Source: Tricholomella constricta
Taxonomy: Eukaryota > Basidiomycota > Agaricomycetes > Agaricales > Lyophyllaceae
Reading direction: 5' to 3'
DNA length: 64,000 nucleotides
Assembly: GCA_013368375.1 (NCBI GenBank)
Contig: JAACJP010000037.1
Location: forward strand, 1-64,000
Shown piece by piece: positions 1 to 64,000 of the stretch; the stretch's first letter is position 1, and every line of letters begins with the position of its first letter. The translations under genes were made by a program, and so were the position numbers. Below the pieces are notes generated by a model. The model saw nothing but the letters and a program-made list of their open reading frames with translations. It ran no database searches and was not told where the DNA came from.

Positions 1-1060
1 CACCCTCTGGGAGATGTCCATCAACAGTATACCAAGCCTCACTATCTTATTCACCACGTATATCAATTTTACAGCATACGAAAAGGCTTTTTCCAAACGT
101 ACGGAACTGGAGGATGGCATGCCTCGCATCCACAGCTACATCTTGTTCAACCCCAGTCCTAAGGGCATAGAAATGCGCAGCGGAGAGACCCGCCAGCCCA
201 ATCGACGCCTAGGCAACCATAGAGAAACTCAGGTCACGTTAGCAACTTTTAAGTACCACAGGGCAAACCTGGGCAGCCACGCCCAACCTGAAGGACGAAT
301 TTATCACGGAGTTGGGATCACTGCTGAATTTGAGGCGCGAAAGTGCGCATTCGGGGAGCGCGAGCGATAGCCATATGTCATTTGCAGCATCCTTCGCTGC
401 AGCGAGCACGGTCATTAGTGGTGCTCGATGGCGGTCGAAGACAAGGCGTGAGTTCCGGCCCGAGCGATGCCGGTGGCGCTTCTCTGTTCACACCTCTCGA
501 CACTTTCTCCCAACCACCACCACATGCACATGCCATTGCAAGCATGGTCGATCACACAGTGTCACAGCTGCAATTTGATGGCTACCTCGTTCCCAGGACC
601 GCTCATTATGTATGCTATCGCCTAGATGCCTCAAAAGTATCATAGCTTAATAACTCAAATGCAGCCTACGCCAACTCGTTTGCTGGCCGATGCGACAGGA
701 TATAAAGCACGAAATCTTCTTGTTGGTCGCCCAGGATTTCCTCGGAACCTCGTCAGCGCTCCATTGGTGTTCCATGTCTGTGTCGTGAGATTCAGACAAG
801 CGGCCCGCACAGCGTACTTTGAAGTTGGTATACTTGGATATTGGTCTCCTCAGCGTGGCTGCCTGTGATACCTGGACGCAAGTTAACCTCAATCCGAACG
901 TATGATGGAAGACTTTGTTCACACGAGCACCGACCATTTCTCATGGATACCTTCGAAGTGTACCACACTGCGCGCCAAGCTGGTCTGCGAGAAAACTGCG
1001 AAGTTCGTGGAAATAATATCCGAAGTATTCAGCCCCAGCGGTCCGATTCCCCCTGGTAGG
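1..1060. other. No recognisable gene
   Basis: About 1 kb left of the PEBP gene. Open frames of 80-120 codons exist on both strands but none resembles a family I know, and none has a clear start, splice pattern and codon bias together. The frame ending near 645 could be the tail of a gene entering from the left, but nothing confirms this. The last 100 bp act as the PEBP promoter. Confidence 0.3.
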
Positions 1061-1068
1061 GGAGCAGC

Positions 1069-1076
1069 ATATATAA
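1069..1076 (+). promoter_or_regulatory. TATA box of the PEBP gene
   Basis: TATATAAA lies 47-54 bp upstream of the ATG at 1123, the right place for a core promoter of a short-leader fungal gene. Confidence 0.6.
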
Positions 1077-1122
1077 AGAAGTGGATCACTTCGATCAACG
1101 TCACCAAGCTATCCCATTCGCG

Positions 1123-1918
1123 ATGCGTTTCTCGCCAGTTGTATTTCTCGCTCTGGCCGGATTTGCTGCTGCTCAAGACACGAGCATCAGTGCCGTAAAA
1201 CAAGCCTTTGAAGCCGCCAACGTGAGTCAAACACCTTGCGTTCTTCCTGTACAGCACACTGACACATCGTCACACAGATCCCCTCCGACCTCAGCATCAA
1301 TTTCGACCCCCGTTTCCTTCTCGAAGTTACCCTTCCTCAGCCCACAGGCCACCCCATTACCCTCCACGCCGGCGTCCAGTTACCCAGAGACTGTTTGTAG
1401 CCTCAGTGCTGAAATTTACACAAATGCTTACATTGTCCATTCCTGTCTTCAGCCACAGCGGGCCCTCCCTTCTTCAGCGTGGTGGGTGATGCAGGAAGTG
1501 GTCCCTTCGTCGTTGCGGCCGTTGATCCCGACGCACCGACACCTCAAATGCCCACCAGCGCGCAAATTCGCCACCTGCTTGCGCCCAATTTCTCTGCAGC
1601 TTTCCCGTTCGCAGAAGTGCACCCCCTCGTCAACTCCACCGCTGCAATCTCGCCCTACCGCCAGCCGACACCTCCCGCTGGCTCTGACGCTCATCGGTGC
1701 GGCCAGCTGGATCTCCCCTCTCCATGACTTTTGCTCACTCAATGTTGAAACACAGTTACATCTTCCTGCTCTTCCGTCAGCCTGCAAATTTCAACGAGCA
1801 GACGCTCGTGACGTCTTCTACGCCTGTCCAACTCTTCAACATAAGCTCATTTGCTGCAGCCACGGGCCTTGGAGATCCGATCGCGGGAACCTTTATGCTG
1901 GTTGCACCCGCAGCGTAA
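1123..1918 (+). CDS. Secreted PEBP-family protein (phosphatidylethanolamine-binding-like)
   Basis: Four exons: 1123-1221, 1278-1392, 1453-1696 and 1756-1918, giving about 206 residues. Residues 1-18 (MRFSPVVFLALAGFAAAQ) form a signal peptide. The family signature DPDAP (exon 3) and a GSDAHR block completed across intron 3 as GSDAHRYIFLLFRQ are characteristic of the PEBP/carboxypeptidase Y inhibitor (TFS1) fold, which binds anionic ligands or inhibits proteases and kinases. Introns of 56, 60 and 59 nt have GT..AG ends, and the reading frame closes perfectly across all three. The signal peptide places it in the secretory pathway, as in many mushroom PEBP-like proteins. The ligand cannot be inferred. 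The ATG is chosen because it starts the signal peptide about 50 bp after a TATA box. Confidence 0.88.
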
Positions 1919-2796
1919 TTAACTGTCGGGTCGAGATCTGCATTTTCATACGTGGACTTCATGTAGTACCATTGTACCTTGTGTCAAGAATGATTGAAAT
2001 TTCTTGTGAGGATGAACATCAAGGGCACCATTTGATTCGTGTTCAATACAAGTATCCAAAGTCGATCCAACTTGAACGAAGGATATCAACGAGAGTATAT
2101 GAAGTTGCCTCGGCTCACCAAAAGTAAATAAGCATAAGGTTTCTTGAAACGTTCAGCAGCTTTCGAGTGATGTTGAAGTCTTGTCCTGGTCGCGTCTATC
2201 GTTTTGCCGGCGATCGATATAGTGGCGCAACCTGCTTATACACTAAAGATACCTTCGGAGGTCAAAATCTAACACGGAAGACAAATTCTTACAGAGAAGC
2301 AATAGTGTCCTGCGCTTAGTGAAAATTTGCGAATGGGTCAAAGTCATCGTTAGAAACTTATACAATCCCTCGAGGGCATCCAGGGGGCGGCGATACCCTA
2401 GAGGCTTTTAAGTCTGACAAGCGGAAAAATGAGATGACAAGGTGTCCGCGTGGCGACTGAGAACGAGGAGAAGTAAGGAGAATACAGCTTTCAAGGGCAA
2501 AGCAAAGGGTCATAACTGTGCTAAGCCTCAGAAAAATGGCCGGGCCACAAGGAAGCATGGCGAAGTATTACCAGAATGGCCAAAACGTCGAGGTTTCGAG
2601 CTGGAATAGCACCATGCAAACGGGAGCGGTGGCTGAATATCAGGACCACAGAGAAACATATACGAATATCCGAAGCATTTGCCTTGAAACCCCAACGATT
2701 GTGTGAACTGCCACTGGGCAGGCTCCGGCAAATATGTCGTTGAGCTAGCAACCACACTCATAAATACATGAACTAGTGAATCCGTTACGGATGGTG
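1919..2796. other. Intergenic, convergent 3' regions
   Basis: The 880 bp between the stop of the PEBP gene and the stop of the minus-strand DUF6534 gene. I see no conserved ORF, repeat or RNA in it. Confidence 0.5.
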
Positions 2797-4729
2797 TCAC
2801 TGTGTGGCCTTCATTGGAGGAGGGGAACGATCATCCATACGCTCGACAACCGTCGTTACCGTGATACCGCGTTCAACGTCGTGTTGGGATCTGGAATCCA
2901 TCCGCTTAGACGGTGGCTCTAGTTCGTAGATGCCCGTCGTGATCTAAATAACATTAGCGCAAGAGCAAAGAGCCCGTCACAACACTTACAACCTGGGTAT
3001 CGGCATTCTGGTTTAAAATAAAAAATAGAAAATAAGAAAAAGGGATGGTAGGACTGAAAAAGTTTACCCGTTGCGACTTTGCTAAAATGCTTCCTATGTC
3101 GACCAATTGTTCGCCAAACAGGACATTGTGTGTTTGCTGACCAGGGCCTGTCAAATGGTTCCACCCTGCACGTGCATTCAATCTGTAGTCGCCATGTCAG
3201 TGAACTATACGAGCCTTGTCAACATAAACCTTACGTGCTAAGGAGGGAATTGGTATAGAGTTTTGATAATGCAAAGTCCCAGACGAAATTTCTGAGTAGC
3301 CATTGCAGGTCAGTGTTGATGTTGTATTTGGGAAATAGTCACGTACAAAGTAATGTTCTGAAAAAAGCAGATATAGCATAATTTCTTCTGGGAAGGCAAA
3401 AGAAGTAAATACCTTGAGAAGACAAAAGCACGTTACATGAAGGATGGCAAAGATGGCCGTAATGGCACCGGTCTGCACAGTCACTGCTCGTAGTCAAGGT
3501 GAGAGGTCTCAAAAAGGAGTGGAGCTTGCGTACAGCGAATGATCCTGTTAATCTTCCTGTCTGTGTATCGGAACCCAGTCTTGCGCTGGTACTAGCTGAT
3601 TGTGTGAGATAAGCAGTAGATCACAAGCACTCCTATACGTACGAGGGACCAAGACAAACTAAGAGCAATAAGGCCGTCGGCCAATGCAGAAGAGGTGAGC
3701 CAAGTGATGACAGTAGGCCTAAGTTCTTGAATCCTGGCAAAATCGACAAGGAGAGGGATCCAGATGGTAGTGCCAACCGCCCCAACTAAAGCAAGATGAA
3801 CATCTTTGTCAGTTCTAATAGATCTCATAATGCTATGAAGCGCTCGTACCAAAAGCAGAGAAGGCGAGGAAGCAAATGATACCAGGAACTGCTTTGGAGC
3901 CACTGATCATATTGATACGCCACGCGATGAATATTTCGACTGAAGTAGATACCAAGGTCTGAAAGATACAACAGTGTTAGATTTCAGAAACATTATCACA
4001 TTTGACTGACCGTTACAATCGGGTCTGTAACCATCCATTCAAGTAACAATACAATATATGTTTACGCTAAAAGAGCTTACCAGCAGATAGCACTGGATGA
4101 TTGAAGCACTGATAAAAAAAAATAGGGGTGACTCAAAGGTTGAAGGTGCTCACTGATTGGCATAGTCTTAAGAGCCCTTTCGGTACCTAGTAGTCTGTGA
4201 GTGATGGCAGACCCCATTGAATACTGGCTTGCTCACCAAAACGAAGCACGAGAGGTTCATATATCATTGCGATATCGAAAGCCGTGTTGAGGATTTCCAA
4301 TATGAACAGATAGAGGACCTAACGGTGCGAATGAGTGAGTTTCAGTCTGCAAATCAAACGTTCATACAAAATATCTGATCCATTTGGCATCCCTGGTAAT
4401 CGAAAGATTTAGTAATGCTCCTACAAAGGCAAAGACGAAATAGGCTAACCTTGTATATGTCTGATAATAGATGAATGTCTGTGGCCGTGCTCAATAAAGT
4501 TTGGACGTTGAGAAAACTGCTTCGTCTGACCTGCACGATACATATCTGGCGATATGCATGGATTAACACGCGCCTATAAGTCTGCCTACTGAAAAAAAAA
4601 AAAATTCTCACCCCGAATAGTATGGTGTTTAGGAAAACACCAATGAGCATGGGCCCAAAGCTGTTAATAAATGTTATATGAGTGTACGACAGCTAGATAA
4701 TTGACCTACAGGGGTCCGACATTGGGCAT
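2797..4729 (-). CDS. DUF6534-family multi-pass membrane protein
   Basis: Multi-exon minus-strand gene. It starts at CAT 4727-4729 with a 20-nt exon that joins, after a GT..AG intron, a stretch reading LFGPMLIGVFLNTILFG. Further exons give VLYLFILEILNTAFDIAM followed by YEPLVLRFG (about 4240-4320), WLTSSALADGLIALSLSW (about 3700), KTGFRYTDRKINRIIR and LTVQTGAITAIFAILHVTC (about 3430-3580), then SLNARAGWNH near 3170 and a hydrophilic tail ending VVERMDDRSPPPMKATQ at a TGA (2797-2799). These blocks, in this order, are the DUF6534 seven-helix-like family, expanded in Agaricomycetes and of unknown function. Exons are separated by about ten short introns. The gene is antisense to its neighbours and looks intact; exact internal splice sites are not all resolved. 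Confidence 0.82.
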
Positions 4730-6201
4730 CGTGTGCGGTACAATACAGGTTTTCGAAAAGAGAGAAGAAGCACACTGGCCTTTATGCAACGATGCAAAAA
4801 TAGAACAGTGGTGACATCAGGTTGCTAAGCTGCTTCAAGATCAAGACTCGGTGATACAATGGATTCTTCCCCGATCCATTCTAGACAGTTGATAACTGCG
4901 GTTGACCATAGGCCATCGTGCCGTAACACTGAGTAATGTACATTCTATTGCTCACAGATGTTCGCGATGGCGAAAATCAAGATTTCGGGAGTGTGTCAAA
5001 GGTATATGTGTCGATTCAAGAGTCAAGCAGCTCCTCTTTCCTGTCGGTGAGGAAGAGACTCCATCCCTAGAGAAGCTTCAATTGAGGACTACCTCGCAAC
5101 AAAATGATGCAGGGTATAAAGAAAATTTACTCAGTCCCCAATGCGACTCGCATGGATCAATCTGCAATGAAGTCAGTATATTTGATTTCGTCGTCAATCC
5201 AGCCAGCAAAGACGGAAGCGGATTGAATGGTCCATAGTTGGCAGATTAGGAGACTTCGAAGGAGACCATGTAGAACTGAATGCATAACCAAGGAGTTGGC
5301 GTTTGGCCGTCGCCACTGCAGGTGGCTGTGGATGGCGAATAATATGTTCACACGGTCACCCAGTTGTGAACAATTCTCCGAATCCCTGTTTCCGCCTACT
5401 TCAAAATCAATGAGTGCGCATCAAAGATGCTCCACGTCTCTGTTGTATGTGGCCGAATTGTCTCTCCTTCCCTCGTCTGGCCTAAGTTCACAAAAGACCT
5501 TTATTTCGCCGGAGCTATCGCAATGTATCGGTCAGGATGTCGTGAGTATCGCAGGATCATCAGTGGAACCCATGATTCTCGTGCATAATGTTTCATCCGC
5601 CTGGATGGTCAGTCAGAATCAGATCTTGTGACAGTCATGGGTATCGGTACACTCCCGCACTAGCCCGTCTCATCTTCTCTAGCGTCGAATGCGGATTGCC
5701 GGCTCCCATCCCTCTCGCCCTAGGAACACTCTTGCGTATAGATACACCGGCAGAGAAATGGCTGCCCTTCAGGAACTCGCTTGTCGCATATGTAGGCCGT
5801 CTTGCTATCCTCTCGTGCCCTTTTTACGACAAACCGAAAGGCGACATTGAACAGTACCCGATCGAAAAATAAAACCCTGTGAAATTGTGTCAATGAGATG
5901 CGGCTAGTGTCTCTCACAGGTCGTGCTTCTTTTGCACCGAAAAAAGAACCCTTTTTGTGGATCTGAGGCGCAGACGCATGATTGGCTTTTGGCTCCAGTC
6001 CTGCTTAGTGATGCTGATTCTGATTTCCCAAGTGCTGGCCGCTCTCTATGGCTCCGGAGGCAGGCATGTCAACTGATTATAAGAATGAATCTAGATTCAA
6101 GAGTCAGGCGTCCAAGCTTTGCTATATGAGAGACCGCACAATCACAGCATATTGATCATCGGCCCAAGTTCTTCCACATACACGATCCTTTCCCAAAAGC
6201 T
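4730..6201. other. Intergenic region without recognised gene
   Basis: Spacer of 1.47 kb between the divergent DUF6534 and aldehyde dehydrogenase genes. Plus-strand frames at 4902-5237 and 5227-5631 are open, but their translations have biased, unfamiliar composition and no family resemblance. The right part presumably carries the dehydrogenase promoter. No repeat or TIR was seen. Confidence 0.35.
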
Positions 6202-8611
<2,410 letters not shown>

Positions 8612-10029
8612 ATTGCTTTTTCGTCTTCCTCCTCCTCTACATCATGTTGCTGCTCTCTGTATTCAATCCAAGTTGATTTCCTTTCTCAGAATGTGAACAT
8701 TCACTAAACGTACGCTGATGAGGGTGAGGTTCCCAACGATTTAAGGAAAGAGTATTCAGGCCGTGCCAGCAGCAGAGGAAGCAACTTTATTTCGCGTCGC
8801 CGAGCCTGACAGTGTCATCCGAATGATTCATCTTATCATTGATTTACAAACTGCTATTGTCTGCGGCCTTGCACCCCACCACCGTCCCGTCATTCATCTT
8901 ACTGTTGCATCGAATTTGTCAGTGCCGGAAATAATCATTGCACACTCATTAGCAATTAGGAAGATCAATTTGGTTGCTGGATAATCGGAATTATCGCTGG
9001 CTGACGGTCGTTCTCTCACAACCTGCTATGACCCAACGATGATAGAACGCTGCGGCCGGAATTCAGAATCGCCATGAATACGTTCTACAGCACAACGATC
9101 GAGGTCGTCTGTTGGATGTCCGATTCTCTCCTCTTCGCCTACCCCAGATACTTCGGACCGATATTCAGACTCCAGGAACTTTTGCACGGTTTGTCGTGCG
9201 GATCTACTTAAGTGAATCAGTCTAGATTGAGTTTAATATCTGCGACTGACTTGCCAAAGGAACCCCATCGCAGAGGCTTTTTTTTTCGACAAGCGCAACA
9301 CTGTACTAAGGGCTATATATTTCAAGATTGCGATCCTAAATCATCATACGTATCTTTTTGAGGTGCCCTATGGGAGAATTCTTACGGAGTCATGGAAAGT
9401 CACCATATTGCCGAAACAAGTCCCGTTCAAGGACTAACGCACCCCTACCCGCTGGCTGCTTTATGGCTGGCTCGCGGTTGAATATAGCGGACGGGCGATA
9501 TAAGCGAAGTAATGCAATTCTGGTGGCAACTTACAGCACTATCTATTACATGGACAAGTTTCTGCATTCACATTGTTCGGCAGTGCCCGTGTACAAGTAA
9601 ACATATACGTAGCATATACATCCATACATCCATCCATATAACGATCTGAAATCGCATCCAAAAATCGCATTGCCTTGCGCGTCGCTTTCTCTGTACGACG
9701 GGGCTTCAGGGGTGGTCAATTGTTGTTTACTACCGGCTTTGCGTGCAATGGTGGTGAAACTGGCGAGAGCGTGCCGCGGCAAAACGGATCCGCACATCCG
9801 CATAACTTCCGTGCAGCCGATAGAAAGCTGAGTCATTTCTGCTGACTTTCTCGCTCAACCCTTGCAATGGAGAACAGCGCCGTGAACATTCGTGTCTTCC
9901 ATGCTCCTTTAAATTCCAGGAGATTTGCTTGTTGCAGAATCCTCCAAGCCTCGTCTCCCTCATCAAATTCCTACGGATAATACCTTTGGATACCCCCCAA
10001 ACGAATCGTGGAGTTCCCTCGAGGCCAAC
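8612..10029. other. Intergenic region
   Basis: Spacer of 1.4 kb with the 3' flank of the dehydrogenase gene and the promoter side of the DUF3533 gene. It contains a short imperfect CATC-type microsatellite around 9619-9637 and a poly-T run near 9281. No gene or transposon ends were recognised. Confidence 0.4.
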
Positions 10030-12067
10030 ATGTCAGCACACAGCACTGAGGTCGAACGGTCGATTTCCCGCAGATCAGGGGCTAGTTCTCAAGACGAGAA
10101 GCCCTTCAGCAAAAGCTTCTTCGACAAGAATAACGCTGTGGCGCGGGCTATCTATATTAAAGTCCTGTTCGGAGGCACGTTCTCGACCATATTGATAATC
10201 TTCGCTATCTTTCCATTCTTCTGGGGTGCTCTGTGGAAGACTCCTGTGCGCAACCTCAATGGTTGGGTAGTTGTGAGTCCTTTCTTCTCTCACGCGACTT
10301 GGACCCGCTGACACTTATCCTTTGAAGGACTTTGACGGTGGCTTGGTGGGGCAGACTGTCGCTCAAGCACTGACATCTCAGCAAGTCAGCCTACTTGGCA
10401 AGGTTACGTGGACTGCTATCCCAGCCAGTCGATTTCCAGGTGGTGCTGTTGAATTAGCTGCTGAGGTTCAGGAGGAACGGACATGGGCGGCCATCGCAAG
10501 TGCGTAGTGTTGTCATTTCATTGACAAGGTTCTCAATTGTTATTAAGTCCACTCTGGGTCTACGACACGCCTTCAAGCATCCTACACCAATCCTAATGCA
10601 TCCTACGACGGCTCCGAGGCAATTACTATCTATGCTGTTGAAGCGCGCAGCGAGAATGCTTAGTGAGCCTCGTCATTCTCGTCGGCCTTTCGTGTTTGTG
10701 ACCACCAATATCATAAACAGCCGAAGTCTAATAAGGCCATCCGTAAGCTCCTACTCCGTCTACGATTTTTGATTTTGTTCTGAAGATCCGTGTTTCCCAC
10801 CAGGCCCAAGCCGTTCTTGAGAAGATCTCTCAAACGTTCGCACTGCAAGCGATGTCCCAACTCGCATCATCTGCAAATCTAACAGCCCTCGCGTTGAACT
10901 CCCCACAAACCGTCCTTACTCCAATCGCGTATACCTTCGACAACCTTATACCGTTCGACCAGCCCGTGTATGTCACTAACTTCTGAATTCGTCTAATCGC
11001 AACGCGCTGAATACTATCCCGCGGTACAGAGCAACCGCAGTCACATTTGTCGGCTTAATATACCAGCTCATCCTTTCATTCTTCATTGTGGTATGTTGAC
11101 TCGAATCGCTTTGTTGTCCCGAGCTCACACGCATCATAGATGATCTGCTCTGCCGCTCGCGACGCAGCAGGATTCAATCGGACGCTCTCTCTGCGATCCC
11201 TCATTTTAACTCGCTATGCGTCGTCCTTCGGCGCATACTTCATCGTGTCGGTCCGTCAGCCCTCCATTGGCCTATCAAAACATCACTCATACATATCTGT
11301 TGTCTGCAGTTATTTAATGCCTTGCTCAGTCTCGCGTTCCAGCTTGACTTTACGCGCAAGTAAGCATCGATATCCTCTCCACTTCAAATCTCAGCCTTCA
11401 TGATCCCTCCTACGTCACTTCTAGGTTCGGCCACGGCGGTTTCGTGGTCTTCTGGATGCTCAATTGGGTCGGCATGCTCGCAGTGTACGTCTTTATCTCC
11501 TTCCCCACCTCCCATCCTTCGTACCAGTACTCATATTTGCACCGCGTGCAGCGGACTCGCACTGGAATCACTCCTTACCCTTTTAACACCACAATTCATG
11601 CCTTTCTTCATGATCATGTGGATCATCAGTGCGTCTCTCCACCAAACGCCTGTATCCTACCCATCCTGATATCCATTCGTGCCAGTCAACGTCTCGGTCT
11701 GCATCTTCCCCATCGAGGTCATGCCTGTCGTCTTCCGCTACGGATATGCCGTGCCGTTCTACAACATCTCTCGTGCCGTACGATCCATCGTCTACGGCAC
11801 CAAGAATACAAGTACGTCTTCACACATCTCCCCCCCGTCGCCCCTTCGCACGCTGACGCTTCTTCCCCCTTCTCCCTTCCCCTTGTTGCAATAGTCGGCG
11901 AGAACTTCGGGATACTCATTGCTTGGGCAGCCATCTCGTGTATCACCCTTGCCCTCATCCAGTGGTTTATACGTCGAAGGGACGTGGCCAACGCCGACCT
12001 GGTGCCGCCCCAGTCGGAAAAAGATGAACCAGAGACAACAGTAGGCGAAGAGAAGCAGCAGGCGTGA
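10030..12067 (+). CDS. DUF3533 / SNG1-like multi-pass membrane protein
   Basis: First ATG of the frame at 10030 (MSAHSTEVERSIS). An N-terminal cytosolic stretch is followed by a first membrane helix (VLFGGTFSTILIIFAIFPFF), a large loop (for example DFDGGLVGQTVAQAL and SQLASSANLTALAL), then several helices toward the C-terminus: VTFVGLIYQLILSFFIV, FGHGGFVVFWMLNWVGML, FMPFFMIMWIIS, and a VNVSVCIFPIEVMPVVFRYG block. The last exon gives GENFGILIAWAAISC and a charged tail ending EEKQQA at a TGA (12065-12067). One N-terminal helix, a long loop and a C-terminal helix bundle is the DUF3533 layout, whose yeast member SNG1 confers nitrosoguanidine resistance; an ABC-2-like exporter role is only inferred. 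About ten introns. The gene appears intact. Confidence 0.85.
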
Positions 12068-12261
12068 TGATGGGTGATTGCTTTGGCCATGGTCGGTTTT
12101 ATCCTATTTAGCGCCCTAGCGTGCTGATTTAATGTAGTTACATATCGATTCGGATTTCTCGGAGAGGAAAAAGGTAGATCGTGAGTGCACTCCGTACTGT
12201 ACATCTCCATCTACATTGCTGTTTTTACAAATTTACATCCAGGAGGTATATATACTAGTAT

Positions 12262-13649
12262 TCAGCATCTGAAACAACGGTAAAACTGTGTCAATCTATT
12301 TCCATGCGGATGGTGTCCTTTCAATCCCTAAAAGCTATCCGCGAGCAACTCATCCAGCCTTTGTCGCCACTCCGATGGTTCCTCTCCGTCATCAGAACTC
12401 TCATCTCCATTCAAAGCATGTTCATCAGAGATTCTCTTCTGACCCGGGAAGAGCCAATCCAGAGCATCCGTCAACCGCGTCGAAACCAATTCCAATACAG
12501 CGTCGTCAACTGAGCTCCTCCCGTCTGCTCCTATGGCATACGAGCACGCGGCACCTGGAAGCGCCCAGTTCGCATACGGCTTCCCATGGGATCCACTTGT
12601 CATCCACCGCGTTCCGAAAATGCGATTGTGTGACTCCATCCACAACACGCAGCAGAAGCAGCTTCGTTTGCTAACTCCAATGGGGTGGACATTGAGGTTG
12701 TGGAGTGATGATAGGCCAAAGTGGAGGATGATGCGAAGTTCAGCGTGAATGCATGCATGTACAGTTTGATTTTTCCCCCAATTGCCGAGGATGGAAGGAA
12801 AGTGTCTGTCGAGTTTGTTTAATGTCTCTGGCGATAAAGAAGATTGCTTGAGTCCATTTGCTACGGCGTCGTAAGCACTATCGCAAAGGTCGAATACCCC
12901 CTCTCCCGTGCCAGTGAAAGTGTCCGTGACCCAGCGGTGGGGAATCGGGAAGAGGCGCTTGGCTTTCTGGATGAGGTGGGAGACGCCGCTGACATATTGG
13001 CAAACCTTGCCCAGACGCCGCTTCAATTTCTCTGCCCTCTCCTTGCAATCTTTGTTCGAGAGGTTGCGGTCGTCGGTGAGTGTTTTCAGGAAAGGAGAGA
13101 GCCTAAGAGCGTTCGCGAGGGCGAAAAGTTTTGCATATTTCTTAGCCGAGGAGGCTACATCTTCCGCATCTAACCCCTGTGCGGTCTTGTCGGTGAGCAT
13201 TTCCACGACATCTCTCCATACAGTGGCAAATGCAGGCACTGCATTCCGATACTTCTGGAAAAACATGTGTGCACCAGCTGCAGGAAACTCGGCCTGAATA
13301 TTTGCCTCCGGTGTGTATGCCTGCAGTGCCAGCATGAAGTCGTTGAGGAGCTCTCCATCTTGAAGAGATGTATGCAGATTGTGAATTCGCTTATCGATAT
13401 TTACACCACACCGGCGGATAAGAAAGGGAAAGAGATCGATTGCGTCGGCGACAGAGGGACTCCCGATAAGAGAAATGAGTTCGTTTGCAGCGGATACATC
13501 CTCAGGTGTAGGAGGTCCATTCTTCGATAGGACGAGCTGCACCTGCTGGCGCTTATCAAATGAAGCTGCAAAGACGTCTCCAGGGTTTCCGGTGGTCAGT
13601 GCTACAGCGATTGTGTCAAGAAGGCGAACGTCCCGGTTGGTATCCAAGT
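12262..13649 (-). pseudogene. OTT_1508-like deaminase, copy 1, 5'-truncated
   Basis: A minus-strand frame is open from 13649 to the stop at 12328 (about 440 codons) and near-identical to residues 44 onward of the complete copy at 43802-45277. It keeps the deaminase signature: HAE within HACIHAELRII and SCFCC (CxxC) after IGVSKR. It lacks the first 43 residues and has no ATG at its start; homology to copy 2 begins at ACTTGGA, at the left target duplication of a MITE (13642-13649). The next DNA beyond the MITE is a truncated LTR, so promoter and start codon are gone. The C-terminus (EWRQRLDELLADSF) differs from copy 2. About 40 bp of shared sequence resumes in the 3' flank (12262-12300), marking the outer edge of the duplicated segment. 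It is probably not expressed as a full protein. Confidence 0.8.
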
Positions 13650-14135
13650 CAAGGGGGTGGCGGAACCCGGATCCCGAACATGAGGTTGGGGGGAGGGGGG
13701 TCCGCTATTTGCTCTTAAAAAAAAGTTGGACATACAATTTTTTTGGCTATATACAGCCCCTCTGTGCGCAGGAGTGTTGACCAGCATGTTTTGATCTAAA
13801 AATGTCAATTCAGCACGACTCCCGAGTGTGAGGAAGAGATCTGCCGGGCTCTTGGCTAGAATTTTAAATAGATACCGACTGGACCGAAGTGGCAATGGGT
13901 CTGATTTTGGCCTGATAATGTATGACAGAAGATTTTCTCAATGTAATCAACTGTATATTTTACTCGCGATGATCATACTCTTACTCCGGATTTTTTTGGC
14001 ATGGTTTGATCGCGACTTTGGGCTGAAAAATTGCCTATTATGGTAAGGGGGGGGGGGGGGGTAGCCAGCGGCGCCTTAAGAAAAAGTACGAGTGTACATC
14101 GGATTTTCGCGTTCCGCCACCCCCTTGATCCAAGT
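13642..14135. mobile_element. hAT-type MITE with 8-bp target duplication
   Basis: Body 13650-14127 (478 bp). Perfect 17-bp terminal inverted repeats, CAAGGGGGTGGCGGAAC at 13650-13666 and its complement at 14111-14127, are flanked by the exact 8-bp duplication ATCCAAGT (13642-13649 and 14128-14135). An 8-bp duplication with a CA-starting TIR is the hAT superfamily signature. There is no transposase inside; the interior is AT-rich with a poly-G run near 14048, so it depends on a transposase elsewhere. Its TIR differs from that of the hAT at 38090-43629, so that element is not an obvious partner. It inserted right at the junction of deaminase copy 1 and an LTR fragment. Confidence 0.88.
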
Positions 14136-14136
14136 T

Positions 14137-14469
14137 ATGCCAGTGGGCCGACTATATACGAGTACTGTACATAATAATCAAGGAATGGTCTGCGGCGCGT
14201 GTATGGACACGTTCCCGACGCTGTCCGATCCTCGTGGCTCAGGGTACGGACACGAGTGGGGACAGCCGACGTCGGGATGTCGGGTGGTCGGGATCGGCGT
14301 CGGGCGCACACAGGGAGAGATGGGAAACGACAGGAAGTGTGTAAGTATATACGCCGACGCTTGGGTCGGAGCGTCGGGGGTCAGGATCGCGAATGGTCGG
14401 GGGAGCGATCGCATGGGCGGGGGGACGATCGGTGAGCGTCGGAGGGCGCGAAAGGGAGTTCCCCTAACA
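14137..14469 (-). mobile_element. Truncated LTR of the C-type Ty3/gypsy element
   Basis: Reverse complement of the first 333 of 470 bases of element C's LTRs (25491-25960, 31341-31810), nearly identical to the right one. The LTR 5' terminus (TGTTAGGGGA read on the minus strand) is intact at 14469 and abuts element A sequence. The R-U5 end (about 137 bp) is missing, and the broken side joins deaminase copy 1 DNA one base beyond the MITE duplication. It is therefore the remnant of an earlier C insertion into A followed by a deletion or recombination that also removed A's 5' end. Confidence 0.88.
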
Positions 14470-14488
14470 GCCGATAGCAAGCACCAAT

Positions 14489-15544
14489 GTGCCTGGGAGC
14501 TTGGCCGACGAATTGGCCAGGTCACATCGACCTGGCCCCACGGCGGGAAGCAGATGGCCAGACAGCCGTCTGTCAAGTAGAGCGTTCGGGGCGTCCACCC
14601 TGCGCATAGTCAAGATGGAGTCGGACGAAGACGACTTGTCCGATCCCGAGGCTAATGAAGAAGAGGCCAGCGAAAGGGAATTGCTTGCACTTCGAGTGAA
14701 GCAATTCTGGGACACCACCGATGTGGTTAGCGAGCATCGATGAAGGCGACTGGAGGAACGAGCGGATAGGCTCGTTCTGCGATCTACCGGAGCACAAGCT
14801 GTTGGAGAAATGGTCGCACAGGCATATGCCGACCGATACCTGGAAGCGCTGTCTGTAGTAGTTACGGAATACAGGAAGAAGTACCCTAAGGGAACTTCGA
14901 ATTCAGCAGTCAGCTCGATTGCTGGGACGCCTGTACCTAAGAAAGCTCCGTTAAACAAAAGAAAAGGTCGTTGGGATGACCTCTTCACTCCTCAAGCAGT
15001 GGCTGCTGGATCGAACCAGCCTCTTGATGAGGCTGCCATGGCAGTATCGGCGCTGCATCAAGCGCGCCAGTTAGGAGAATCTGACAACGATTACCATCGT
15101 CGGTCCGCGGCAGCGAAGTGCGAAAGAATGACTCGTGAAGAGCATCTTGCGCAACCACAGGGATCCAAATGGGCCCCTGTTAGTGAGTCTACGTTAGACC
15201 CACCCACGGAACGTAAGTATACAACCACGCAACCAGCTAGCAACGAAAGCGCGCCAGCTATTCAAGTACCTATGGATGCGAAGGATGGCCGTGTTCCATT
15301 AGCGAAAGATTGGAACAACCGAGTCGCATATCAGCGTTTGAGAAACGCTGATTTATCACGGAGCAAGTTCACGAATTATGATGATCAAGGAGTCGTCTTC
15401 GAAGGACATATGCCCGTAGATGAGATGGCGAGGCAATGGGCCTCGCAAACTCAAGGTTCGGATGGTGGACTGGGAAATGGGGCCGTCGGAAAACATAATA
15501 CGACGGCGACGGCTAACGGCCGTCAAGACATGCGGTTCGTATAA
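14489..15544 (+). pseudogene. Element A, ORF upstream of gag (gag N-terminal part)
   Basis: One frame, interrupted by a single TGA (14741-14743) and then open from 14744 to the TAA at 15542-15544. The product is acidic at first (ESDEDDLSDPEANEEEASE), then helical and basic (for example YLEALSVVVTEYRKKYPKG), with a polar low-complexity second half and no recognised domain. The following gag frame lies in the -1 register and is open across this stop (from about 15540), so the two were probably one longer gag or are joined by a frameshift. I cannot tell decay from programmed recoding here. It has several hairpins, for example 14515-14537 and 14756-14777. Confidence 0.55.
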
Positions 15545-15594
15545 GTGAACCCACTGCACATGATCAGCCTCGATTTCAAAGTCGAGGCTACTCA

Positions 15595-16629
15595 ATGCCT
15601 GACCCGATTCGCAGGAGTCAATCAATTGCGGACGGAATACATGCTGCTGGAGAGCAGCATAAAACTAAGATGCACGAACGGTTGCATCAACTGATACACG
15701 AGCGACTGGCTGTACGCCTATCGCTCCCTGATGGTATGAAATCTCGTCGTGCGGACTCAAAATCCGTAGGCACTTATAGTGGAAGTGCTAAGTTTGGCGA
15801 ATTGGAAGAATGGCTAGCCAGCCTTGTCGTGATGCTAGCCGTGAGCCAGTTTGGAGGAGCAGAACGCGACCAAGAGCGCGTTCTGATAACATCCGAGTTC
15901 CTTGATGGTGAAGCTCGGAAGTGGTACAATCGCCATGTTATCCATGTGAACCGCGAAAAGCAGTCCTGGACGTTTGAAGACGTCATACTAGGGCTGTACG
16001 ATCGGTTCGTGTTGCCTTCAACCATGCAGGACGCTCGTAACGACTTGAACGCCGTTATCTATTCGGCGAGCAAAGGCATACAAGGTCTGTATGACGACCT
16101 TGTGGATCACGCCATGAACATGGCAGCAAGAACGGATGATTGGACGTTCCTGGAGAAATTTCTCAAAACACTTCCGCGCGATATGCGGAAGGCATTATTC
16201 GATGACGGGCTATCACCCGAAATCAACACAGCCCAAGAGTTCCTAGCGGTGGGCTTAGCACATCAAGCCACCCAGAAGACGGCTGATTACTTTGAGCGGA
16301 CCATAACCGCTCAGCGAAGTCAACCGAGCCAAATGCGGAAACCAGATGGGGGGCGAGTAAACGCTCCACACAATAATTTCAACAGGCCTCGACGGGTGTA
16401 TGGCGCAGTAAATGAAAAGCCATATGTCAAGCCAGCGTATCAGGATCAACCTGGACGTGGAGAGCAAAAGCCCCATGTCGAAAAACCAGCGGTGAAGACG
16501 GGAGATCGTCCGCGTTACGATCAAACCAAAAACCACGATCATCACAACCATCCTCCGGGTGAAGTGTGCTTTAATTGTGGAAAACTAGGGCATTTTGCAA
16601 AAGATTGCAAACAGCCCAAGAAACAGTGA
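15595..16629 (+). CDS. Element A Gag (capsid and zinc knuckle)
   Basis: 344 codons from the ATG at 15595. The middle is a retrotransposon Gag/capsid-type helical region (FLDGEARKWYNRH, then VILGLYDRFVLPSTMQDA) as in Ty3/gypsy elements. The C-terminus has a CCHC zinc knuckle, CFNCGKLGHFAKDC. A TGA (16627-16629) ends this frame, but the same frame stays open beyond it for protease, so A's gag and pol are in one register. Either the TGA is read through or it is a decayed CGA; other TGAs in A favour decay. It is intact otherwise. Confidence 0.85.
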   Translation: MPDPIRRSQSIADGIHAAGEQHKTKMHERLHQLIHERLAVRLSLPDGMKSRRADSKSVGTYSGSAKFGELEEWLASLVVMLAVSQFGGAERDQERVLITSEFLDGEARKWYNRHVIHVNREKQSWTFEDVILGLYDRFVLPSTMQDARNDLNAVIYSASKGIQGLYDDLVDHAMNMAARTDDWTFLEKFLKTLPRDMRKALFDDGLSPEINTAQEFLAVGLAHQATQKTADYFERTITAQRSQPSQMRKPDGGRVNAPHNNFNRPRRVYGAVNEKPYVKPAYQDQPGRGEQKPHVEKPAVKTGDRPRYDQTKNHDHHNHPPGEVCFNCGKLGHFAKDCKQPKKQ

Positions 16630-17105
16630 GCGTTCCTAAGGGCCGCACGTACAGCGGCACCTGACGCGGCAAGTGAGGTGGACGATGAAGATACGTCTCC
16701 CGAGGACCCGGACGGACGAGACAATGGACGCCCTGATACAGAGGCGGACAATGAAGACGAAAGCGATGAGTTTGTAGACATGGAAATCTACGAAAATGAA
16801 TACTATGCTCGGGACGATGAGACCGAGCGTATGTTTGCAATGACAGAAGTAATTGCGTCAGAAGAACGCAATGATAAACCACCAGTTCGCAAAGTGAAAG
16901 TGCGGACGGGTAGGGACAAGATTGCTCATCCCGTAGTTCCGATAAAGGACAAGGAGTGCCTTGTCACCTACATTAACGTAGGTGGACATGAGGCTTGGAC
17001 CCTCTGGGATTCCGGGAGTACAACTACCGGACTTACGCCGTCATTCGCTCAAGTGGCCGATATTCGAGTATTTCCGCTGGAGGATCCATTAATCCTCCAG
17101 CTCGG
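16630..17105 (+). pseudogene. Element A pol, part 1: linker and start of protease
   Basis: Same frame as gag after its TGA: an acidic linker (EDTSPEDPDGRDNG, DESDEFVDMEIYENE) and the beginning of an aspartic protease, with catalytic DSGS in WTLWDSGSTTTG (about 17005). Broken at LQLG by element B. The continuation is at 23615, where GTKGSRATVNFG picks up in frame once one TCGG is removed. Confidence 0.85.
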
Positions 17106-17294
17106 TGGAGTAGCGTGCGCGCGCTACTCTAAACGCACGAGAGACGGATAAGGGCGCTATTTGTACATGTTTGGCTAGGACTTCCGAAGATTAGTCATCA
17201 CTAGGTAGACATCCGGGGAGATGGCAGAAGATCTCCCCGAGAGAAAACAACAATCTATTCCAAGGCGAAGCCACGGGCAATCCGGCCCACTCCA
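17106..17294 (+). repeat. Element B 5' LTR
   Basis: 189-bp direct repeat with the short inverted ends TGGAGT/ACTCCA. Contains two perfect hairpins: GAGTAGCG/CGCTACTC (17108-17129, loop 6) and CGGGGAGAT/ATCTCCCCG (17214-17239, loop 8). The second spans an ATG at 17221 that opens the gag frame. Confidence 0.93.
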
Positions 17295-18876
17295 TCTGGT
17301 GACGACGACAGATTCATCCACGCGAACTACGTACACAGCGAACAAGTCTAAAGAAGAATCAAGAGCAGCGCCTAGAGAAGAAACAGAGAACCACGGAAAT
17401 TTTCCAGTCTACAAACTGGCCCCACGACGTCGAGCACCATTACCCAGAGACGCACAAGGCCGATTCCTGGCTTTTCGTGAACCCACGCCCACACTGTCAC
17501 CCACGCCGACCACAACGGACACATCTAGATCGAACAGCCCCGATTCCTACGGATTCCCAGGCAGAAGCCCAACCGCACCCACGTCACCACCACAGATTCC
17601 GATCCCCATCGCAGACGACTCCGACAACGACATGCCCGCCAACGTCGAACCATTCTGGGGCGATCGCCCAGACGAAAACGGGCAAGACTTCTTCCGCGCA
17701 TTCAACCGCGCCATGGGCGACAAGTCCGACGACGTCAAGCGTAAGCTTTTCGTCAATTACCTTCACGCCGACGGAGAGGCTGACGAGTGGTATGCCGGAC
17801 TGCCCGCGGCGGTCCGCGCGGACTGGGATGACATCGAGACGGCATTCCATGCGCGATGGCCCAGGGCGACGGTGGCGCGAAAAACGGCGATGGAGTATGA
17901 GGAGGAGATCCTCGCGCTGCGTCTAACGGAGGAGAGCATGGGGTTGAAGGAATTGGTGGCAGGCCGGGACGTCTACACGCATATCGTGTGGGCGGACCGA
18001 ATGGGGGCGCTGGTAGCCAGGGCCGGACACGCGACAGGGTCGACCTACATCGGCCTTGTGCGCCGCGGACTACCCAGCCTCATTCGGGAGAAGATCGTCG
18101 GTGCGCCTGCCGACTGGACCGCCTTCTTAGCGACCGTACGTGCCGTCGACATCGACCACATTCGCGATGGCGCCGCAGAATTGAGAAAGGAGAGGGACAG
18201 GCAGAAGAGGTTGGACGAGCGGATGCGGATGTTAGAGGCGATGAACTCACCGACACGCGCGATTCGGGGACAGCTGGCGAACACCAGCATCACGGTCACG
18301 GCACCAAAGACACGGCAGATCACCACCCTCGAAGGAAACCCGTTCCTCAACGCAGGCGGAGGGCAGGGCAGCTTGTCCTACGCCACAGTGGGTGGAGGCC
18401 GAGTGGCGGGAGGAACAGCAGCTAGGACACCCCGACCACCGCCGACGGAGGCCGACCGGGTGGCGCTGCGCGCACGTCTGGCAGAAATGCTACACCACCC
18501 CAACACCGAGGCGGGTCGCACCGCACACCAGGCCCAGCAACGGGCCTGGATTGAGAAACACGGAGCGGAGACCAAGGTGACGGAGCTGACAGCGTACCCA
18601 TTACGCCCAGGAACCCTTCCCGCAAACTCGAACGAATGCTTCGGATGCGGCCAATCGGGCCACATCGCGCCCAAGTGCCCACTGCCCATGGAACGACGCC
18701 TGAACATCCGCGAGGCGGATTGGCGCGCCATCTGCCGAAGCGTGCTACGTATCACGTTCGCAACGCCTGTGCGGTACATAGCCATCGACGATTACGGTGG
18801 TATCGCCGCTGTCGAGCCATCAGCCTACATCGAAGAACTGGAGGACCAGGGAAATGGGGAAGGGCCGTCCGAATGA
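17221..18876 (+). CDS. Element B Gag
   Basis: Frame open from an ATG at 17221 inside the LTR to the TGA at 18874-18876 (551 codons). A later in-frame ATG at 17632 (MPANVEPFWGDRPDENG) begins the conserved part and is an alternative start. Order: proline/serine-rich N-terminus, capsid-like helical region (FFRAFNRAMGDKSDDVKRK, YLHADGEADEWYAGLP), a charged helix (ELRKERDRQKRLDERMRML), and a CCHC knuckle CFGCGQSGHIAPKC near 18640. The 3' end overlaps pol in the -1 frame by about 240 nt, with a frameshift signal just before the stop. Confidence 0.88.
   Translation: MAEDLPERKQQSIPRRSHGQSGPLHLVTTTDSSTRTTYTANKSKEESRAAPREETENHGNFPVYKLAPRRRAPLPRDAQGRFLAFREPTPTLSPTPTTTDTSRSNSPDSYGFPGRSPTAPTSPPQIPIPIADDSDNDMPANVEPFWGDRPDENGQDFFRAFNRAMGDKSDDVKRKLFVNYLHADGEADEWYAGLPAAVRADWDDIETAFHARWPRATVARKTAMEYEEEILALRLTEESMGLKELVAGRDVYTHIVWADRMGALVARAGHATGSTYIGLVRRGLPSLIREKIVGAPADWTAFLATVRAVDIDHIRDGAAELRKERDRQKRLDERMRMLEAMNSPTRAIRGQLANTSITVTAPKTRQITTLEGNPFLNAGGGQGSLSYATVGGGRVAGGTAARTPRPPPTEADRVALRARLAEMLHHPNTEAGRTAHQAQQRAWIEKHGAETKVTELTAYPLRPGTLPANSNECFGCGQSGHIAPKCPLPMERRLNIREADWRAICRSVLRITFATPVRYIAIDDYGGIAAVEPSAYIEELEDQGNGEGPSE
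17297..17309 (+). promoter_or_regulatory. Element B primer-binding site (tRNA type)
   Basis: TGGTGACGACGAC begins 2 nt after the LTR. TGG complements the CCA tail of a tRNA, so priming is probably by a host tRNA. I cannot name the tRNA without a tRNA set. Confidence 0.5.
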
Positions 18877-18894
18877 ACGCACAACGGACGGCCC
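18849..18894 (+). promoter_or_regulatory. Element B -1 ribosomal frameshift signal
   Basis: Slippery heptamer GGGAAAT at 18849-18855 in the correct X XXY YYZ phase (gag codons CAG GGA AAT). A 6-nt spacer (18856-18861) precedes a perfect 9-bp stem, GGGCCGTCC (18862-18870) with GGACGGCCC (18886-18894), loop 15 nt. The gag TGA lies in the loop. Gag is in frame 1 and pol in frame 3, exactly the -1 relation needed. Confidence 0.85.
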
Positions 18895-21800
18895 AACAGC
18901 ACAAGGCGGTGGACGCAGAGGTCCCCGCCCAGCGAAGAGGGGTGGGCGGGGACGAAGCGAGGACTCACGAGATAGATTCAACCCAACATGTAATTCGTGA
19001 AAACATGAGCATCGTTGACATCTATGCCGTGGGTCGCGCGCCCACTATCAGCGAAACGGGAGCAATACCATTCCTGCACACAGTGGAGTTAGTGGGGATG
19101 GAGGGGGAGAGAGTGTCGGTCATCGCAACGTTTGATGACGGTGCAATGGTGGGCGCCATGTGCAGCCGCATATTCGAACGCGTCAAGGCACGGCTCAGTG
19201 GCTGGGGGCCCTCGGAGCGCCGTCTGCGCATGGCAGATGGAAAGGTGGTGCGGGCAGAAGCGGTGTGGTGTGGAGACATCGAAATCGCCGGTGTCAGGGC
19301 GCGAGGAGCATTCGAGGTGTTTGACAGTGGCGGTAGCTGGGAGTTCTTGTTTGGAAAGCCGCTAATGCTGGCGTTCGACGCCATCCACAGCTACCGCCTC
19401 GACCAGGTGACCATACGAGACCTCAACACCTGCGCCACGCTGCAGAACGAAAATCCGAACGCACCACGGACGCACTTGCACAGCCAGACAGCACCTAACA
19501 TGGTGGCGCGAGGAAACACAATGGGGGGGCAGTCCGAAGCTGCAGACCAACCCCCCCTGAGGCAAGTCACCCCTTCTCTTACCAGTCACGCAGACGCACC
19601 TGACAAACCGAACGTTGCACAACCCACCAAACAAGACGAAGGAAACGCAGCGCCTACGGCGACGCCGCACCCGCCTCGACGTGCTGCATGGGTTGAAGAC
19701 GAAGAAGAGGCAGAGACGGTGTCCGAACGCAAGGGGCAGGATACCAGCAGCGAAACAGCGTGCAACGAAGGAGAAAACCAGCAACCGGACAGCGGGGCAG
19801 GTGAAGAGGGAAAACAGGAGGCGGGGCAAAAGGAAGAGCCCAAAGGAAGGTCCCCTTTAGCGGCGAGCTGGAGAGGAGCAGGGCAAAGGAGACATCGCCG
19901 ATTCCACACTCGAACACGCAACATACCAAGGATCAAGCGCATAGGGACGGGGCAGAGGCGGAAACCGCCCCAAGCGCACACGGGCAACGCAGACGAGGCG
20001 ACACCAATACAGAACATCAGCGATGCCACCATCGAGGAGCAGGATATGGGCACGGACATTCCTGTCGATGAATTGCGTCGGGATAATGAGGGGATCTTCA
20101 CGAGGAAGACGGATCCTTTCAAACCGGAGAGAGTGGCAGAGATCCTGCGATGCATCAAGATCGGTGACGATCTCTCCAGCGAGGAACATGCCACCGTGTG
20201 CGCATTGGTCGCCGAGTACGCTGATGTGTTCGCACTGTCGGTCGGAGAGGTTTTCACGGTGGACGGCGCGGTACATAAGCTGAATGTACCGCCTGACGCT
20301 AAGTTTTCATCAAAGGTTCGCCAAAAGCCACTCACACCGCCGCAGCGACAGTACTTGCACGAGAAGATAGACAAGATGTTGGACGCAGGCATCATCGAGG
20401 CGTGCAGCCCCAACGACGTGAAGTGCGTCTCACCAACGACGTTACCTCAGAAGGCGCACCAAGGCGCGGGTTTGACGCTCGACGAGCTCAAACAACGGGT
20501 GAACGAACAATGCATAGTTAACGGCTTTGATCCACAGTTCCAAGTAGCACCCAGAGGCGAACCAACACCCGATGACGAAAAGCCGCAAGGAGCGCCGAAG
20601 TGGCGGATTTGCCAAAATTTTGCAGAGGTCAACAAGCTCACAGAAATTGCCCCGATGCCTCAGGGCGACATACGAATGAAGCAACAAAAGTTAAGTTGTC
20701 ATCGCTGGCTCTCGCTTTTCGATTTCGCTTCCGGCTTCTACGCAGTGGAGATGGCCGAGGAATCGAAACCCTACACGGCGTTCTACGTCGAAGGGCGAGG
20801 CTACTTCTGGTACCGTCGCATGCCGTTCGGTCTCACGGGCGCACCATCTACGTTCGCGAACGTTACGGCGAACTGCCTGCACGACCTCCTAGTGCAGGAG
20901 GTTATTGAATTGTTCGTTGACGATGGCGGGATGGCGTCAAACGAGTTTGGCGACATGGTACGGAAGCTGACGCTGTTATTCTCGCGGGCGCGCGAGAAGA
21001 AGTTGTCTATCTCAGCAGCAAAGTCGGAATTGTTCGTGTCGACAGGCGTGTTCGCGGGCGCGTCTGTGGGGCGGGACGGAGTGCAGCCCGATTTAACAAA
21101 ACTGACGGCCATTGTCAACTGGAAGAACCCGGAGGACACAATGAACCTAGCGGCCTTCTTGGGGCTCACGGGTTGGTTCCGTGACCTCATAAAGGGGTAT
21201 GCTTTGGTGGAGAAGCCGCTACGGGACCTACTGCGGGAGGTCGAGATGCCTCCAGGGTGTTCGAAGTCAGTCTATCGCAAGACAATGGGGAACTGGAAGC
21301 TCGCCGACAGATGGACAAGCGCGCATGATAAGTCGTTCATCGAACTGAAAAGGCTGTTAACGTCAGAACCAGTGCTGCGCGCACCGAAGTGGGACGGCAC
21401 GCACTTCATCATTACGAGTGATGGCTGCCAGGACGCGTTTGGCGCTGTGCTAGCGCAACGGTTCACGACGGAATTGCCAGGGGGGAAAACAGTCACGAAG
21501 CTACACCCGCTAGGTTTTGCGTCAAAACGCACCTCGCGGGCGGAAGGGAAGTACAAACCCTTCCTCCTCGAGTTTGCCGCGCTAAAGTTCGCCCTCGACA
21601 AGTTTTCTGACATTGTATGGGGTTTTCCGGTGGAGGTGGTGACGGACTGCCAGGCCTTGCGCGACGTGCTAACCAACGACAAGCTCAGTGCCACGCACGC
21701 GCGATGGCGTGACGGGATCCTGGCGCATCAAATCGTGGACGTACGGCACGTACCCGGACGCACAAACGTAGTGGCGGATGGACTAAGTAGGGCAAACGAG

Positions 21801-23369
21801 GGCAAGCCAAACGAAAAAGGGGATGGCAGCGATTGGTCAGTGAGTGAGGACTGGGAGGCTATAACAGGACTGGTACACGACATCTTTCGGGTGGCCGAAT
21901 GCACCGACTTGGACGCCCTGCGCCACCGTTTCGCGGGCGAACCAATGTTCATGGAGGTAATCGAGTCTCTGAACGAACTCGACACAGGCAAAACGCTGAA
22001 GGAGCGGCGACGAGCAAAGCATCGCGCCATGGATTACATGCTCGAAGGAGACAGATTGTACAAGGTCGGAGGGGGATCAAGGGCTCGAGCGCGGGCGAGA
22101 GTGGAATGCGTGACGCGGGGCGAGGCGATCGAATTGGCACGCAGGGAACACCACAGCGGCGGCCACTGGGGACGCGATGCAGTAAAACGACGACTGACTG
22201 ACACAGTGTGGAGCCCGGGGCTCGACGCCTCAATACTGGAGGGTATTAAAGACTGCGGGAAGTGTAAAAATTTTGGTGGTACGCACCTTCACGCTCTCTT
22301 GAACCCGATAACACGGCGCCACCCTTTCGAGCTCCTGGTGGGTGACTACCTATCACTGCCCACCGGTACGGGCGGATTCCACACGCTGGGAGTGTACCTC
22401 GACACATACTCCCAGCACGTGTGGGCACACAAATTCAAAACGGCGGGAACCGCGAAGACAACGGTTGAGTCTCTCGGGCGGATTTTCCAGGACTTCGCGC
22501 CATCGGAGACGCTCATGGTCGATGGAGGACGACACTTCAATAACAAGGAAGTCAAGGATTTCTGCGGGAAGTGGGGGACAGAGACGCATGTCGTGGCGGC
22601 CTATTCACCCTGGGTGAATGGGCTGGTTGAAGGTACGAACAAGATCCTTCTACATGTCTTGAAACGACTCTGCGCCCCGGACTTAGACGAAGCCGAATGC
22701 GATGCCATGCCCATCGCCAACCTACCGAAAAACTGGCCCAAATACCTGGACGAGGCGATCCGGATACTCAACTGGAGAATGCTCCCCGCCTTAAACCACT
22801 CGCCGAAGGAACTACTGCTGGGGCTAGTGATTGGCACACCGAAAACACAGCCCGAGGACAGCGCATCAGTGCTCAAGACGGACGACGTCAATACACAGCT
22901 CGCATACACTGCGCAACAGAGGCTAGACGGTTACGCCGCGGCGGTAACACATGCTGTTAAGCGCAAAGCGGCATTCGACAGACGCGTCACAGCGGAACGG
23001 CAAGGGGAAGTTATATTCCAACGCGGTCAGCTCGTACAGATCTATCGAAACGACCTGGACTACACGTTCAGTACGGACCGGAAGCTACTCCCAAAATGGT
23101 CGACGCCACGGAGGGTGACCGAGCGAATTGCGAACTCATACAGGCTGGAGACGTTGGGGGGCGTGGCGCTGGAAGGGAGGTTCAGCGCAAGGAGACTACG
23201 AGGTTTCACACCGAGGGAGGGTTCGGACCTGGAAGCAAAGCAAGCAGCTGTAATGAAGAAGGTGGCAGAAGAGGAGGACGAGAGGGGAAGAGCAGACGAA
23301 GCCGAAGTGGCGGCGGACAGGAGCGGGGAGGACGAAGACGGCTGGGAAACGGAGGAAGAAGGAGAGTAA
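18853..23369 (+). CDS. Element B Pol (protease, RT, RNase H, integrase)
   Basis: The pol frame is open from 18636 and probably entered by -1 slippage at 18849-18855. Domains in order: aspartic protease (ATFDDGAM near 19125, DDG rather than DSG/DTG); acidic/basic low-complexity linker to about 20060; RT with LFDFASGFYAVEM, MPFGLTGAPSTFANV and catalytic FVDD (20913-20924, where most relatives have YLDD); RNase H (TSDGCQDAFGAVLAQ); integrase zinc-binding HH..CC (HHSGGHWGRDAV, CGKCKNF) and catalytic D, D, E (LLVGDYLSLP, LMVDGGRHF, GLVEGTNK). The tail is acidic, with no clear chromodomain. No stops: apparently functional. Confidence 0.92.
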
Positions 23370-23425
23370 AGTGAGGATAGCCCGGAAAATGCGACGGGGA
23401 CGTCGCTTTGTTCGGGGGGGGCACA

Positions 23426-23614
23426 TGGAGTAGCGTGCGCGCGCTACTCTAAACGCACGAGAGACGGATAAGGGCGCTATTTGTACATGTTTGGCTAGGA
23501 CTTCCGAAGATTAGTCATCACTAGGTAGACATCCGGGGAGATGGCAGAAGATCTCCCCGAGAGAAAACAACAATCTATTCCAAGGCGAAGCCACGGGCAA
23601 TCCGGCCCACTCCA
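23426..23614 (+). repeat. Element B 3' LTR
   Basis: Identical by eye over 189 bp to the 5' LTR, preceded by a run of eight G in TTCGGGGGGGG, the likely polypurine tract. Confidence 0.93.
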
Positions 23615-25490
23615 TCGGGACTAAAGGAAGTCGGGCCACAGTAAACTTTGGCACGACGGTGGAAGCCGCTCTTCCAGGGTTTAAAGGCAAGGTTTACATG
23701 GACCTTGCTAACTTTGATCGATACGACGTGATTATAGGCACGCCATTTATGCACGCAAATAACGTCGTGCTGGACTTTAACCGTGACGAAGTTGTCGTCA
23801 ATGGAGTCGCTATACCAGCGACTAAAGTAAAAATGGAGGATACCGATGGCCGAGCTAGACGCCATCGGTCATTGGAGAAACGAAGAGAATGACTAAGAGT
23901 AACAGTAGAAGATGACGATGATCCTGATAATGAGGGTAGGCCGATAAACAGCCTACCGAAGGATCATCCAGCACTTCTATTATCCGAGGAAGAGTTTCAA
24001 GAAACTCTTAAGGAGGGGGATAAGCCACCTCCGAAGAAGAGAAAACCCCAACGACGACAGCAGAAGGCACAAAACGAGCCTTCGAACGAACGAGCACAGG
24101 TTAACGAGCCATGCGAAGAACGTCAGCGCGATAATGAAGTGTGTAAGACGAGCGGGGCCGACAAGGATACGGAATCAGAGCTGTATACGAATACGAGTAA
24201 TTGATCATTTTGGGATAGACCAAATCCACATCCACAATATGAGTGGATGTTCGACCCACGGATGCCGCAAGAATGGAACGCAGTAATAGCGTCAATGCGG
24301 GCTCACGAAGGAAGAAATGTAGGCACGCGAGGACAAGCGTACCGAAATCCACGGCCTGAGGAAGTATCGGAGCCAACGGAAATGAATTTTCCGGTGAATA
24401 TACAACGGACTAAACGGCCGTTGTATCGGTTACCAGTGAAGGATGAGAGTGACTTTGCTCTCATAAAACTACGAGCTAGGTTTGATGTTAAACCTAGCAA
24501 TAAAAACACAGCGCACATTCGCGCTGCAAGAACGGTGAACGGAAAAGGTAAGGCACCCAATGGAGGCCTTACCGCGGAAGATTATCCACGACTTCGCCAG
24601 CAATGGCATGACGAATTTGAAGATATGGTGGGTGGTACGAAACAACAGCTACCACCCTGGCGGGAAGTCAATCACGAGATTACTCTCGTCGATGATGAGA
24701 AACAGTACCAGTACCACGCGCCGAGGTGTCCAATGTCCCTTCGCGAGGAATTCTACGTGAAGGTCAATCGGTATACGGATTCTAAATGGTGGGAGCCTCG
24801 TTCGGTGAAGCAAGCAGCGCCGCTGCTATGTATCCTGAAAAAAGACGGCTCCCTGAGAACACCCTTGGACGCACGCCAGCGTAACGATAACACGATCAAG
24901 GATGTTACGCCCTTGCCAGACCAGGAAGTTATTCGCGAAGATGTCACTAGGGGAAAAATACGTTCAAAAATTGACTTAACGGATGCGTATGAACAAGTAC
25001 GCATCCTTGAAAAAGATGTACATAAAACCGCCTTCGCAACGATAGCGGGAACATACATCAGTAACATCATGCAAATCGGGGACTGTAATGCTCCCGCGAC
25101 ATTTCAACGATTAATGACGTCCATCTTTTGGGACGTCATTGGGAAGTTCATGCATGTATACTTGGACGATATATTCATATTCTCGAACTCTATTGAGGAA
25201 CATGAAGACCACTTACGAGTTGTGTTCGAACGATTACGCGAACAATCACTCTACCTTAAATGGAAGAAATGCGAATTGTATTCGGACCGCGTTGATTGCC
25301 TTGGTCACATCATTGACGACCAAGGAATTCACCCTGACGCTGACAAACTGGCACGGATCCGTGACTGGAGGATACCACGGAATTACAACGATATCCAACG
25401 ATTCGTTGGACTTGTTAACTATCTGAGACAGTTTCTCCCAGATATATCTGCGTACACTGGTCCACTTATGGCAATGACCGAGAATGGGTC
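23615..25490 (+). pseudogene. Element A pol, part 2: end of protease and reverse transcriptase
   Basis: Resumes the protease (VIIGTPFMHANNVVLDF). After two TGA codons in the same frame (23890-23892 and 24202-24204) it is open from 24205 to the C insertion. RT blocks: LCILKKDGSLRTPLDARQ, SKIDLTDAYEQVRI, MQIGDCNAPATFQRLM, catalytic YLDD in HVYLDDIFIFSN (25158-25169), CLGHIIDDQGIHPD and FVGLVNYLRQF. Interrupted at ENG by element C. Downstream sequence begins GSPFYW at 31811, in frame when the 5-bp duplication is removed. Dense perfect hairpins, such as 25113-25140 (arms of 10), lie within this coding DNA. Confidence 0.88.
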
Positions 25491-25960
25491 TGTTAGGGGA
25501 ACTCCCTTTCGCGCCCTCCGACGCTCACCGATCGTCCCCCCACCCATGCGATCGCTCCCCCGACCGTTCGCGATCCTGACCCCCGACGCTCCGACCCAAG
25601 CGTCGGCGTATATACTTACACACTTCCTGTCGTTTCCCATCTCTCCCTGTGTGCGCCCGACGCCGATCCCGACCACCCGACATCCCGACGTCGGCTGTCC
25701 CCACTTGTGTCCATACCCTGAGCCATGAGGATCGGACAGCGTCGGGAACGTGTCCATACACACGCCGCAGACTATTCCTTGATTATTATGTACAGTACTC
25801 GTATATAGTCGGCCCACTGGCATTGGGGATCCTTAGTCTATTCTCTTCGGATTCCCCTCTGCCAGGTAAGCCCCTCTTTACATTCCTTACTGTACTTAAT
25901 ATAACTTCGGATTCCCCTCTGCCAGTACGACTCAGCTCTGCTCGTGAGGTCGCCCTAACA
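25491..25960 (+). repeat. Element C 5' LTR
   Basis: 470 bp. Contains TATATA at 25802-25807 and, 31 bp after its start, TTAGTCTATTCT (25833-25844), the likely start of R. Two copies of a 21-bp direct repeat (CTTCGGATTCCCC then TCTGCCAG) at 25845-25865 and 25905-25925 flank a GT..AG segment of 60 nt. Confidence 0.92.
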
Positions 25961-25962
25961 GC

Positions 25963-25974
25963 AGAATAGACTAA
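25963..25974 (+). promoter_or_regulatory. Element C primer-binding site complementary to its own 5' RNA end
   Basis: AGAATAGACTAA, starting 2 nt after the LTR, is the exact 12-nt complement of TTAGTCTATTCT at 25833-25844, which lies where transcription should begin (31 bp from the start of the TATA box). There is no TGG at the PBS start. This is the arrangement of self-primed Tf1/sushi-type chromoviruses. Confidence 0.7.
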
Positions 25975-26088
25975 ACCTAAGACCCGGTGAGGCCGACCGA
26001 TCAAGCTTCCGTGTCGAAACACGTGTCTGTTACACGCAACCCGTCCAACACGCGCCCGCTCCAATCATCGCCCAAGCCCCGTCTCGAG

Positions 26089-27303
26089 ATGTCCGAATTC
26101 GGTGATTTTGACACACCATCGTCTCCCCCTGCGCTTACGCCAGAAGAGCGACTGGCGAGCCTCGAAACCACGATATCGGCTCTCTCCCACACCCAAACCT
26201 CCAACTCGGCCACCCTGGACCGCATCTCCTCTCTTTTAGATACCCTCATTTTGGGGAACCCCTCCGCTGCCTCCCCAGCAGCATCTACGACCCCCGCGAC
26301 GCCGGCGCAACCCTCGCCGACGTCTCCCCCTCCGCGATCAGGATCGCACATTTGGCCGTCGCCTCCTCCCACCTACGATGGCGCACGATCGGGCGGACGT
26401 GCCTTCTGGAATGCGTGTCAGCTCTACTTCTCGCTGACCACCGGGCAGTTCACCGACGACCACGCCCGAATTAGCTGGGTGTTGTCGTTCATGCAACACG
26501 GTCGCGCTGCCGACTTCGTCGGTCGCGTCTTTCAGTGCGGGTCGGTGAAGCGCGCGTTCCCGACCTGGGACGACTTCGTATCGAACTTCGAGAAGGAGTT
26601 CTTCCTGTTTGACGAGGTCGCCGACGCCGCGCTCATCCTCGAGTCGACGGTGTATTTCCAGAACGGGCGCACCATCGACGAGTACATAGACTCGTTCAAG
26701 GCCCTGTGGGTCAAGGCCGACTACCTGGATGGTCGCCACCTGGTCCTCAAGTTCCGTCGGGGCATGGACCCAAAGCTTTCGAAGCGACTAAGCATCACCA
26801 CGGGTCGGCCCAACGACTCCAAGATCGAGGACTGGCTAGCGATCGCCCGCTCCCAGGACTTCATCATGAGGACCGAGGAGGACTTCCACCGTTGGACACC
26901 CCCGACCATCCCGTCGGCTAGTCGCCCGACCGCCCTCGTCCCTGTGCACCCAGTCGCGCCCGCTCTCCACTGGCGACCTTCTGCGCAACCAGTCGCTCCG
27001 GCTCGTGTGTCGGCTCCGACGCATGTCGCGCATGCCCCCCGAGTGCCGGCTCTTTCTCCCGGTGTCCCTATGGACATTGATCGATTCACCGGTCGCCCTG
27101 TTCGCGACGACAAGTGCCGTCGGTGCAAACAACCGGGGCACTTCTGGCGTGACTGTCCATTGCGCTTCGACGTGCGCCACATCATGCCGGAGGAACTGGA
27201 TGAGCTGATCATGCAGCTACTGGCGCGCAAGGATGCGATCCCGGCTGAACCAACTCCCGAGTCGGCCGACCCGACCGCCTTGGCCACGGAAGAGGATTTT
27301 TAG
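26089..27303 (+). CDS. Element C Gag
   Basis: First good ATG at 26089 (MSEFGDFDTPSSPPALTPEE); the frame itself is open from 25987. A short coiled region (RLASLETTISALSHTQTSN) is followed by a Pro/Ser/Thr-rich linker and the capsid-type region (ACQLYFSLTTGQFTDDHARI, WDDFVSNFEKEFFLFDE, YIDSFKALWVKADYLDG, LKFRRGMDPKLSKRL), then a CCHC knuckle CRRCKQPGHFWRDC near 27115. Ends at TAG 27301-27303, directly behind a slippery sequence. Intact. Confidence 0.9.
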   Translation: MSEFGDFDTPSSPPALTPEERLASLETTISALSHTQTSNSATLDRISSLLDTLILGNPSAASPAASTTPATPAQPSPTSPPPRSGSHIWPSPPPTYDGARSGGRAFWNACQLYFSLTTGQFTDDHARISWVLSFMQHGRAADFVGRVFQCGSVKRAFPTWDDFVSNFEKEFFLFDEVADAALILESTVYFQNGRTIDEYIDSFKALWVKADYLDGRHLVLKFRRGMDPKLSKRLSITTGRPNDSKIEDWLAIARSQDFIMRTEEDFHRWTPPTIPSASRPTALVPVHPVAPALHWRPSAQPVAPARVSAPTHVAHAPRVPALSPGVPMDIDRFTGRPVRDDKCRRCKQPGHFWRDCPLRFDVRHIMPEELDELIMQLLARKDAIPAEPTPESADPTALATEEDF

Positions 27304-27336
27304 TCGCACAACGGGTGAAAAGTACGCCCCCGTTGT
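27294..27336 (+). promoter_or_regulatory. Element C -1 ribosomal frameshift signal
   Basis: Heptamer GGATTTT (27294-27300; phase G GAT TTT) is followed at once by gag's TAG. Seven nt later comes a perfect 8-bp stem, ACAACGGG (27308-27315) with CCCGTTGT (27329-27336), loop 13 nt. Pol is in the -1 frame and open across this site. The order GGATTTT-TAG resembles -1 sites described for some plant RNA viruses (recalled, not searched). Confidence 0.8.
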
Positions 27337-30300
27337 CTAGTCATAATCGGTTCGCCCCCCTATCGGTAGAGTACCCCAATATACTTAATATTGCTGCTAC
27401 TTCTACGGGTGAACCATTCGACGAAGACGTACAATCCTCCCCTGACCAATCGCCATCTCCGTCGGTCGCTCCGACCAAGCCGACCGCACCGTCGCGTCGC
27501 GGACTACCACGCTGGGAAAAACGACTACCCCGTCGCTTCATGATCGCTGCCTCCCCCGACTCTTTATCCCTGTCGCTCAAGGTCGAGCTTGAGACCACCG
27601 ACACCCAGGAGATGCACTCGCTCTCTGCCCTTGTTGACAGCGGAGCCACTGGATGCTTCATTAACACCGCCTTTGTTGAGAAGCACAAACTGAAGACCCG
27701 ACCGTTAAACCGCCCTACACTAGCCTATAACATCAATGGAACCCCTAACCAAGCGGGCGCCATCGGATATGTTGTAGACGCGGTTCTACGCTACGACGGT
27801 CACTCCGAACGGGTGCTGTTCGCGGTCGCAGGCATCGGGAAGCAGGATCTCATCCTCGGATTCACCTGGCTTCGAGACCACAACCCCGACATTGATTGGG
27901 CGACAAAAAGGGTGAAAATGAGTCAGGCGCCGTCGCGTTGCGACACCTGCAAGGTTGAGGCCAAGGAAGAGCGGCGCTTGCGCACCAAACTGCGAGCTGC
28001 CATTCGGGCCTGTCGGGTGGAAGGAATTCCGACCACAGAGCCGGATCTGCGTGCCCCGACCAGCCCCTACGTCGAGGACGACTCTGACACGGACGAATTC
28101 CTCCCCTACACCCCAGTCATGGAGGAACCCGATCCAGAGTCGGACGACTTCCTTGCGGAGACCTTCCTGAACGGCGACCGCATCTTTGCGACTGCGATCC
28201 ACCCTCCTCCGACTGTGGCGCACATCCGTGCCAGTCAAACGACATCGCAGCGACTCGCGGAAGCGCATGCCGCGAACTCTGAGCCCAAGTCGTTCCGCGA
28301 CGCCGTTCCGACCCACCTCCACGACTTTGAGGACGTTTTCTCCAAGGTCGCGTTCGACGAACTCCCCGATCGCAAACAGTGGGATCACGCGATTGAGTTG
28401 GAGCCGGGCGCTTCGCCGTCCGGCACCAAAGTCTACCCACTGTCGCCGGCGGAGCAAGTCGAGCTCGATGCGTTCCTCAAGGAGAACCTCGAGTCGGGTC
28501 GGATCCGTCCGTCGAAGTCACCCATGGCTTCGCCAGTGTTCTTCATCAAGAAGAAGGATGGTGCGCTCCGGCTGGTGCAGGACTATCGGACGCTCAACAC
28601 GCTTACGGTGAAGAACCGGTACCCACTGCCGCTCATTAGTGAACTGGTGAACAACCTCCGCGGCGCGCGGTACTTCACCAAGCTGGACGTCCGATGGGGG
28701 TACAACAACGTTCGGATCAGGGAAGGCGACGAGTGGAAGGCAGCGTTTCGGACGAACCGCGGTCTCTTTGAGCCGCTCGTCATGTTCTTCAGCCTCACGA
28801 ACAGCCCCGCCACATTCCAGACCATGATGAATGATATCTTCCGCGATCTGATCGCCGAGGGTGTTGTTTGCGTGTACCTCGACGATATCTTGATTTACAC
28901 CAAGACTCTCGAGGAACACCGCCGGGTCGCGCGACTCGTGCTGGACCGACTCCGCGAACATAAGTTGTTCTTAAAACCCGAGAAATGCGAGTTTGAACAG
29001 ACCAAGGTCGAGTATCTTGGGCTGATCATCTCGCACGGGCAAGCGGAAATGGATCCGGTCAAGGTCGCTGGAGTGTCGGAGTGGCCGGCGCCGAGGAACA
29101 AGAAGGAGGTGCAAGCGTTCTTGGGCTTCACCAATTTCTACCGACGGTTCATCCAGGACTTCTCGCACCATGCCCGACCCCTGTTCGATCTGACGGGCAA
29201 GGACGTCGCCTGGCGCTGGGAAGTGTCGGAGCAGTCGGCCTTTGACCTCCTGAAGTCTGCGATCACGTCGCGACCGGTGCTTGCATTCCCCGACGACGAC
29301 CGACCGTACCGCATTGAAGCTGACTCGTCCGACTTCGCGACGGGCGCGGTCCTGTCGCAAGAGTCGCCGTCCGATGGCAAGTGGCACCCGGTCGCGTTCT
29401 ACTCGAAGAGCTTGAACGCAGTCGAGCGGAACTACGAGATCCACGACAAGGAGATGCTGGCGATCATCCGGTCTCTGGAGGAGTGGCGACATTTTGTGGA
29501 AGGCGCAAAGCACAAGGTGGAGATCTTGACCGATCACAAGAACCTTGAGTACTTCCTCACCGCGAAGAAACTCAATCGGCGGCAAGCCCGCTGGTCGCTC
29601 TACCTCGCCAACTTCGACTTTACCCTCCACCACCGTCCGGGACGCAGCATGGGCAAACCCGACGCCCTGTCGCGTCGCGCTGATCACGGCGACGGAAGTG
29701 GCGACAATGCCGACATTGTACTCCTCAAACCCGAGTTCTTCGCAATTCGCGCGACCGAAGGTCTAGTACTGGTCGGAGAAGAAGACGATGTACTAAAGGC
29801 AATTTGCAAGGGCAATCGCGACGGTGCACAGGAGGACGCGGTCGCGAAAGCGGCGCAACTGGTCAAGGCATCCAAGACCGCCGGTCGCTCCCTACGCTTC
29901 GGCGAGTGGGGGGAGGAAAGCGGTCTGCTCACGTTCCGTGGACGGATCTATGTCCCGAACGTTCCTGACCTTCGCCGACGCATTGTGGAACAGCACCACG
30001 ACTCCAAGGTCGCCGGTCACCCGGGTCGCTGGAAGACGTTAGAGCTGGTGTCGCGCAACTACTGGTGGCCCCAGATGTCGCGCTTTGTCGGTTCCTACAC
30101 CAGCACCTGCGACATGTGCTTGCGCACGAAACCCCGCCGCCAACTCCCCGTCGGACAGCTGCAGCCGCTCCCAGTCCCCGAAGGTCGCTGGAACGTCGTA
30201 TCGGTGGACTTCATCACCGAGCTCCCCGAGTCCAACGGCCACGACGCGATCATGAACGTCGTGGATTCGGTCGGAAAGCGAGCGCACTTCATCGCATCGC

Positions 30301-31340
30301 ATACGACCTGTTCGGCCTTGGGAGCTGCCAACCTCTACCGTCGTCACGTCTGGAAGCTGCACGGCCTCCCCGACGCATTCGTCTCTGATCGAGGTCCACA
30401 GTTTGTTGCCGAGTTTACACGCGAGCTGTACCGACTCCTGGGTATCAAGCTGTCGGCTTCGACGGCGTACCATCCGCAGACCGACGGGCAGACTGAGCGC
30501 GTCAACCAGGAGCTGGAACAGTTCTTGCGGGTCTTCTGCAATGAGCGCCAGAACGACTGGGAGGACCTCCTGCCCGACGCCGAATTCAGTTACAACAACC
30601 ATGTACATTCGGCGACGCAGCAGACCCCCTTCCTGCTCGACACTGGTCGGCATCCACGCATGGGCTTTGAGCCGCGTCAGGGCGCTTCCACGAACGAGTC
30701 GGCCGACGAGTTCGTGGAGCGCATGAAGGAAGCCCAGGAGGAAGCCAAGGCGGCGCTTGCAAAGGCAAAGGATGACATGGAGCGGTATTACAACCAGCGA
30801 CACGCCCCCGCGCCCGACTACCAGCCTGGCGACAAGGTGTACTTGGACGCAACCGACATTTCTACGACCCGACCATCTAAGAAGTTGTCGCATCGTTACC
30901 TTGGCCCTTTCGTCGTGCAAAGGCGAGTCGGCCCGCTTGCATACCGCCTCCTGCTGCCTCAGTCCATGAAGCGCATCCATCCGGTCTTCCACGTCGTAAA
31001 GCTTGTCCCCGCCGTCGCTGACCCCATCGAAGGTCGGCAGTCTGATCCACCGCCACCCCCAGATATCATCAATGACGAGCCCCACTACGAAGTCCACAAA
31101 ATCCTCGACAGCCGCATCTTCCGCAAGAAACTTCAGTACAAAATCTTGTGGAAAGGCTACGGCTACGAAGAAGCTTCGTGGGAGCCCCGGGAGAATGTCG
31201 CCGCCCCCGACCTGGTGCGCAAATTCCACCGCGACAATCCCGACGTTGTGCGCCACATCCGTGGCATCTTCACTCTGTCCCCCGCCGTCTTCGCCACCGT
31301 CACCTCGCACCGAGCCGTTGCGATTCAAGAGGGGGGGTGA
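27300..31340 (+). CDS. Element C Pol with chromodomain
   Basis: About 1345 codons entered by -1 frameshift. Protease (SALVDSGATGCFIN, near 27640); RT (FFIKKKDGALRLVQDYR, FTKLDVRWGYNNVRI, FSLTNSPATFQTMM, catalytic YLDD at 28875-28886); RNase H (YRIEADSSDFATGAVLSQ, EILTDHKNLEYF); integrase zinc finger (HHDSKVAGHPGRW, CDMCLRTKP) and catalytic D, D, E (SVDFITELPES, VSDRGPQFVAEF, HPQTDGQTERVNQEL); GPY-like region (HRYLGPFVVQRRVGPLAYRL); chromodomain near 31080-31240 (YEVHKILDSRI, LQYKILWKGYG, ASWEPRENV). The chromodomain should direct integration to chromatin marks. Intact to the TGA at 31338-31340, directly before the 3' LTR. Confidence 0.94.
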   Translation, partial: LVAQRVKSTPPLSSHNRFAPLSVEYPNILNIAATSTGEPFDEDVQSSPDQSPSPSVAPTKPTAPSRRGLPRWEKRLPRRFMIAASPDSLSLSLKVELETTDTQEMHSLSALVDSGATGCFINTAFVEKHKLKTRPLNRPTLAYNINGTPNQAGAIGYVVDAVLRYDGHSERVLFAVAGIGKQDLILGFTWLRDHNPDIDWATKRVKMSQAPSRCDTCKVEAKEERRLRTKLRAAIRACRVEGIPTTEPDLRAPTSPYVEDDSDTDEFLPYTPVMEEPDPESDDFLAETFLNGDRIFATAIHPPPTVAHIRASQTTSQRLAEAHAANSEPKSFRDAVPTHLHDFEDVFSKVAFDELPDRKQWDHAIELEPGASPSGTKVYPLSPAEQVELDAFLKENLESGRIRPSKSPMASPVFFIKKKDGALRLVQDYRTLNTLTVKNRYPLPLISELVNNLRGARYFTKLDVRWGYNNVRIREGDEWKAAFRTNRGLFEPLVMFFSLTNSPATFQTMMNDIFRDLIAEGVVCVYLDDILIYTKTLEEHRRVARLVLDRLREHKLFLKPEKCEFEQTKVEYLGLIISHGQAEMDPVKVAGVSEWPAPRNKKEVQAFLGFTNFYRRFIQDFSHHARPLFDLTGKDVAWRWEVSEQSAFDLLKSAITSRPVLAFPDDDRPYRIEADSSDFATGAVLSQESPSDGKWHPVAFYSKSLNAVERNYEIHDKEMLAIIRSLEEWRHFVEGAKHKVEILTDHKNLEYFLTAKKLNRRQARWSLYLANFDFTLHHRPGRSMGKPDALSRRADHGDGSGDNADIVLLKPEFFAIRATEGLVLVGEEDDVLKAICKGNRDGAQEDAVAKAAQLVKASKTAGRSLRFGEWGEESGLLTFRGRIYVPNVPDLRRRIVEQHHDSKVAGHPGRWKTLELVSRNYWWPQMSRFVGSYTSTCDMCLRTKPRRQLPVGQLQPLPVPEGRWNVVSVDFITELPESNGHDAIMNVVDSVGKRAHFIASHTTCSALGAANLYRRHVWKLHGLPDAFVSDRGPQFVAEFTRELYRLLGIKLSASTAYHPQTDGQTERVNQELEQFLRVFCNERQNDWEDLLPDAEFSYNNHVHSATQQTPFLLDTGRHPRMGFEPRQGASTNESADEFVERMKEAQEEAKAALAKAKDDMERYYNQRHAPAPDYQPGDKVYLDATDISTTRPSKKLSHRYLGPFVVQRRVGPLAYRLLLPQSMKRIHPVFHVVKLVPAVADPIEGRQSDPPPPPDIINDEPHYEVHKILDSRIFRKKLQYKILWKGYGYEEASWEPRENVAAPDLVRKFHRDNPDVVRHIRGIFTLSPAVFATVTSHRAVAIQEGG

Positions 31341-31810
31341 TGTTAGGGGAACTCCCTTTCGCGCCCTCCGATGCTCACCGATCGTCCCCCCGCCCATGCG
31401 ATCGCTCCCCCGACCATTCGCGATCCTGACCCCCGACGCTCCGACCCAAGCGTCGGCGTATATACTTACACACTTCCTGTCGTTTCCCATCTCTCCCTGT
31501 GTGCGCCCGACGCCGATCCCGACCACCCGACATCCCGACGTCGGCTGTCCCCACTCGTGTCCGTACCCTGAGCCACGAGGATCGGACAGCGTCGGGAACG
31601 TGTCCATACACGCGCCGCAGACCATTCCTTGATTATTATGTACAGTACTCGTATATAGTCGGCCCACTGGCATTGGGGATCCTTAGTCTATTCTCTTCGG
31701 ATTCCCCTCTGCCAGGTAAGCCCCTCTTTACATTCCTTACTGTACTTAATATAACTTCGGATTCCCCTCTGCCAGTACGACTCAGCTCTGCTCGTGAGGT
31801 CGCCCTAACA
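31341..31810 (+). repeat. Element C 3' LTR
   Basis: 470 bp, about 98% identical to the left LTR by eye (8 transitions). The polypurine tract AAGAGGGGGGGTGA ends at its first base. The truncated LTR at 14137-14469 matches this copy better than the left one. Confidence 0.92.
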
Positions 31811-34117
31811 GGGTCGCCATTTTATTGGAGACCAATTCATCAACGATGCTTTGAAATGATAAAGCATATATGCTGCACAACACCAATTATTCGGCCGATT
31901 CAACCGAAGACAGGCGAACCAATTTGGATTATCTGTGACGCCTCCAAGTCAGGCGTCGGTGCGATGTATGGACAAGGACCTACATGGATCCAAGCCCAGC
32001 CGGCTGGATTCATGTCCAAAAAATTCACTAATGCACAGCAGAATTATGCTGTGCATGAACTCGAGACCTTAGCTATTCTCGAAGCGTTACTTAAGTGGGA
32101 GGATAAACTTGTGGGCTATAAAATCCACATCATTACCGACCATAAAGCCCTCGAATTCTTTAAGACCCAGGTGAATTTATCACCTAAGCAGCGTCGATGG
32201 ATGGAATACATGTCGCGATTTAACTTCAACATAACCTATGTGAAAGGCAAACTGAATAAAGTCACCGACTGTCTATCGCGATACTTTGAGAGCGATAACC
32301 ATCAAGATCGTTACGACGTCCACGACTTCGTAGCTGCTGATGCTAGAATCGACCCTACTGGTGAAGATCTACCAGTACCACGATACCATGAAATCGTGGA
32401 AAAAGTAGTTGAGATTCGAGCGATGAAAGACGTAGAAATACGTCGAAGCAAGCGTCTTCAAGAACGCCAGGAGGATCGAGATGTCGAAGCTCAGATAATG
32501 GAGGCTGCGGCACCAAGTACCGCATCCGGAACATCGTCACACCCTCAGAAAAGCATGAGTCCAACCGAACGGGAACGTACGGTCGGAGATATTGTCCTCG
32601 GGAGGGACACAGTTTCTCCTCCCCCAGACAAAACGGATGAAAAGATCCGTCACGACGTCATCCTTGGATACCCAAAGGATAAATTATTTTCAGTTATTCT
32701 CGCTAACCCAACGGACTTTCGTACGTTCACCACGAAAGATAATCTCATTTGGACCACGAACGCTATAAATGATAGCGTTCTATGTATACCGCGAGAACCC
32801 GAGCTCATCACCACAATTATTGAGCAAGCCCATAAAACTATGGGCCATTTCGGTGCCGAACGGACTACTGAATATATTCGACGATGGTATTGGTGGCCAT
32901 CACTAGCTACGACCGTGCGTACGTTTTGTAAAACGTGCGAGTACTGCCAGCAGATCAAGACGCCGAATCAAAAACCGTCAGGGAAACTACACTCCCTGCC
33001 AGTACCAAGTAAGCCTTGGGATTCTATCGGAATGGACTTTATCGGTCCATTTCCAGAATCAAAGGGATATAATTACCTATGGGTAGTAATTTGTCGTATG
33101 ACGAGTATGGTGCATATGATACCCATACATACGACGATGACAGCAGCCCAATTATCATGGGTATACTTACGGGAGATCGTCAGGCTCCATGGCCTGCCAA
33201 GCTCGATCGTAAGCGATCGAGACTCTAAGTTTACGTCACGCTGGTGGCGCGAACTACATAAGTTATTAGGAGCTAAGCTCCTAATGTCGACATCTTTCCA
33301 TCCTCAGACGGATGGACAAATGGAGCGAGCCAATCGTAGTATTGGCCAGATATTTCGCGCCGTTGTGAGGCATGACCAAAAGGATTGGGTAGATTGTATA
33401 CCCATGGCTGAGTTCGCGATAAATGCGAGCGTATCGGCTACCACCAAGTTCGCTCCATTTGAGCTGAATAGTGGATACATGCCGTCCATGTTGAAAGAGA
33501 TACGCTCAGACAGCGTAATACCAAAGGGAATTCGAGAGTATGCTGAACGCGCTTTGCAGAACATAGCGGAGGCGCATGACGCTATAATCGAAGCGCGCGT
33601 ATTTCAAACGCGCGAGGCAAACAGGCGCCGATCCGCTGGTCCAGAAATAAAGGGGGGAGACTTGGTGTATTTATCCACCAAGAACTTGAACCTCCCCAAG
33701 GGACGCGCCCGTAAATTGTGCCCGAAATTCGTCGGGCCCTACAAAGTACTGAAGGCCATGCCAGACACATCGAACTATATGTTGGAATTACCTACGGCAC
33801 TCATGGAGCGCCGGATACATCCAACATTTCATATATCGCTGTTGCGTCCATACTACGCAACGAATGATACAATGTTCCCTAATAGAACTCATCCGGAGCC
33901 CTACGATTTTGGGGCGCCGGATAATCACGAATGGTTCGTAGAAGACATTTTGGGCCATAGATGGACCCAAAATAATACTGTGGAATATCAGGTTAGGTGG
34001 AGCCTGGGAGACACCACCTGGGAACCGCACACCAACTGTAACAAGTTAGCGGCACTGGATCGCTACTTGGAACTACAAGGGGTGAAGAGCGCGTCGAGAT
34101 TACCGCGACGAACCTAG
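31811..34117 (+). pseudogene. Element A pol, part 3: RNase H, integrase, chromodomain
   Basis: Continues A's pol frame after C: RNase H (WIICDASKSGVGAMYGQ, ELETLAILEALLKW, IITDHKALEF); a linker; integrase zinc finger (HKTMGHFGAERTTEY, CKTCEYCQQI) and catalytic D, D, E (GMDFIGPFPES, VSDRDSKFTSRWW, HPQTDGQMERANRSI); a GPY-like segment (KFVGPYKVLKAMPDTSNYML); and a C-terminal chromodomain-like region (WFVEDILGHRWTQ, VEYQVRWSLGDTTWEP, 33920-34090). No stop codons in this piece, so the damage to A's pol lies upstream (insertions, TGAs). Hairpins include 32758-32780 and 33265-33285. Confidence 0.9.
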
Positions 34118-34245
34118 AATGTGGCGCGGTCATGTGACCACGGCGATCAGGAAAATTACATAACCATCAAAAGTTATGACAGAAGGTTAAATATGTTTGG
34201 CGCTAGACGCGCAACCGATTTTCAACCCTCTCAACACAAACCAAC

Positions 34246-37185
34246 ATGTACCCCAGCCAAGTACCAACTTCCAGCAACGACGCGATTCGGGGTGGCGACA
34301 GCCGCCCCGACCAGCAAAATTCGAACCCGGGGCCGAGTTCAAGTGGGGAGGGAGTGCAGGGGCGCGCGGAAAATGCGCCCCTGCCCCCAACTTACATGGG
34401 CTCGCAGCCCCAATTATACCAATATCCTCCGGTTGGCCATATGAGCCAACCGCCCCATCAGGGGCAACAAACATTTCCGACGGTTGGCCATATGAGCCAA
34501 CCGCACCACCAAGGGCAACAACCACCTATGGGTGGTTTTTATCCGCCAGGGCTGGCATTCCAACAGATGCCATCAATGGCGGGTTTCATGGGGTACCCGC
34601 AACCGACGTGGTACCCCCAAATGCCCATGCAGCCTGTACCGCACAATACGCGGTACAACGAGTCGGAGAAGATGGAGGTAGACGACCAAAGTCGTCTGCA
34701 AGCAAATGTTCCACCGGCGCAAGTGGTGCGCGGTGAACCGGTGCAGCAACATGTCGCACCGAATGCAGACGACAAAGCGTCGTCAGCGTCGAGTTCGCGG
34801 AGGATGGCAGACGATCGCAGAGTATCGCCTGCGTCAAGTTCGAGGAGACCATTCGCAGACGATGGTCTCCTTTCTTCTCTCTTGGACCGATTGGAAGACG
34901 CAGGTATTCACCGCGAATTTTGTGATTTCTTGGACGATGGAATGGCGCAGCTGGTTATAACCCAGCTGCTTGATGCATACGATGGAGCTCGCGCGGATTT
35001 GAGACGCGTGAAAACGAGAGAAGCGGCCATGGCTGAGCAATTCAGCCTGGCAAGAAAACAGCCGGCAGTAGCATCGCCGGATCGCGGGGAGGGACCATCG
35101 TCCCGACCCATAAAAAGGCAGCAAACGGAGGTGCGTCGAGAAGAACGCACCTCATACGAGCCGCGACGACAAGAGAGGAGCGAGCCCAGGCGTCCGGAAC
35201 GACGCCTGGAACAGGAGAATCGGCGGTACAACCGCCACCCCGACCAGGAAGTGTGGCGTGATGAACGCCCACTTGATTATGGTTCTCAACGGGAAGAGCG
35301 CCGAGAGGATCAAGGGACGCGCGAAGTGCGCCCCTTACCTGCTCGAGAAATCGAGCGCACGGCGTCGACATCGTCGACGTCAGCGGAAGCAAAGCCGCAA
35401 AACCTATCCGGAGCGTTACCGCCCCCGGGAGAAAGCCGGGTGCGGAACCCAGAAGAAGGAACCTGTTGGCAAATATACTTTGCCAGCACCAGCCCCTGCA
35501 CCACCTAGTACGATGGTGCAGCCCCCAACGCCGCCATCTAAAGGCAAACAGAAGGCATCGGATCCATATGCCGAGGCTATGGATGAATCGGACTGGGGCG
35601 AGTCGTCTGACGACGACAAGCCTGTCAGTAAGAAGAAGGCTGCCGGGCAAAAGCAGCATCGCGAGAATATGGCTCGCAAAGCGGAGAAGGAGATGCCGGG
35701 GCGGATCCCTGACGAGCTCGGGGTGGTCTTCATCAACGACCGCCACGAGAGGGACAACCGCTTTTGGGATATGCTAGTGCGGATGATATATGTATCGTCC
35801 GCCCAGAATCGTGCCTACGCACTAGGCACCGCAGCGCGAGTGTCCGAAAGCGAGTTGGGGACGGGACACAACTCTCGTCCCCCATCGGAACGGCTATATG
35901 CCGTCGCACCACGCGGGTTCCCAATGAACCCTCGTGAAGTTGATCAGTTGTATGCACTGATCAACGATCGGCGCCCTGGCGTGACGGATGAAGAGCAGGC
36001 AGAGGCCTTTATGCTCTTTAGGGAGTTCCAGCGAGTCTCCCTCTTGGTAGCGCCCCATTTGCGCGACCGATCCATGGCTCGAGCAGCCATGGATGAATTT
36101 AGAAGCGTCAACCGACCGTTCGATACACGGTCACCCATTTGGCAGGCCGCGCCAATTAGGCGGCCTGGGAGAGCATTCGAATATAGGCCGGACAAGCCTA
36201 CACGAGGCGCTGGCCTGCCTCAGCCAGGCCTCGACCATGCCCTCGATGTCGAGCACTGGTGCCGACATATGATTCACCATGGGCGTATTGGTTCAAAGAA
36301 CCAATACGGAGGAATCGTCATGGACTACTGGTTCCGCGTACATAGGCGCGGAACTTGGGGATACTTGTTGGCGAATGTACTAGCGCCAACTACCCACAGC
36401 ATGCGGTCATGGTTCATGCCACTTTTCGCGACCATTACTGCGCGGCCATACCTCTACTCAGAGGCTGTGGCTGCCTATAACAAGGCCAATCCCGATCGGC
36501 CTTTCACACCGATCGAAGGCCCTGAGGTTACCATACCTCGCATCCAAGTGATCCCTCCGGAGGTGCGGATCACTGAACAAGGACCTTGCAACACCTTATC
36601 AACATTGGTATTCCAGTAAGCTGGATACACCATAGCTACACTTATGGTCTACATTATTTGGACCATAACTACTCTAACTCAGGTCCCTATAAGGACCTGT
36701 TCCGCAATGTTGACGACGATCGAGTTCGTCGTCTAGATGAAATGGGCGTTCCGCCCGCCATCCCTGAGTGGGATGGGTGGTATCATCCCACCACCGACGA
36801 CATCACGCGCATCCAAACACTGATGCACGTGGAATTCCAGACCGAATCACTAGACTGTCTAGTGAGTTCGGAATGGATGTTTGTGGGTGAAGACCCACAC
36901 TTCCGAGGACTCCGTGTTCGGGTGGGGGAATATCTCCCCCCAGGCCTGCATCACCCAGCTTCATCGGGATCGACGTCCATCAATGTCGAAATGGCGGACC
37001 CGGCGGCAGCTATACCTGCCCCCGCGACACCCTCCACAGTCGTGGCAGCTCCAATTGGAGCTACCGAAACCCAAGTGGACCCCGTGTCGGCCCTTACAGG
37101 GCCTTTATCACTGGCGGTGATTACCACCAGCCAGGGTCCGGTGGACAACAACACCACCGACCCCGACACAGTGATGGAGTCATAG
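34246..37185 (+). pseudogene. Element A extra 3' ORF in the env position
   Basis: Three overlapping frames read as one protein of about 980 residues with two frameshifts: 34246 to about 35480 (frame 1), about 35480 to 36590 (frame 2), 36590-37185 (frame 1). The N-terminus is Pro/Gln-rich with two tandem copies of VGHMSQPxHQGQQ. Next comes a helical stretch (LLSSLLDRLEDAGIHREFCD), an Arg/Glu-rich linker, then a folded-looking half with aromatic blocks (FINDRHERDNRFWDMLVRM, AEAFMLFREFQRVSLL, YGGIVMDYWFRVHRRGTWGY, SWIHHSYTYGLHYLDHNY, RVRRLDEMGVPPAIPEWDG). No signal peptide and no membrane helix, so it is not an Env-like glycoprotein. I know similar uncharacterised mushroom proteins only vaguely. 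Function unknown. Confidence 0.7.
34428..34535 (+). repeat. Tandem repeat with hairpins in the element A extra ORF
   Basis: Two imperfect copies of a unit of about 55 bp, each containing CGGTTGGC and its complement GCCAACCG around CATATGA. They encode VGHMSQPPHQGQQ-type repeats. Confidence 0.75.
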
Positions 37186-37548
37186 GTCGGGGAGACAACC
37201 TAATCCCCCCGTCAACGAACCGACCTCGACACGTAGGGCGTACCGCCGGGGCGACCGCCATTGTCAGGTGCAGACCACCTGACTCCCGAGGAGCAATCCG
37301 CAGGTTGCGTATTAACGCAACATTGGAGGTCCTCACCACTACTCATTGTCGCACGGCACTTTGAGGCCGTGCAGTGGCGCTAATGCATCCACTTGTCGTT
37401 AAGTCGAGAATATGTATCATACCTACGTATTCTTGCATTATTTGATAGGTCTAGGTCGCCGAGACCTAGACCCTCCTTTTATTTTTTACTTTATTTTCTT
37501 GCCCTACTCCCTGGTGAAGATCGCTACACGCGATCTTAAAGGGGGGTA

Positions 37549-37769
37549 TGTAAGGACGCCCACTATCTTATCTAATATTGGTTATCTAATCGTATCTTAT
37601 CGAGACGATTACGCTATTGTTTGGCAACACCTTCTGGTGTTGCCTATTTAATTCATTACATTAAATAAGTATAAACAACCTTGTACACCTATACGTAGCA
37701 ATCGACAGACTTGTCAAGCTTACGTCTAGTGTGAACAACAAGGTCCCCAAAATCTGTAACTCCGTTACA
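37549..37769 (+). repeat. Element A 3' LTR (single copy)
   Basis: Begins TGTAAGGACG directly after a purine tract (AAAGGGGGGTA, 37538-37548) and ends ..CCGTTACA, so the ends TGTAA/TTACA are inverted. Contains a 9-bp hairpin GGCAACACC/GGTGTTGCC (37623-37644, loop 4). No second copy exists in the window, so the 3' end is inferred from the purine tract and TG..CA ends. Confidence 0.65.
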
Positions 37770-37995
37770 CGTCTTCTTCGAGCTGAGCGACGATCTGTTT
37801 GAGATGCTCGTGAGCGGAGCGCCGGCCTGAGCGGTCAAGCCCGGAGACGGTCAGTTGCAGTCCAGAGAAGGGATAGAAGGCCGGGTCGTAATTGGGGAGG
37901 AAGGTGTCGGTAGTTTGTTCATCTGAGACAGGCGGTGGCACAAGCGGCCCAGGCATAAAGGGCGCGCGCATGCTTGAGGCAGGTTCAGCAGAGTG
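37770..37995 (-). pseudogene. Gene fragment cut by element A
   Basis: A minus-strand frame of about 75 codons (PASSMRAPFMPGPLVPPP, YDPAFYPFSGLQLTVSGL, RSAHEHLKQIVAQLEED) has a protein-like composition and runs into the LTR end of A, where its stop lies. It looks like the 3' part of a host gene interrupted by A. Its upstream part is not visible because a microsatellite and a hAT element follow. Family not recognised. Confidence 0.3.
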
Positions 37996-38060
37996 CGATG
38001 AGGAGCAGGTGTAGTTTTATATTATGTTTTCTGATGATAAGTAGGACGACAATAAGAACG

Positions 38061-38089
38061 GTGGTGGTGGTGGTGGTGGTGGTGGTGGT
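38061..38089 (+). repeat. (GGT)n microsatellite at the hAT target
   Basis: 29 bp of GTGGTGGT.. immediately left of the hAT element; the same repeat continues right of it (43629-43643), so the hAT element inserted into a microsatellite. Confidence 0.9.
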
Positions 38090-38365
38090 CAGTGATGGAG
38101 CCGACAAACTTGACCCCCTCTCGGTTTGTCGGGGTCAAGTGATTCTCGGGGTTTGACGGAAGTCTTGACGCTGGTCAAGCCGTCAAGCCGTGACCCCAGA
38201 TGATGGAGGATAACTCACGTGCAACGTGTTTTGACGCGTCGGTGGCTCTCATTTTGTATGTTGATATGTGCCTTGCAATAATTGTGAGAGTGATAAATTG
38301 TTTGAGATCATTGTAATATATTCAGAATCCAGTTATCCTCCATTCTTTACCCCCCACCACCCCAA

Positions 38366-41115
38366 ATGGCTGATACTGTCTGGCGGCACTACTACAAAGG
38401 CCCGAAGAAATATCTGACAGACAAGAATCACTGGGAAGTCCGGTGCCGCGGATGCATTCGTGCAAGGGTCTTGATCACCCGGAACGCCGACCTTGACAAT
38501 GTCGCATCCGGTAATATGGCATCAGCACGCACAGAAGCAGAGCTCGAACAGTATTGTAAGTACCTTGACAATCATCCTTGATGCTAGGGCTGATAGAGTG
38601 CTTGAAGATCTATCCACAGTCATTCCTCGCTCAGGAAAGATTGGCGAGATGTGGACACACCTGTCGCGTTGTGAGAATGTTGATGCTTTGACCCGAGACG
38701 AGGCCACACGTGAGCTTTACACCAGGAAGAGGTGTCGGCATGAAAAAGAGAACCGAGCCGCCCCCGCTGACCATGTCGAGACACTGCAAAGGTCACCCGA
38801 CGATGTTGTGCAGCTCAGCTCGCCGATAGCTGGATCCTTGCGCTCGGATACACTTTCCGTCAATGCCAGTACCCCATCTCCACTCTCACGCACTTATTCG
38901 AACACATCAATTAGCTCGTCGGTGGACCCTTTAACCTTCTACGGCGAAATCTTACCTCATTCTCGCTTCTCGAGATCCACTCAGGACGCGTTCAATGCAG
39001 ACCTTTGCCGTTTGCTTGTGGTTTGTAACATTGCATGGTGGGCAGTTGAGAATCCCTACTGGCGTGGTTTTTTTAATAAATGGCTTCCAAATGCACTACT
39101 GCCGGGGCGGAAGGAATTGTCAGATCGAGTATTGAACGAGGAGGCGGATAAGGTGATCAGAGAGATGTTACCACAGGTAAAGAATGGATATGGGACTGGC
39201 CAGTGTGATGGTTGGAAAAATATAGCCAAGACATCGCTGATTGCGTCTACAATGAATGTGGAGTACAAGGTGAGCGATAATGACTTCGAAACCAAAAATA
39301 ATCACTCACCCGTGACTACAGCCTTATCTTCTCAATGTTGCCGACATCTCGGCCCTTCATAAAACGGCTGAGAATCTCCTGGAGATTGTTCTCCAGGAGA
39401 TCAAATATGCAACAGAGATCTTGAAGATTATTGTCGTCACATGGTGTACAGATGCTAGTGGAGAATCTGCAAAGATGCGGCGACTATTGAAGGCTAGAAT
39501 GCCTTGGATCATTACGTTAGATTGCTGGTGCCATCAAGTAAGTCTGAACATCTTAGCGCTATGAATCAATAAATTCATTGTAGTACTGTTTCCGATCCTA
39601 GATCAATCTTGTTGTCGGTGACATCTTCAAGGTCAAAGGTGTCTTCGTCAAGTGCATTGAAGGAGCGATCGAGGTTGTCAAGTGGTTCAATAACCACAGC
39701 CGTGCTTTAGGAATGTTGAAGGAAGTCCAGCGTCAGAAACTGCTTAAGGTTTTGGCGCTAATCCTTCCCGTGCTTACGCGCTGGACATCACATTACCTTG
39801 CAATATGTCGGTTGCTTGATCTTGAGATTGTCTTCAAGCAGTTGCTCCTGGACTCACGGGAAATAGTTCTACGATGTGCTGGTGAAAAGACAAAGGCAAA
39901 ATTGGAGGCAGAAGCGGTCATTGGTGTGCTTGAAGGATGGGACTTCTGGCCAAATCTCAAACGGCATGTTGTTGATTTGTGTCATCAGTTTGTGGACTCA
40001 TTTTATGACGCGCACACAGAATCAAGGCCCATCTCGAACCTCTGGCCATTGCTGCCAACGTCACACAGAGTGATAACGCACGGCTCGACACAATTGTCCT
40101 TACACTAGTCAATCTCTATCGTGTGTACTCAGACGAAAGCCGTGGATTCGACGAATCCATCTCACGTGCAGTGTTGGCGAGCCTGGAGAAGAGATGGGCT
40201 AATGCAGATCGTCCAATCTTCATTCTGGCTGTTGTCCTGAACCCTTACATCCGAGCTAATTTTTTTTTCAAGGGAGTCGCCATACCGTTCCTTTGCAATA
40301 CTCTGGAATCTCGTCGCGAAAGCTTACCAACGACTCTTCGACACCTCCGAGGAACCCAATCATGCATTCAGAACAGCATTTGGACATTACGTGCACCGGA
40401 CTGGGGAGTGGTCAGATGAGGCAATGGGCCTGCCGTATCACAAGAAGGCAGTGGTTCAGGAGGTGCGTGAAGTGTGCTCTCAATTACTGATCAAGTTTTC
40501 TGATGTATGTCGTAGGAACGGGTTGTAAACCTCATCACTCTTTGGCGGGAACTCCACCCCTCACTAGGCGATGACTCGATGGGTCACCCCACTGGACCAC
40601 CTCAAGGAAAATCCGCTCTGGTTGAGATTGCAATGCGGATCCACAGTGCAACACCGAACTCGGCCGCAACTGAGCGCATTTTCAGCCAATTTGGTGTCAA
40701 GCACTCGAAACACCGGAACCGCACCCATCCAGAGAAGATTCGAAAGGAAGTCCTTCTCAAGACGAACACACTCTCCAAGTTTGGCCCCCCACCGCGCCGA
40801 AAACGCACTTTCGGAGACGAGGACGGTGACCATTTCGAAACAGACTCGGACATTCTCGCGCCGAGCCAGCCTGAGGCTTCGCCATCCATCAACCTCACGG
40901 ACCCCCTTCACTTTGGCACCATGGCACGCGAGATGGTCGCGGAAGCGTCGCGCGACCTCACTGATATGGCAGCCACGATGCCGCCAACACCAACGCCAAC
41001 ACCAGTCACTCCGACGACCACTCAGCCCACCAACAACGATCTTACATTGAAGAATCTATTCCACTACATCAGGAAAACTACAAGCACTTACACTTTCAGC
41101 ACTTACCCTTTTTGA
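38366..41115 (+). CDS. hAT-family transposase
   Basis: Five or more exons from the ATG at 38366. N-terminal BED-type zinc finger split by intron 1 (VRCRGC in exon 1, MWTHLSRCENV in exon 2). The body has FNADLCRLLVVCNIAWWAVE, the catalytic-core region around GQCDGWKNI, WIITLDCWCHQINLVVGD across an intron, and VLTRWTSHY, the hAT TRW motif. After an intron near 39970-40020 comes a block (HLEPLAIAANVTQSDNARL) leading to LVNLYRVYSDESRGFDESI. The C-terminal hAT dimerisation domain is ALVEIAMRIHSATPNSAATE followed by RIFSQFGVKHSKHRNRTHPE. It cuts and pastes DNA flanked by matching TIRs. Exons near 40250-40560 are not fully resolved, but no disabling stop was seen in the parts I could join. The tail is Thr/Pro-rich. 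Confidence 0.82.
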
Positions 41116-41147
41116 CGCTTGTCCTTACACTTTCTGACACTTACCCT

Positions 41148-41737
41148 TACAGTCAAAGCTGTCCTAACCCATAGCCCTCGGTGGAAGCCGAAAAGTATGG
41201 GTTATGACAGATTATGGGGTAGTACAGATGTTGTTGTAGGGTCGTCAATAAGGCCTTACAAGAACATGACCACCATTAACCTCTCAACTGTCCTCAGGCA
41301 CCCTATAAGATCATCCTTACATGCCTTTATTTGCTGCTTGAGAAATGTTAGGCCTGCCATGAGCATATCAAGAGGTTTTATCGACATTGTAGGTCGTCGG
41401 GAATTGCCGATGGTCAGTCTCGTGATCCGAGGCCGTCCATATTTGGACAAACTGGTCACCTTTTCAATCCTGTGGAACGGCTGCAGGTAATACATCCATC
41501 CATCCATCCATCTGCAGAGGGTCAGACACTTTTCAAATGGTGGTGTACCATATTGTGGGTGATAAAAGCGAAATTTTGATGGAATTATGGGTTACAAACC
41601 CCCGAAAATCCTATGGGTTATGGGGTATGGGAATGTGCCTCAATTTCCCTGCAAACCAAGTCGGTGGAGGCAAAAAACTATGGGTTACAGCAAATTATGG
41701 GTTAATACAGCTATGGGTTAGGACAGCTTCGACTGTA
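41148..41737. mobile_element. Tc1/mariner-like MITE inside the hAT element
   Basis: Body 41150-41735 (586 bp). Inverted ends of 25 bp, CAGTC(A/G)AAGCTGTCC then TAACCCATAG (41150-41174 and 41711-41735), one mismatch, flanked by TA on both sides. TA duplication plus a CAGT start is the Tc1/mariner pattern. Subterminal copies of TATGGGTTA recur (41590-41715). The middle contains a CATC microsatellite (41492-41512) flanked by CTGCAG. No transposase. Confidence 0.72.
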
Positions 41738-42059
41738 TCAAAAACCCTTCTGCATCACTTACATCACTTTTCAAGTGATTATCAAAAGGTAGAACACTTT
41801 CATAGAAATGCACTAATAAATTTTCCAAAAAGTCAAGCGGGATCCTCTTCAAAGGCCACAGATTCACGCGGGTAGACATACACTGGTATTTAGGTCGGTC
41901 TTCAATTTTCGACGACACAGCGGGTTTCAAACTGACGTGTTTTACAATTGACTAAGTTCATTCAAACTCCGCTTTAATCCTGCCACGTCAGCGGTTTCCT
42001 TTCAATCTCGTCTATCGACGTTCAGCTTCAAATCGTGTTGACCGTATCTGCACCCTCAC

Positions 42060-42890
42060 CATCGCATGACTTTCCAGCCCTTGTGGTACTCGAGTGTGAT
42101 CTGCCTTGCCCCCAGATAGCCCGGTCTGTGGGCGCCTTTTGTTGGCACAACACATTGTCATTTTCTGTATTTCCGGCCTGTCACTCACCGACTGAATTCT
42201 TGTTGACTAGCATCTACAAGGCCTGGAGTCCCACTTTGAAGAAGGCCTAAGTTAGAACACAGTTTAAAGGTGCGTGATTACCACGAAGTTCTGTGTCTTC
42301 CTAGAAGTGGAGTGCACCGTCACACAGATGCTCGAGCGTGCCGGCACTCAGATCCTCACCTGCCACGGCCGCACACGTGGGCACGATAGTGTGCGTTTCC
42401 TGCCCTCTCTTGGTATCTCCCTCACCCGCGCGCTGACATACACCATCCACCTACAGGGCCTCGCCTCCTATGCCAGCATCTGTGTCGTCAAAGCCGCCAT
42501 CCCCATCCCCGTCTTCACGAATGGCAGTATTTGAACGGGCTCCCCTGCTCATCCATTCTTCCCTCTCCATCCTTGGCCATTCGAGCCCCCCCGCCACCAT
42601 TCTCAGCACCACCAACCCCCCCAAGACGAAAATCTGCCACCCGCACTCCCATTACCACTAATGCAAACCAACCCCCTGCTTGCCCTCGAATACCTCGCCC
42701 TTGTCTGCGCTAAACACATCTACACGCACCTTCCAGAGCGCAGTCAACGACCACCTCTTCAAGATTGTCTGCCCCGCGCTCGCGCAGCCCATTACTGGGA
42801 TCTCGGCGAGCGCCTAGAGCGCGTGTATCTGCGCCGCGATGCCTTGGGCGAGTGGGAAGGACCCCCAATGGCGGATGGCGAAGAGGTCGG
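42060..42890 (+). pseudogene. Degenerate DUS1 fragment (tRNA-dihydrouridine synthase)
   Basis: Scattered blocks in shifting frames match fungal DUS1, which reduces U16/U17 in tRNA. CDLPCPQIARSVGAF (about 42090) recalls the family's DLNLGCPQ..GAF block. MLERAGTQILTCHGRTRG (about 42330) is the diagnostic substrate/FMN region. GLASYASICVVKAAIPIPV followed by FTNGSI (about 42460-42530) matches the part ending FANGNI. LALEYLALV and FQSAVNDHLFKIVCPALAQP (about 42680-42800) match the C-terminal domain. Stops and frameshifts separate them, so it is dead. It lies inside the hAT ends and is probably a captured host fragment. Confidence 0.65.
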
Positions 42891-43801
42891 AGAATCGAGG
42901 AAAGCTGAACCGATATGTAGTCCTTTCTAATAATTAACTATGTCCAATATAATGCGATAATACCCTATTCAAACCCCATTTGTGCGATTCCAACGATGTT
43001 CGTAGTCGATACTTTCAGGTCACCTTTTTAGACCTTACACAGGTCCTTATGGTGTCTTTCACGCATCCTCCGCCACTTATAGAAGTGAAAATACCTTTTG
43101 TAAGAATGTGGGACCTTCTTTTATAAGTGTCGCTCCTTCCAGCACTTATGGTTCTTATGTCACTTACAAAAGGTGCAAAAGGGCATGAAAGGACATGTGT
43201 AATTTTCCTGATGTATCCATTGGCCTCGGACACCTCTTCGACGTCATTCAAGGTCCTTACGGAGTGTTGGCAGGCTGGCGAGATGGGCTTCGCAAACGAG
43301 AGAACATTCCATGATATCCTTTATGAGGAGGATGACAACTTGCCGGAGGTTTCAGACCTGTAGAGTGCAATTTTTTTCTTATACCACTAATAATTCAATC
43401 AGTTCTACACCACTGTAGTCAGTACATAAAGTTCTATATAATTTCGGACGACCTTTTGGTTCAGTCGCGACTTTTACTTGGCTCGTTCCAGAAAAGGAAG
43501 GTGATCATGGCTTGACTTTCTCTTGTCGGGGTCAAGGGTCATGACAGATAGTCAAATCCGTCATGACCCGAATCAATCTATTTGAGGCGTCTCCGACCCA
43601 ACAACACGAAACCGTCAACGCCATCACTGGTGGTGGTGGTGGGGAAGTGTATGGTAAGTCACGTGCGATTGATAACGTAAGCGATGATAATAGGTCCCAT
43701 GGACAACAGTAGTTAACGACAGGCTTGACTGAGTGCTATTAGTCTGAAGCCATGCGGTGCCGCTTATCAGTACTTGATCATCGATCCGACACCTCTTGTC
43801 A

Positions 43802-45277
43802 ATGTCAGTCATGGCCCACAACAACCAAACCAACCTTTCTGAGCAGTTGCAGCTTCTACATGAACTCCAATACTCGGATCATGAGATGCCCTACCAAGCT
43901 GCTGGCAAAATTTACAGCAATAAACAGTTCCGAAACTTGGACACCAACCGGGACGTTCGCCTTCTTGACACAATCGCTGTAGCACTGACCACCGGAAACC
44001 CTGGAGACGTCTTTGCAGCTTCATTTGATAAGCGCCAGCAGGTGCAGCTCGTCCTATCGAAGAATGGACCTCCTACACCTGAGGATGTATCCGCTGCAAA
44101 CGAACTCATTTCTCTTATCGGGAGTCCCTCTGTCGCCGACGCAATCGATCTCTTTCCCTTTCTTATCCGCCGGTGTGGTGTAAATATCGATAAGCGAATT
44201 CATAATCTGCATACATCTATTCAAGATGGAGAGCTCCTCAACGACTTCACGCTGGCACTGCAGGCATACACACCGGAGGCAAATATTCAGGCCGAGTTTC
44301 CTGCAGCTGGTGCAGACATGTTCTTCGAGGATTATCGGAATGCAGTGCCTGCGTTTGCCACTGTATGGGGAGATTTCGTGGAAATGCTCACCAACGAGAC
44401 CGCACAGGGGTTAGATGCGGAAGATGTAGCCTCCTCGGTACAGAAATATGCAGAACTTTTCGTCCTCGCAGACGCTCTTAGGCGCTCTCCTTTCCTGAAA
44501 ACACTCACCGACGACCGCAACCTCTCGAACAAAGATCGCAAGGAGAGGGCAGAGAAAATGAAGCGGCGTCTGGACAAGGTTTGCCAATATATCAGCGGCG
44601 TCTCCCACCTCATCCAGAAAGCCAAGCGCCTCTTCCCGATTCCCCACCGCTGGGTCACGGACACTTTCACTGGCACGGGAGAGGGGGTATTCGACCTTTG
44701 CGATAGTGCTTACGACGCCGTAGCAAATGGACTCGATCAATCTTCTTTATCGCCAGAGACATTGGACAAACTCAACAGACACTTTCCTTCCATCATCGGC
44801 AATTGGGAGAAAAATCATACTGTACATGCATGCATTCACGCTGAACTTCGCATCATCCTCCACTTTGGCCCATCATCGCTCCACGACACCCATGTCCACC
44901 CAATCGGAGTTAGCAAACGAAGCTGCTTCTGCTGCGTGTTGTGGATGGAGTCACACAATCGCATTTTCAGAACGCAGTGGATGACAAGTGGATCCCATGG
45001 GAAGCCGTATGCGAACTGGGCGCTTCCAGGTGCCGCGTGCTCGTATGCCATAGGAGCAGACGGGAGGAGCTCAGTTGACGACGCTGTATTGGAATTGGTT
45101 TCGACACGGTTGACGGATGCTCTGGATTGGCTCTTCCCGGGTCAGAAGAGAATCTCTGATGAGCATGTTTCGAGTGGAGATGACAGTTCTGATGACGGAG
45201 AGGAACCATCGGTGTGGCAACAAAGGGTGGTAGATTTGGCTATCAATCCATTACTTACGTCCGTAGCATACACGTGA
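43802..45277 (+). CDS. OTT_1508-like nucleic-acid-type deaminase, copy 2
   Basis: Single exon, 491 residues from the ATG at 43802 (another ATG four codons on gives MAHNNQTN). The N-terminal two-thirds are helical with no other known domain. The C-terminal deaminase fold has H346-A-E348 (in HACIHAELRII) as zinc ligand and proton shuttle, and C375-F-C-C378 after IGVSKRS as the remaining ligands. The family (Pfam OTT_1508_deam) is expanded in basidiomycetes and was proposed, from memory, to act on nucleic acids in defence or mutation; no substrate is proven. All catalytic residues are present. It starts 160 bp after the hAT element. Beyond residue 470 its C-terminus diverges from copy 1. Confidence 0.85.
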   Translation: MSVMAHNNQTNLSEQLQLLHELQYSDHEMPYQAAGKIYSNKQFRNLDTNRDVRLLDTIAVALTTGNPGDVFAASFDKRQQVQLVLSKNGPPTPEDVSAANELISLIGSPSVADAIDLFPFLIRRCGVNIDKRIHNLHTSIQDGELLNDFTLALQAYTPEANIQAEFPAAGADMFFEDYRNAVPAFATVWGDFVEMLTNETAQGLDAEDVASSVQKYAELFVLADALRRSPFLKTLTDDRNLSNKDRKERAEKMKRRLDKVCQYISGVSHLIQKAKRLFPIPHRWVTDTFTGTGEGVFDLCDSAYDAVANGLDQSSLSPETLDKLNRHFPSIIGNWEKNHTVHACIHAELRIILHFGPSSLHDTHVHPIGVSKRSCFCCVLWMESHNRIFRTQWMTSGSHGKPYANWALPGAACSYAIGADGRSSVDDAVLELVSTRLTDALDWLFPGQKRISDEHVSSGDDSSDDGEEPSVWQQRVVDLAINPLLTSVAYT

Positions 45278-45332
45278 TGCCATGTATGTAGTACGGGCCC
45301 CGCTCGTTCTTTTTCGGGACCATTGCGGGAAA

Positions 45333-45358
45333 TACATCCATCCATCCATCCATCCATA
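45333..45358 (+). repeat. CATC microsatellite
   Basis: TACATCCATCCATCC.. between the diverged tail of deaminase copy 2 and the 3' flank it shares with copy 1. Similar tracts occur at 9619-9637, 41492-41512 and 46470-46485. Confidence 0.85.
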
Positions 45359-45405
45359 GATTGACACAGTTTTGCCGTTGTTTCAGATGCTGAATAAGTA
45401 TATCA
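45357..45405. repeat. Outer edge of the inverted duplication (right)
   Basis: Matches in inverse orientation the sequence at 12262-12300 (TAGATTGACACAGTTTT, one mismatch, then TTGTTTCAGATGCTGAATA). This is the 3' flank shared by both deaminase copies; similarity ends at about 45405 and 12262. Confidence 0.75.
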
Positions 45406-45639
45406 GTGCGGACATTAGTAGTCCAAGGGCGATTCAGGGCGACACGATCCAAAGCTTAAGGCCGAATCGACCACATAAAAAGTCGCTTGAATCGCGCGCA
45501 TCAGAAGATGCAATGTCTCACTCTCACTTGTGCAGAATGCATGAGGTATGTCTTAGTACCCATGAATTACTTGCACACTATTGAAATCCGGTATAAAAGA
45601 ACAGAGTATAACATCCTTGTGTTTTTCCACCAGTCATCA

Positions 45640-46236
45640 TGCTCCGCATAAACAAAGAACTTGAAACCACAAATGGTTCTTATGTGCGTCAAGTTTAGAT
45701 AAATCCAATTCTCGGATATCCTTCATATCATTGACATCGTTCGCCATTTGCAGAGCGGCACGGATATGTGTAGAGTTGCTCTTGCCACCCAGTGCAACGG
45801 TAATGGCGGATAACACAGCGCTTATACCGCCTGCGACCTGCGTGAATGTCAACGCCCTTCTAAAGAAATGAAGAAATACGCACTGCCGTTGTGACCTACA
45901 TAGGCCTTGGGTGGATTGGAAATGACATAGATATCGATCGTAAACAAGCACCGATGATGAAGTTTATTTGCGGTACTCGAGGTATTTATGGCACATAAAG
46001 TGTACGGGACAGGACGAATGAGACTTGAGCTTGAGCGCTTGAGCGCTTGAGCTTGCACCGTGAGCTTTGCGCTTCGACTCGAGCTCCGCGAGCTCGAGGA
46101 TTTTCTCCCTGCAGTGTTCATCCTCAGATTTCTGATCTTCAGCTTCTCCGTTCTCCATATCTCTGTCCTCCTCTTCATTGCCGGCTTCACGCGCCTTCGC
46201 CTGGCTTCTTTCAAACATCCATGGCTCATCCGCCAC
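45640..46236 (-). other. Possible small gene, unrecognised
   Basis: Two minus-strand frames look protein-like. About 46218-46020 has MFERSQAKAREAGNEEEDRD and a charged helix (ILELAELESKRKAHG). 45860-45640 has a possible membrane segment (VAGGISAVLSAITVALGG) and IRELDLSKLDAHKN. They could be exons of one gene between deaminase copy 2 and MSB2. I see no family match, and splice sites are not convincing. Confidence 0.25.
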
Positions 46237-46850
46237 ACTAAGAACAACACAGCTCCTTTATCGAAAAAAACCAACTCCGAGAGAGATCGTTCCATACAAA
46301 ATCATTAAAAAAAGGGTGCAAGTTGCAAAGGCAGGTCAAACAACATCTGGCAAGGGGGGGTGTCGCTTGTCCAGCACGCAACATACGTAATGTATCCCAG
46401 GGAAGAAGCCTAGAGTGACTGAAAATAATTAAATAAAGATGGAGGAGGAGGAGAGCATATAGCAAGAGGCGATGGATGGATGGATGAAACCCAAGCAGCG
46501 CCCATAAATAAATAAACAAACATTTCCTGACGATAACGTCGCCCCGGCACCAAGAAAGACAAGCAGGAGGAAGACTGAAAAAAACAGAGACAGCATCGGG
46601 AGAGAAGAAAAAGTAAAATGGAAGGAGGTGGGGGGACGGGAGGTATACGATGTAAATGCAGGTGCATGATTTTCTGTGCGGCACACACCAAACGTCAGTA
46701 AAACACGTCATACGCCTATCGCGCCAGTCAAATCAGTAGAATCAGAGAGTCCATGCAACCCCCCTCAAAGCGTTGTACAACACCAGTCAAACAAACAGCA
46801 CACCAAACCACAACCACACCACATCACACCACCATATCACAACCAGGGCT

Positions 46851-49149
46851 CTACCAGTTCATACTGCTCTCGCGCAAAATCGGCGCCGAGATCGCAGCAG
46901 GCATCACATTCCTGCGCTGCATCATGTTCTGCGGGCTCGAGCGTGCATCATACATCATCTCATCGCCCCCCTGCAGCGGCTGCGATTGTTGCTGCTGCGC
47001 ATCACCTTGGAAGCCGCGCAACGAGTCCTCCGCATAGTAGAAGCTGCGTCTCCTCGCGCCACCCACACTGTCTTGGTCGAACTCCCGGCCCTCGGGGCGC
47101 GCACCAACGACGAATTGGTCCGGCGGGTCAGAGAGACGGCGATGCGCAAGCTCGCGGCGGCGCTTGATAGAGCGATACACGAGGAATGCCAGGACCAACA
47201 GTGCAATGGCGCCGAGGGCGCTCACAACGCCGATGATCGCATCCTGCCTAGTCTTTCCGCCAGTCGCCGCAGCCCCAGAGGCGCTGCCGCTGCCTGCGCC
47301 ATCATCTTTCGGAGTGAGGTTAGGGTCAGGGACGGCGTTGAGCGAGAAGCCCGAGTTGACGTGGGACGCGAGGGCTTTGGCGACATTGTCGGGGACGCCA
47401 TTATAGAAAGCAGACTGCTTGGCTTTGATTTGGGCGGCAAGGGTATCGACTTGGTCGGAGGGAATGTAGCCGAGCCACATTGTGCCGAGCTGGACAGAGT
47501 CTTGAGCGTTGCGGTACGAGGCGGGGACGTAGACTTGCAGAGCCCATGTTTTGACCTGGACAGCTGTAGGGACGGCAGTACTTTAGATGTCATCGAGTTA
47601 TGGAAAGTGAAAGATACGTACCGGGAACCTGGAGAGCCGTAGCAATGATAGCAGGGAGCCAGGCAAAGATCTGGCTAGAGGAGATCTGGGTGGTCACGAC
47701 GAAGGGCCAGTTGAGCTCTTGGTTGAAGAGGATACTGATCATAGTGTAATCGCTCAAATCCTGGCTCGTGTCCAGCTGGACTCTGGGGTAGATCCTTCCA
47801 GGGATACCAGTGGGCAGCGGCGCAGACAGTATCGAAGACGCTGTGGCAGGGCCCGCCTGGGTCTCTACAGTGGTCGTAGCCTGGTCCGGGTCCGTCAGAG
47901 TCGCCTCGGCCGTCGATGAGGCGATAGAGGTAAAGACGAGCGACGGTTCGGTCAGGATGAACGATAGATCGGAGTTGATGGAAATAGTCGGCGTAGGGGT
48001 AGGTTCTGAGGTGATTGAGACTTCGGTGCTGCTGCTGCTGTTCCCTGGGTTGCTGATGCTGCCAGTGGGGAAGCTGATACTGATGCTGGTGGAGACCGAC
48101 GTCGGGGGCTCGGTGACTGGATCAGAAGCGCTGACGCTGGTGGTGGGGACCGACGTTGGCGGCTCGGTAACTGGCTGGGAAGTGACCGGGACTGACGATG
48201 CATCCGACGTGGGGACGGATGTAGGCGGGTTCGTGACAGGATCCGAAGTAGTATCAGAGGTTGTTACCGGTGGAGGTTCAGAGATCGTTGAGCTCGCGGA
48301 AGAGGACGGCGGAATAAGGATACTCGTCAAGGAAGAGATGATTTCAGATATGATACCTCCACCATCGCTGGTAGACGTCGTCGTCGGGACTGACGTTGGG
48401 ACTGAGGAAGGCGGGGAGGTAATACTATCGGACGTAGATGAGGCAGTGGATGAAGGGGGCAGAAGGATGCTCGTCAAGGAGGTGAGGATGTTTCCATCAT
48501 CAGTCGTCGACGGGGATGCGGTCGCTTCCGAGGTCGGCGCTGAGGTCGGCGCCGAGGTTATATCATCCGAGGCCGACGTCGAGCTCGAGGTTGACTCTGA
48601 GGCGCTTGCAGCGATGGAGGTGGGAGCAAGGATCGAGGTCAACTCACTGACGGCACTGCCAAGAATTCCGGTTACAGGACCCAAGATGCCAGTCGGACGC
48701 GTAGAGGTGGTGACGGTAGCTTCAGAGGTAGTAGTAGCTTTGGTGGAGGTGGTGGCTTCAGTGGTTGATTCCACTGTGGTTGAGGTCTCCGAGTCTGTCG
48801 TGGATGCTGACGTGGATGAGGACGTAGACGAAGACGTGTCGGTCAATTCTTCAATAGTCGAGGACGGAGCTGGCGCAGGTGGCGTTGTTAACGGCAGGTC
48901 GAGTGCGTCCAAGCCCAAGCCATCTGCCACATCGCCTGGGTCTGGTTTAGGGCGGCGATTTCATACGAGAAAACCGAGTGACTCACCAACGAGACCGTTG
49001 AGGGTTCCAGTGAGGGATTGCCTTCTCTGGAGCTTGTTGGAGAGAGAGCGACGGATATGTGAGTTGGGTGGGGGTGAATGGGCGTCAGCAGAGGACAGGA
49101 GAACGAATACAAGGGCGGGGACGAGGAGGGAATAAATAGGAAAGCGCAT
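46851..49149 (-). CDS. MSB2: MSB2-like signalling mucin (osmosensor / surface sensor)
   Basis: Three exons: 49149-48987 or 48986, 48941-47622, 47563-46851. Residues 1-23 (MRFPIYSLLVPALVFVLL..) are a signal peptide. Then comes a Ser/Thr/Pro-rich mucin region of roughly 350 residues with PTSVPT/PPTSV repeats. The conserved juxtamembrane MSB2 domain follows (SILFNQELNWPFVVTTQIS, IFAWLPAIIATALQVP, VKTWALQVYVPASYR, MWLGYIPSDQVDTLAAQIK, SAFYNGVPDNVAKALASHV). A single membrane helix (IIGVVSALGAIALLVLAFLV) is followed by a basic stop (KRRRE) and a cytosolic tail of about 90 residues. In fungi such mucins feed the HOG and filamentation/pathogenesis MAPK cascades via Cdc42/Sho1 after shedding of the mucin domain. 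Introns of 45 and 58 nt; both restore the frame. Apparently intact. Confidence 0.88.
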
Positions 49150-49660
49150 GGCTGCTTTTCTATGGATGCTGGAAAGCAGGACGGCAGGCTAGTTGGACTA
49201 GCTGCCAGGAAGGAGCGTGGAGGTCTGCAGAAGAGCAGAAAATAGAGGGAAGCGCGTTGAAGGAGCAAACGAGAGAAATTCCCATTTCATCACAACCATC
49301 AATCCTATCAATTCACAAATATCACAAACAAACACCCATGTGGTCCACATCTCCCTTCCAAGCCTACAAATACCCCTTACTTACCAGCTCTCTACAGTTC
49401 CCCGGCGTGTTCTCTATCTAGCATTCTTGCTTTTTTCTTCTGAAACACAAACCGGCTTGGGATGGCCGAGGCACTGCGGCCTGATCTTCTCAGGCCCCGA
49501 TGCTCAGGAGGTCATATCATGCCCAAATCTATCAAGGCACTCGTCATGTACTTACTTTGTATCGACCACCTCTGACACTGGCAGTTCGTTGGTGGGGGGC
49601 ACCACACACACCCGCAACACCACCCATCAGTCAGTCCCGTCAAAGTTGGGTGCCATTCTT
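49150..49660. other. MSB2 upstream region
   Basis: Probable promoter and 5' leader of the minus-strand MSB2 gene; CT-rich and TC-rich tracts, no recognised gene. Confidence 0.4.
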
Positions 49661-51358
49661 TCGAAGTTGGACCTCGACTTGCAGATCCCAGGTTCCCTTC
49701 AATGTACCATACATTTCCACCGGGAGTGTGAACGGAAGCTCCGAAACGAGGCCAAGACCATCTTGAACCGCCCCCGTGATCAGTGGATGGGAATAAGAAC
49801 ACTGAACAGTCCACCCAAGTCTCATCAGAGAACTTACCGCGCTCCATCTGGCTGCTCTCTCGCTCCGTCATGTAAGTAGTATTGTCGGTCTTCATGAGCA
49901 GATCACTAGTCGCATTCGACACCCTCGCCCTGGGTGTCGTATAAAGCGTGCTGTGCCCGCCCGTCCTCTCCTCTGTGCGGGCGGCTGATTGGGATCAACA
50001 CCGCACTGCCCGAACTGTGCGTCTCCCCGATCGTGATCATCATCCAGAATTCTTCCGCGTTGGCGACTTACAGGTACCTGCAAATCCCACTGGTAGCCTA
50101 TGGACACGCGCACAAGTGACCTTTACGAGTGCAAGTGGGCTTTGAACGAGACATCCATCGAACAGAGATTCTGTACTCCGCGACGTCGCGGATCTCGTCT
50201 CGCGACCCGTTTCAACTTCAACTTCCCAGGCAAGGAGTGTTTCGATCCTGGTTGGTGGCGCATGTTTGATGAGTGCGAATGGCAGTGCCGGTATCTTGAA
50301 TCACTTGCAGCTCTGTGTGGCCTAAATAAGCACCGCTCTCCGGATCTTTACAACTCATGCCGGTGCCGGCGCTCCAGCCAGTCAATTATGATTTATGATT
50401 TGGACAGTCAGCTGGTAGCGCACCGCTGCTGCGTGATAGGCCTCGCTATATTTGAACCGGTCAAAAATATCTATTCGAGGTCTATGCCTTCGAAACGGTC
50501 TAACGCAGAGCATTGTATCTTCTCTTGTCCAACGTCCTCTCTTGCAACATACTCGTCCTACGGTCTCCTTTTCCCTGTCCAGCTTTTCTTCCCCAATTGT
50601 ATTGAGCTCGTTGATCATTTGTTTTTTCCCTTGTTCTGCTTTTCTTCTCCGCTTTTACTCGAAGCGTTTCTTCGTTCTACATATGGACATGATCTACCAC
50701 TTAAACGGCGACCTCCAATCTCCCACCCGCCTTTTCGTCAGTTTTTCCCAGGCCTATCAACGCTCCGTCCACGACATACCATCAAGAGCTAGAATCTCTC
50801 GACCACGACGCACTGATCTGAACCCTGGGAATCTCCACCGCAGGCCGAACCCGAATCAGCACGGGACGCAGACGCGTAGTCTAAATTAGTCGAAACACGC
50901 GATTGCCTCGTGTAAGTATCATCAGCCCAGGCGTAGAAGCTTTTCTGAACTCATCACTGCACAACAGTTTATAGCCCTGTCAAAGCTGGCATACACACCA
51001 TTGACTCGTTGAACGGCACAAGGCTGCAGCGCTGCAAGGGGCCACGTTTCGTGGTTCCATGTACGCCTGTACACGGAATTCGAAGACCCCAAGGCGCGTG
51101 TCTCCTCTTCCAAGTTCCGTGTGGCGCTTTTGCACGATGACACCTTCCCTAAAGATGTGCTTTCTTGTGCTGTTGAAACGATCTAAATGACTCCACTAGC
51201 AGACAAGTCTTGTCACTTGGGGTAGTCTCTGCGACCGTGCCGTGAGCTGTGAAGTCTTCTTCGACTCCATCTGACATGTGAGTTCCAGAGGGCGGGCTGA
51301 CTCTGACTCGACAAAGAGTTTGTCCATGTGATAATTTAGGCGCCAACGCTCGCTGGAC

Positions 51359-51365
51359 TATAAAT
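51359..51365 (+). promoter_or_regulatory. TATA box of Cys/His-rich gene, copy 1
   Basis: TATAAAT in a conserved block (GCGCCAACGCTCGCTG upstream); the same block and TATAAAT occur before copy 2 at 54467-54473, at similar distance to the ATG. Confidence 0.55.
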
Positions 51366-51494
51366 TTGAGCAGAACTAGTACCATACGAAAGGCAAGGAC
51401 CTCCAACACCAGGTCATAATTCACACCTGACAGGCACACACACCCTTACCCACCACCATCTCCAATTCATCCGCCATTATCCACCATACAAACC

Positions 51495-51780
51495 ATGCCT
51501 TGGTACGCTTTACTCCCTACTCACACTCGTCCACCCGACGCTCACAGTCCTAACCCGGCTCTTCATAAACAGCCCCCGCCGAGAGGGTTCCAGCGCCCCC
51601 CACCGCCTCACATGGGACTGCCTGAAAATGGGACACGCGCAGTTCTGCTTCGAGCATCAGCTGCTCTACGATGCCGGAGGGTCCTGCTCAACCTGCGCGG
51701 CGTCTGCGCGGCGTGCGGCGGAACGCGCACAGGCTATGTTGGCGTTCAAAGAGGTCCAGAAGAAGCGCAAGCCTAAGTGA
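51495..51780 (+). CDS. Small Cys/His-rich protein, copy 1
   Basis: Two exons: an 8-nt first exon ATGCCTTG (51495-51502), an intron of 70 nt (GTACGC..ACAG), and exon 2 from 51573 to the TGA at 51778-51780; 71 residues. The splice is supported because copy 2 has the same structure with a different intron and keeps the exon-2 frame. The protein has WDCLKMGHAQFCFEH and GGSCSTC, giving C-x4-H-x3-C-x2-H and CxxC, which suggests a small zinc-binding module, then a helical Ala/Arg-rich and a basic C-terminus (QKKRKPK). No known family. The unspliced frame reads through but scrambles the cysteines. Confidence 0.6.
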
Positions 51781-52719
51781 CTCTCGATCTCACGGGCTTG
51801 GTTTTCGTCGTTGAGAGATGAACGTTCGTTATGCATAGCTTTCCTTTTGGTCCGCGTCATCAGTATTTGATTCCGTATTCTCCATACTGGCCTTGCTCGT
51901 TCAAGTTGTAGTCGTAGGTCACGTTGTCCTCGTCGTATCAGCTAATGTGAATTTCACTTAGGATTTTGGAAATGTGCAGTAGCATAGTATAAATGAATGT
52001 ATTATCTGTAAGACCCAATGGTAGACCGCACAGGATCAGAGGTCTTTACCGTACTTGCAACGACGTCCAGGGTTTCATGCTGAGCCGCCGCGCCTCATAA
52101 AACCCAATTTTACAAATCGGCTAGCGTGTCTGCGCGGTCCTGACCAAAGACCAGCAAAATGTGTCACCTCGTCTTCCAGTCAAAGAGTCTGGGGACGGAG
52201 TCGAGGAGCTAAAGGCTACAAGTTCCGCGTGAACCTTGAACGGGACGTTGAATTTGGATCCAGGTAGGTGGCGCATGCCAATGCGAGGACGAGTTGTCGC
52301 GGGGCCGCCGTCACGGCGGCGGCAGCCAGCGACCAGTGAACTTCGGTGAATGTGTTCAGATCTGAGTAAAGCCTGTGGTGTGTCGATTGCAGATATCCTG
52401 ATACTTGGCGAGCTTGGATGCGTGGTGGGCGGCGCGTCTTCCGCGCACGCCGGTGCTTATCGTCAGTACCCATATCGTTCAGATTTGATTATATCGATGT
52501 TGTGGAACAATTCGCGATATTAGACAGGGTACAAGGAACACACTTTACACTTTACTTGTTCTTGATCATGATTCACGCAAAGCAACTTGCACAACTGGGC
52601 CACTCCTGACGATTGACGACGGCAATTGCCGCCGCTTCGCCTATCCAAACAAACATACTACTTTTGACCTCGCGGCTTGTTCATACCACCCATCTGCATC
52701 TATAACTCCTCCTCTGTAC

Positions 52720-53240
52720 TAGGGGCGATCCCAGATCTGCCTCGGAGGAAATCTTTCGCTCCTTCAAGCGTTGAATGCGATGCACTTTCTTGATGGGCCT
52801 TGTTCATGCACATGCCCTCTAATTCTCATCGCAGTCATCTCAAAGCCTACCCATAGCTATGATCAAGGCCTCCCATTACGAAGCATTCTCCAATGAAGCC
52901 AATTTTCTTGACATCCAATGTCTTTAAATATCTGACTCAATGACCGCCGGCCATACTTTTCAACCTCCTTTCGTCAAGGTTTGTGACTTTTCGTCCATCA
53001 AGGCTCAGCTACTGCGAACATAAGCCTAATCTATGGCGCACTGGTTCCATCCTGAGAACCATCATTACCCGATCCAATACAGGACCCCGGATCGGACGCG
53101 TACTCCAAGTTTATCAAGGCACCCTCCCAGCCACGCGCCGCGCTTTGCCTCGTGGATCAATCAGTTTGGCTGATCATGACGATTCCACTCCACAATGCCG
53201 GCGGCTTGAATGTTCCATGCGTAGGCTGGCCAACGGCTCG
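52720..53240 (+). pseudogene. Degenerate copy of the unit-2 ORF (55985-56323)
   Basis: Same region as the 112-codon ORF of unit 2, but with an early stop (TGA soon after ATGTCTTTAAATATC) and another TGA where unit 2 has AGG. Supports calling this copy non-coding. Confidence 0.35.
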
Positions 53241-54612
53241 TTCGATGTCAGGACGCTAAGTCGTTGTGCTGTAGACGCATTTTGTGGTCTTATTCACGCC
53301 TGTACTTGGATTTTTGAAGATCGAAAGTGTTTCTCCTCTGCGTGCTTCCGAGGTTGGACCTCGACTCGCAAATCCCTCAATGTACCATACATTTCTACCG
53401 GGAGTGTGAACGGAAGTTCTAGAACGGGGCAAGACCATCTTGAACCGCCCCCATGATCTGTGGATGAATAATTACACTGAACAGTCCATTCTGGTCTCAT
53501 CAGAGAACCTTACGCGCTCCGTCTGGCTGCCCTCGCCCCTCATGTGAGTAGTAATGTCGATCTTGCTTGAACCGCGCAGATCACTAGCGTACTGGACACC
53601 TTCGCCCTGGGCGTCGTATAAAGCCGCCCATACTCTCCTCTGGGCGGGCGGCTGATTGGGATCAAACACCGCACTGCCCGAACTGTGCGTCTCCCTGATC
53701 GTGATCATCATTCAGAATTCTTCCGCGTTGATGACTTACAAATCACTGCAAATCTCACTCATGGCCTATGGGCATGCGCAAGACACCCATCGATCAAAGT
53801 TTCTGTGCTCGGCGACATCGCGGACCTTCAAGTTGTCCCGCGAACCGTTTCAATTTCAACTTCCCAGTCAAGTGGTGTGTCAATCCTGGATGGTGGCGCA
53901 TGTTTGATGAGTGCGAATGGCATTGCCGGTATCTAGAATTGCTTTGCACCTCCGTGTGACCTAAATAAGCGCCGCACTCTGGATCCATACAATTGGTGCC
54001 AGCGCCGGCGCTCCAGCCAGTCAAATATAATTTGAACAGTCAGCTGGTACTAGCGCACCGCTGCTGCGTGATAGGCCTCGCTATATTTGAATCGGTCAAG
54101 AATATCTATTTTGAGGTCTATGCCTTCGACCCAGTCTAACGCAGAGCATCGTACCTTCTCTTGTCCAAGGTCCTCTCTTGCAATATACTCATCCCACGGT
54201 CTCCTTTCCCTGTCCAGCTTTTCTTTCCCACTCGTATTGAGCTCGTTGATCATTTGTTTTTTTATCCTTGTTCTACTTTTCTTCTCCGCACATAAGTACA
54301 ACGCTCGTTAGCTCTTGTACTCGGAGCGTTTCTTCGTTCTACATATGGATATATTCGCTGTGAAGTCTTCTTTGACTCCATTTGACATGTAAGTTCCACA
54401 AGGGCTGACTCTGACTCGACAAGGGGGTTGTTTATGTGATGATTTAGGCGCCAACGCTCGCTGAACTATAAATCTGAGCAGAACTAGTACCATATGAAAG
54501 GCAAGAACCTCCAGCACCGGGTCATATTCCACACCTGACACGCACACACACCCTTATACACCAACAAAACACCACCATCTCCAACTCATCCACCATATCC
54601 ACAATATCCACA

Positions 54613-54934
54613 ATGTCATGGTACGCATTTTCCCTAACTCACATTCGTCCGCCCGATGCTCACACTCGCAACCCCGCTCTTCATTCACAGCACCCGCCGA
54701 CAAGGTTCCAGCGCCCCCCACCGCCTCACATGGGACTGCCTGAAAATGGGACACGCGCAATTCTGCTTCGAGCACCAGTTGCTCTACGATGCCGGAGGGT
54801 CCTGCACAACCTGCGCGGCGTCTGAGCGGCGTGCGGCGGAACGCGCAGGGGCTATGTTGGCGTTTAAACAGGCCCAGTCGAAGCGCAAGCCTGCCAGTGA
54901 CTCTCGATCTCAAGGGCTTGGTTTTCATCGTTGA
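54613..54934 (+). CDS. Small Cys/His-rich protein, copy 2
   Basis: Exon 1 ATGTCATG (54613-54620), intron 54621-54690 (GTACGC..CACAG), exon 2 54691 to the TGA at 54932-54934; 83 residues. WDCLKMGHAQFCFEH and GGSCTTC are conserved with copy 1. The C-terminus is longer (KRKPASDSRSQGLGFHR) because copy 1 stops earlier. Conservation of the protein frame but not of the intron between copies argues for selection on the spliced product. The 5' leader is rich in CCACCA/CCATC, as in copy 1. Confidence 0.6.
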
Positions 54935-55984
54935 CAGATGAATACTCGTTATGCATATACTTTTTCTTTGGTCCGCGTCATTAATATTTGATTCCGTATG
55001 TTCCATACTGGCCTTGCTTATTCAAGGTAGTTGCAGGTATCAGCTATTTTAATTTCAGTTTATAATTGAACAAGTCGTCGTCAAGTTCATTGGTAACGCA
55101 TCACCTTCAAGGCCCCATGGTGGACCGCGCGAGAACCAGAGGTTTTTACGGGAGACCCAATAATGTCCAGAATTTCATACTGAGTCGCCAGGCCGCATGA
55201 AACCCACGTATCAATTCTGCGCGAATTTGAGCCACGATCAGCAAAATGTGTCACCTCGTCTTCCAGTCAAAGATCGTCCGGGGGTGGAGCTGAGTAGCCA
55301 GAGGCCACAAGTGTGTGAAATTCCAACGAGACGTTTGATTTCGACTCTGATTGGTGGCGCATGCCAATGCGAGGGCGAGTTGCGGTGCCGCCGTCACAGC
55401 CGCGGCAGCCAACGACCAGTAAGTCACAACTTCGGTGAATGTCTTCGATCTAATGATGCGTCGATTGCAGATATAGAGTATCCTGATACTTGGCGAGCTT
55501 GGATACGCGGTGGGCGGCGCGTTGTGCGCGGTGCTTATAGTCCGTACCCATATATATATCTGTGTGATTCTATCAAATTGATGTTTCGGAACGATTATGC
55601 GGGAGTAGACAGGGTGCAAGGGGTACACTTTACATTTTAATTGAACCTGATTCACGCAACGCAAAGCAACCGCGACAGGCCTGACGATTAACGACGGCAA
55701 TTGCCGCCGCCGCTTCAACAAACGTGACCTTCTTGAACTCCCGGCTTGTTCATCGTAACCGTTTGCATCTATATAACTCCTCCTCTGTTCCAGGGGCGGT
55801 TCCAGATCGGTCTGTCTCGGAGGAAACCTTGAGTGTTGTCCCTACGGATGCGATGCACTTTTTTGCTGGTCCTTGTTCATGCACATGCCTTCTAATTCTC
55901 GTCGCAGTCATTGCAAAGCCTACACCAGAGCTATCGAGGCCTTCCACAAAGCATTCTCCGAAGACGCTATTTTTCCTTCACATT

Positions 55985-56323
55985 ATGTCTTTACTATCCG
56001 CCTCAACGACCGCCGGCCGTACTTTCCAACCTCCTTTCGTCAAAGTTTTTTTCGTCCATCAAGGTTCAGCTACTGCGAACATAAGCCTAATTTATGGCGT
56101 ACTGGTTCCATCCAGGGAACCATCGCAACCCAATCTTATACAGGACCCCGGACCGGACGCGTACTCCAAGTTTATCAAGGCACCTTCCCCCCAGCCACGC
56201 GCCGTGCTTTGCCTCGTGGATCAATCAGTTTGGCTGATCATGACGATTCCACTCCACAATGCCGGCGGCTTGAATGTTCCATGCGTAGGCTGGCCAATGA
56301 CTCGTTCAATGTCAGGACGCTAA
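55985..56323 (+). CDS. Hypothetical ORF in duplication unit 2
   Basis: 112 codons from ATG: MSLLSASTTAGRTFQPPF, then NISLIYGVLVPSREPSQP, AYSKFIKAPSPQPRAVLC and SVWLIMTIPLHNAGGLNV. Unit 1 has stops in the same frame. No family is recognised, and it may be non-coding DNA that happens to stay open. Confidence 0.22.
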   Translation: MSLLSASTTAGRTFQPPFVKVFFVHQGSATANISLIYGVLVPSREPSQPNLIQDPGPDAYSKFIKAPSPQPRAVLCLVDQSVWLIMTIPLHNAGGLNVPCVGWPMTRSMSGR

Positions 56324-56411
56324 GTTGTTGTGCTGTAGAGGGCACATTTTATGGTCTCATTCACGCCTGTACTTGGATTTATGAAGGTCGAAAGTGTTTC
56401 TCCTCTGCGTG

Positions 56412-57191
56412 GTGGTACAGGCTTCCTGAAGCAGGCGCTCTGATGCTGCAAAAACTCTGGACGACTTATTAGCGAGGAAGTATGTTCCTTGGGTGAATGA
56501 GGCCGGGGGCTTCAAAGGTGCGTCTTTCCCAAGTTATGCTGCTTTTGAATCTGTCCTGGCATCTAGATCTCAGAGCGCGGGCTGATTGTAGCTCTATTAG
56601 GCTCAACTAAGCCACCCACACGTGCGTCCACGCGTGGACGGTCTTGGTATGAGACTAATTGTGGCTCAGCGAAAGACGTGATATATCAAACTTCCTAATC
56701 TGTATATCTCTGTGGTAATTAATGGTGTTCCAAAGGCAAGGACTGATGACCCCCAGACGCCTCGCGCACACGCCCTTGCCCACCCTTGATCATGTCCAAC
56801 CTATGCACGCCATGGTACGCTGCCCCTCTCCCGTTTATAGTGGTGTCCTTGAACCCTATATGAACTTTAAACAGTAGTCCCCATCCCCTTGGAATGTTGC
56901 AATAGTGCCTTGGCATCACCAGATGCTCTTCTGAGGTTGAAACCACAGGTAACTGCCCAAATTTCTTGGCGTCTATGCAGGCTCTACGAAATTGAACTGT
57001 AGAAACTATAATTCCTGGTGTCACACCTTATCTTTTGTGTGTTTTGTGCATTTTGACTTTGATATTGATTCTTTTACTGCTATAAATTACCATACTAGAA
57101 GTAAGTACTCAATACTCATCGGAAAGAATGTAACAATATTGTGGAGCTGTGCTTATCAAAAGCAGGAGCTCGTCATTGGGACTTTTTTTTT
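56412..57191. other. Intergenic region
   Basis: 780 bp right of the duplication; AT-rich with a poly-T run near 57183. No gene recognised. Confidence 0.4.
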
Positions 57192-58906
57192 TTACACCGG
57201 CGGCACCTGATTCCCTCCAAGCTTGATCCTGCTTGTGGAAGCGCTCGCATTCCAATCACTCCCGCCCTCCAAGTCCTGACCCCTCTCACATCGGGCTGTA
57301 CTCGTCTCGCTGACATCACCTGTCGCATTTCCAGTTGTTCCCATTCGGACGGTATCACTACCTGAATGAGAAAACTCCTCCATCATGTCAGCCACACCGA
57401 ATCTCAAAGTAGAGAGTCGCCCCTGCGATTGAACAATATTTGACTCGAGACCGACGGTAAACGAACGCAGGTGCAAAAGAAAGCGCGACGTAAGCAGACA
57501 TGAGAACCTATGGCCCATAAGATGAAAAAGGCTTTGAAGAAAGCGCAAACAACCTACGGAAGTGTTATAGCGTTGAGAAGTTTATTTACAACGCTATCGT
57601 CCTGTTCGAGAACTCATGAGGAAAGGAATGAGTGAAATAATCTCTGGAAGTTTACCGCAGCCTCCAAGAAATCATTAGTACAAGTCTGATGTAGAGTGAA
57701 CGGGGACTCACAAAATTGAGGATCATAGCGCCACATGTGAAAATAAAAACGCCGCTAAGTGTCACCAGTAAGGAGGGCTGAATGGTTATGGGCCACATGA
57801 GAATTAAAGTAACTCACCAAAAATAGAGGACGCCTATTGAAGAAATGTCAAGACTTAACGAACAATTCATGACTGACAATCTTACCTTGCCTAACAATGA
57901 AGCCCTTCAAATCTTTGGACCTGAAAATTGCGAGCTTCGAGGATTTTATCGCACTATACACGGTAAGGGCTGCCGCCAATAATTCAAGCACGCAAACAAA
58001 GATAGAAAGGAGTGTGGCCTCTGTAAGACTGACATTACGGACACCGAAAAGGCAAGGCAGGAAATCGCGCACGGCTGCAGGAAGCATCAGTCGTGCTTCA
58101 ATTGAAATCAAAACGATGGAACATACATTTTTGACCCAGATGATCCATGGCATCTGAGGCCGGGTACATGTAACTGCCGCGTATGTATAACATCAGCGAG
58201 GTGCGCATCGACGAAATTAACACTCACGCCATCGAAAATGATACAGATAATACCCAGGGGAGCGAGCGCTGCAAGTACGAAGAGATTTCTATTCCATATA
58301 GCATAGGTTCGAGCAGTGAATACGGCTAGGTGTGGATACAGGTCAGCACAGTCCTTGAAAAGAGTTTTTTCGACTGACTGATGACCGAAGCACGCCCAAG
58401 AGTAGACAATACTCCAATAATACGGTACCATACATCACAGCTAGAAGTTAATCACCATCAGTCAGGATTCCTGTTCAAATATATATTTCATACTGCGCCG
58501 ACGAGGATGAGCGCATGAGACTTACAGTCAAAGAAAGATGTGACAAACCTTGGGTAGTTTTGAAGAAATTGCCAGCAAATATAAAACGTTGGCTACCATT
58601 GCGTAGCGAGTGAGGATATATAACAATGTCGAGATCCTGAACTTTGCTAGCCAGATGTGCGTGACTTCCAGCGGAAATGTGAGGATGTAATCGTAGTAGA
58701 CCATTGCTGAAGGAAAGTCAGCGGGTTGGCGAGCTCAGGCTATCAGGCTCTGATTGAGGATCACCTATACTGGCATACTGGATGCAGAATTTGAAGAACC
58801 TGCGTTGATCAGTCATCGTCTACAGCGTAAAGAGAACTTACGGTGGCGATGGGGGTGTAGACATGTGAAGTGTGTTGTGAAGTGGGAGTTGAGGCTCCAA
58901 TCGCAT
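57192..58906 (-). CDS. DUF6533-family multi-pass membrane protein
   Basis: Starts at 58906, or at the in-frame ATG at 58864. Exons read: FFKFCIQYASIAMVYYDYIL and TFPLEVTHIWLAKFRISTLL followed by YILTRYAMVANVLYLLAI (the diagnostic DUF6533 N-terminus, joined across a GT..AG intron at MVYYDY); VFTARTYAIWNRNLFVLAAL; an extracellular Cys-containing loop; further helices (LLSIFVCVLELLAAALTVYS); IGVLYF; VTLSGVFIFTCGAMILNF; and a C-terminus LTSRFLLHLRSFTVG with a polar tail ending GGNQVPPV at TAA (57192-57194). Seven-helix-like proteins of this family are expanded in mushrooms; function unknown. About eight introns. It looks intact. Confidence 0.82.
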
Positions 58907-59733
58907 GATAAAGAGCTACTAGTTTGATGATAGAACCATGATGGAGCAGTTCTCTCCACGTGTGAAGCATTGCGGCGATGGTCGTGATTGAACTAAAATT
59001 GACCGGCTAGACGAACGTTTCTCAATGCTGCCTGCTATCAACACCTTTGGAGAGCCTAACAAGCATTTTGAAAGTACTAGTTCACTGCAGGCGGGCCAAG
59101 GACAGCAATTAGAGTAGTTCTCGAGAACGTTCACAATTCACCGGCGTGCGGCGATTCTTTGTTAACATAGCCAGGAAAGGAATGTTTCAAGGAGCCCAGA
59201 CCACAAGTAACAGCTTCCAGACAATGTAAATAACCTGCTGGATCTGATCTTCCGGAAAGATGGATAGACGGATAGATAGATAGTTGATGACTTGGAGCGA
59301 AACATCACTTCTAGCATCTGAGCGGGAAGTTCCAAGCTGCTATGGCAATTCCATATATATACCAAAGACCCACAAATAATTGTGTCAGATGGCGGACCTT
59401 ACCAGAGCCGTGTACCGAAGCCGCAATACGCCTGACACGATATTTTGATTATGAAAATACCTTACTAAATGGATCACTGCCCTTTCACGTTATCCAATCT
59501 TCCTTTACAAGTTGTCAGAGGCTTAGGAGGTCATCGACGAGCCTTCAGACTCCGCTGCAAGATTGCTCAATCTCACTTAGCACTCGTCGAGGGCAATCGA
59601 AGGTCCTCAAGTGCTGAATATAAACATGTGAGGAAGCTCTGGGGCTGTTTGCTCCATTTTGATCGGAAAATGTTCAATGTACTCTCACAATGAATGTTCG
59701 TGACGCCGAGAAACGCAAGGTCCACTGATAACA
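58907..59733. other. Intergenic region
   Basis: 830 bp between the DUF6533 start and the MFS gene's stop. Short frames such as 59469-59693 show no family resemblance. A GATA/GATAGATAG stretch lies at 59262-59285. Confidence 0.4.
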
Positions 59734-62330
59734 CTAATACATATAACGGAAGGAGGGCGACTTTGGACCTTGTCCTAGGTCTTCAGTGTCGACGTCAGCA
59801 GCCGTTATATTCACGCCTTGCGCTTTATTCCGTCGCCTGTTCTCAATCCTCATGTACGCCCCGACCCTTCAAATTGGGAAGTTAGAGCTAAGGCATTGCG
59901 TATGTGGCCCGTGACTTTTGACACTCACGAGGCAACCAGGAAGAAACAAAATCCTCCGAACGCAGCTATTGATTGACGCTCTGAGTATTCAACAATCAGC
60001 TTGCAGTAAGAACACCCACCAGATGTTGCAAGTGCTAAATTAGGAGGAAGATTGGAACTTGAGACCAAAACCTTATTGCATACACACGGAGAAGATACCT
60101 GGAATGTATTTTGGTTCGTCCTTTGCTTTAAAAACGTTCGTTGATATCAATCCAGATGAATTGGCAATTGCAACTGGAGTTTCGTATCAGCCGACTTCGC
60201 GATAAAAGCGGTAAGACTGGGACCACACCCATAACGGCGGCAACAACAGCCCGTCTAGATTCACTAGGTGTATTATTTGAATACCTGCTCGGCAATTCGG
60301 TCAAATGTGCCCTAAACAATTGATGAGTTCAGCCTACCACGCGCTTACTAGCACGGAGGGAGCGAACGCCTGTCATATATGATTCAGTATGCGTTGCGGT
60401 AGATGTGTTCGATGCTTACCCCGATGGTCAATAAAAAACAGGCAAAATATGCCACTCGCGTGTTCTCCCGGACGTCGATGGATCCAAGGACGATGAATCC
60501 GATTACAGCTGTTGCGAGTGGAATGCATCTGTCAAGTTCCATACAAATTTAGCGGTAGTCCATAGTATGGAACACATAACTGACATGTGGATCGAACGCT
60601 CGCGGAAGTAGTCAGATGAGAATGTGAAGAACAGAAGCGCTACAGTGCCAACGATATTAGGTGCGACGGTGAAGAGATTGGTCTTGACTGTCGAAAACCC
60701 CAGGCTCGCAACAATTTGGGGCAGGAAATTGTTGACGCTAGCGAGGGGGACACCAAATGAAAGACTAATGAGGGCCCATAGCCTGTACATCCTAGGTTTA
60801 GAGACATCGTCGAAAATGAGGAATTTCTCACCAATACATAGGGTCCTTGAACGGACGAAATGCATCACGGATGTCTAGACGTTCATCAACGGTGACGGAT
60901 GAATCTGCAAGAAGTCGAGCTCTAGCAATAGCCTTTTCGCGTGCATTTAATAGCCTCCAAGTAGAAGGAGATCGGGGCAACCAGAACCAACAAAAAACCG
61001 CAAAACAGACGGTAGCGCCGCCTCCGTTCTATCAACATCGAGAAATGAAGGTCAAATATATTTACTCACCTTCAATCCAAAACAGGAACTGCCAAGAATG
61101 GTACTTGGGGTTTTTGAGGTGAAAAACACCAAACGCAATGAGACCTTGTCAGAATCTGAGATCGAAATTCTGAGAGGGCAACTTTATGTTGAGGTACCTG
61201 AAAAAGCGCCCGCGATAGATGCAGCGGCTGAGAACAGCATTAGACGCAGACGCAAAGGACGTTAAACGGATATTGCACCAACCATAGAATAGGCCAACTC
61301 GAGAGGCCAGTTCCCCGCGTTTATAAAACGTTGAGAGATAAAAAACCTGAGTCACACTCGTTGACAATGGACTATTGAAGAGGGAACAATCGCATTCACC
61401 ACTCCAGGAAGCATGGCGGATTCAAAAATTCCCAAGAAAAAGCGTATCGCGAATATTTCTGTTCATAAGACGTATATGACCCGAGGCAGCCAGAAAGAGA
61501 TGATAAGCTCACGGGAGAAATTTTTGGCGAGGCCAGCAAAAAGGGACCTTTGCAATCGAAAGTTACGTCAAGCAGTCTGACAGGAAACTGGACAACAAAC
61601 ATTGAGCCCTATGGCTCATGATCAGTTCAGCGATACGAACAACAGGATGATAGTATCTTACGAAGCCGACCATCATCATGGGCAAGACTCGTGCGGCTGA
61701 GTAGCGCTTGACGAAGAGGGAAATGGGAGTGCCAAATCTATTTCTTGTCATTGATTCAGGGAAATATGTAATGGGAATATCACACTTACAGGCAAAACGG
61801 GACCTGTCAGGATTGAGGTCAAGGTGAGTATTAAGGAGGGGCGTGATACGAAATGCATACATAGAATATCATGACGAGAATGTAATACTGAATCCTGCAT
61901 CAGAGGTAGCAAGAGCGCAAGGCCGACAGATCAATACCTGATTTCCGGTCAATCCAATATCCTGTAAGAGAGTTCACTGTGAATCAAGAAAAGTCAAAGG
62001 TAGGTAATATCACACCTTGTCCCAGCCATCTGTCTTCGCATTTCCGACATTTCCTTTATCCAAGGCATTGCACAGATACCTACTCGAGCTGAGCGAGAAA
62101 GTAACTTATCGTGAAGGGTTATCTTACCTGGAACGTCGTTAATAGACTAACATAAGAAGAGAGGGGACTGCTCACATGAAAGTCAAAGGAGGGAGGATGT
62201 ACAAATCGAATTTCCAACGGAGCCGTCTCTCCTCTTGGCCAGATATCACCAATTTCTCCTCTTTCATTCTATCACCCCCTTCCGCATTCTCTGGCAGGTA
62301 GGGCAGCGTATGCATCTGAATGTCCGGCAT
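59734..62330 (-). CDS. MFS transporter, allantoate permease (Dal5-like, anion:cation symporter) type
   Basis: Start at CAT 62328-62330 (MPDIQMHTLPYLPENAEGG). The pre-helix block EERRLRWKFDLYILPPLTFM and the joined exons YLCNALDKGNVGNAKTDGWD and DIGLTGNQYYILVMIFYV form the Dal5-family first helices. The middle reads ALISLSFGVPLASVNNFLPQ, IVASLGFSTVKTNLFTVAPN and IVGTVALLFFTFSSDYFRER (helix 7-8 region), then NNTPSESRRAVVAAVMG. The last exon gives YMRIENRRRNKAQGVNITAA and ends SPSFRYMY at TAG (59734-59736), the usual family terminus. Twelve helices expected. Substrates of relatives are allantoate, ureidosuccinate, vitamins or other organic anions; not assignable here. Many short introns. Confidence 0.85.
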
Positions 62331-62617
62331 CCTCACCCAGTTCGAATGGCGAGGATTGGTGAAGGATCCAGTGAAGAATTGCCCAACGCTTCTTGTGGGA
62401 ACATCTAGAGTTATATTTACGGACGGGCAAACAGATGGAGCTAAGTTTACCTTCCATTGAATGCTGACCATGATGCTGGAAGATTTATATTGACGTCCGC
62501 AAGTTTCGAAGTTACGGGTGGCGCATGACACGGGATCAGGCTCGGCAGAACGGCCCGGGCAGACGTTCCAGCAGGACCATGATCCGAGTCGATACCCCTG
62601 CTTGAGTTCGTTCTACC
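62331..62617. promoter_or_regulatory. Shared divergent promoter, MFS / RidA
   Basis: Only 287 bp separate the two start codons on opposite strands, so transcription signals are probably shared. No clear TATA box was seen. Confidence 0.45.
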
Positions 62618-63163
62618 ATGTCCGTCGAGAAAATCAATTCCTCCAAGAACCCTGCCGTTCCACATATCCTCTGTGGGTAACCTAATCGATCCAGGCTCCT
62701 GATTCCAGTCTGCTAAACACTGGTTACGGGGCCTAGCGCATGCAACGAAAGTCCCAGGACTGATCTTCCTCAGTGGACAGACACCCGTCGATATAAATGG
62801 GGTGGTAGTTCCTGGTGGAATCCAAGAGCATACAGTAGTCATCCATCTCATCTTGCGTCTTGAGTTCTGATAAGATTATATCCAGGCCCAGTGCATTTCT
62901 AACCTAGGCAATGTTCTGGAAGCTGCCGGTTCATCATGGGAGAAAGTGGTCAAGGTCAACGTCTATCTGAAAGACATGGATAACTTTGTCGCCATGAATG
63001 AAGTTTATGAGAAGGTACTGCATCTCGAGGTTAAATTCCGGAAAGAGAAACTGATGTTTTCGTCTAGCTGCTCCCAAGCCCAAAGCCTGCAAGGACCTGC
63101 ATTCAGGCAGGTAAACTACCGAACGACGTGGATGTCGAGATCGAGGCGATTGCGACCTATTGA
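62618..63163 (+). CDS. RidA / YjgF / UK114 family protein
   Basis: ATG at 62618 ([15 protein letters not shown]). Core exons: [20 protein letters not shown], then [20 protein letters not shown] and [20 protein letters not shown] with YEK, and after an intron (GTACTG..TCTAG) [20 protein letters not shown] and [11 protein letters not shown] at TGA (63161-63163). The Arg of PARTC, which binds the substrate carboxylate in the family, is present. RidA deaminates reactive enamines/imines from PLP enzymes. The GPYSQA block expected before KVPG reads GPSA only in another frame, so either a splice I did not resolve or a small indel affects the N-terminus. Confidence 0.78.
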
Positions 63164-63633
63164 GGGATCGGAGTTGGCTGGTCACTGAGATCATAGAAAC
63201 AGTGCATAGCTCGAGCTTCCTTCTGCAGGCGTGCATTATTCAATAGAGTAAGAGGTGAACTTGTAACTGCGTTCAAAGCGAAAAGCCTGGAAAGATGCTC
63301 AAGAGGGAGAGGAATCGACACAAGCGACTCGCGCCGGATATATCCGGTGCTGGACAATCATTGAAGTAGGCCAACGCCGAAACGCTATTCGAAAAGAAAA
63401 ATTGTCGTTGATAAAAGCGAGACTACGTATACATATACATAAACCGTGTTCTTATATCATTACAGCAGGTCAGAATAGAACAATAATAAATCAGCAGATA
63501 CAGCAGAGCACAAGTCGAGTCTAGAATAGATAGGTATAGCAATTGCGACGCAAGTATATAAAGAGAGGGAGAGCAACGATCCGAAGGAAGCTATTGAGCC
63601 TGTGCCTCCTAAAGTAATCAATCGCAAGTTTCA
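63164..63633. other. Convergent 3' regions of RidA and SMC3
   Basis: 470 bp between two stop codons on opposite strands. Contains TATATAAA near 63555, with no gene behind it that I can support. Confidence 0.4.
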
Positions 63634-64000
63634 TCAGTGGTGAGGCTGGGAAAAAAGCAAGAAACGTACTTGATCGACGAATTCCATAGCTTCTTCCCGT
63701 TTAATAGCACGAATGGAGGACACCTTTTGGTTATTGAAAAGGACGCCATAAAACTTGTCTGCAGTCACCAGCATTTCTGGTCGGAAAGTGGTTGTGATGA
63801 ACTGGGCAGTAGATGCCAAAGACTGGATCATAGCTGGCAAAGAAGCTCGATCATGAAGAGCTACGACGGCAAGGGAAATTGTAACTCACATGCCACGGCG
63901 GTACGATATTGAGCATCCAAATTTGCGTCGATCTGATCACCGCTGAGGTTAGAAGGATCTGGCGAATAAATACAAAACAGAGCATACTTCATCGAACAGG
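63634..64000 (-). CDS. SMC3: SMC3 cohesin subunit, C-terminal end (partial)
   Basis: The last exons of a gene running off the right edge. Reading leftward: LFDE, an intron, IDANLDAQYRTAVA, an intron, AMIQSLASTAQFITTTFRPE and MLVTADKFYGVLFNNQKVSS, IRAIKREEAMEFVDQ, a short intron and PHH at TGA (63634-63636). LFDEIDANLD is the Walker B/D-loop of the SMC ATPase head, and the following block is specific to SMC3 rather than SMC1 or condensin. It forms the cohesin ring in sister chromatid cohesion in the nucleus. Appears intact within view. Confidence 0.93.

What the first reader, a model, noticed from the sequence alone, without database searches (positions are those of the whole stretch)
14470..37769. 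Element A is saturated with short perfect hairpins, in genes, spacers and LTR alike
Reading only A's own DNA (B and C removed, about 10.5 kb) I find a small perfect inverted repeat every few tens of bases. With arms of at least 9 bp and loop of at most 12 nt: 14515-14537, 14678-14707, 15860-15885, 23990-24009, 24475-24498, 24981-25006, 25113-25140 (arm 10), 32758-32780, 33265-33285, 36284-36308 (arm 11, loop AAA), 36847-36865 (loop of 1), 37448-37472 (arm 10), 37623-37644. Many more have 7-8 bp arms (14756-14777, 16080-16103, 23843-23868, 33202-33221, 36331-36354, 36712-36733, 37517-37537, and a 16-nt palindrome at 37047-37062). With equal base frequencies the chance expectation for arms of 9 or more and loops 1-12 is about 10,471 x 12 / 4^9, roughly 0.5. 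Thirteen were seen by eye. The hairpins cross codons of gag, RT, integrase and the extra ORF, so the pattern is imposed at nucleic-acid level. Elements B and C, of the same superfamily, do not show it outside LTR/frameshift sites. Possible meanings: RNA folding for packaging, a template-switch mutation process that keeps completing imperfect hairpins, or small-RNA production. I know of no description of this.
Basis: partly seen in the sequence, partly recalled or inferred. Interest (0 to 1): 0.88.

Follow-up and report, generated by a model that had tools for sequence, protein, structure and literature searches.

The report
Fungal retrotransposon packed with short hairpins
A virus-like jumping gene in a fungal genome carries tiny hairpin-forming sequences far more often than chance, in its genes and between them, and copies that kept jumping have largely kept their hairpins while the proteins stayed the same, which points to an unexplained selection on the shape of its RNA or DNA.

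Summary
Observation confirmed. A's 10,468 own bases hold 24 perfect hairpins with arms of 9 bp or more and loops of 1-12 nt, against 0.55 in dinucleotide shuffles. All 21 listed hairpins exist. The excess survives synonymous-codon shuffles: 31 against 2.4 in gag-PR, 31 against 2.8 in pol, arm 7 or more. C and host DNA sit at expectation; B has a weak excess. A is a Ty3/Gypsy chromovirus, probably in a basidiomycete. Its sister family A' is also strongly structured, with weaker hairpins mostly at other positions. Conserved residues in arms are intact. Variants shared among copies hit arms half as often as expected (23 against 46.6); private changes nearly as expected (39 against 43.1). No motif recurs, G-U pairs are not preferred in A, compensatory changes are rare. 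I read this as selection for dense local folding acting on both strands, largely independent of position. Likeliest use, unproven: keeping sense and complementary strands from pairing. Template switching during reverse transcription is the main rival. Eight searches of open-licence papers listed no such report for LTR retrotransposons.

The parts
14470..17105 (+). Element A, own DNA, first piece: leader, gag, start of protease region; 5' LTR absent here
23617..25490 (+). Element A, own DNA, second piece: rest of protease region and reverse transcriptase
31812..37769 (+). Element A, own DNA, third piece: RNase H, integrase, Tf2-1-like SH3, weak chromodomain match, extra ORF (broken in this copy), 3' untranslated region, LTR
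37549..37769 (+). A's 3' LTR (221 bp), with hairpins at 37587-37611, 37623-37644, 37645-37667
17106..23616 (+). Element B (Ty3/Gypsy) inserted in A; weak hairpin excess
25491..31811 (+). Element C (Ty3/Gypsy chromovirus) inserted in A; no hairpin excess
15330..15352 (.). Hairpin, arm 10 loop 3; only 7 of 10 pairs in diverged copies c70a and c53b, 8 of 10 in c8
17076..17101 (.). Hairpin, arm 10 loop 6, beside the B insertion point
23990..24009 (.). Hairpin, arm 9 loop 2; one of the few largely kept in A' (8 of 9 pairs, one of them by a double change)
24981..25006 (.). Hairpin, arm 9 loop 8, in RT; on both sides copies c51 and c70a differ in clusters spaced mostly by three bases
25113..25140 (.). 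Hairpin, arm 10 loop 8, in RT
32031..32056 (.). Hairpin, arm 10 loop 6, in RNase H
34356..34384 (.). Hairpin, arm 10 loop 9, extra ORF region
36284..36308 (.). Hairpin, arm 11 loop 3, extra ORF (longest in this copy)
37448..37472 (.). Hairpin, arm 10 loop 5, 3' untranslated region

Best explanation
Element A is a Ty3/Gypsy chromovirus under selection for dense, short, Watson-Crick hairpins along its whole length, largely whatever their position. Few hairpins are kept in place between A and its sister family A', but their density is kept up on lineages that keep retrotransposing, in the genes through codon choice. Shown: the excess, its independence of protein and codon usage, the deficit of arm changes among variants shared between copies, and near-neutral private changes in inserted copies. 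Inferred: that this is selection rather than a replication-linked mutation process. Inferred further, and least certain: the benefit is that sense RNA and its complement (antisense RNA or minus-strand cDNA) fold on themselves quickly and so neither anneal to each other nor feed the host's RNA silencing. That would explain why perfect Watson-Crick pairs, which hold on both strands, are kept and G-U pairs are not favoured in A.
For: Excess against dinucleotide shuffles and synonymous-codon shuffles. Local folding energy against 40 synonymous shuffles: A gag-PR z -13.1 sense and -10.8 antisense, A pol -12.2 and -12.2; B pol -2.4 and -1.3; C pol -1.8 and -0.1. Codons wholly in arms match the family residue at 70 of 70 columns conserved at 80% or more (partly in arms 32 of 33, outside 477 of 502). 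Degenerate third positions in arms diverge about half as fast as elsewhere between c51 and c70a: 17/262 against 218/1587 with hairpins taken from the window copy, P 0.0006; loops 12/101 (14 comparisons, arm/other ratios 0.37-0.68, P below 0.01 in 4 and below 0.05 in 6). In 14 of 14 copy comparisons the count at arm 7 or more exceeds all 100 class-matched simulations, e.g. c51 to c70a 54 against 30.5. Shared variants hit arms 23 times against 46.6 expected (P 1e-4); private changes 39 against 43.1 (Fisher P 0.023). No recurring arm or loop sequence: the commonest arm 6-mer occurs 4 times. G-T mismatches are not clearly more enriched than A-C mismatches in any of eight settings. Density is highest where protein does not constrain: LTR, leader and 3' untranslated region 12-16.5 per kb, gag and pol 6-8.
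Against: No RNA or small-RNA data, so the function is unproven. In a subset of 30 copies without c70a, c8 and four others, singleton and shared variants were equally depleted in arms (15 in arms, 181 outside; 22 and 267; ratio 0.52 both), so the separation rests on the fuller set with composition matching. Shared variants come partly from divergent subfamilies and are not independent events. A' leans to the sense strand (z -8.0 and -9.5 sense against -5.3 and -5.4 antisense; excess with G-U allowed 28.7 against 11.5 with A-C allowed, arm 7 or more in coding), which would suit plain sense-RNA selection. Some hairpins of A' are kept in A a little above background (arm 6 or more: 106 of 198 pairs, 0.54 against 0.44), so position is not wholly free. 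A replication-linked mutational process also predicts decay in inserted copies and upkeep on active lineages.
Confidence: 0.5

Rival explanations
1. Mutational: during reverse transcription the nascent strand folds back and copies its own arm (quasipalindrome template switching), so imperfect hairpins are completed each cycle and protein selection only filters the result.
For: Strand symmetry and absence of G-U preference in A; higher density where protein does not constrain; little positional conservation with A'; upkeep on lineages that replicated; a few multi-change hairpins, e.g. 34551-34574 in c70a.
Against: Arm conversion should leave compensatory doubles about as often as reversions (my expectation), yet only 3 pairs (at 15866, 33667, 15242) show one in ten copy comparisons. 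None of 15 aligned indels of 3 nt or more created an arm-7 hairpin. On the branch I read as the young stem the main effect is missing losses (9 against 23.8), not excess gains (9 against 6.1). Imperfect hairpins remain in excess, 39 against about 6 in c6. Hairpin 15330-15352 shows an intermediate state in c8. A' leans to the sense strand, which a strand-symmetric process does not predict.
Confidence: 0.2
2. Selection for sense-RNA structure alone, of the viral genome-scale ordered kind: compact RNA for packaging, stability or shielding from small RNAs.
For: Strong sense-strand folding in A and A', with A' leaning to sense; A-rich loops, 0.357 against 0.278 overall in c6.
Against: G-U pairs should then be tolerated in A: G-T and A-C mismatches are about equally enriched, and broken pairs (private to copies other than W, c8 and c53a, plus all shared ones) are 35 G-U and 48 A-C (P 0.19). 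Folding of A is about as strong on the antisense strand.
Confidence: 0.2
3. The hairpins are binding sites for a sequence-specific protein or inserted palindromic mini-elements.
For: Narrow size range: spans 15-29 nt under the chosen limits.
Against: No recurring arm or loop sequence; arms encode conserved protein residues; no Rfam match.
Confidence: 0.05

Closest known systems
[quoted passage not shown] original papers known only from its reference list)
   Same: Structure spread over the whole genome, present in some related genomes and not in others; not a set of discrete elements
   Different: A is an LTR retrotransposon; its stems are short perfect Watson-Crick hairpins, about equally strong on both strands, without G-U preference
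Coding palindromes in nematomorph mitochondrial genes (PMC6649704, passages read)
   Same: Perfect inverted repeats inside conserved protein-coding sequence, many not shared in position between species, protein kept
   Different: Those arms are 15-142 bp, in mitochondrial DNA, with no excess of imperfect repeats; A's arms are 7-12 bp, imperfect forms are in excess, compensatory changes are rare
RNAs replicable by Q-beta replicase (PMC5362092, passages read)
   Same: Strong structure needed throughout the RNA, obtainable in part by synonymous changes; stops new strand and template from forming a dead-end duplex
   Different: A copies itself by reverse transcription; a need for anti-duplex folding is only inferred
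Fungal Ty3/Gypsy chromoviruses (pol homologues, 120 of 869 listed; the few named ones are from Phanerochaete, Trametes, Mycena, Agrocybe and Phlebia)
   Same: Domain order RT, RNase H, integrase, Tf2-1-like SH3; 51-71% identical among the 120 listed
   Different: Hairpin saturation (not tested in them, no DNA held); a long extra ORF after pol without Pfam match; in-frame TGA between the gag-PR and RT-IN frames

Membership tests
Ty3/Gypsy LTR retrotransposon (chromovirus) | RT, RNase H, integrase in Ty3 order, LTRs; chromodomain for chromovirus | tested here: met
   Pfam RVT_1, RT_RNaseH, Integrase_H2C2, rve, SH3_Tf2-1 above cutoff; Chromo only below its curated cutoff, 21.7 against 25.1 bits; 221-bp LTRs in other copies
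Genome-scale ordered RNA structure | Folding energy well below sequence-order controls along the whole genome | tested here: met
   for gag-pol with synonymous shuffles; for a whole copy in two pieces, mean z -1.99 sense and -1.90 antisense over 181 windows
Genome-scale ordered RNA structure | Structure acts in the sense RNA | tested here: inconclusive
   A is nearly strand-symmetric and G-U is not preferred; A' leans to sense
Genome-scale ordered RNA structure | Belongs to a positive-strand RNA virus; linked to host persistence | tested here: not met
   A is a retrotransposon; persistence not testable
Nematomorph-type coding palindromes | Long perfect arms (15 bp or more) without excess of imperfect repeats | tested here: not met
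   Longest arm seen 12 bp; one-mismatch forms in excess, 39 against about 6 in copy c6; few compensatory doubles
Quasipalindrome template switching | Multi-base or compensatory changes that complete hairpins | tested here: inconclusive
   Rare; a few candidates
Known structured RNA families | Match to an Rfam model | tested here: not met
   0 matches at gathering thresholds, window 14000-38000

The most novel reading that the evidence does not exclude
A retrotransposon lineage has evolved a whole-genome coat of small hairpins that must be perfect on both strands: selection on the sense RNA and its complement at once, in the genes through synonymous codons, with largely free turnover of position. 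No such constraint on an LTR retrotransposon was listed in the literature I could search, and it would point to a step, such as sense-antisense annealing, silencing or cDNA synthesis, at which both strands must stay folded.
Probability: 0.3. Interest if true: 0.85.

Novelty: new variant of a known kind. Interest (0 to 1): 0.66.

Why it matters
If the reading holds, an LTR retrotransposon shows the kind of genome-wide structural selection known from some RNA viruses, but Watson-Crick-only and two-sided. It would give a natural system for asking whether dense local folding shields a parasite's nucleic acid from duplex formation and silencing. It also shows that synonymous sites of transposon genes need not be neutral, which bears on dating copies by synonymous divergence.

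Tried and rejected
Rejected: chance or composition; codon usage; sequence-specific sites, as no motif recurs; known RNA families; inserted mini-palindromes, as aligned indels did not create hairpins (one of the 15, at 34447, disrupts one) and arms encode conserved residues; G-U-tolerant sense-RNA folding as the only cause in A. Strict positional conservation with A' is not seen, but it is not wholly absent: 157 of 334 pairs of A hairpins (arm 7 or more) are paired in A' against 0.44 for random pairs, and 106 of 198 pairs of A' hairpins (arm 6 or more) are paired in A.

Led nowhere: IMG/VR scan for relatives (no confirmed hit); a third related family in this genome (one search scored 35 matches, all of which I read as A or A'); nine literature searches (listings only, on phage replicases; none listed an LTR retrotransposon with this property). 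Four papers were opened, passages only: PMC6649704, PMC13155455, PMC5362092, PMC3950689. One search was a script error, redone. A 586-bp hairpin-rich insertion inside copy c8 (L021) proved to be an unrelated repeat-rich element with inverted ends.

In one search, pairs whose commonest state was not Watson-Crick or not held by half of the copies were dropped before counting, the 17 broken pairs of other types are not in the 35 and 48, and shared broken pairs may include W, c8 or c53a. One search dropped codons that differ at the first two positions. Searches were earlier versions: in 62 two places were counted twice (L042 repeats L027, L053 repeats L015); in 63 c70a, c8, L029, L011, L013 and L015 were left out, and with c70a and c8 put back the classes separate (singletons 35 and 245, shared 23 and 291, Fisher P 0.038). 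One search used 36 copies, some covered only in part.
Full report
What the element is. The window is G000:C37:1-64000 of a 44-Mb, 118-contig genome. The pol search found 869 homologues, of which 120 are listed; the few with organism names are from Phanerochaete, Trametes, Mycena, Agrocybe and Phlebia, so the host is probably a basidiomycete (inference). A is a Ty3/Gypsy chromovirus: zinc knuckle, weak Ty3-capsid and protease matches, reverse transcriptase, RNase H, integrase, Tf2-1-like SH3 and a chromodomain match below cutoff. B (17106-23616) and C (25491-31811) are inserted in it. Other copies carry a 221-bp LTR about 280 bp upstream of the position matching 14470; here that LTR is missing and a reversed piece of C-type LTR abuts 14470. 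The DNA search scored 40 of 107 candidates for A's first kilobase, all matches. The RT search gave 103 matches from 101 scored of 827 candidates; 25 of them, at 72-73% identity, are a sister family that I call A'. One A' copy was fetched (L059).

The observation. All 21 listed hairpins are there. Counting every perfect inverted repeat with loop 1-12 in A's own 10,468 bases gives 24 of arm 9 or more (expected 0.55), 50 of arm 8 or more (1.50) and 93 of arm 7 or more (5.78) (40 dinucleotide shuffles). Loops of 4-9 nt dominate and counts fall towards background beyond 12. In a fuller copy (c6), hairpins of arm 7 or more cover 22.6% of the sequence and span 15-29 nt. With the protein and codon usage held fixed, gag-PR has 31 hairpins of arm 7 or more against 2.36 (maximum 7 in 200 shuffles) and pol 31 against 2.81 (maximum 7); B pol has 7 against 2.96 (maximum 8), C pol 1 against 3.91. 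The density at arm 7 or more is 13.6 per kb in the LTR, 16.5 in the 3' untranslated region, 12 in LTR plus leader of copy c51, 11 in the extra ORF, 9 in the spacer region, 6.3 in gag and 8 in pol. Of 28 unmasked stretches beside or inside fetched copies (47,486 bases), 24 have at most 2.2 per kb; L013:1-1001 has 3.0, L025:1-1016 3.9 (a tandem array), L019:1-1001 5.0 and an insertion in L021 13.65.

Local folding. Mean folding energy of 60-nt windows against 40 synonymous shuffles: A gag-PR z -13.1 sense, -10.8 antisense; A pol -12.2, -12.2; A' gag-PR -8.0, -5.3; A' pol -9.5, -5.4; B pol -2.4, -1.3; C pol -1.8, -0.1. A' therefore shares the property, with a lean to the sense strand, but its perfect hairpins are fewer and shorter: at arm 6 or more 20 against 7.9 in gag-PR (maximum 17) and 17 against 9.3 in pol (maximum 16). 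A's hairpins are mostly not kept in A': of 334 aligned pairs (arm 7 or more), 139 are unchanged and 18 are double changes, together 0.47, against 0.44 for random Watson-Crick pairs. In the other direction there is a slight excess: 106 of 198 pairs of A' hairpins (arm 6 or more) are paired in A, 0.54, and 20 of 40 double changes keep the pair against 0.34. A few hairpins, such as 23990-24009, are largely kept. The density is shared; most positions are not.

Cost to protein. In the c6 pol, 129 codons lie wholly in arms. At columns conserved at 80% or more in an alignment of 29 proteins, these carry the family residue in 70 of 70 cases, codons partly in arms in 32 of 33, codons outside in 477 of 502. 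The hairpins do not cost conserved residues.

Selection or mutation. (a) Between copies c51 and c70a (455 differences), c70a keeps 54 hairpins of arm 7 or more where 30.5 (sd 3.9) are expected if the same kinds of silent and non-silent changes fell at random; 14 of 14 comparisons exceed all 100 simulations at arm 7 or more. (b) Degenerate third positions in arms diverge about half as much as elsewhere between c51 and c70a, while loops do not differ clearly from the rest there; over the 14 comparisons the arm/other ratio is 0.37-0.68, P is below 0.01 in 4, between 0.01 and 0.05 in 2 and above 0.05 in 8. (c) Changes on the branch I read as leading to the young copies: 9 gains and 9 losses of hairpin score against 6.1 and 23.8 for random changes; c53b 11 and 14 against 5.0 and 21.8; c51 6 and 4 against 2.2 and 10.2. 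Private changes of older copies look closer to random: W 9 and 24 against 5.6 and 28.2, c8 6 and 36 against 8.1 and 40.7, c53a 2 and 11 against 1.6 and 9.6; c18 8 and 26 against 6.4 and 34.4, c70a 15 and 37 against 11.0 and 48.7 (14 tests, 200 random draws each). (d) Over 4.5 kb around RT in 36 copies, some covered in part, with base and CpG class matched: private changes in arms 24 against 24.4 (four old copies) and 15 against 18.7 (young), shared variants 23 against 46.6, P 1e-4; private against shared, Fisher P 0.023. An earlier version with six copies left out did not separate the two classes (15 in arms and 181 outside; 22 and 267). I conclude that arms are not a general mutational cold spot, and that changes which passed through retrotransposition avoid them.

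Which nucleic acid. If only the sense RNA mattered, G-U pairs should be tolerated. In A they are not preferred: G-T and A-C mismatches in near-perfect hairpins are enriched alike (c6, 6 or more pairs: 21 against 8.6 and 29 against 12.3; in the strictest setting 1 against 0.8 and 7 against 0.8), allowing G-U or A-C pairs adds about the same excess (130.2 and 134.1 hairpins of arm 7 or more), and broken pairs among copies, W, c8 and c53a's private ones left out, are 35 G-U and 48 A-C (P 0.19). In A' coding sequence the excess is larger with G-U than with A-C allowed (28.7 against 11.5 at arm 7 or more; 7.8 against 6.1 at arm 8). Loops in A are A-rich (0.357 against 0.278), a mild sense-strand sign. 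Few compensatory doubles (3 pairs in ten comparisons) and no hairpin-creating indel among 15 speak against arm-to-arm copying as the upkeep. I therefore favour selection that sees both strands in A, the simplest being that sense RNA and its complement must fold rather than anneal; this last step is inference. The Q-beta replicase case shows the physical principle: without strong structure throughout, new strand and template form a dead-end duplex (PMC5362092, passages read).

Compared with what is known. It works like genome-scale ordered RNA structure of some RNA viruses (PMC3950689, passages read) and resembles coding palindromes of nematomorph mitochondria (PMC6649704, passages read), but meets neither definition fully: it is a retrotransposon, about equally structured on both strands, with short arms and tolerated mismatches. 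A survey of perfect inverted repeats in 118,019 genomes does not contain the word retrotransposon (PMC13155455, term search of the main text). Searches of open-licence papers listed no report of this in LTR retrotransposons; most subscription journals and bioRxiv preprints are not covered.

Verdict. The likeliest cause is selection for local structure, with template switching as the live rival. The function is open.

Noticed in passing
L027:4421-4423 (copy of A); L059:3171-3173 (A'): The gag-protease frame and the RT-integrase frame of A are one reading frame split by an in-frame TGA followed by CTA (CTC in A'), which looks like programmed stop-codon readthrough (UGA CUA as a readthrough context is recalled, not from a call).
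   Followed up: partly
34207-37185; L027:8413-9999 and L028:1-1506: A has a long extra ORF after integrase, without Pfam match; broken in the window copy, open over each of two fetched pieces of copy c6.
   Followed up: partly
14137-14469: A reversed piece of a C-type LTR sits where A's 5' LTR and leader should be.
   Followed up: no
A own DNA in window: Window-private substitutions of A are mostly C>T and G>A (85 of 123), suggesting deamination or RIP-like decay.
   Followed up: no
L021:2604-3189: A 586-bp insertion in copy c8 with inverted ends and CAACTG/ACCGGTTGC repeats has its own high hairpin density (13.65 per kb).
   Followed up: partly
12354-13649 and 43935-45230: Two 96% identical inverted copies of a 1.3-kb sequence with a 439-aa ORF, probably another mobile element.
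   Followed up: no
49694-56411: Diverged tandem duplication, 80-86% identity over about 3 kb.
   Followed up: no
L025:1-1016 and L023:4498-5597: Tandem repeat arrays near A copies.
   Followed up: no
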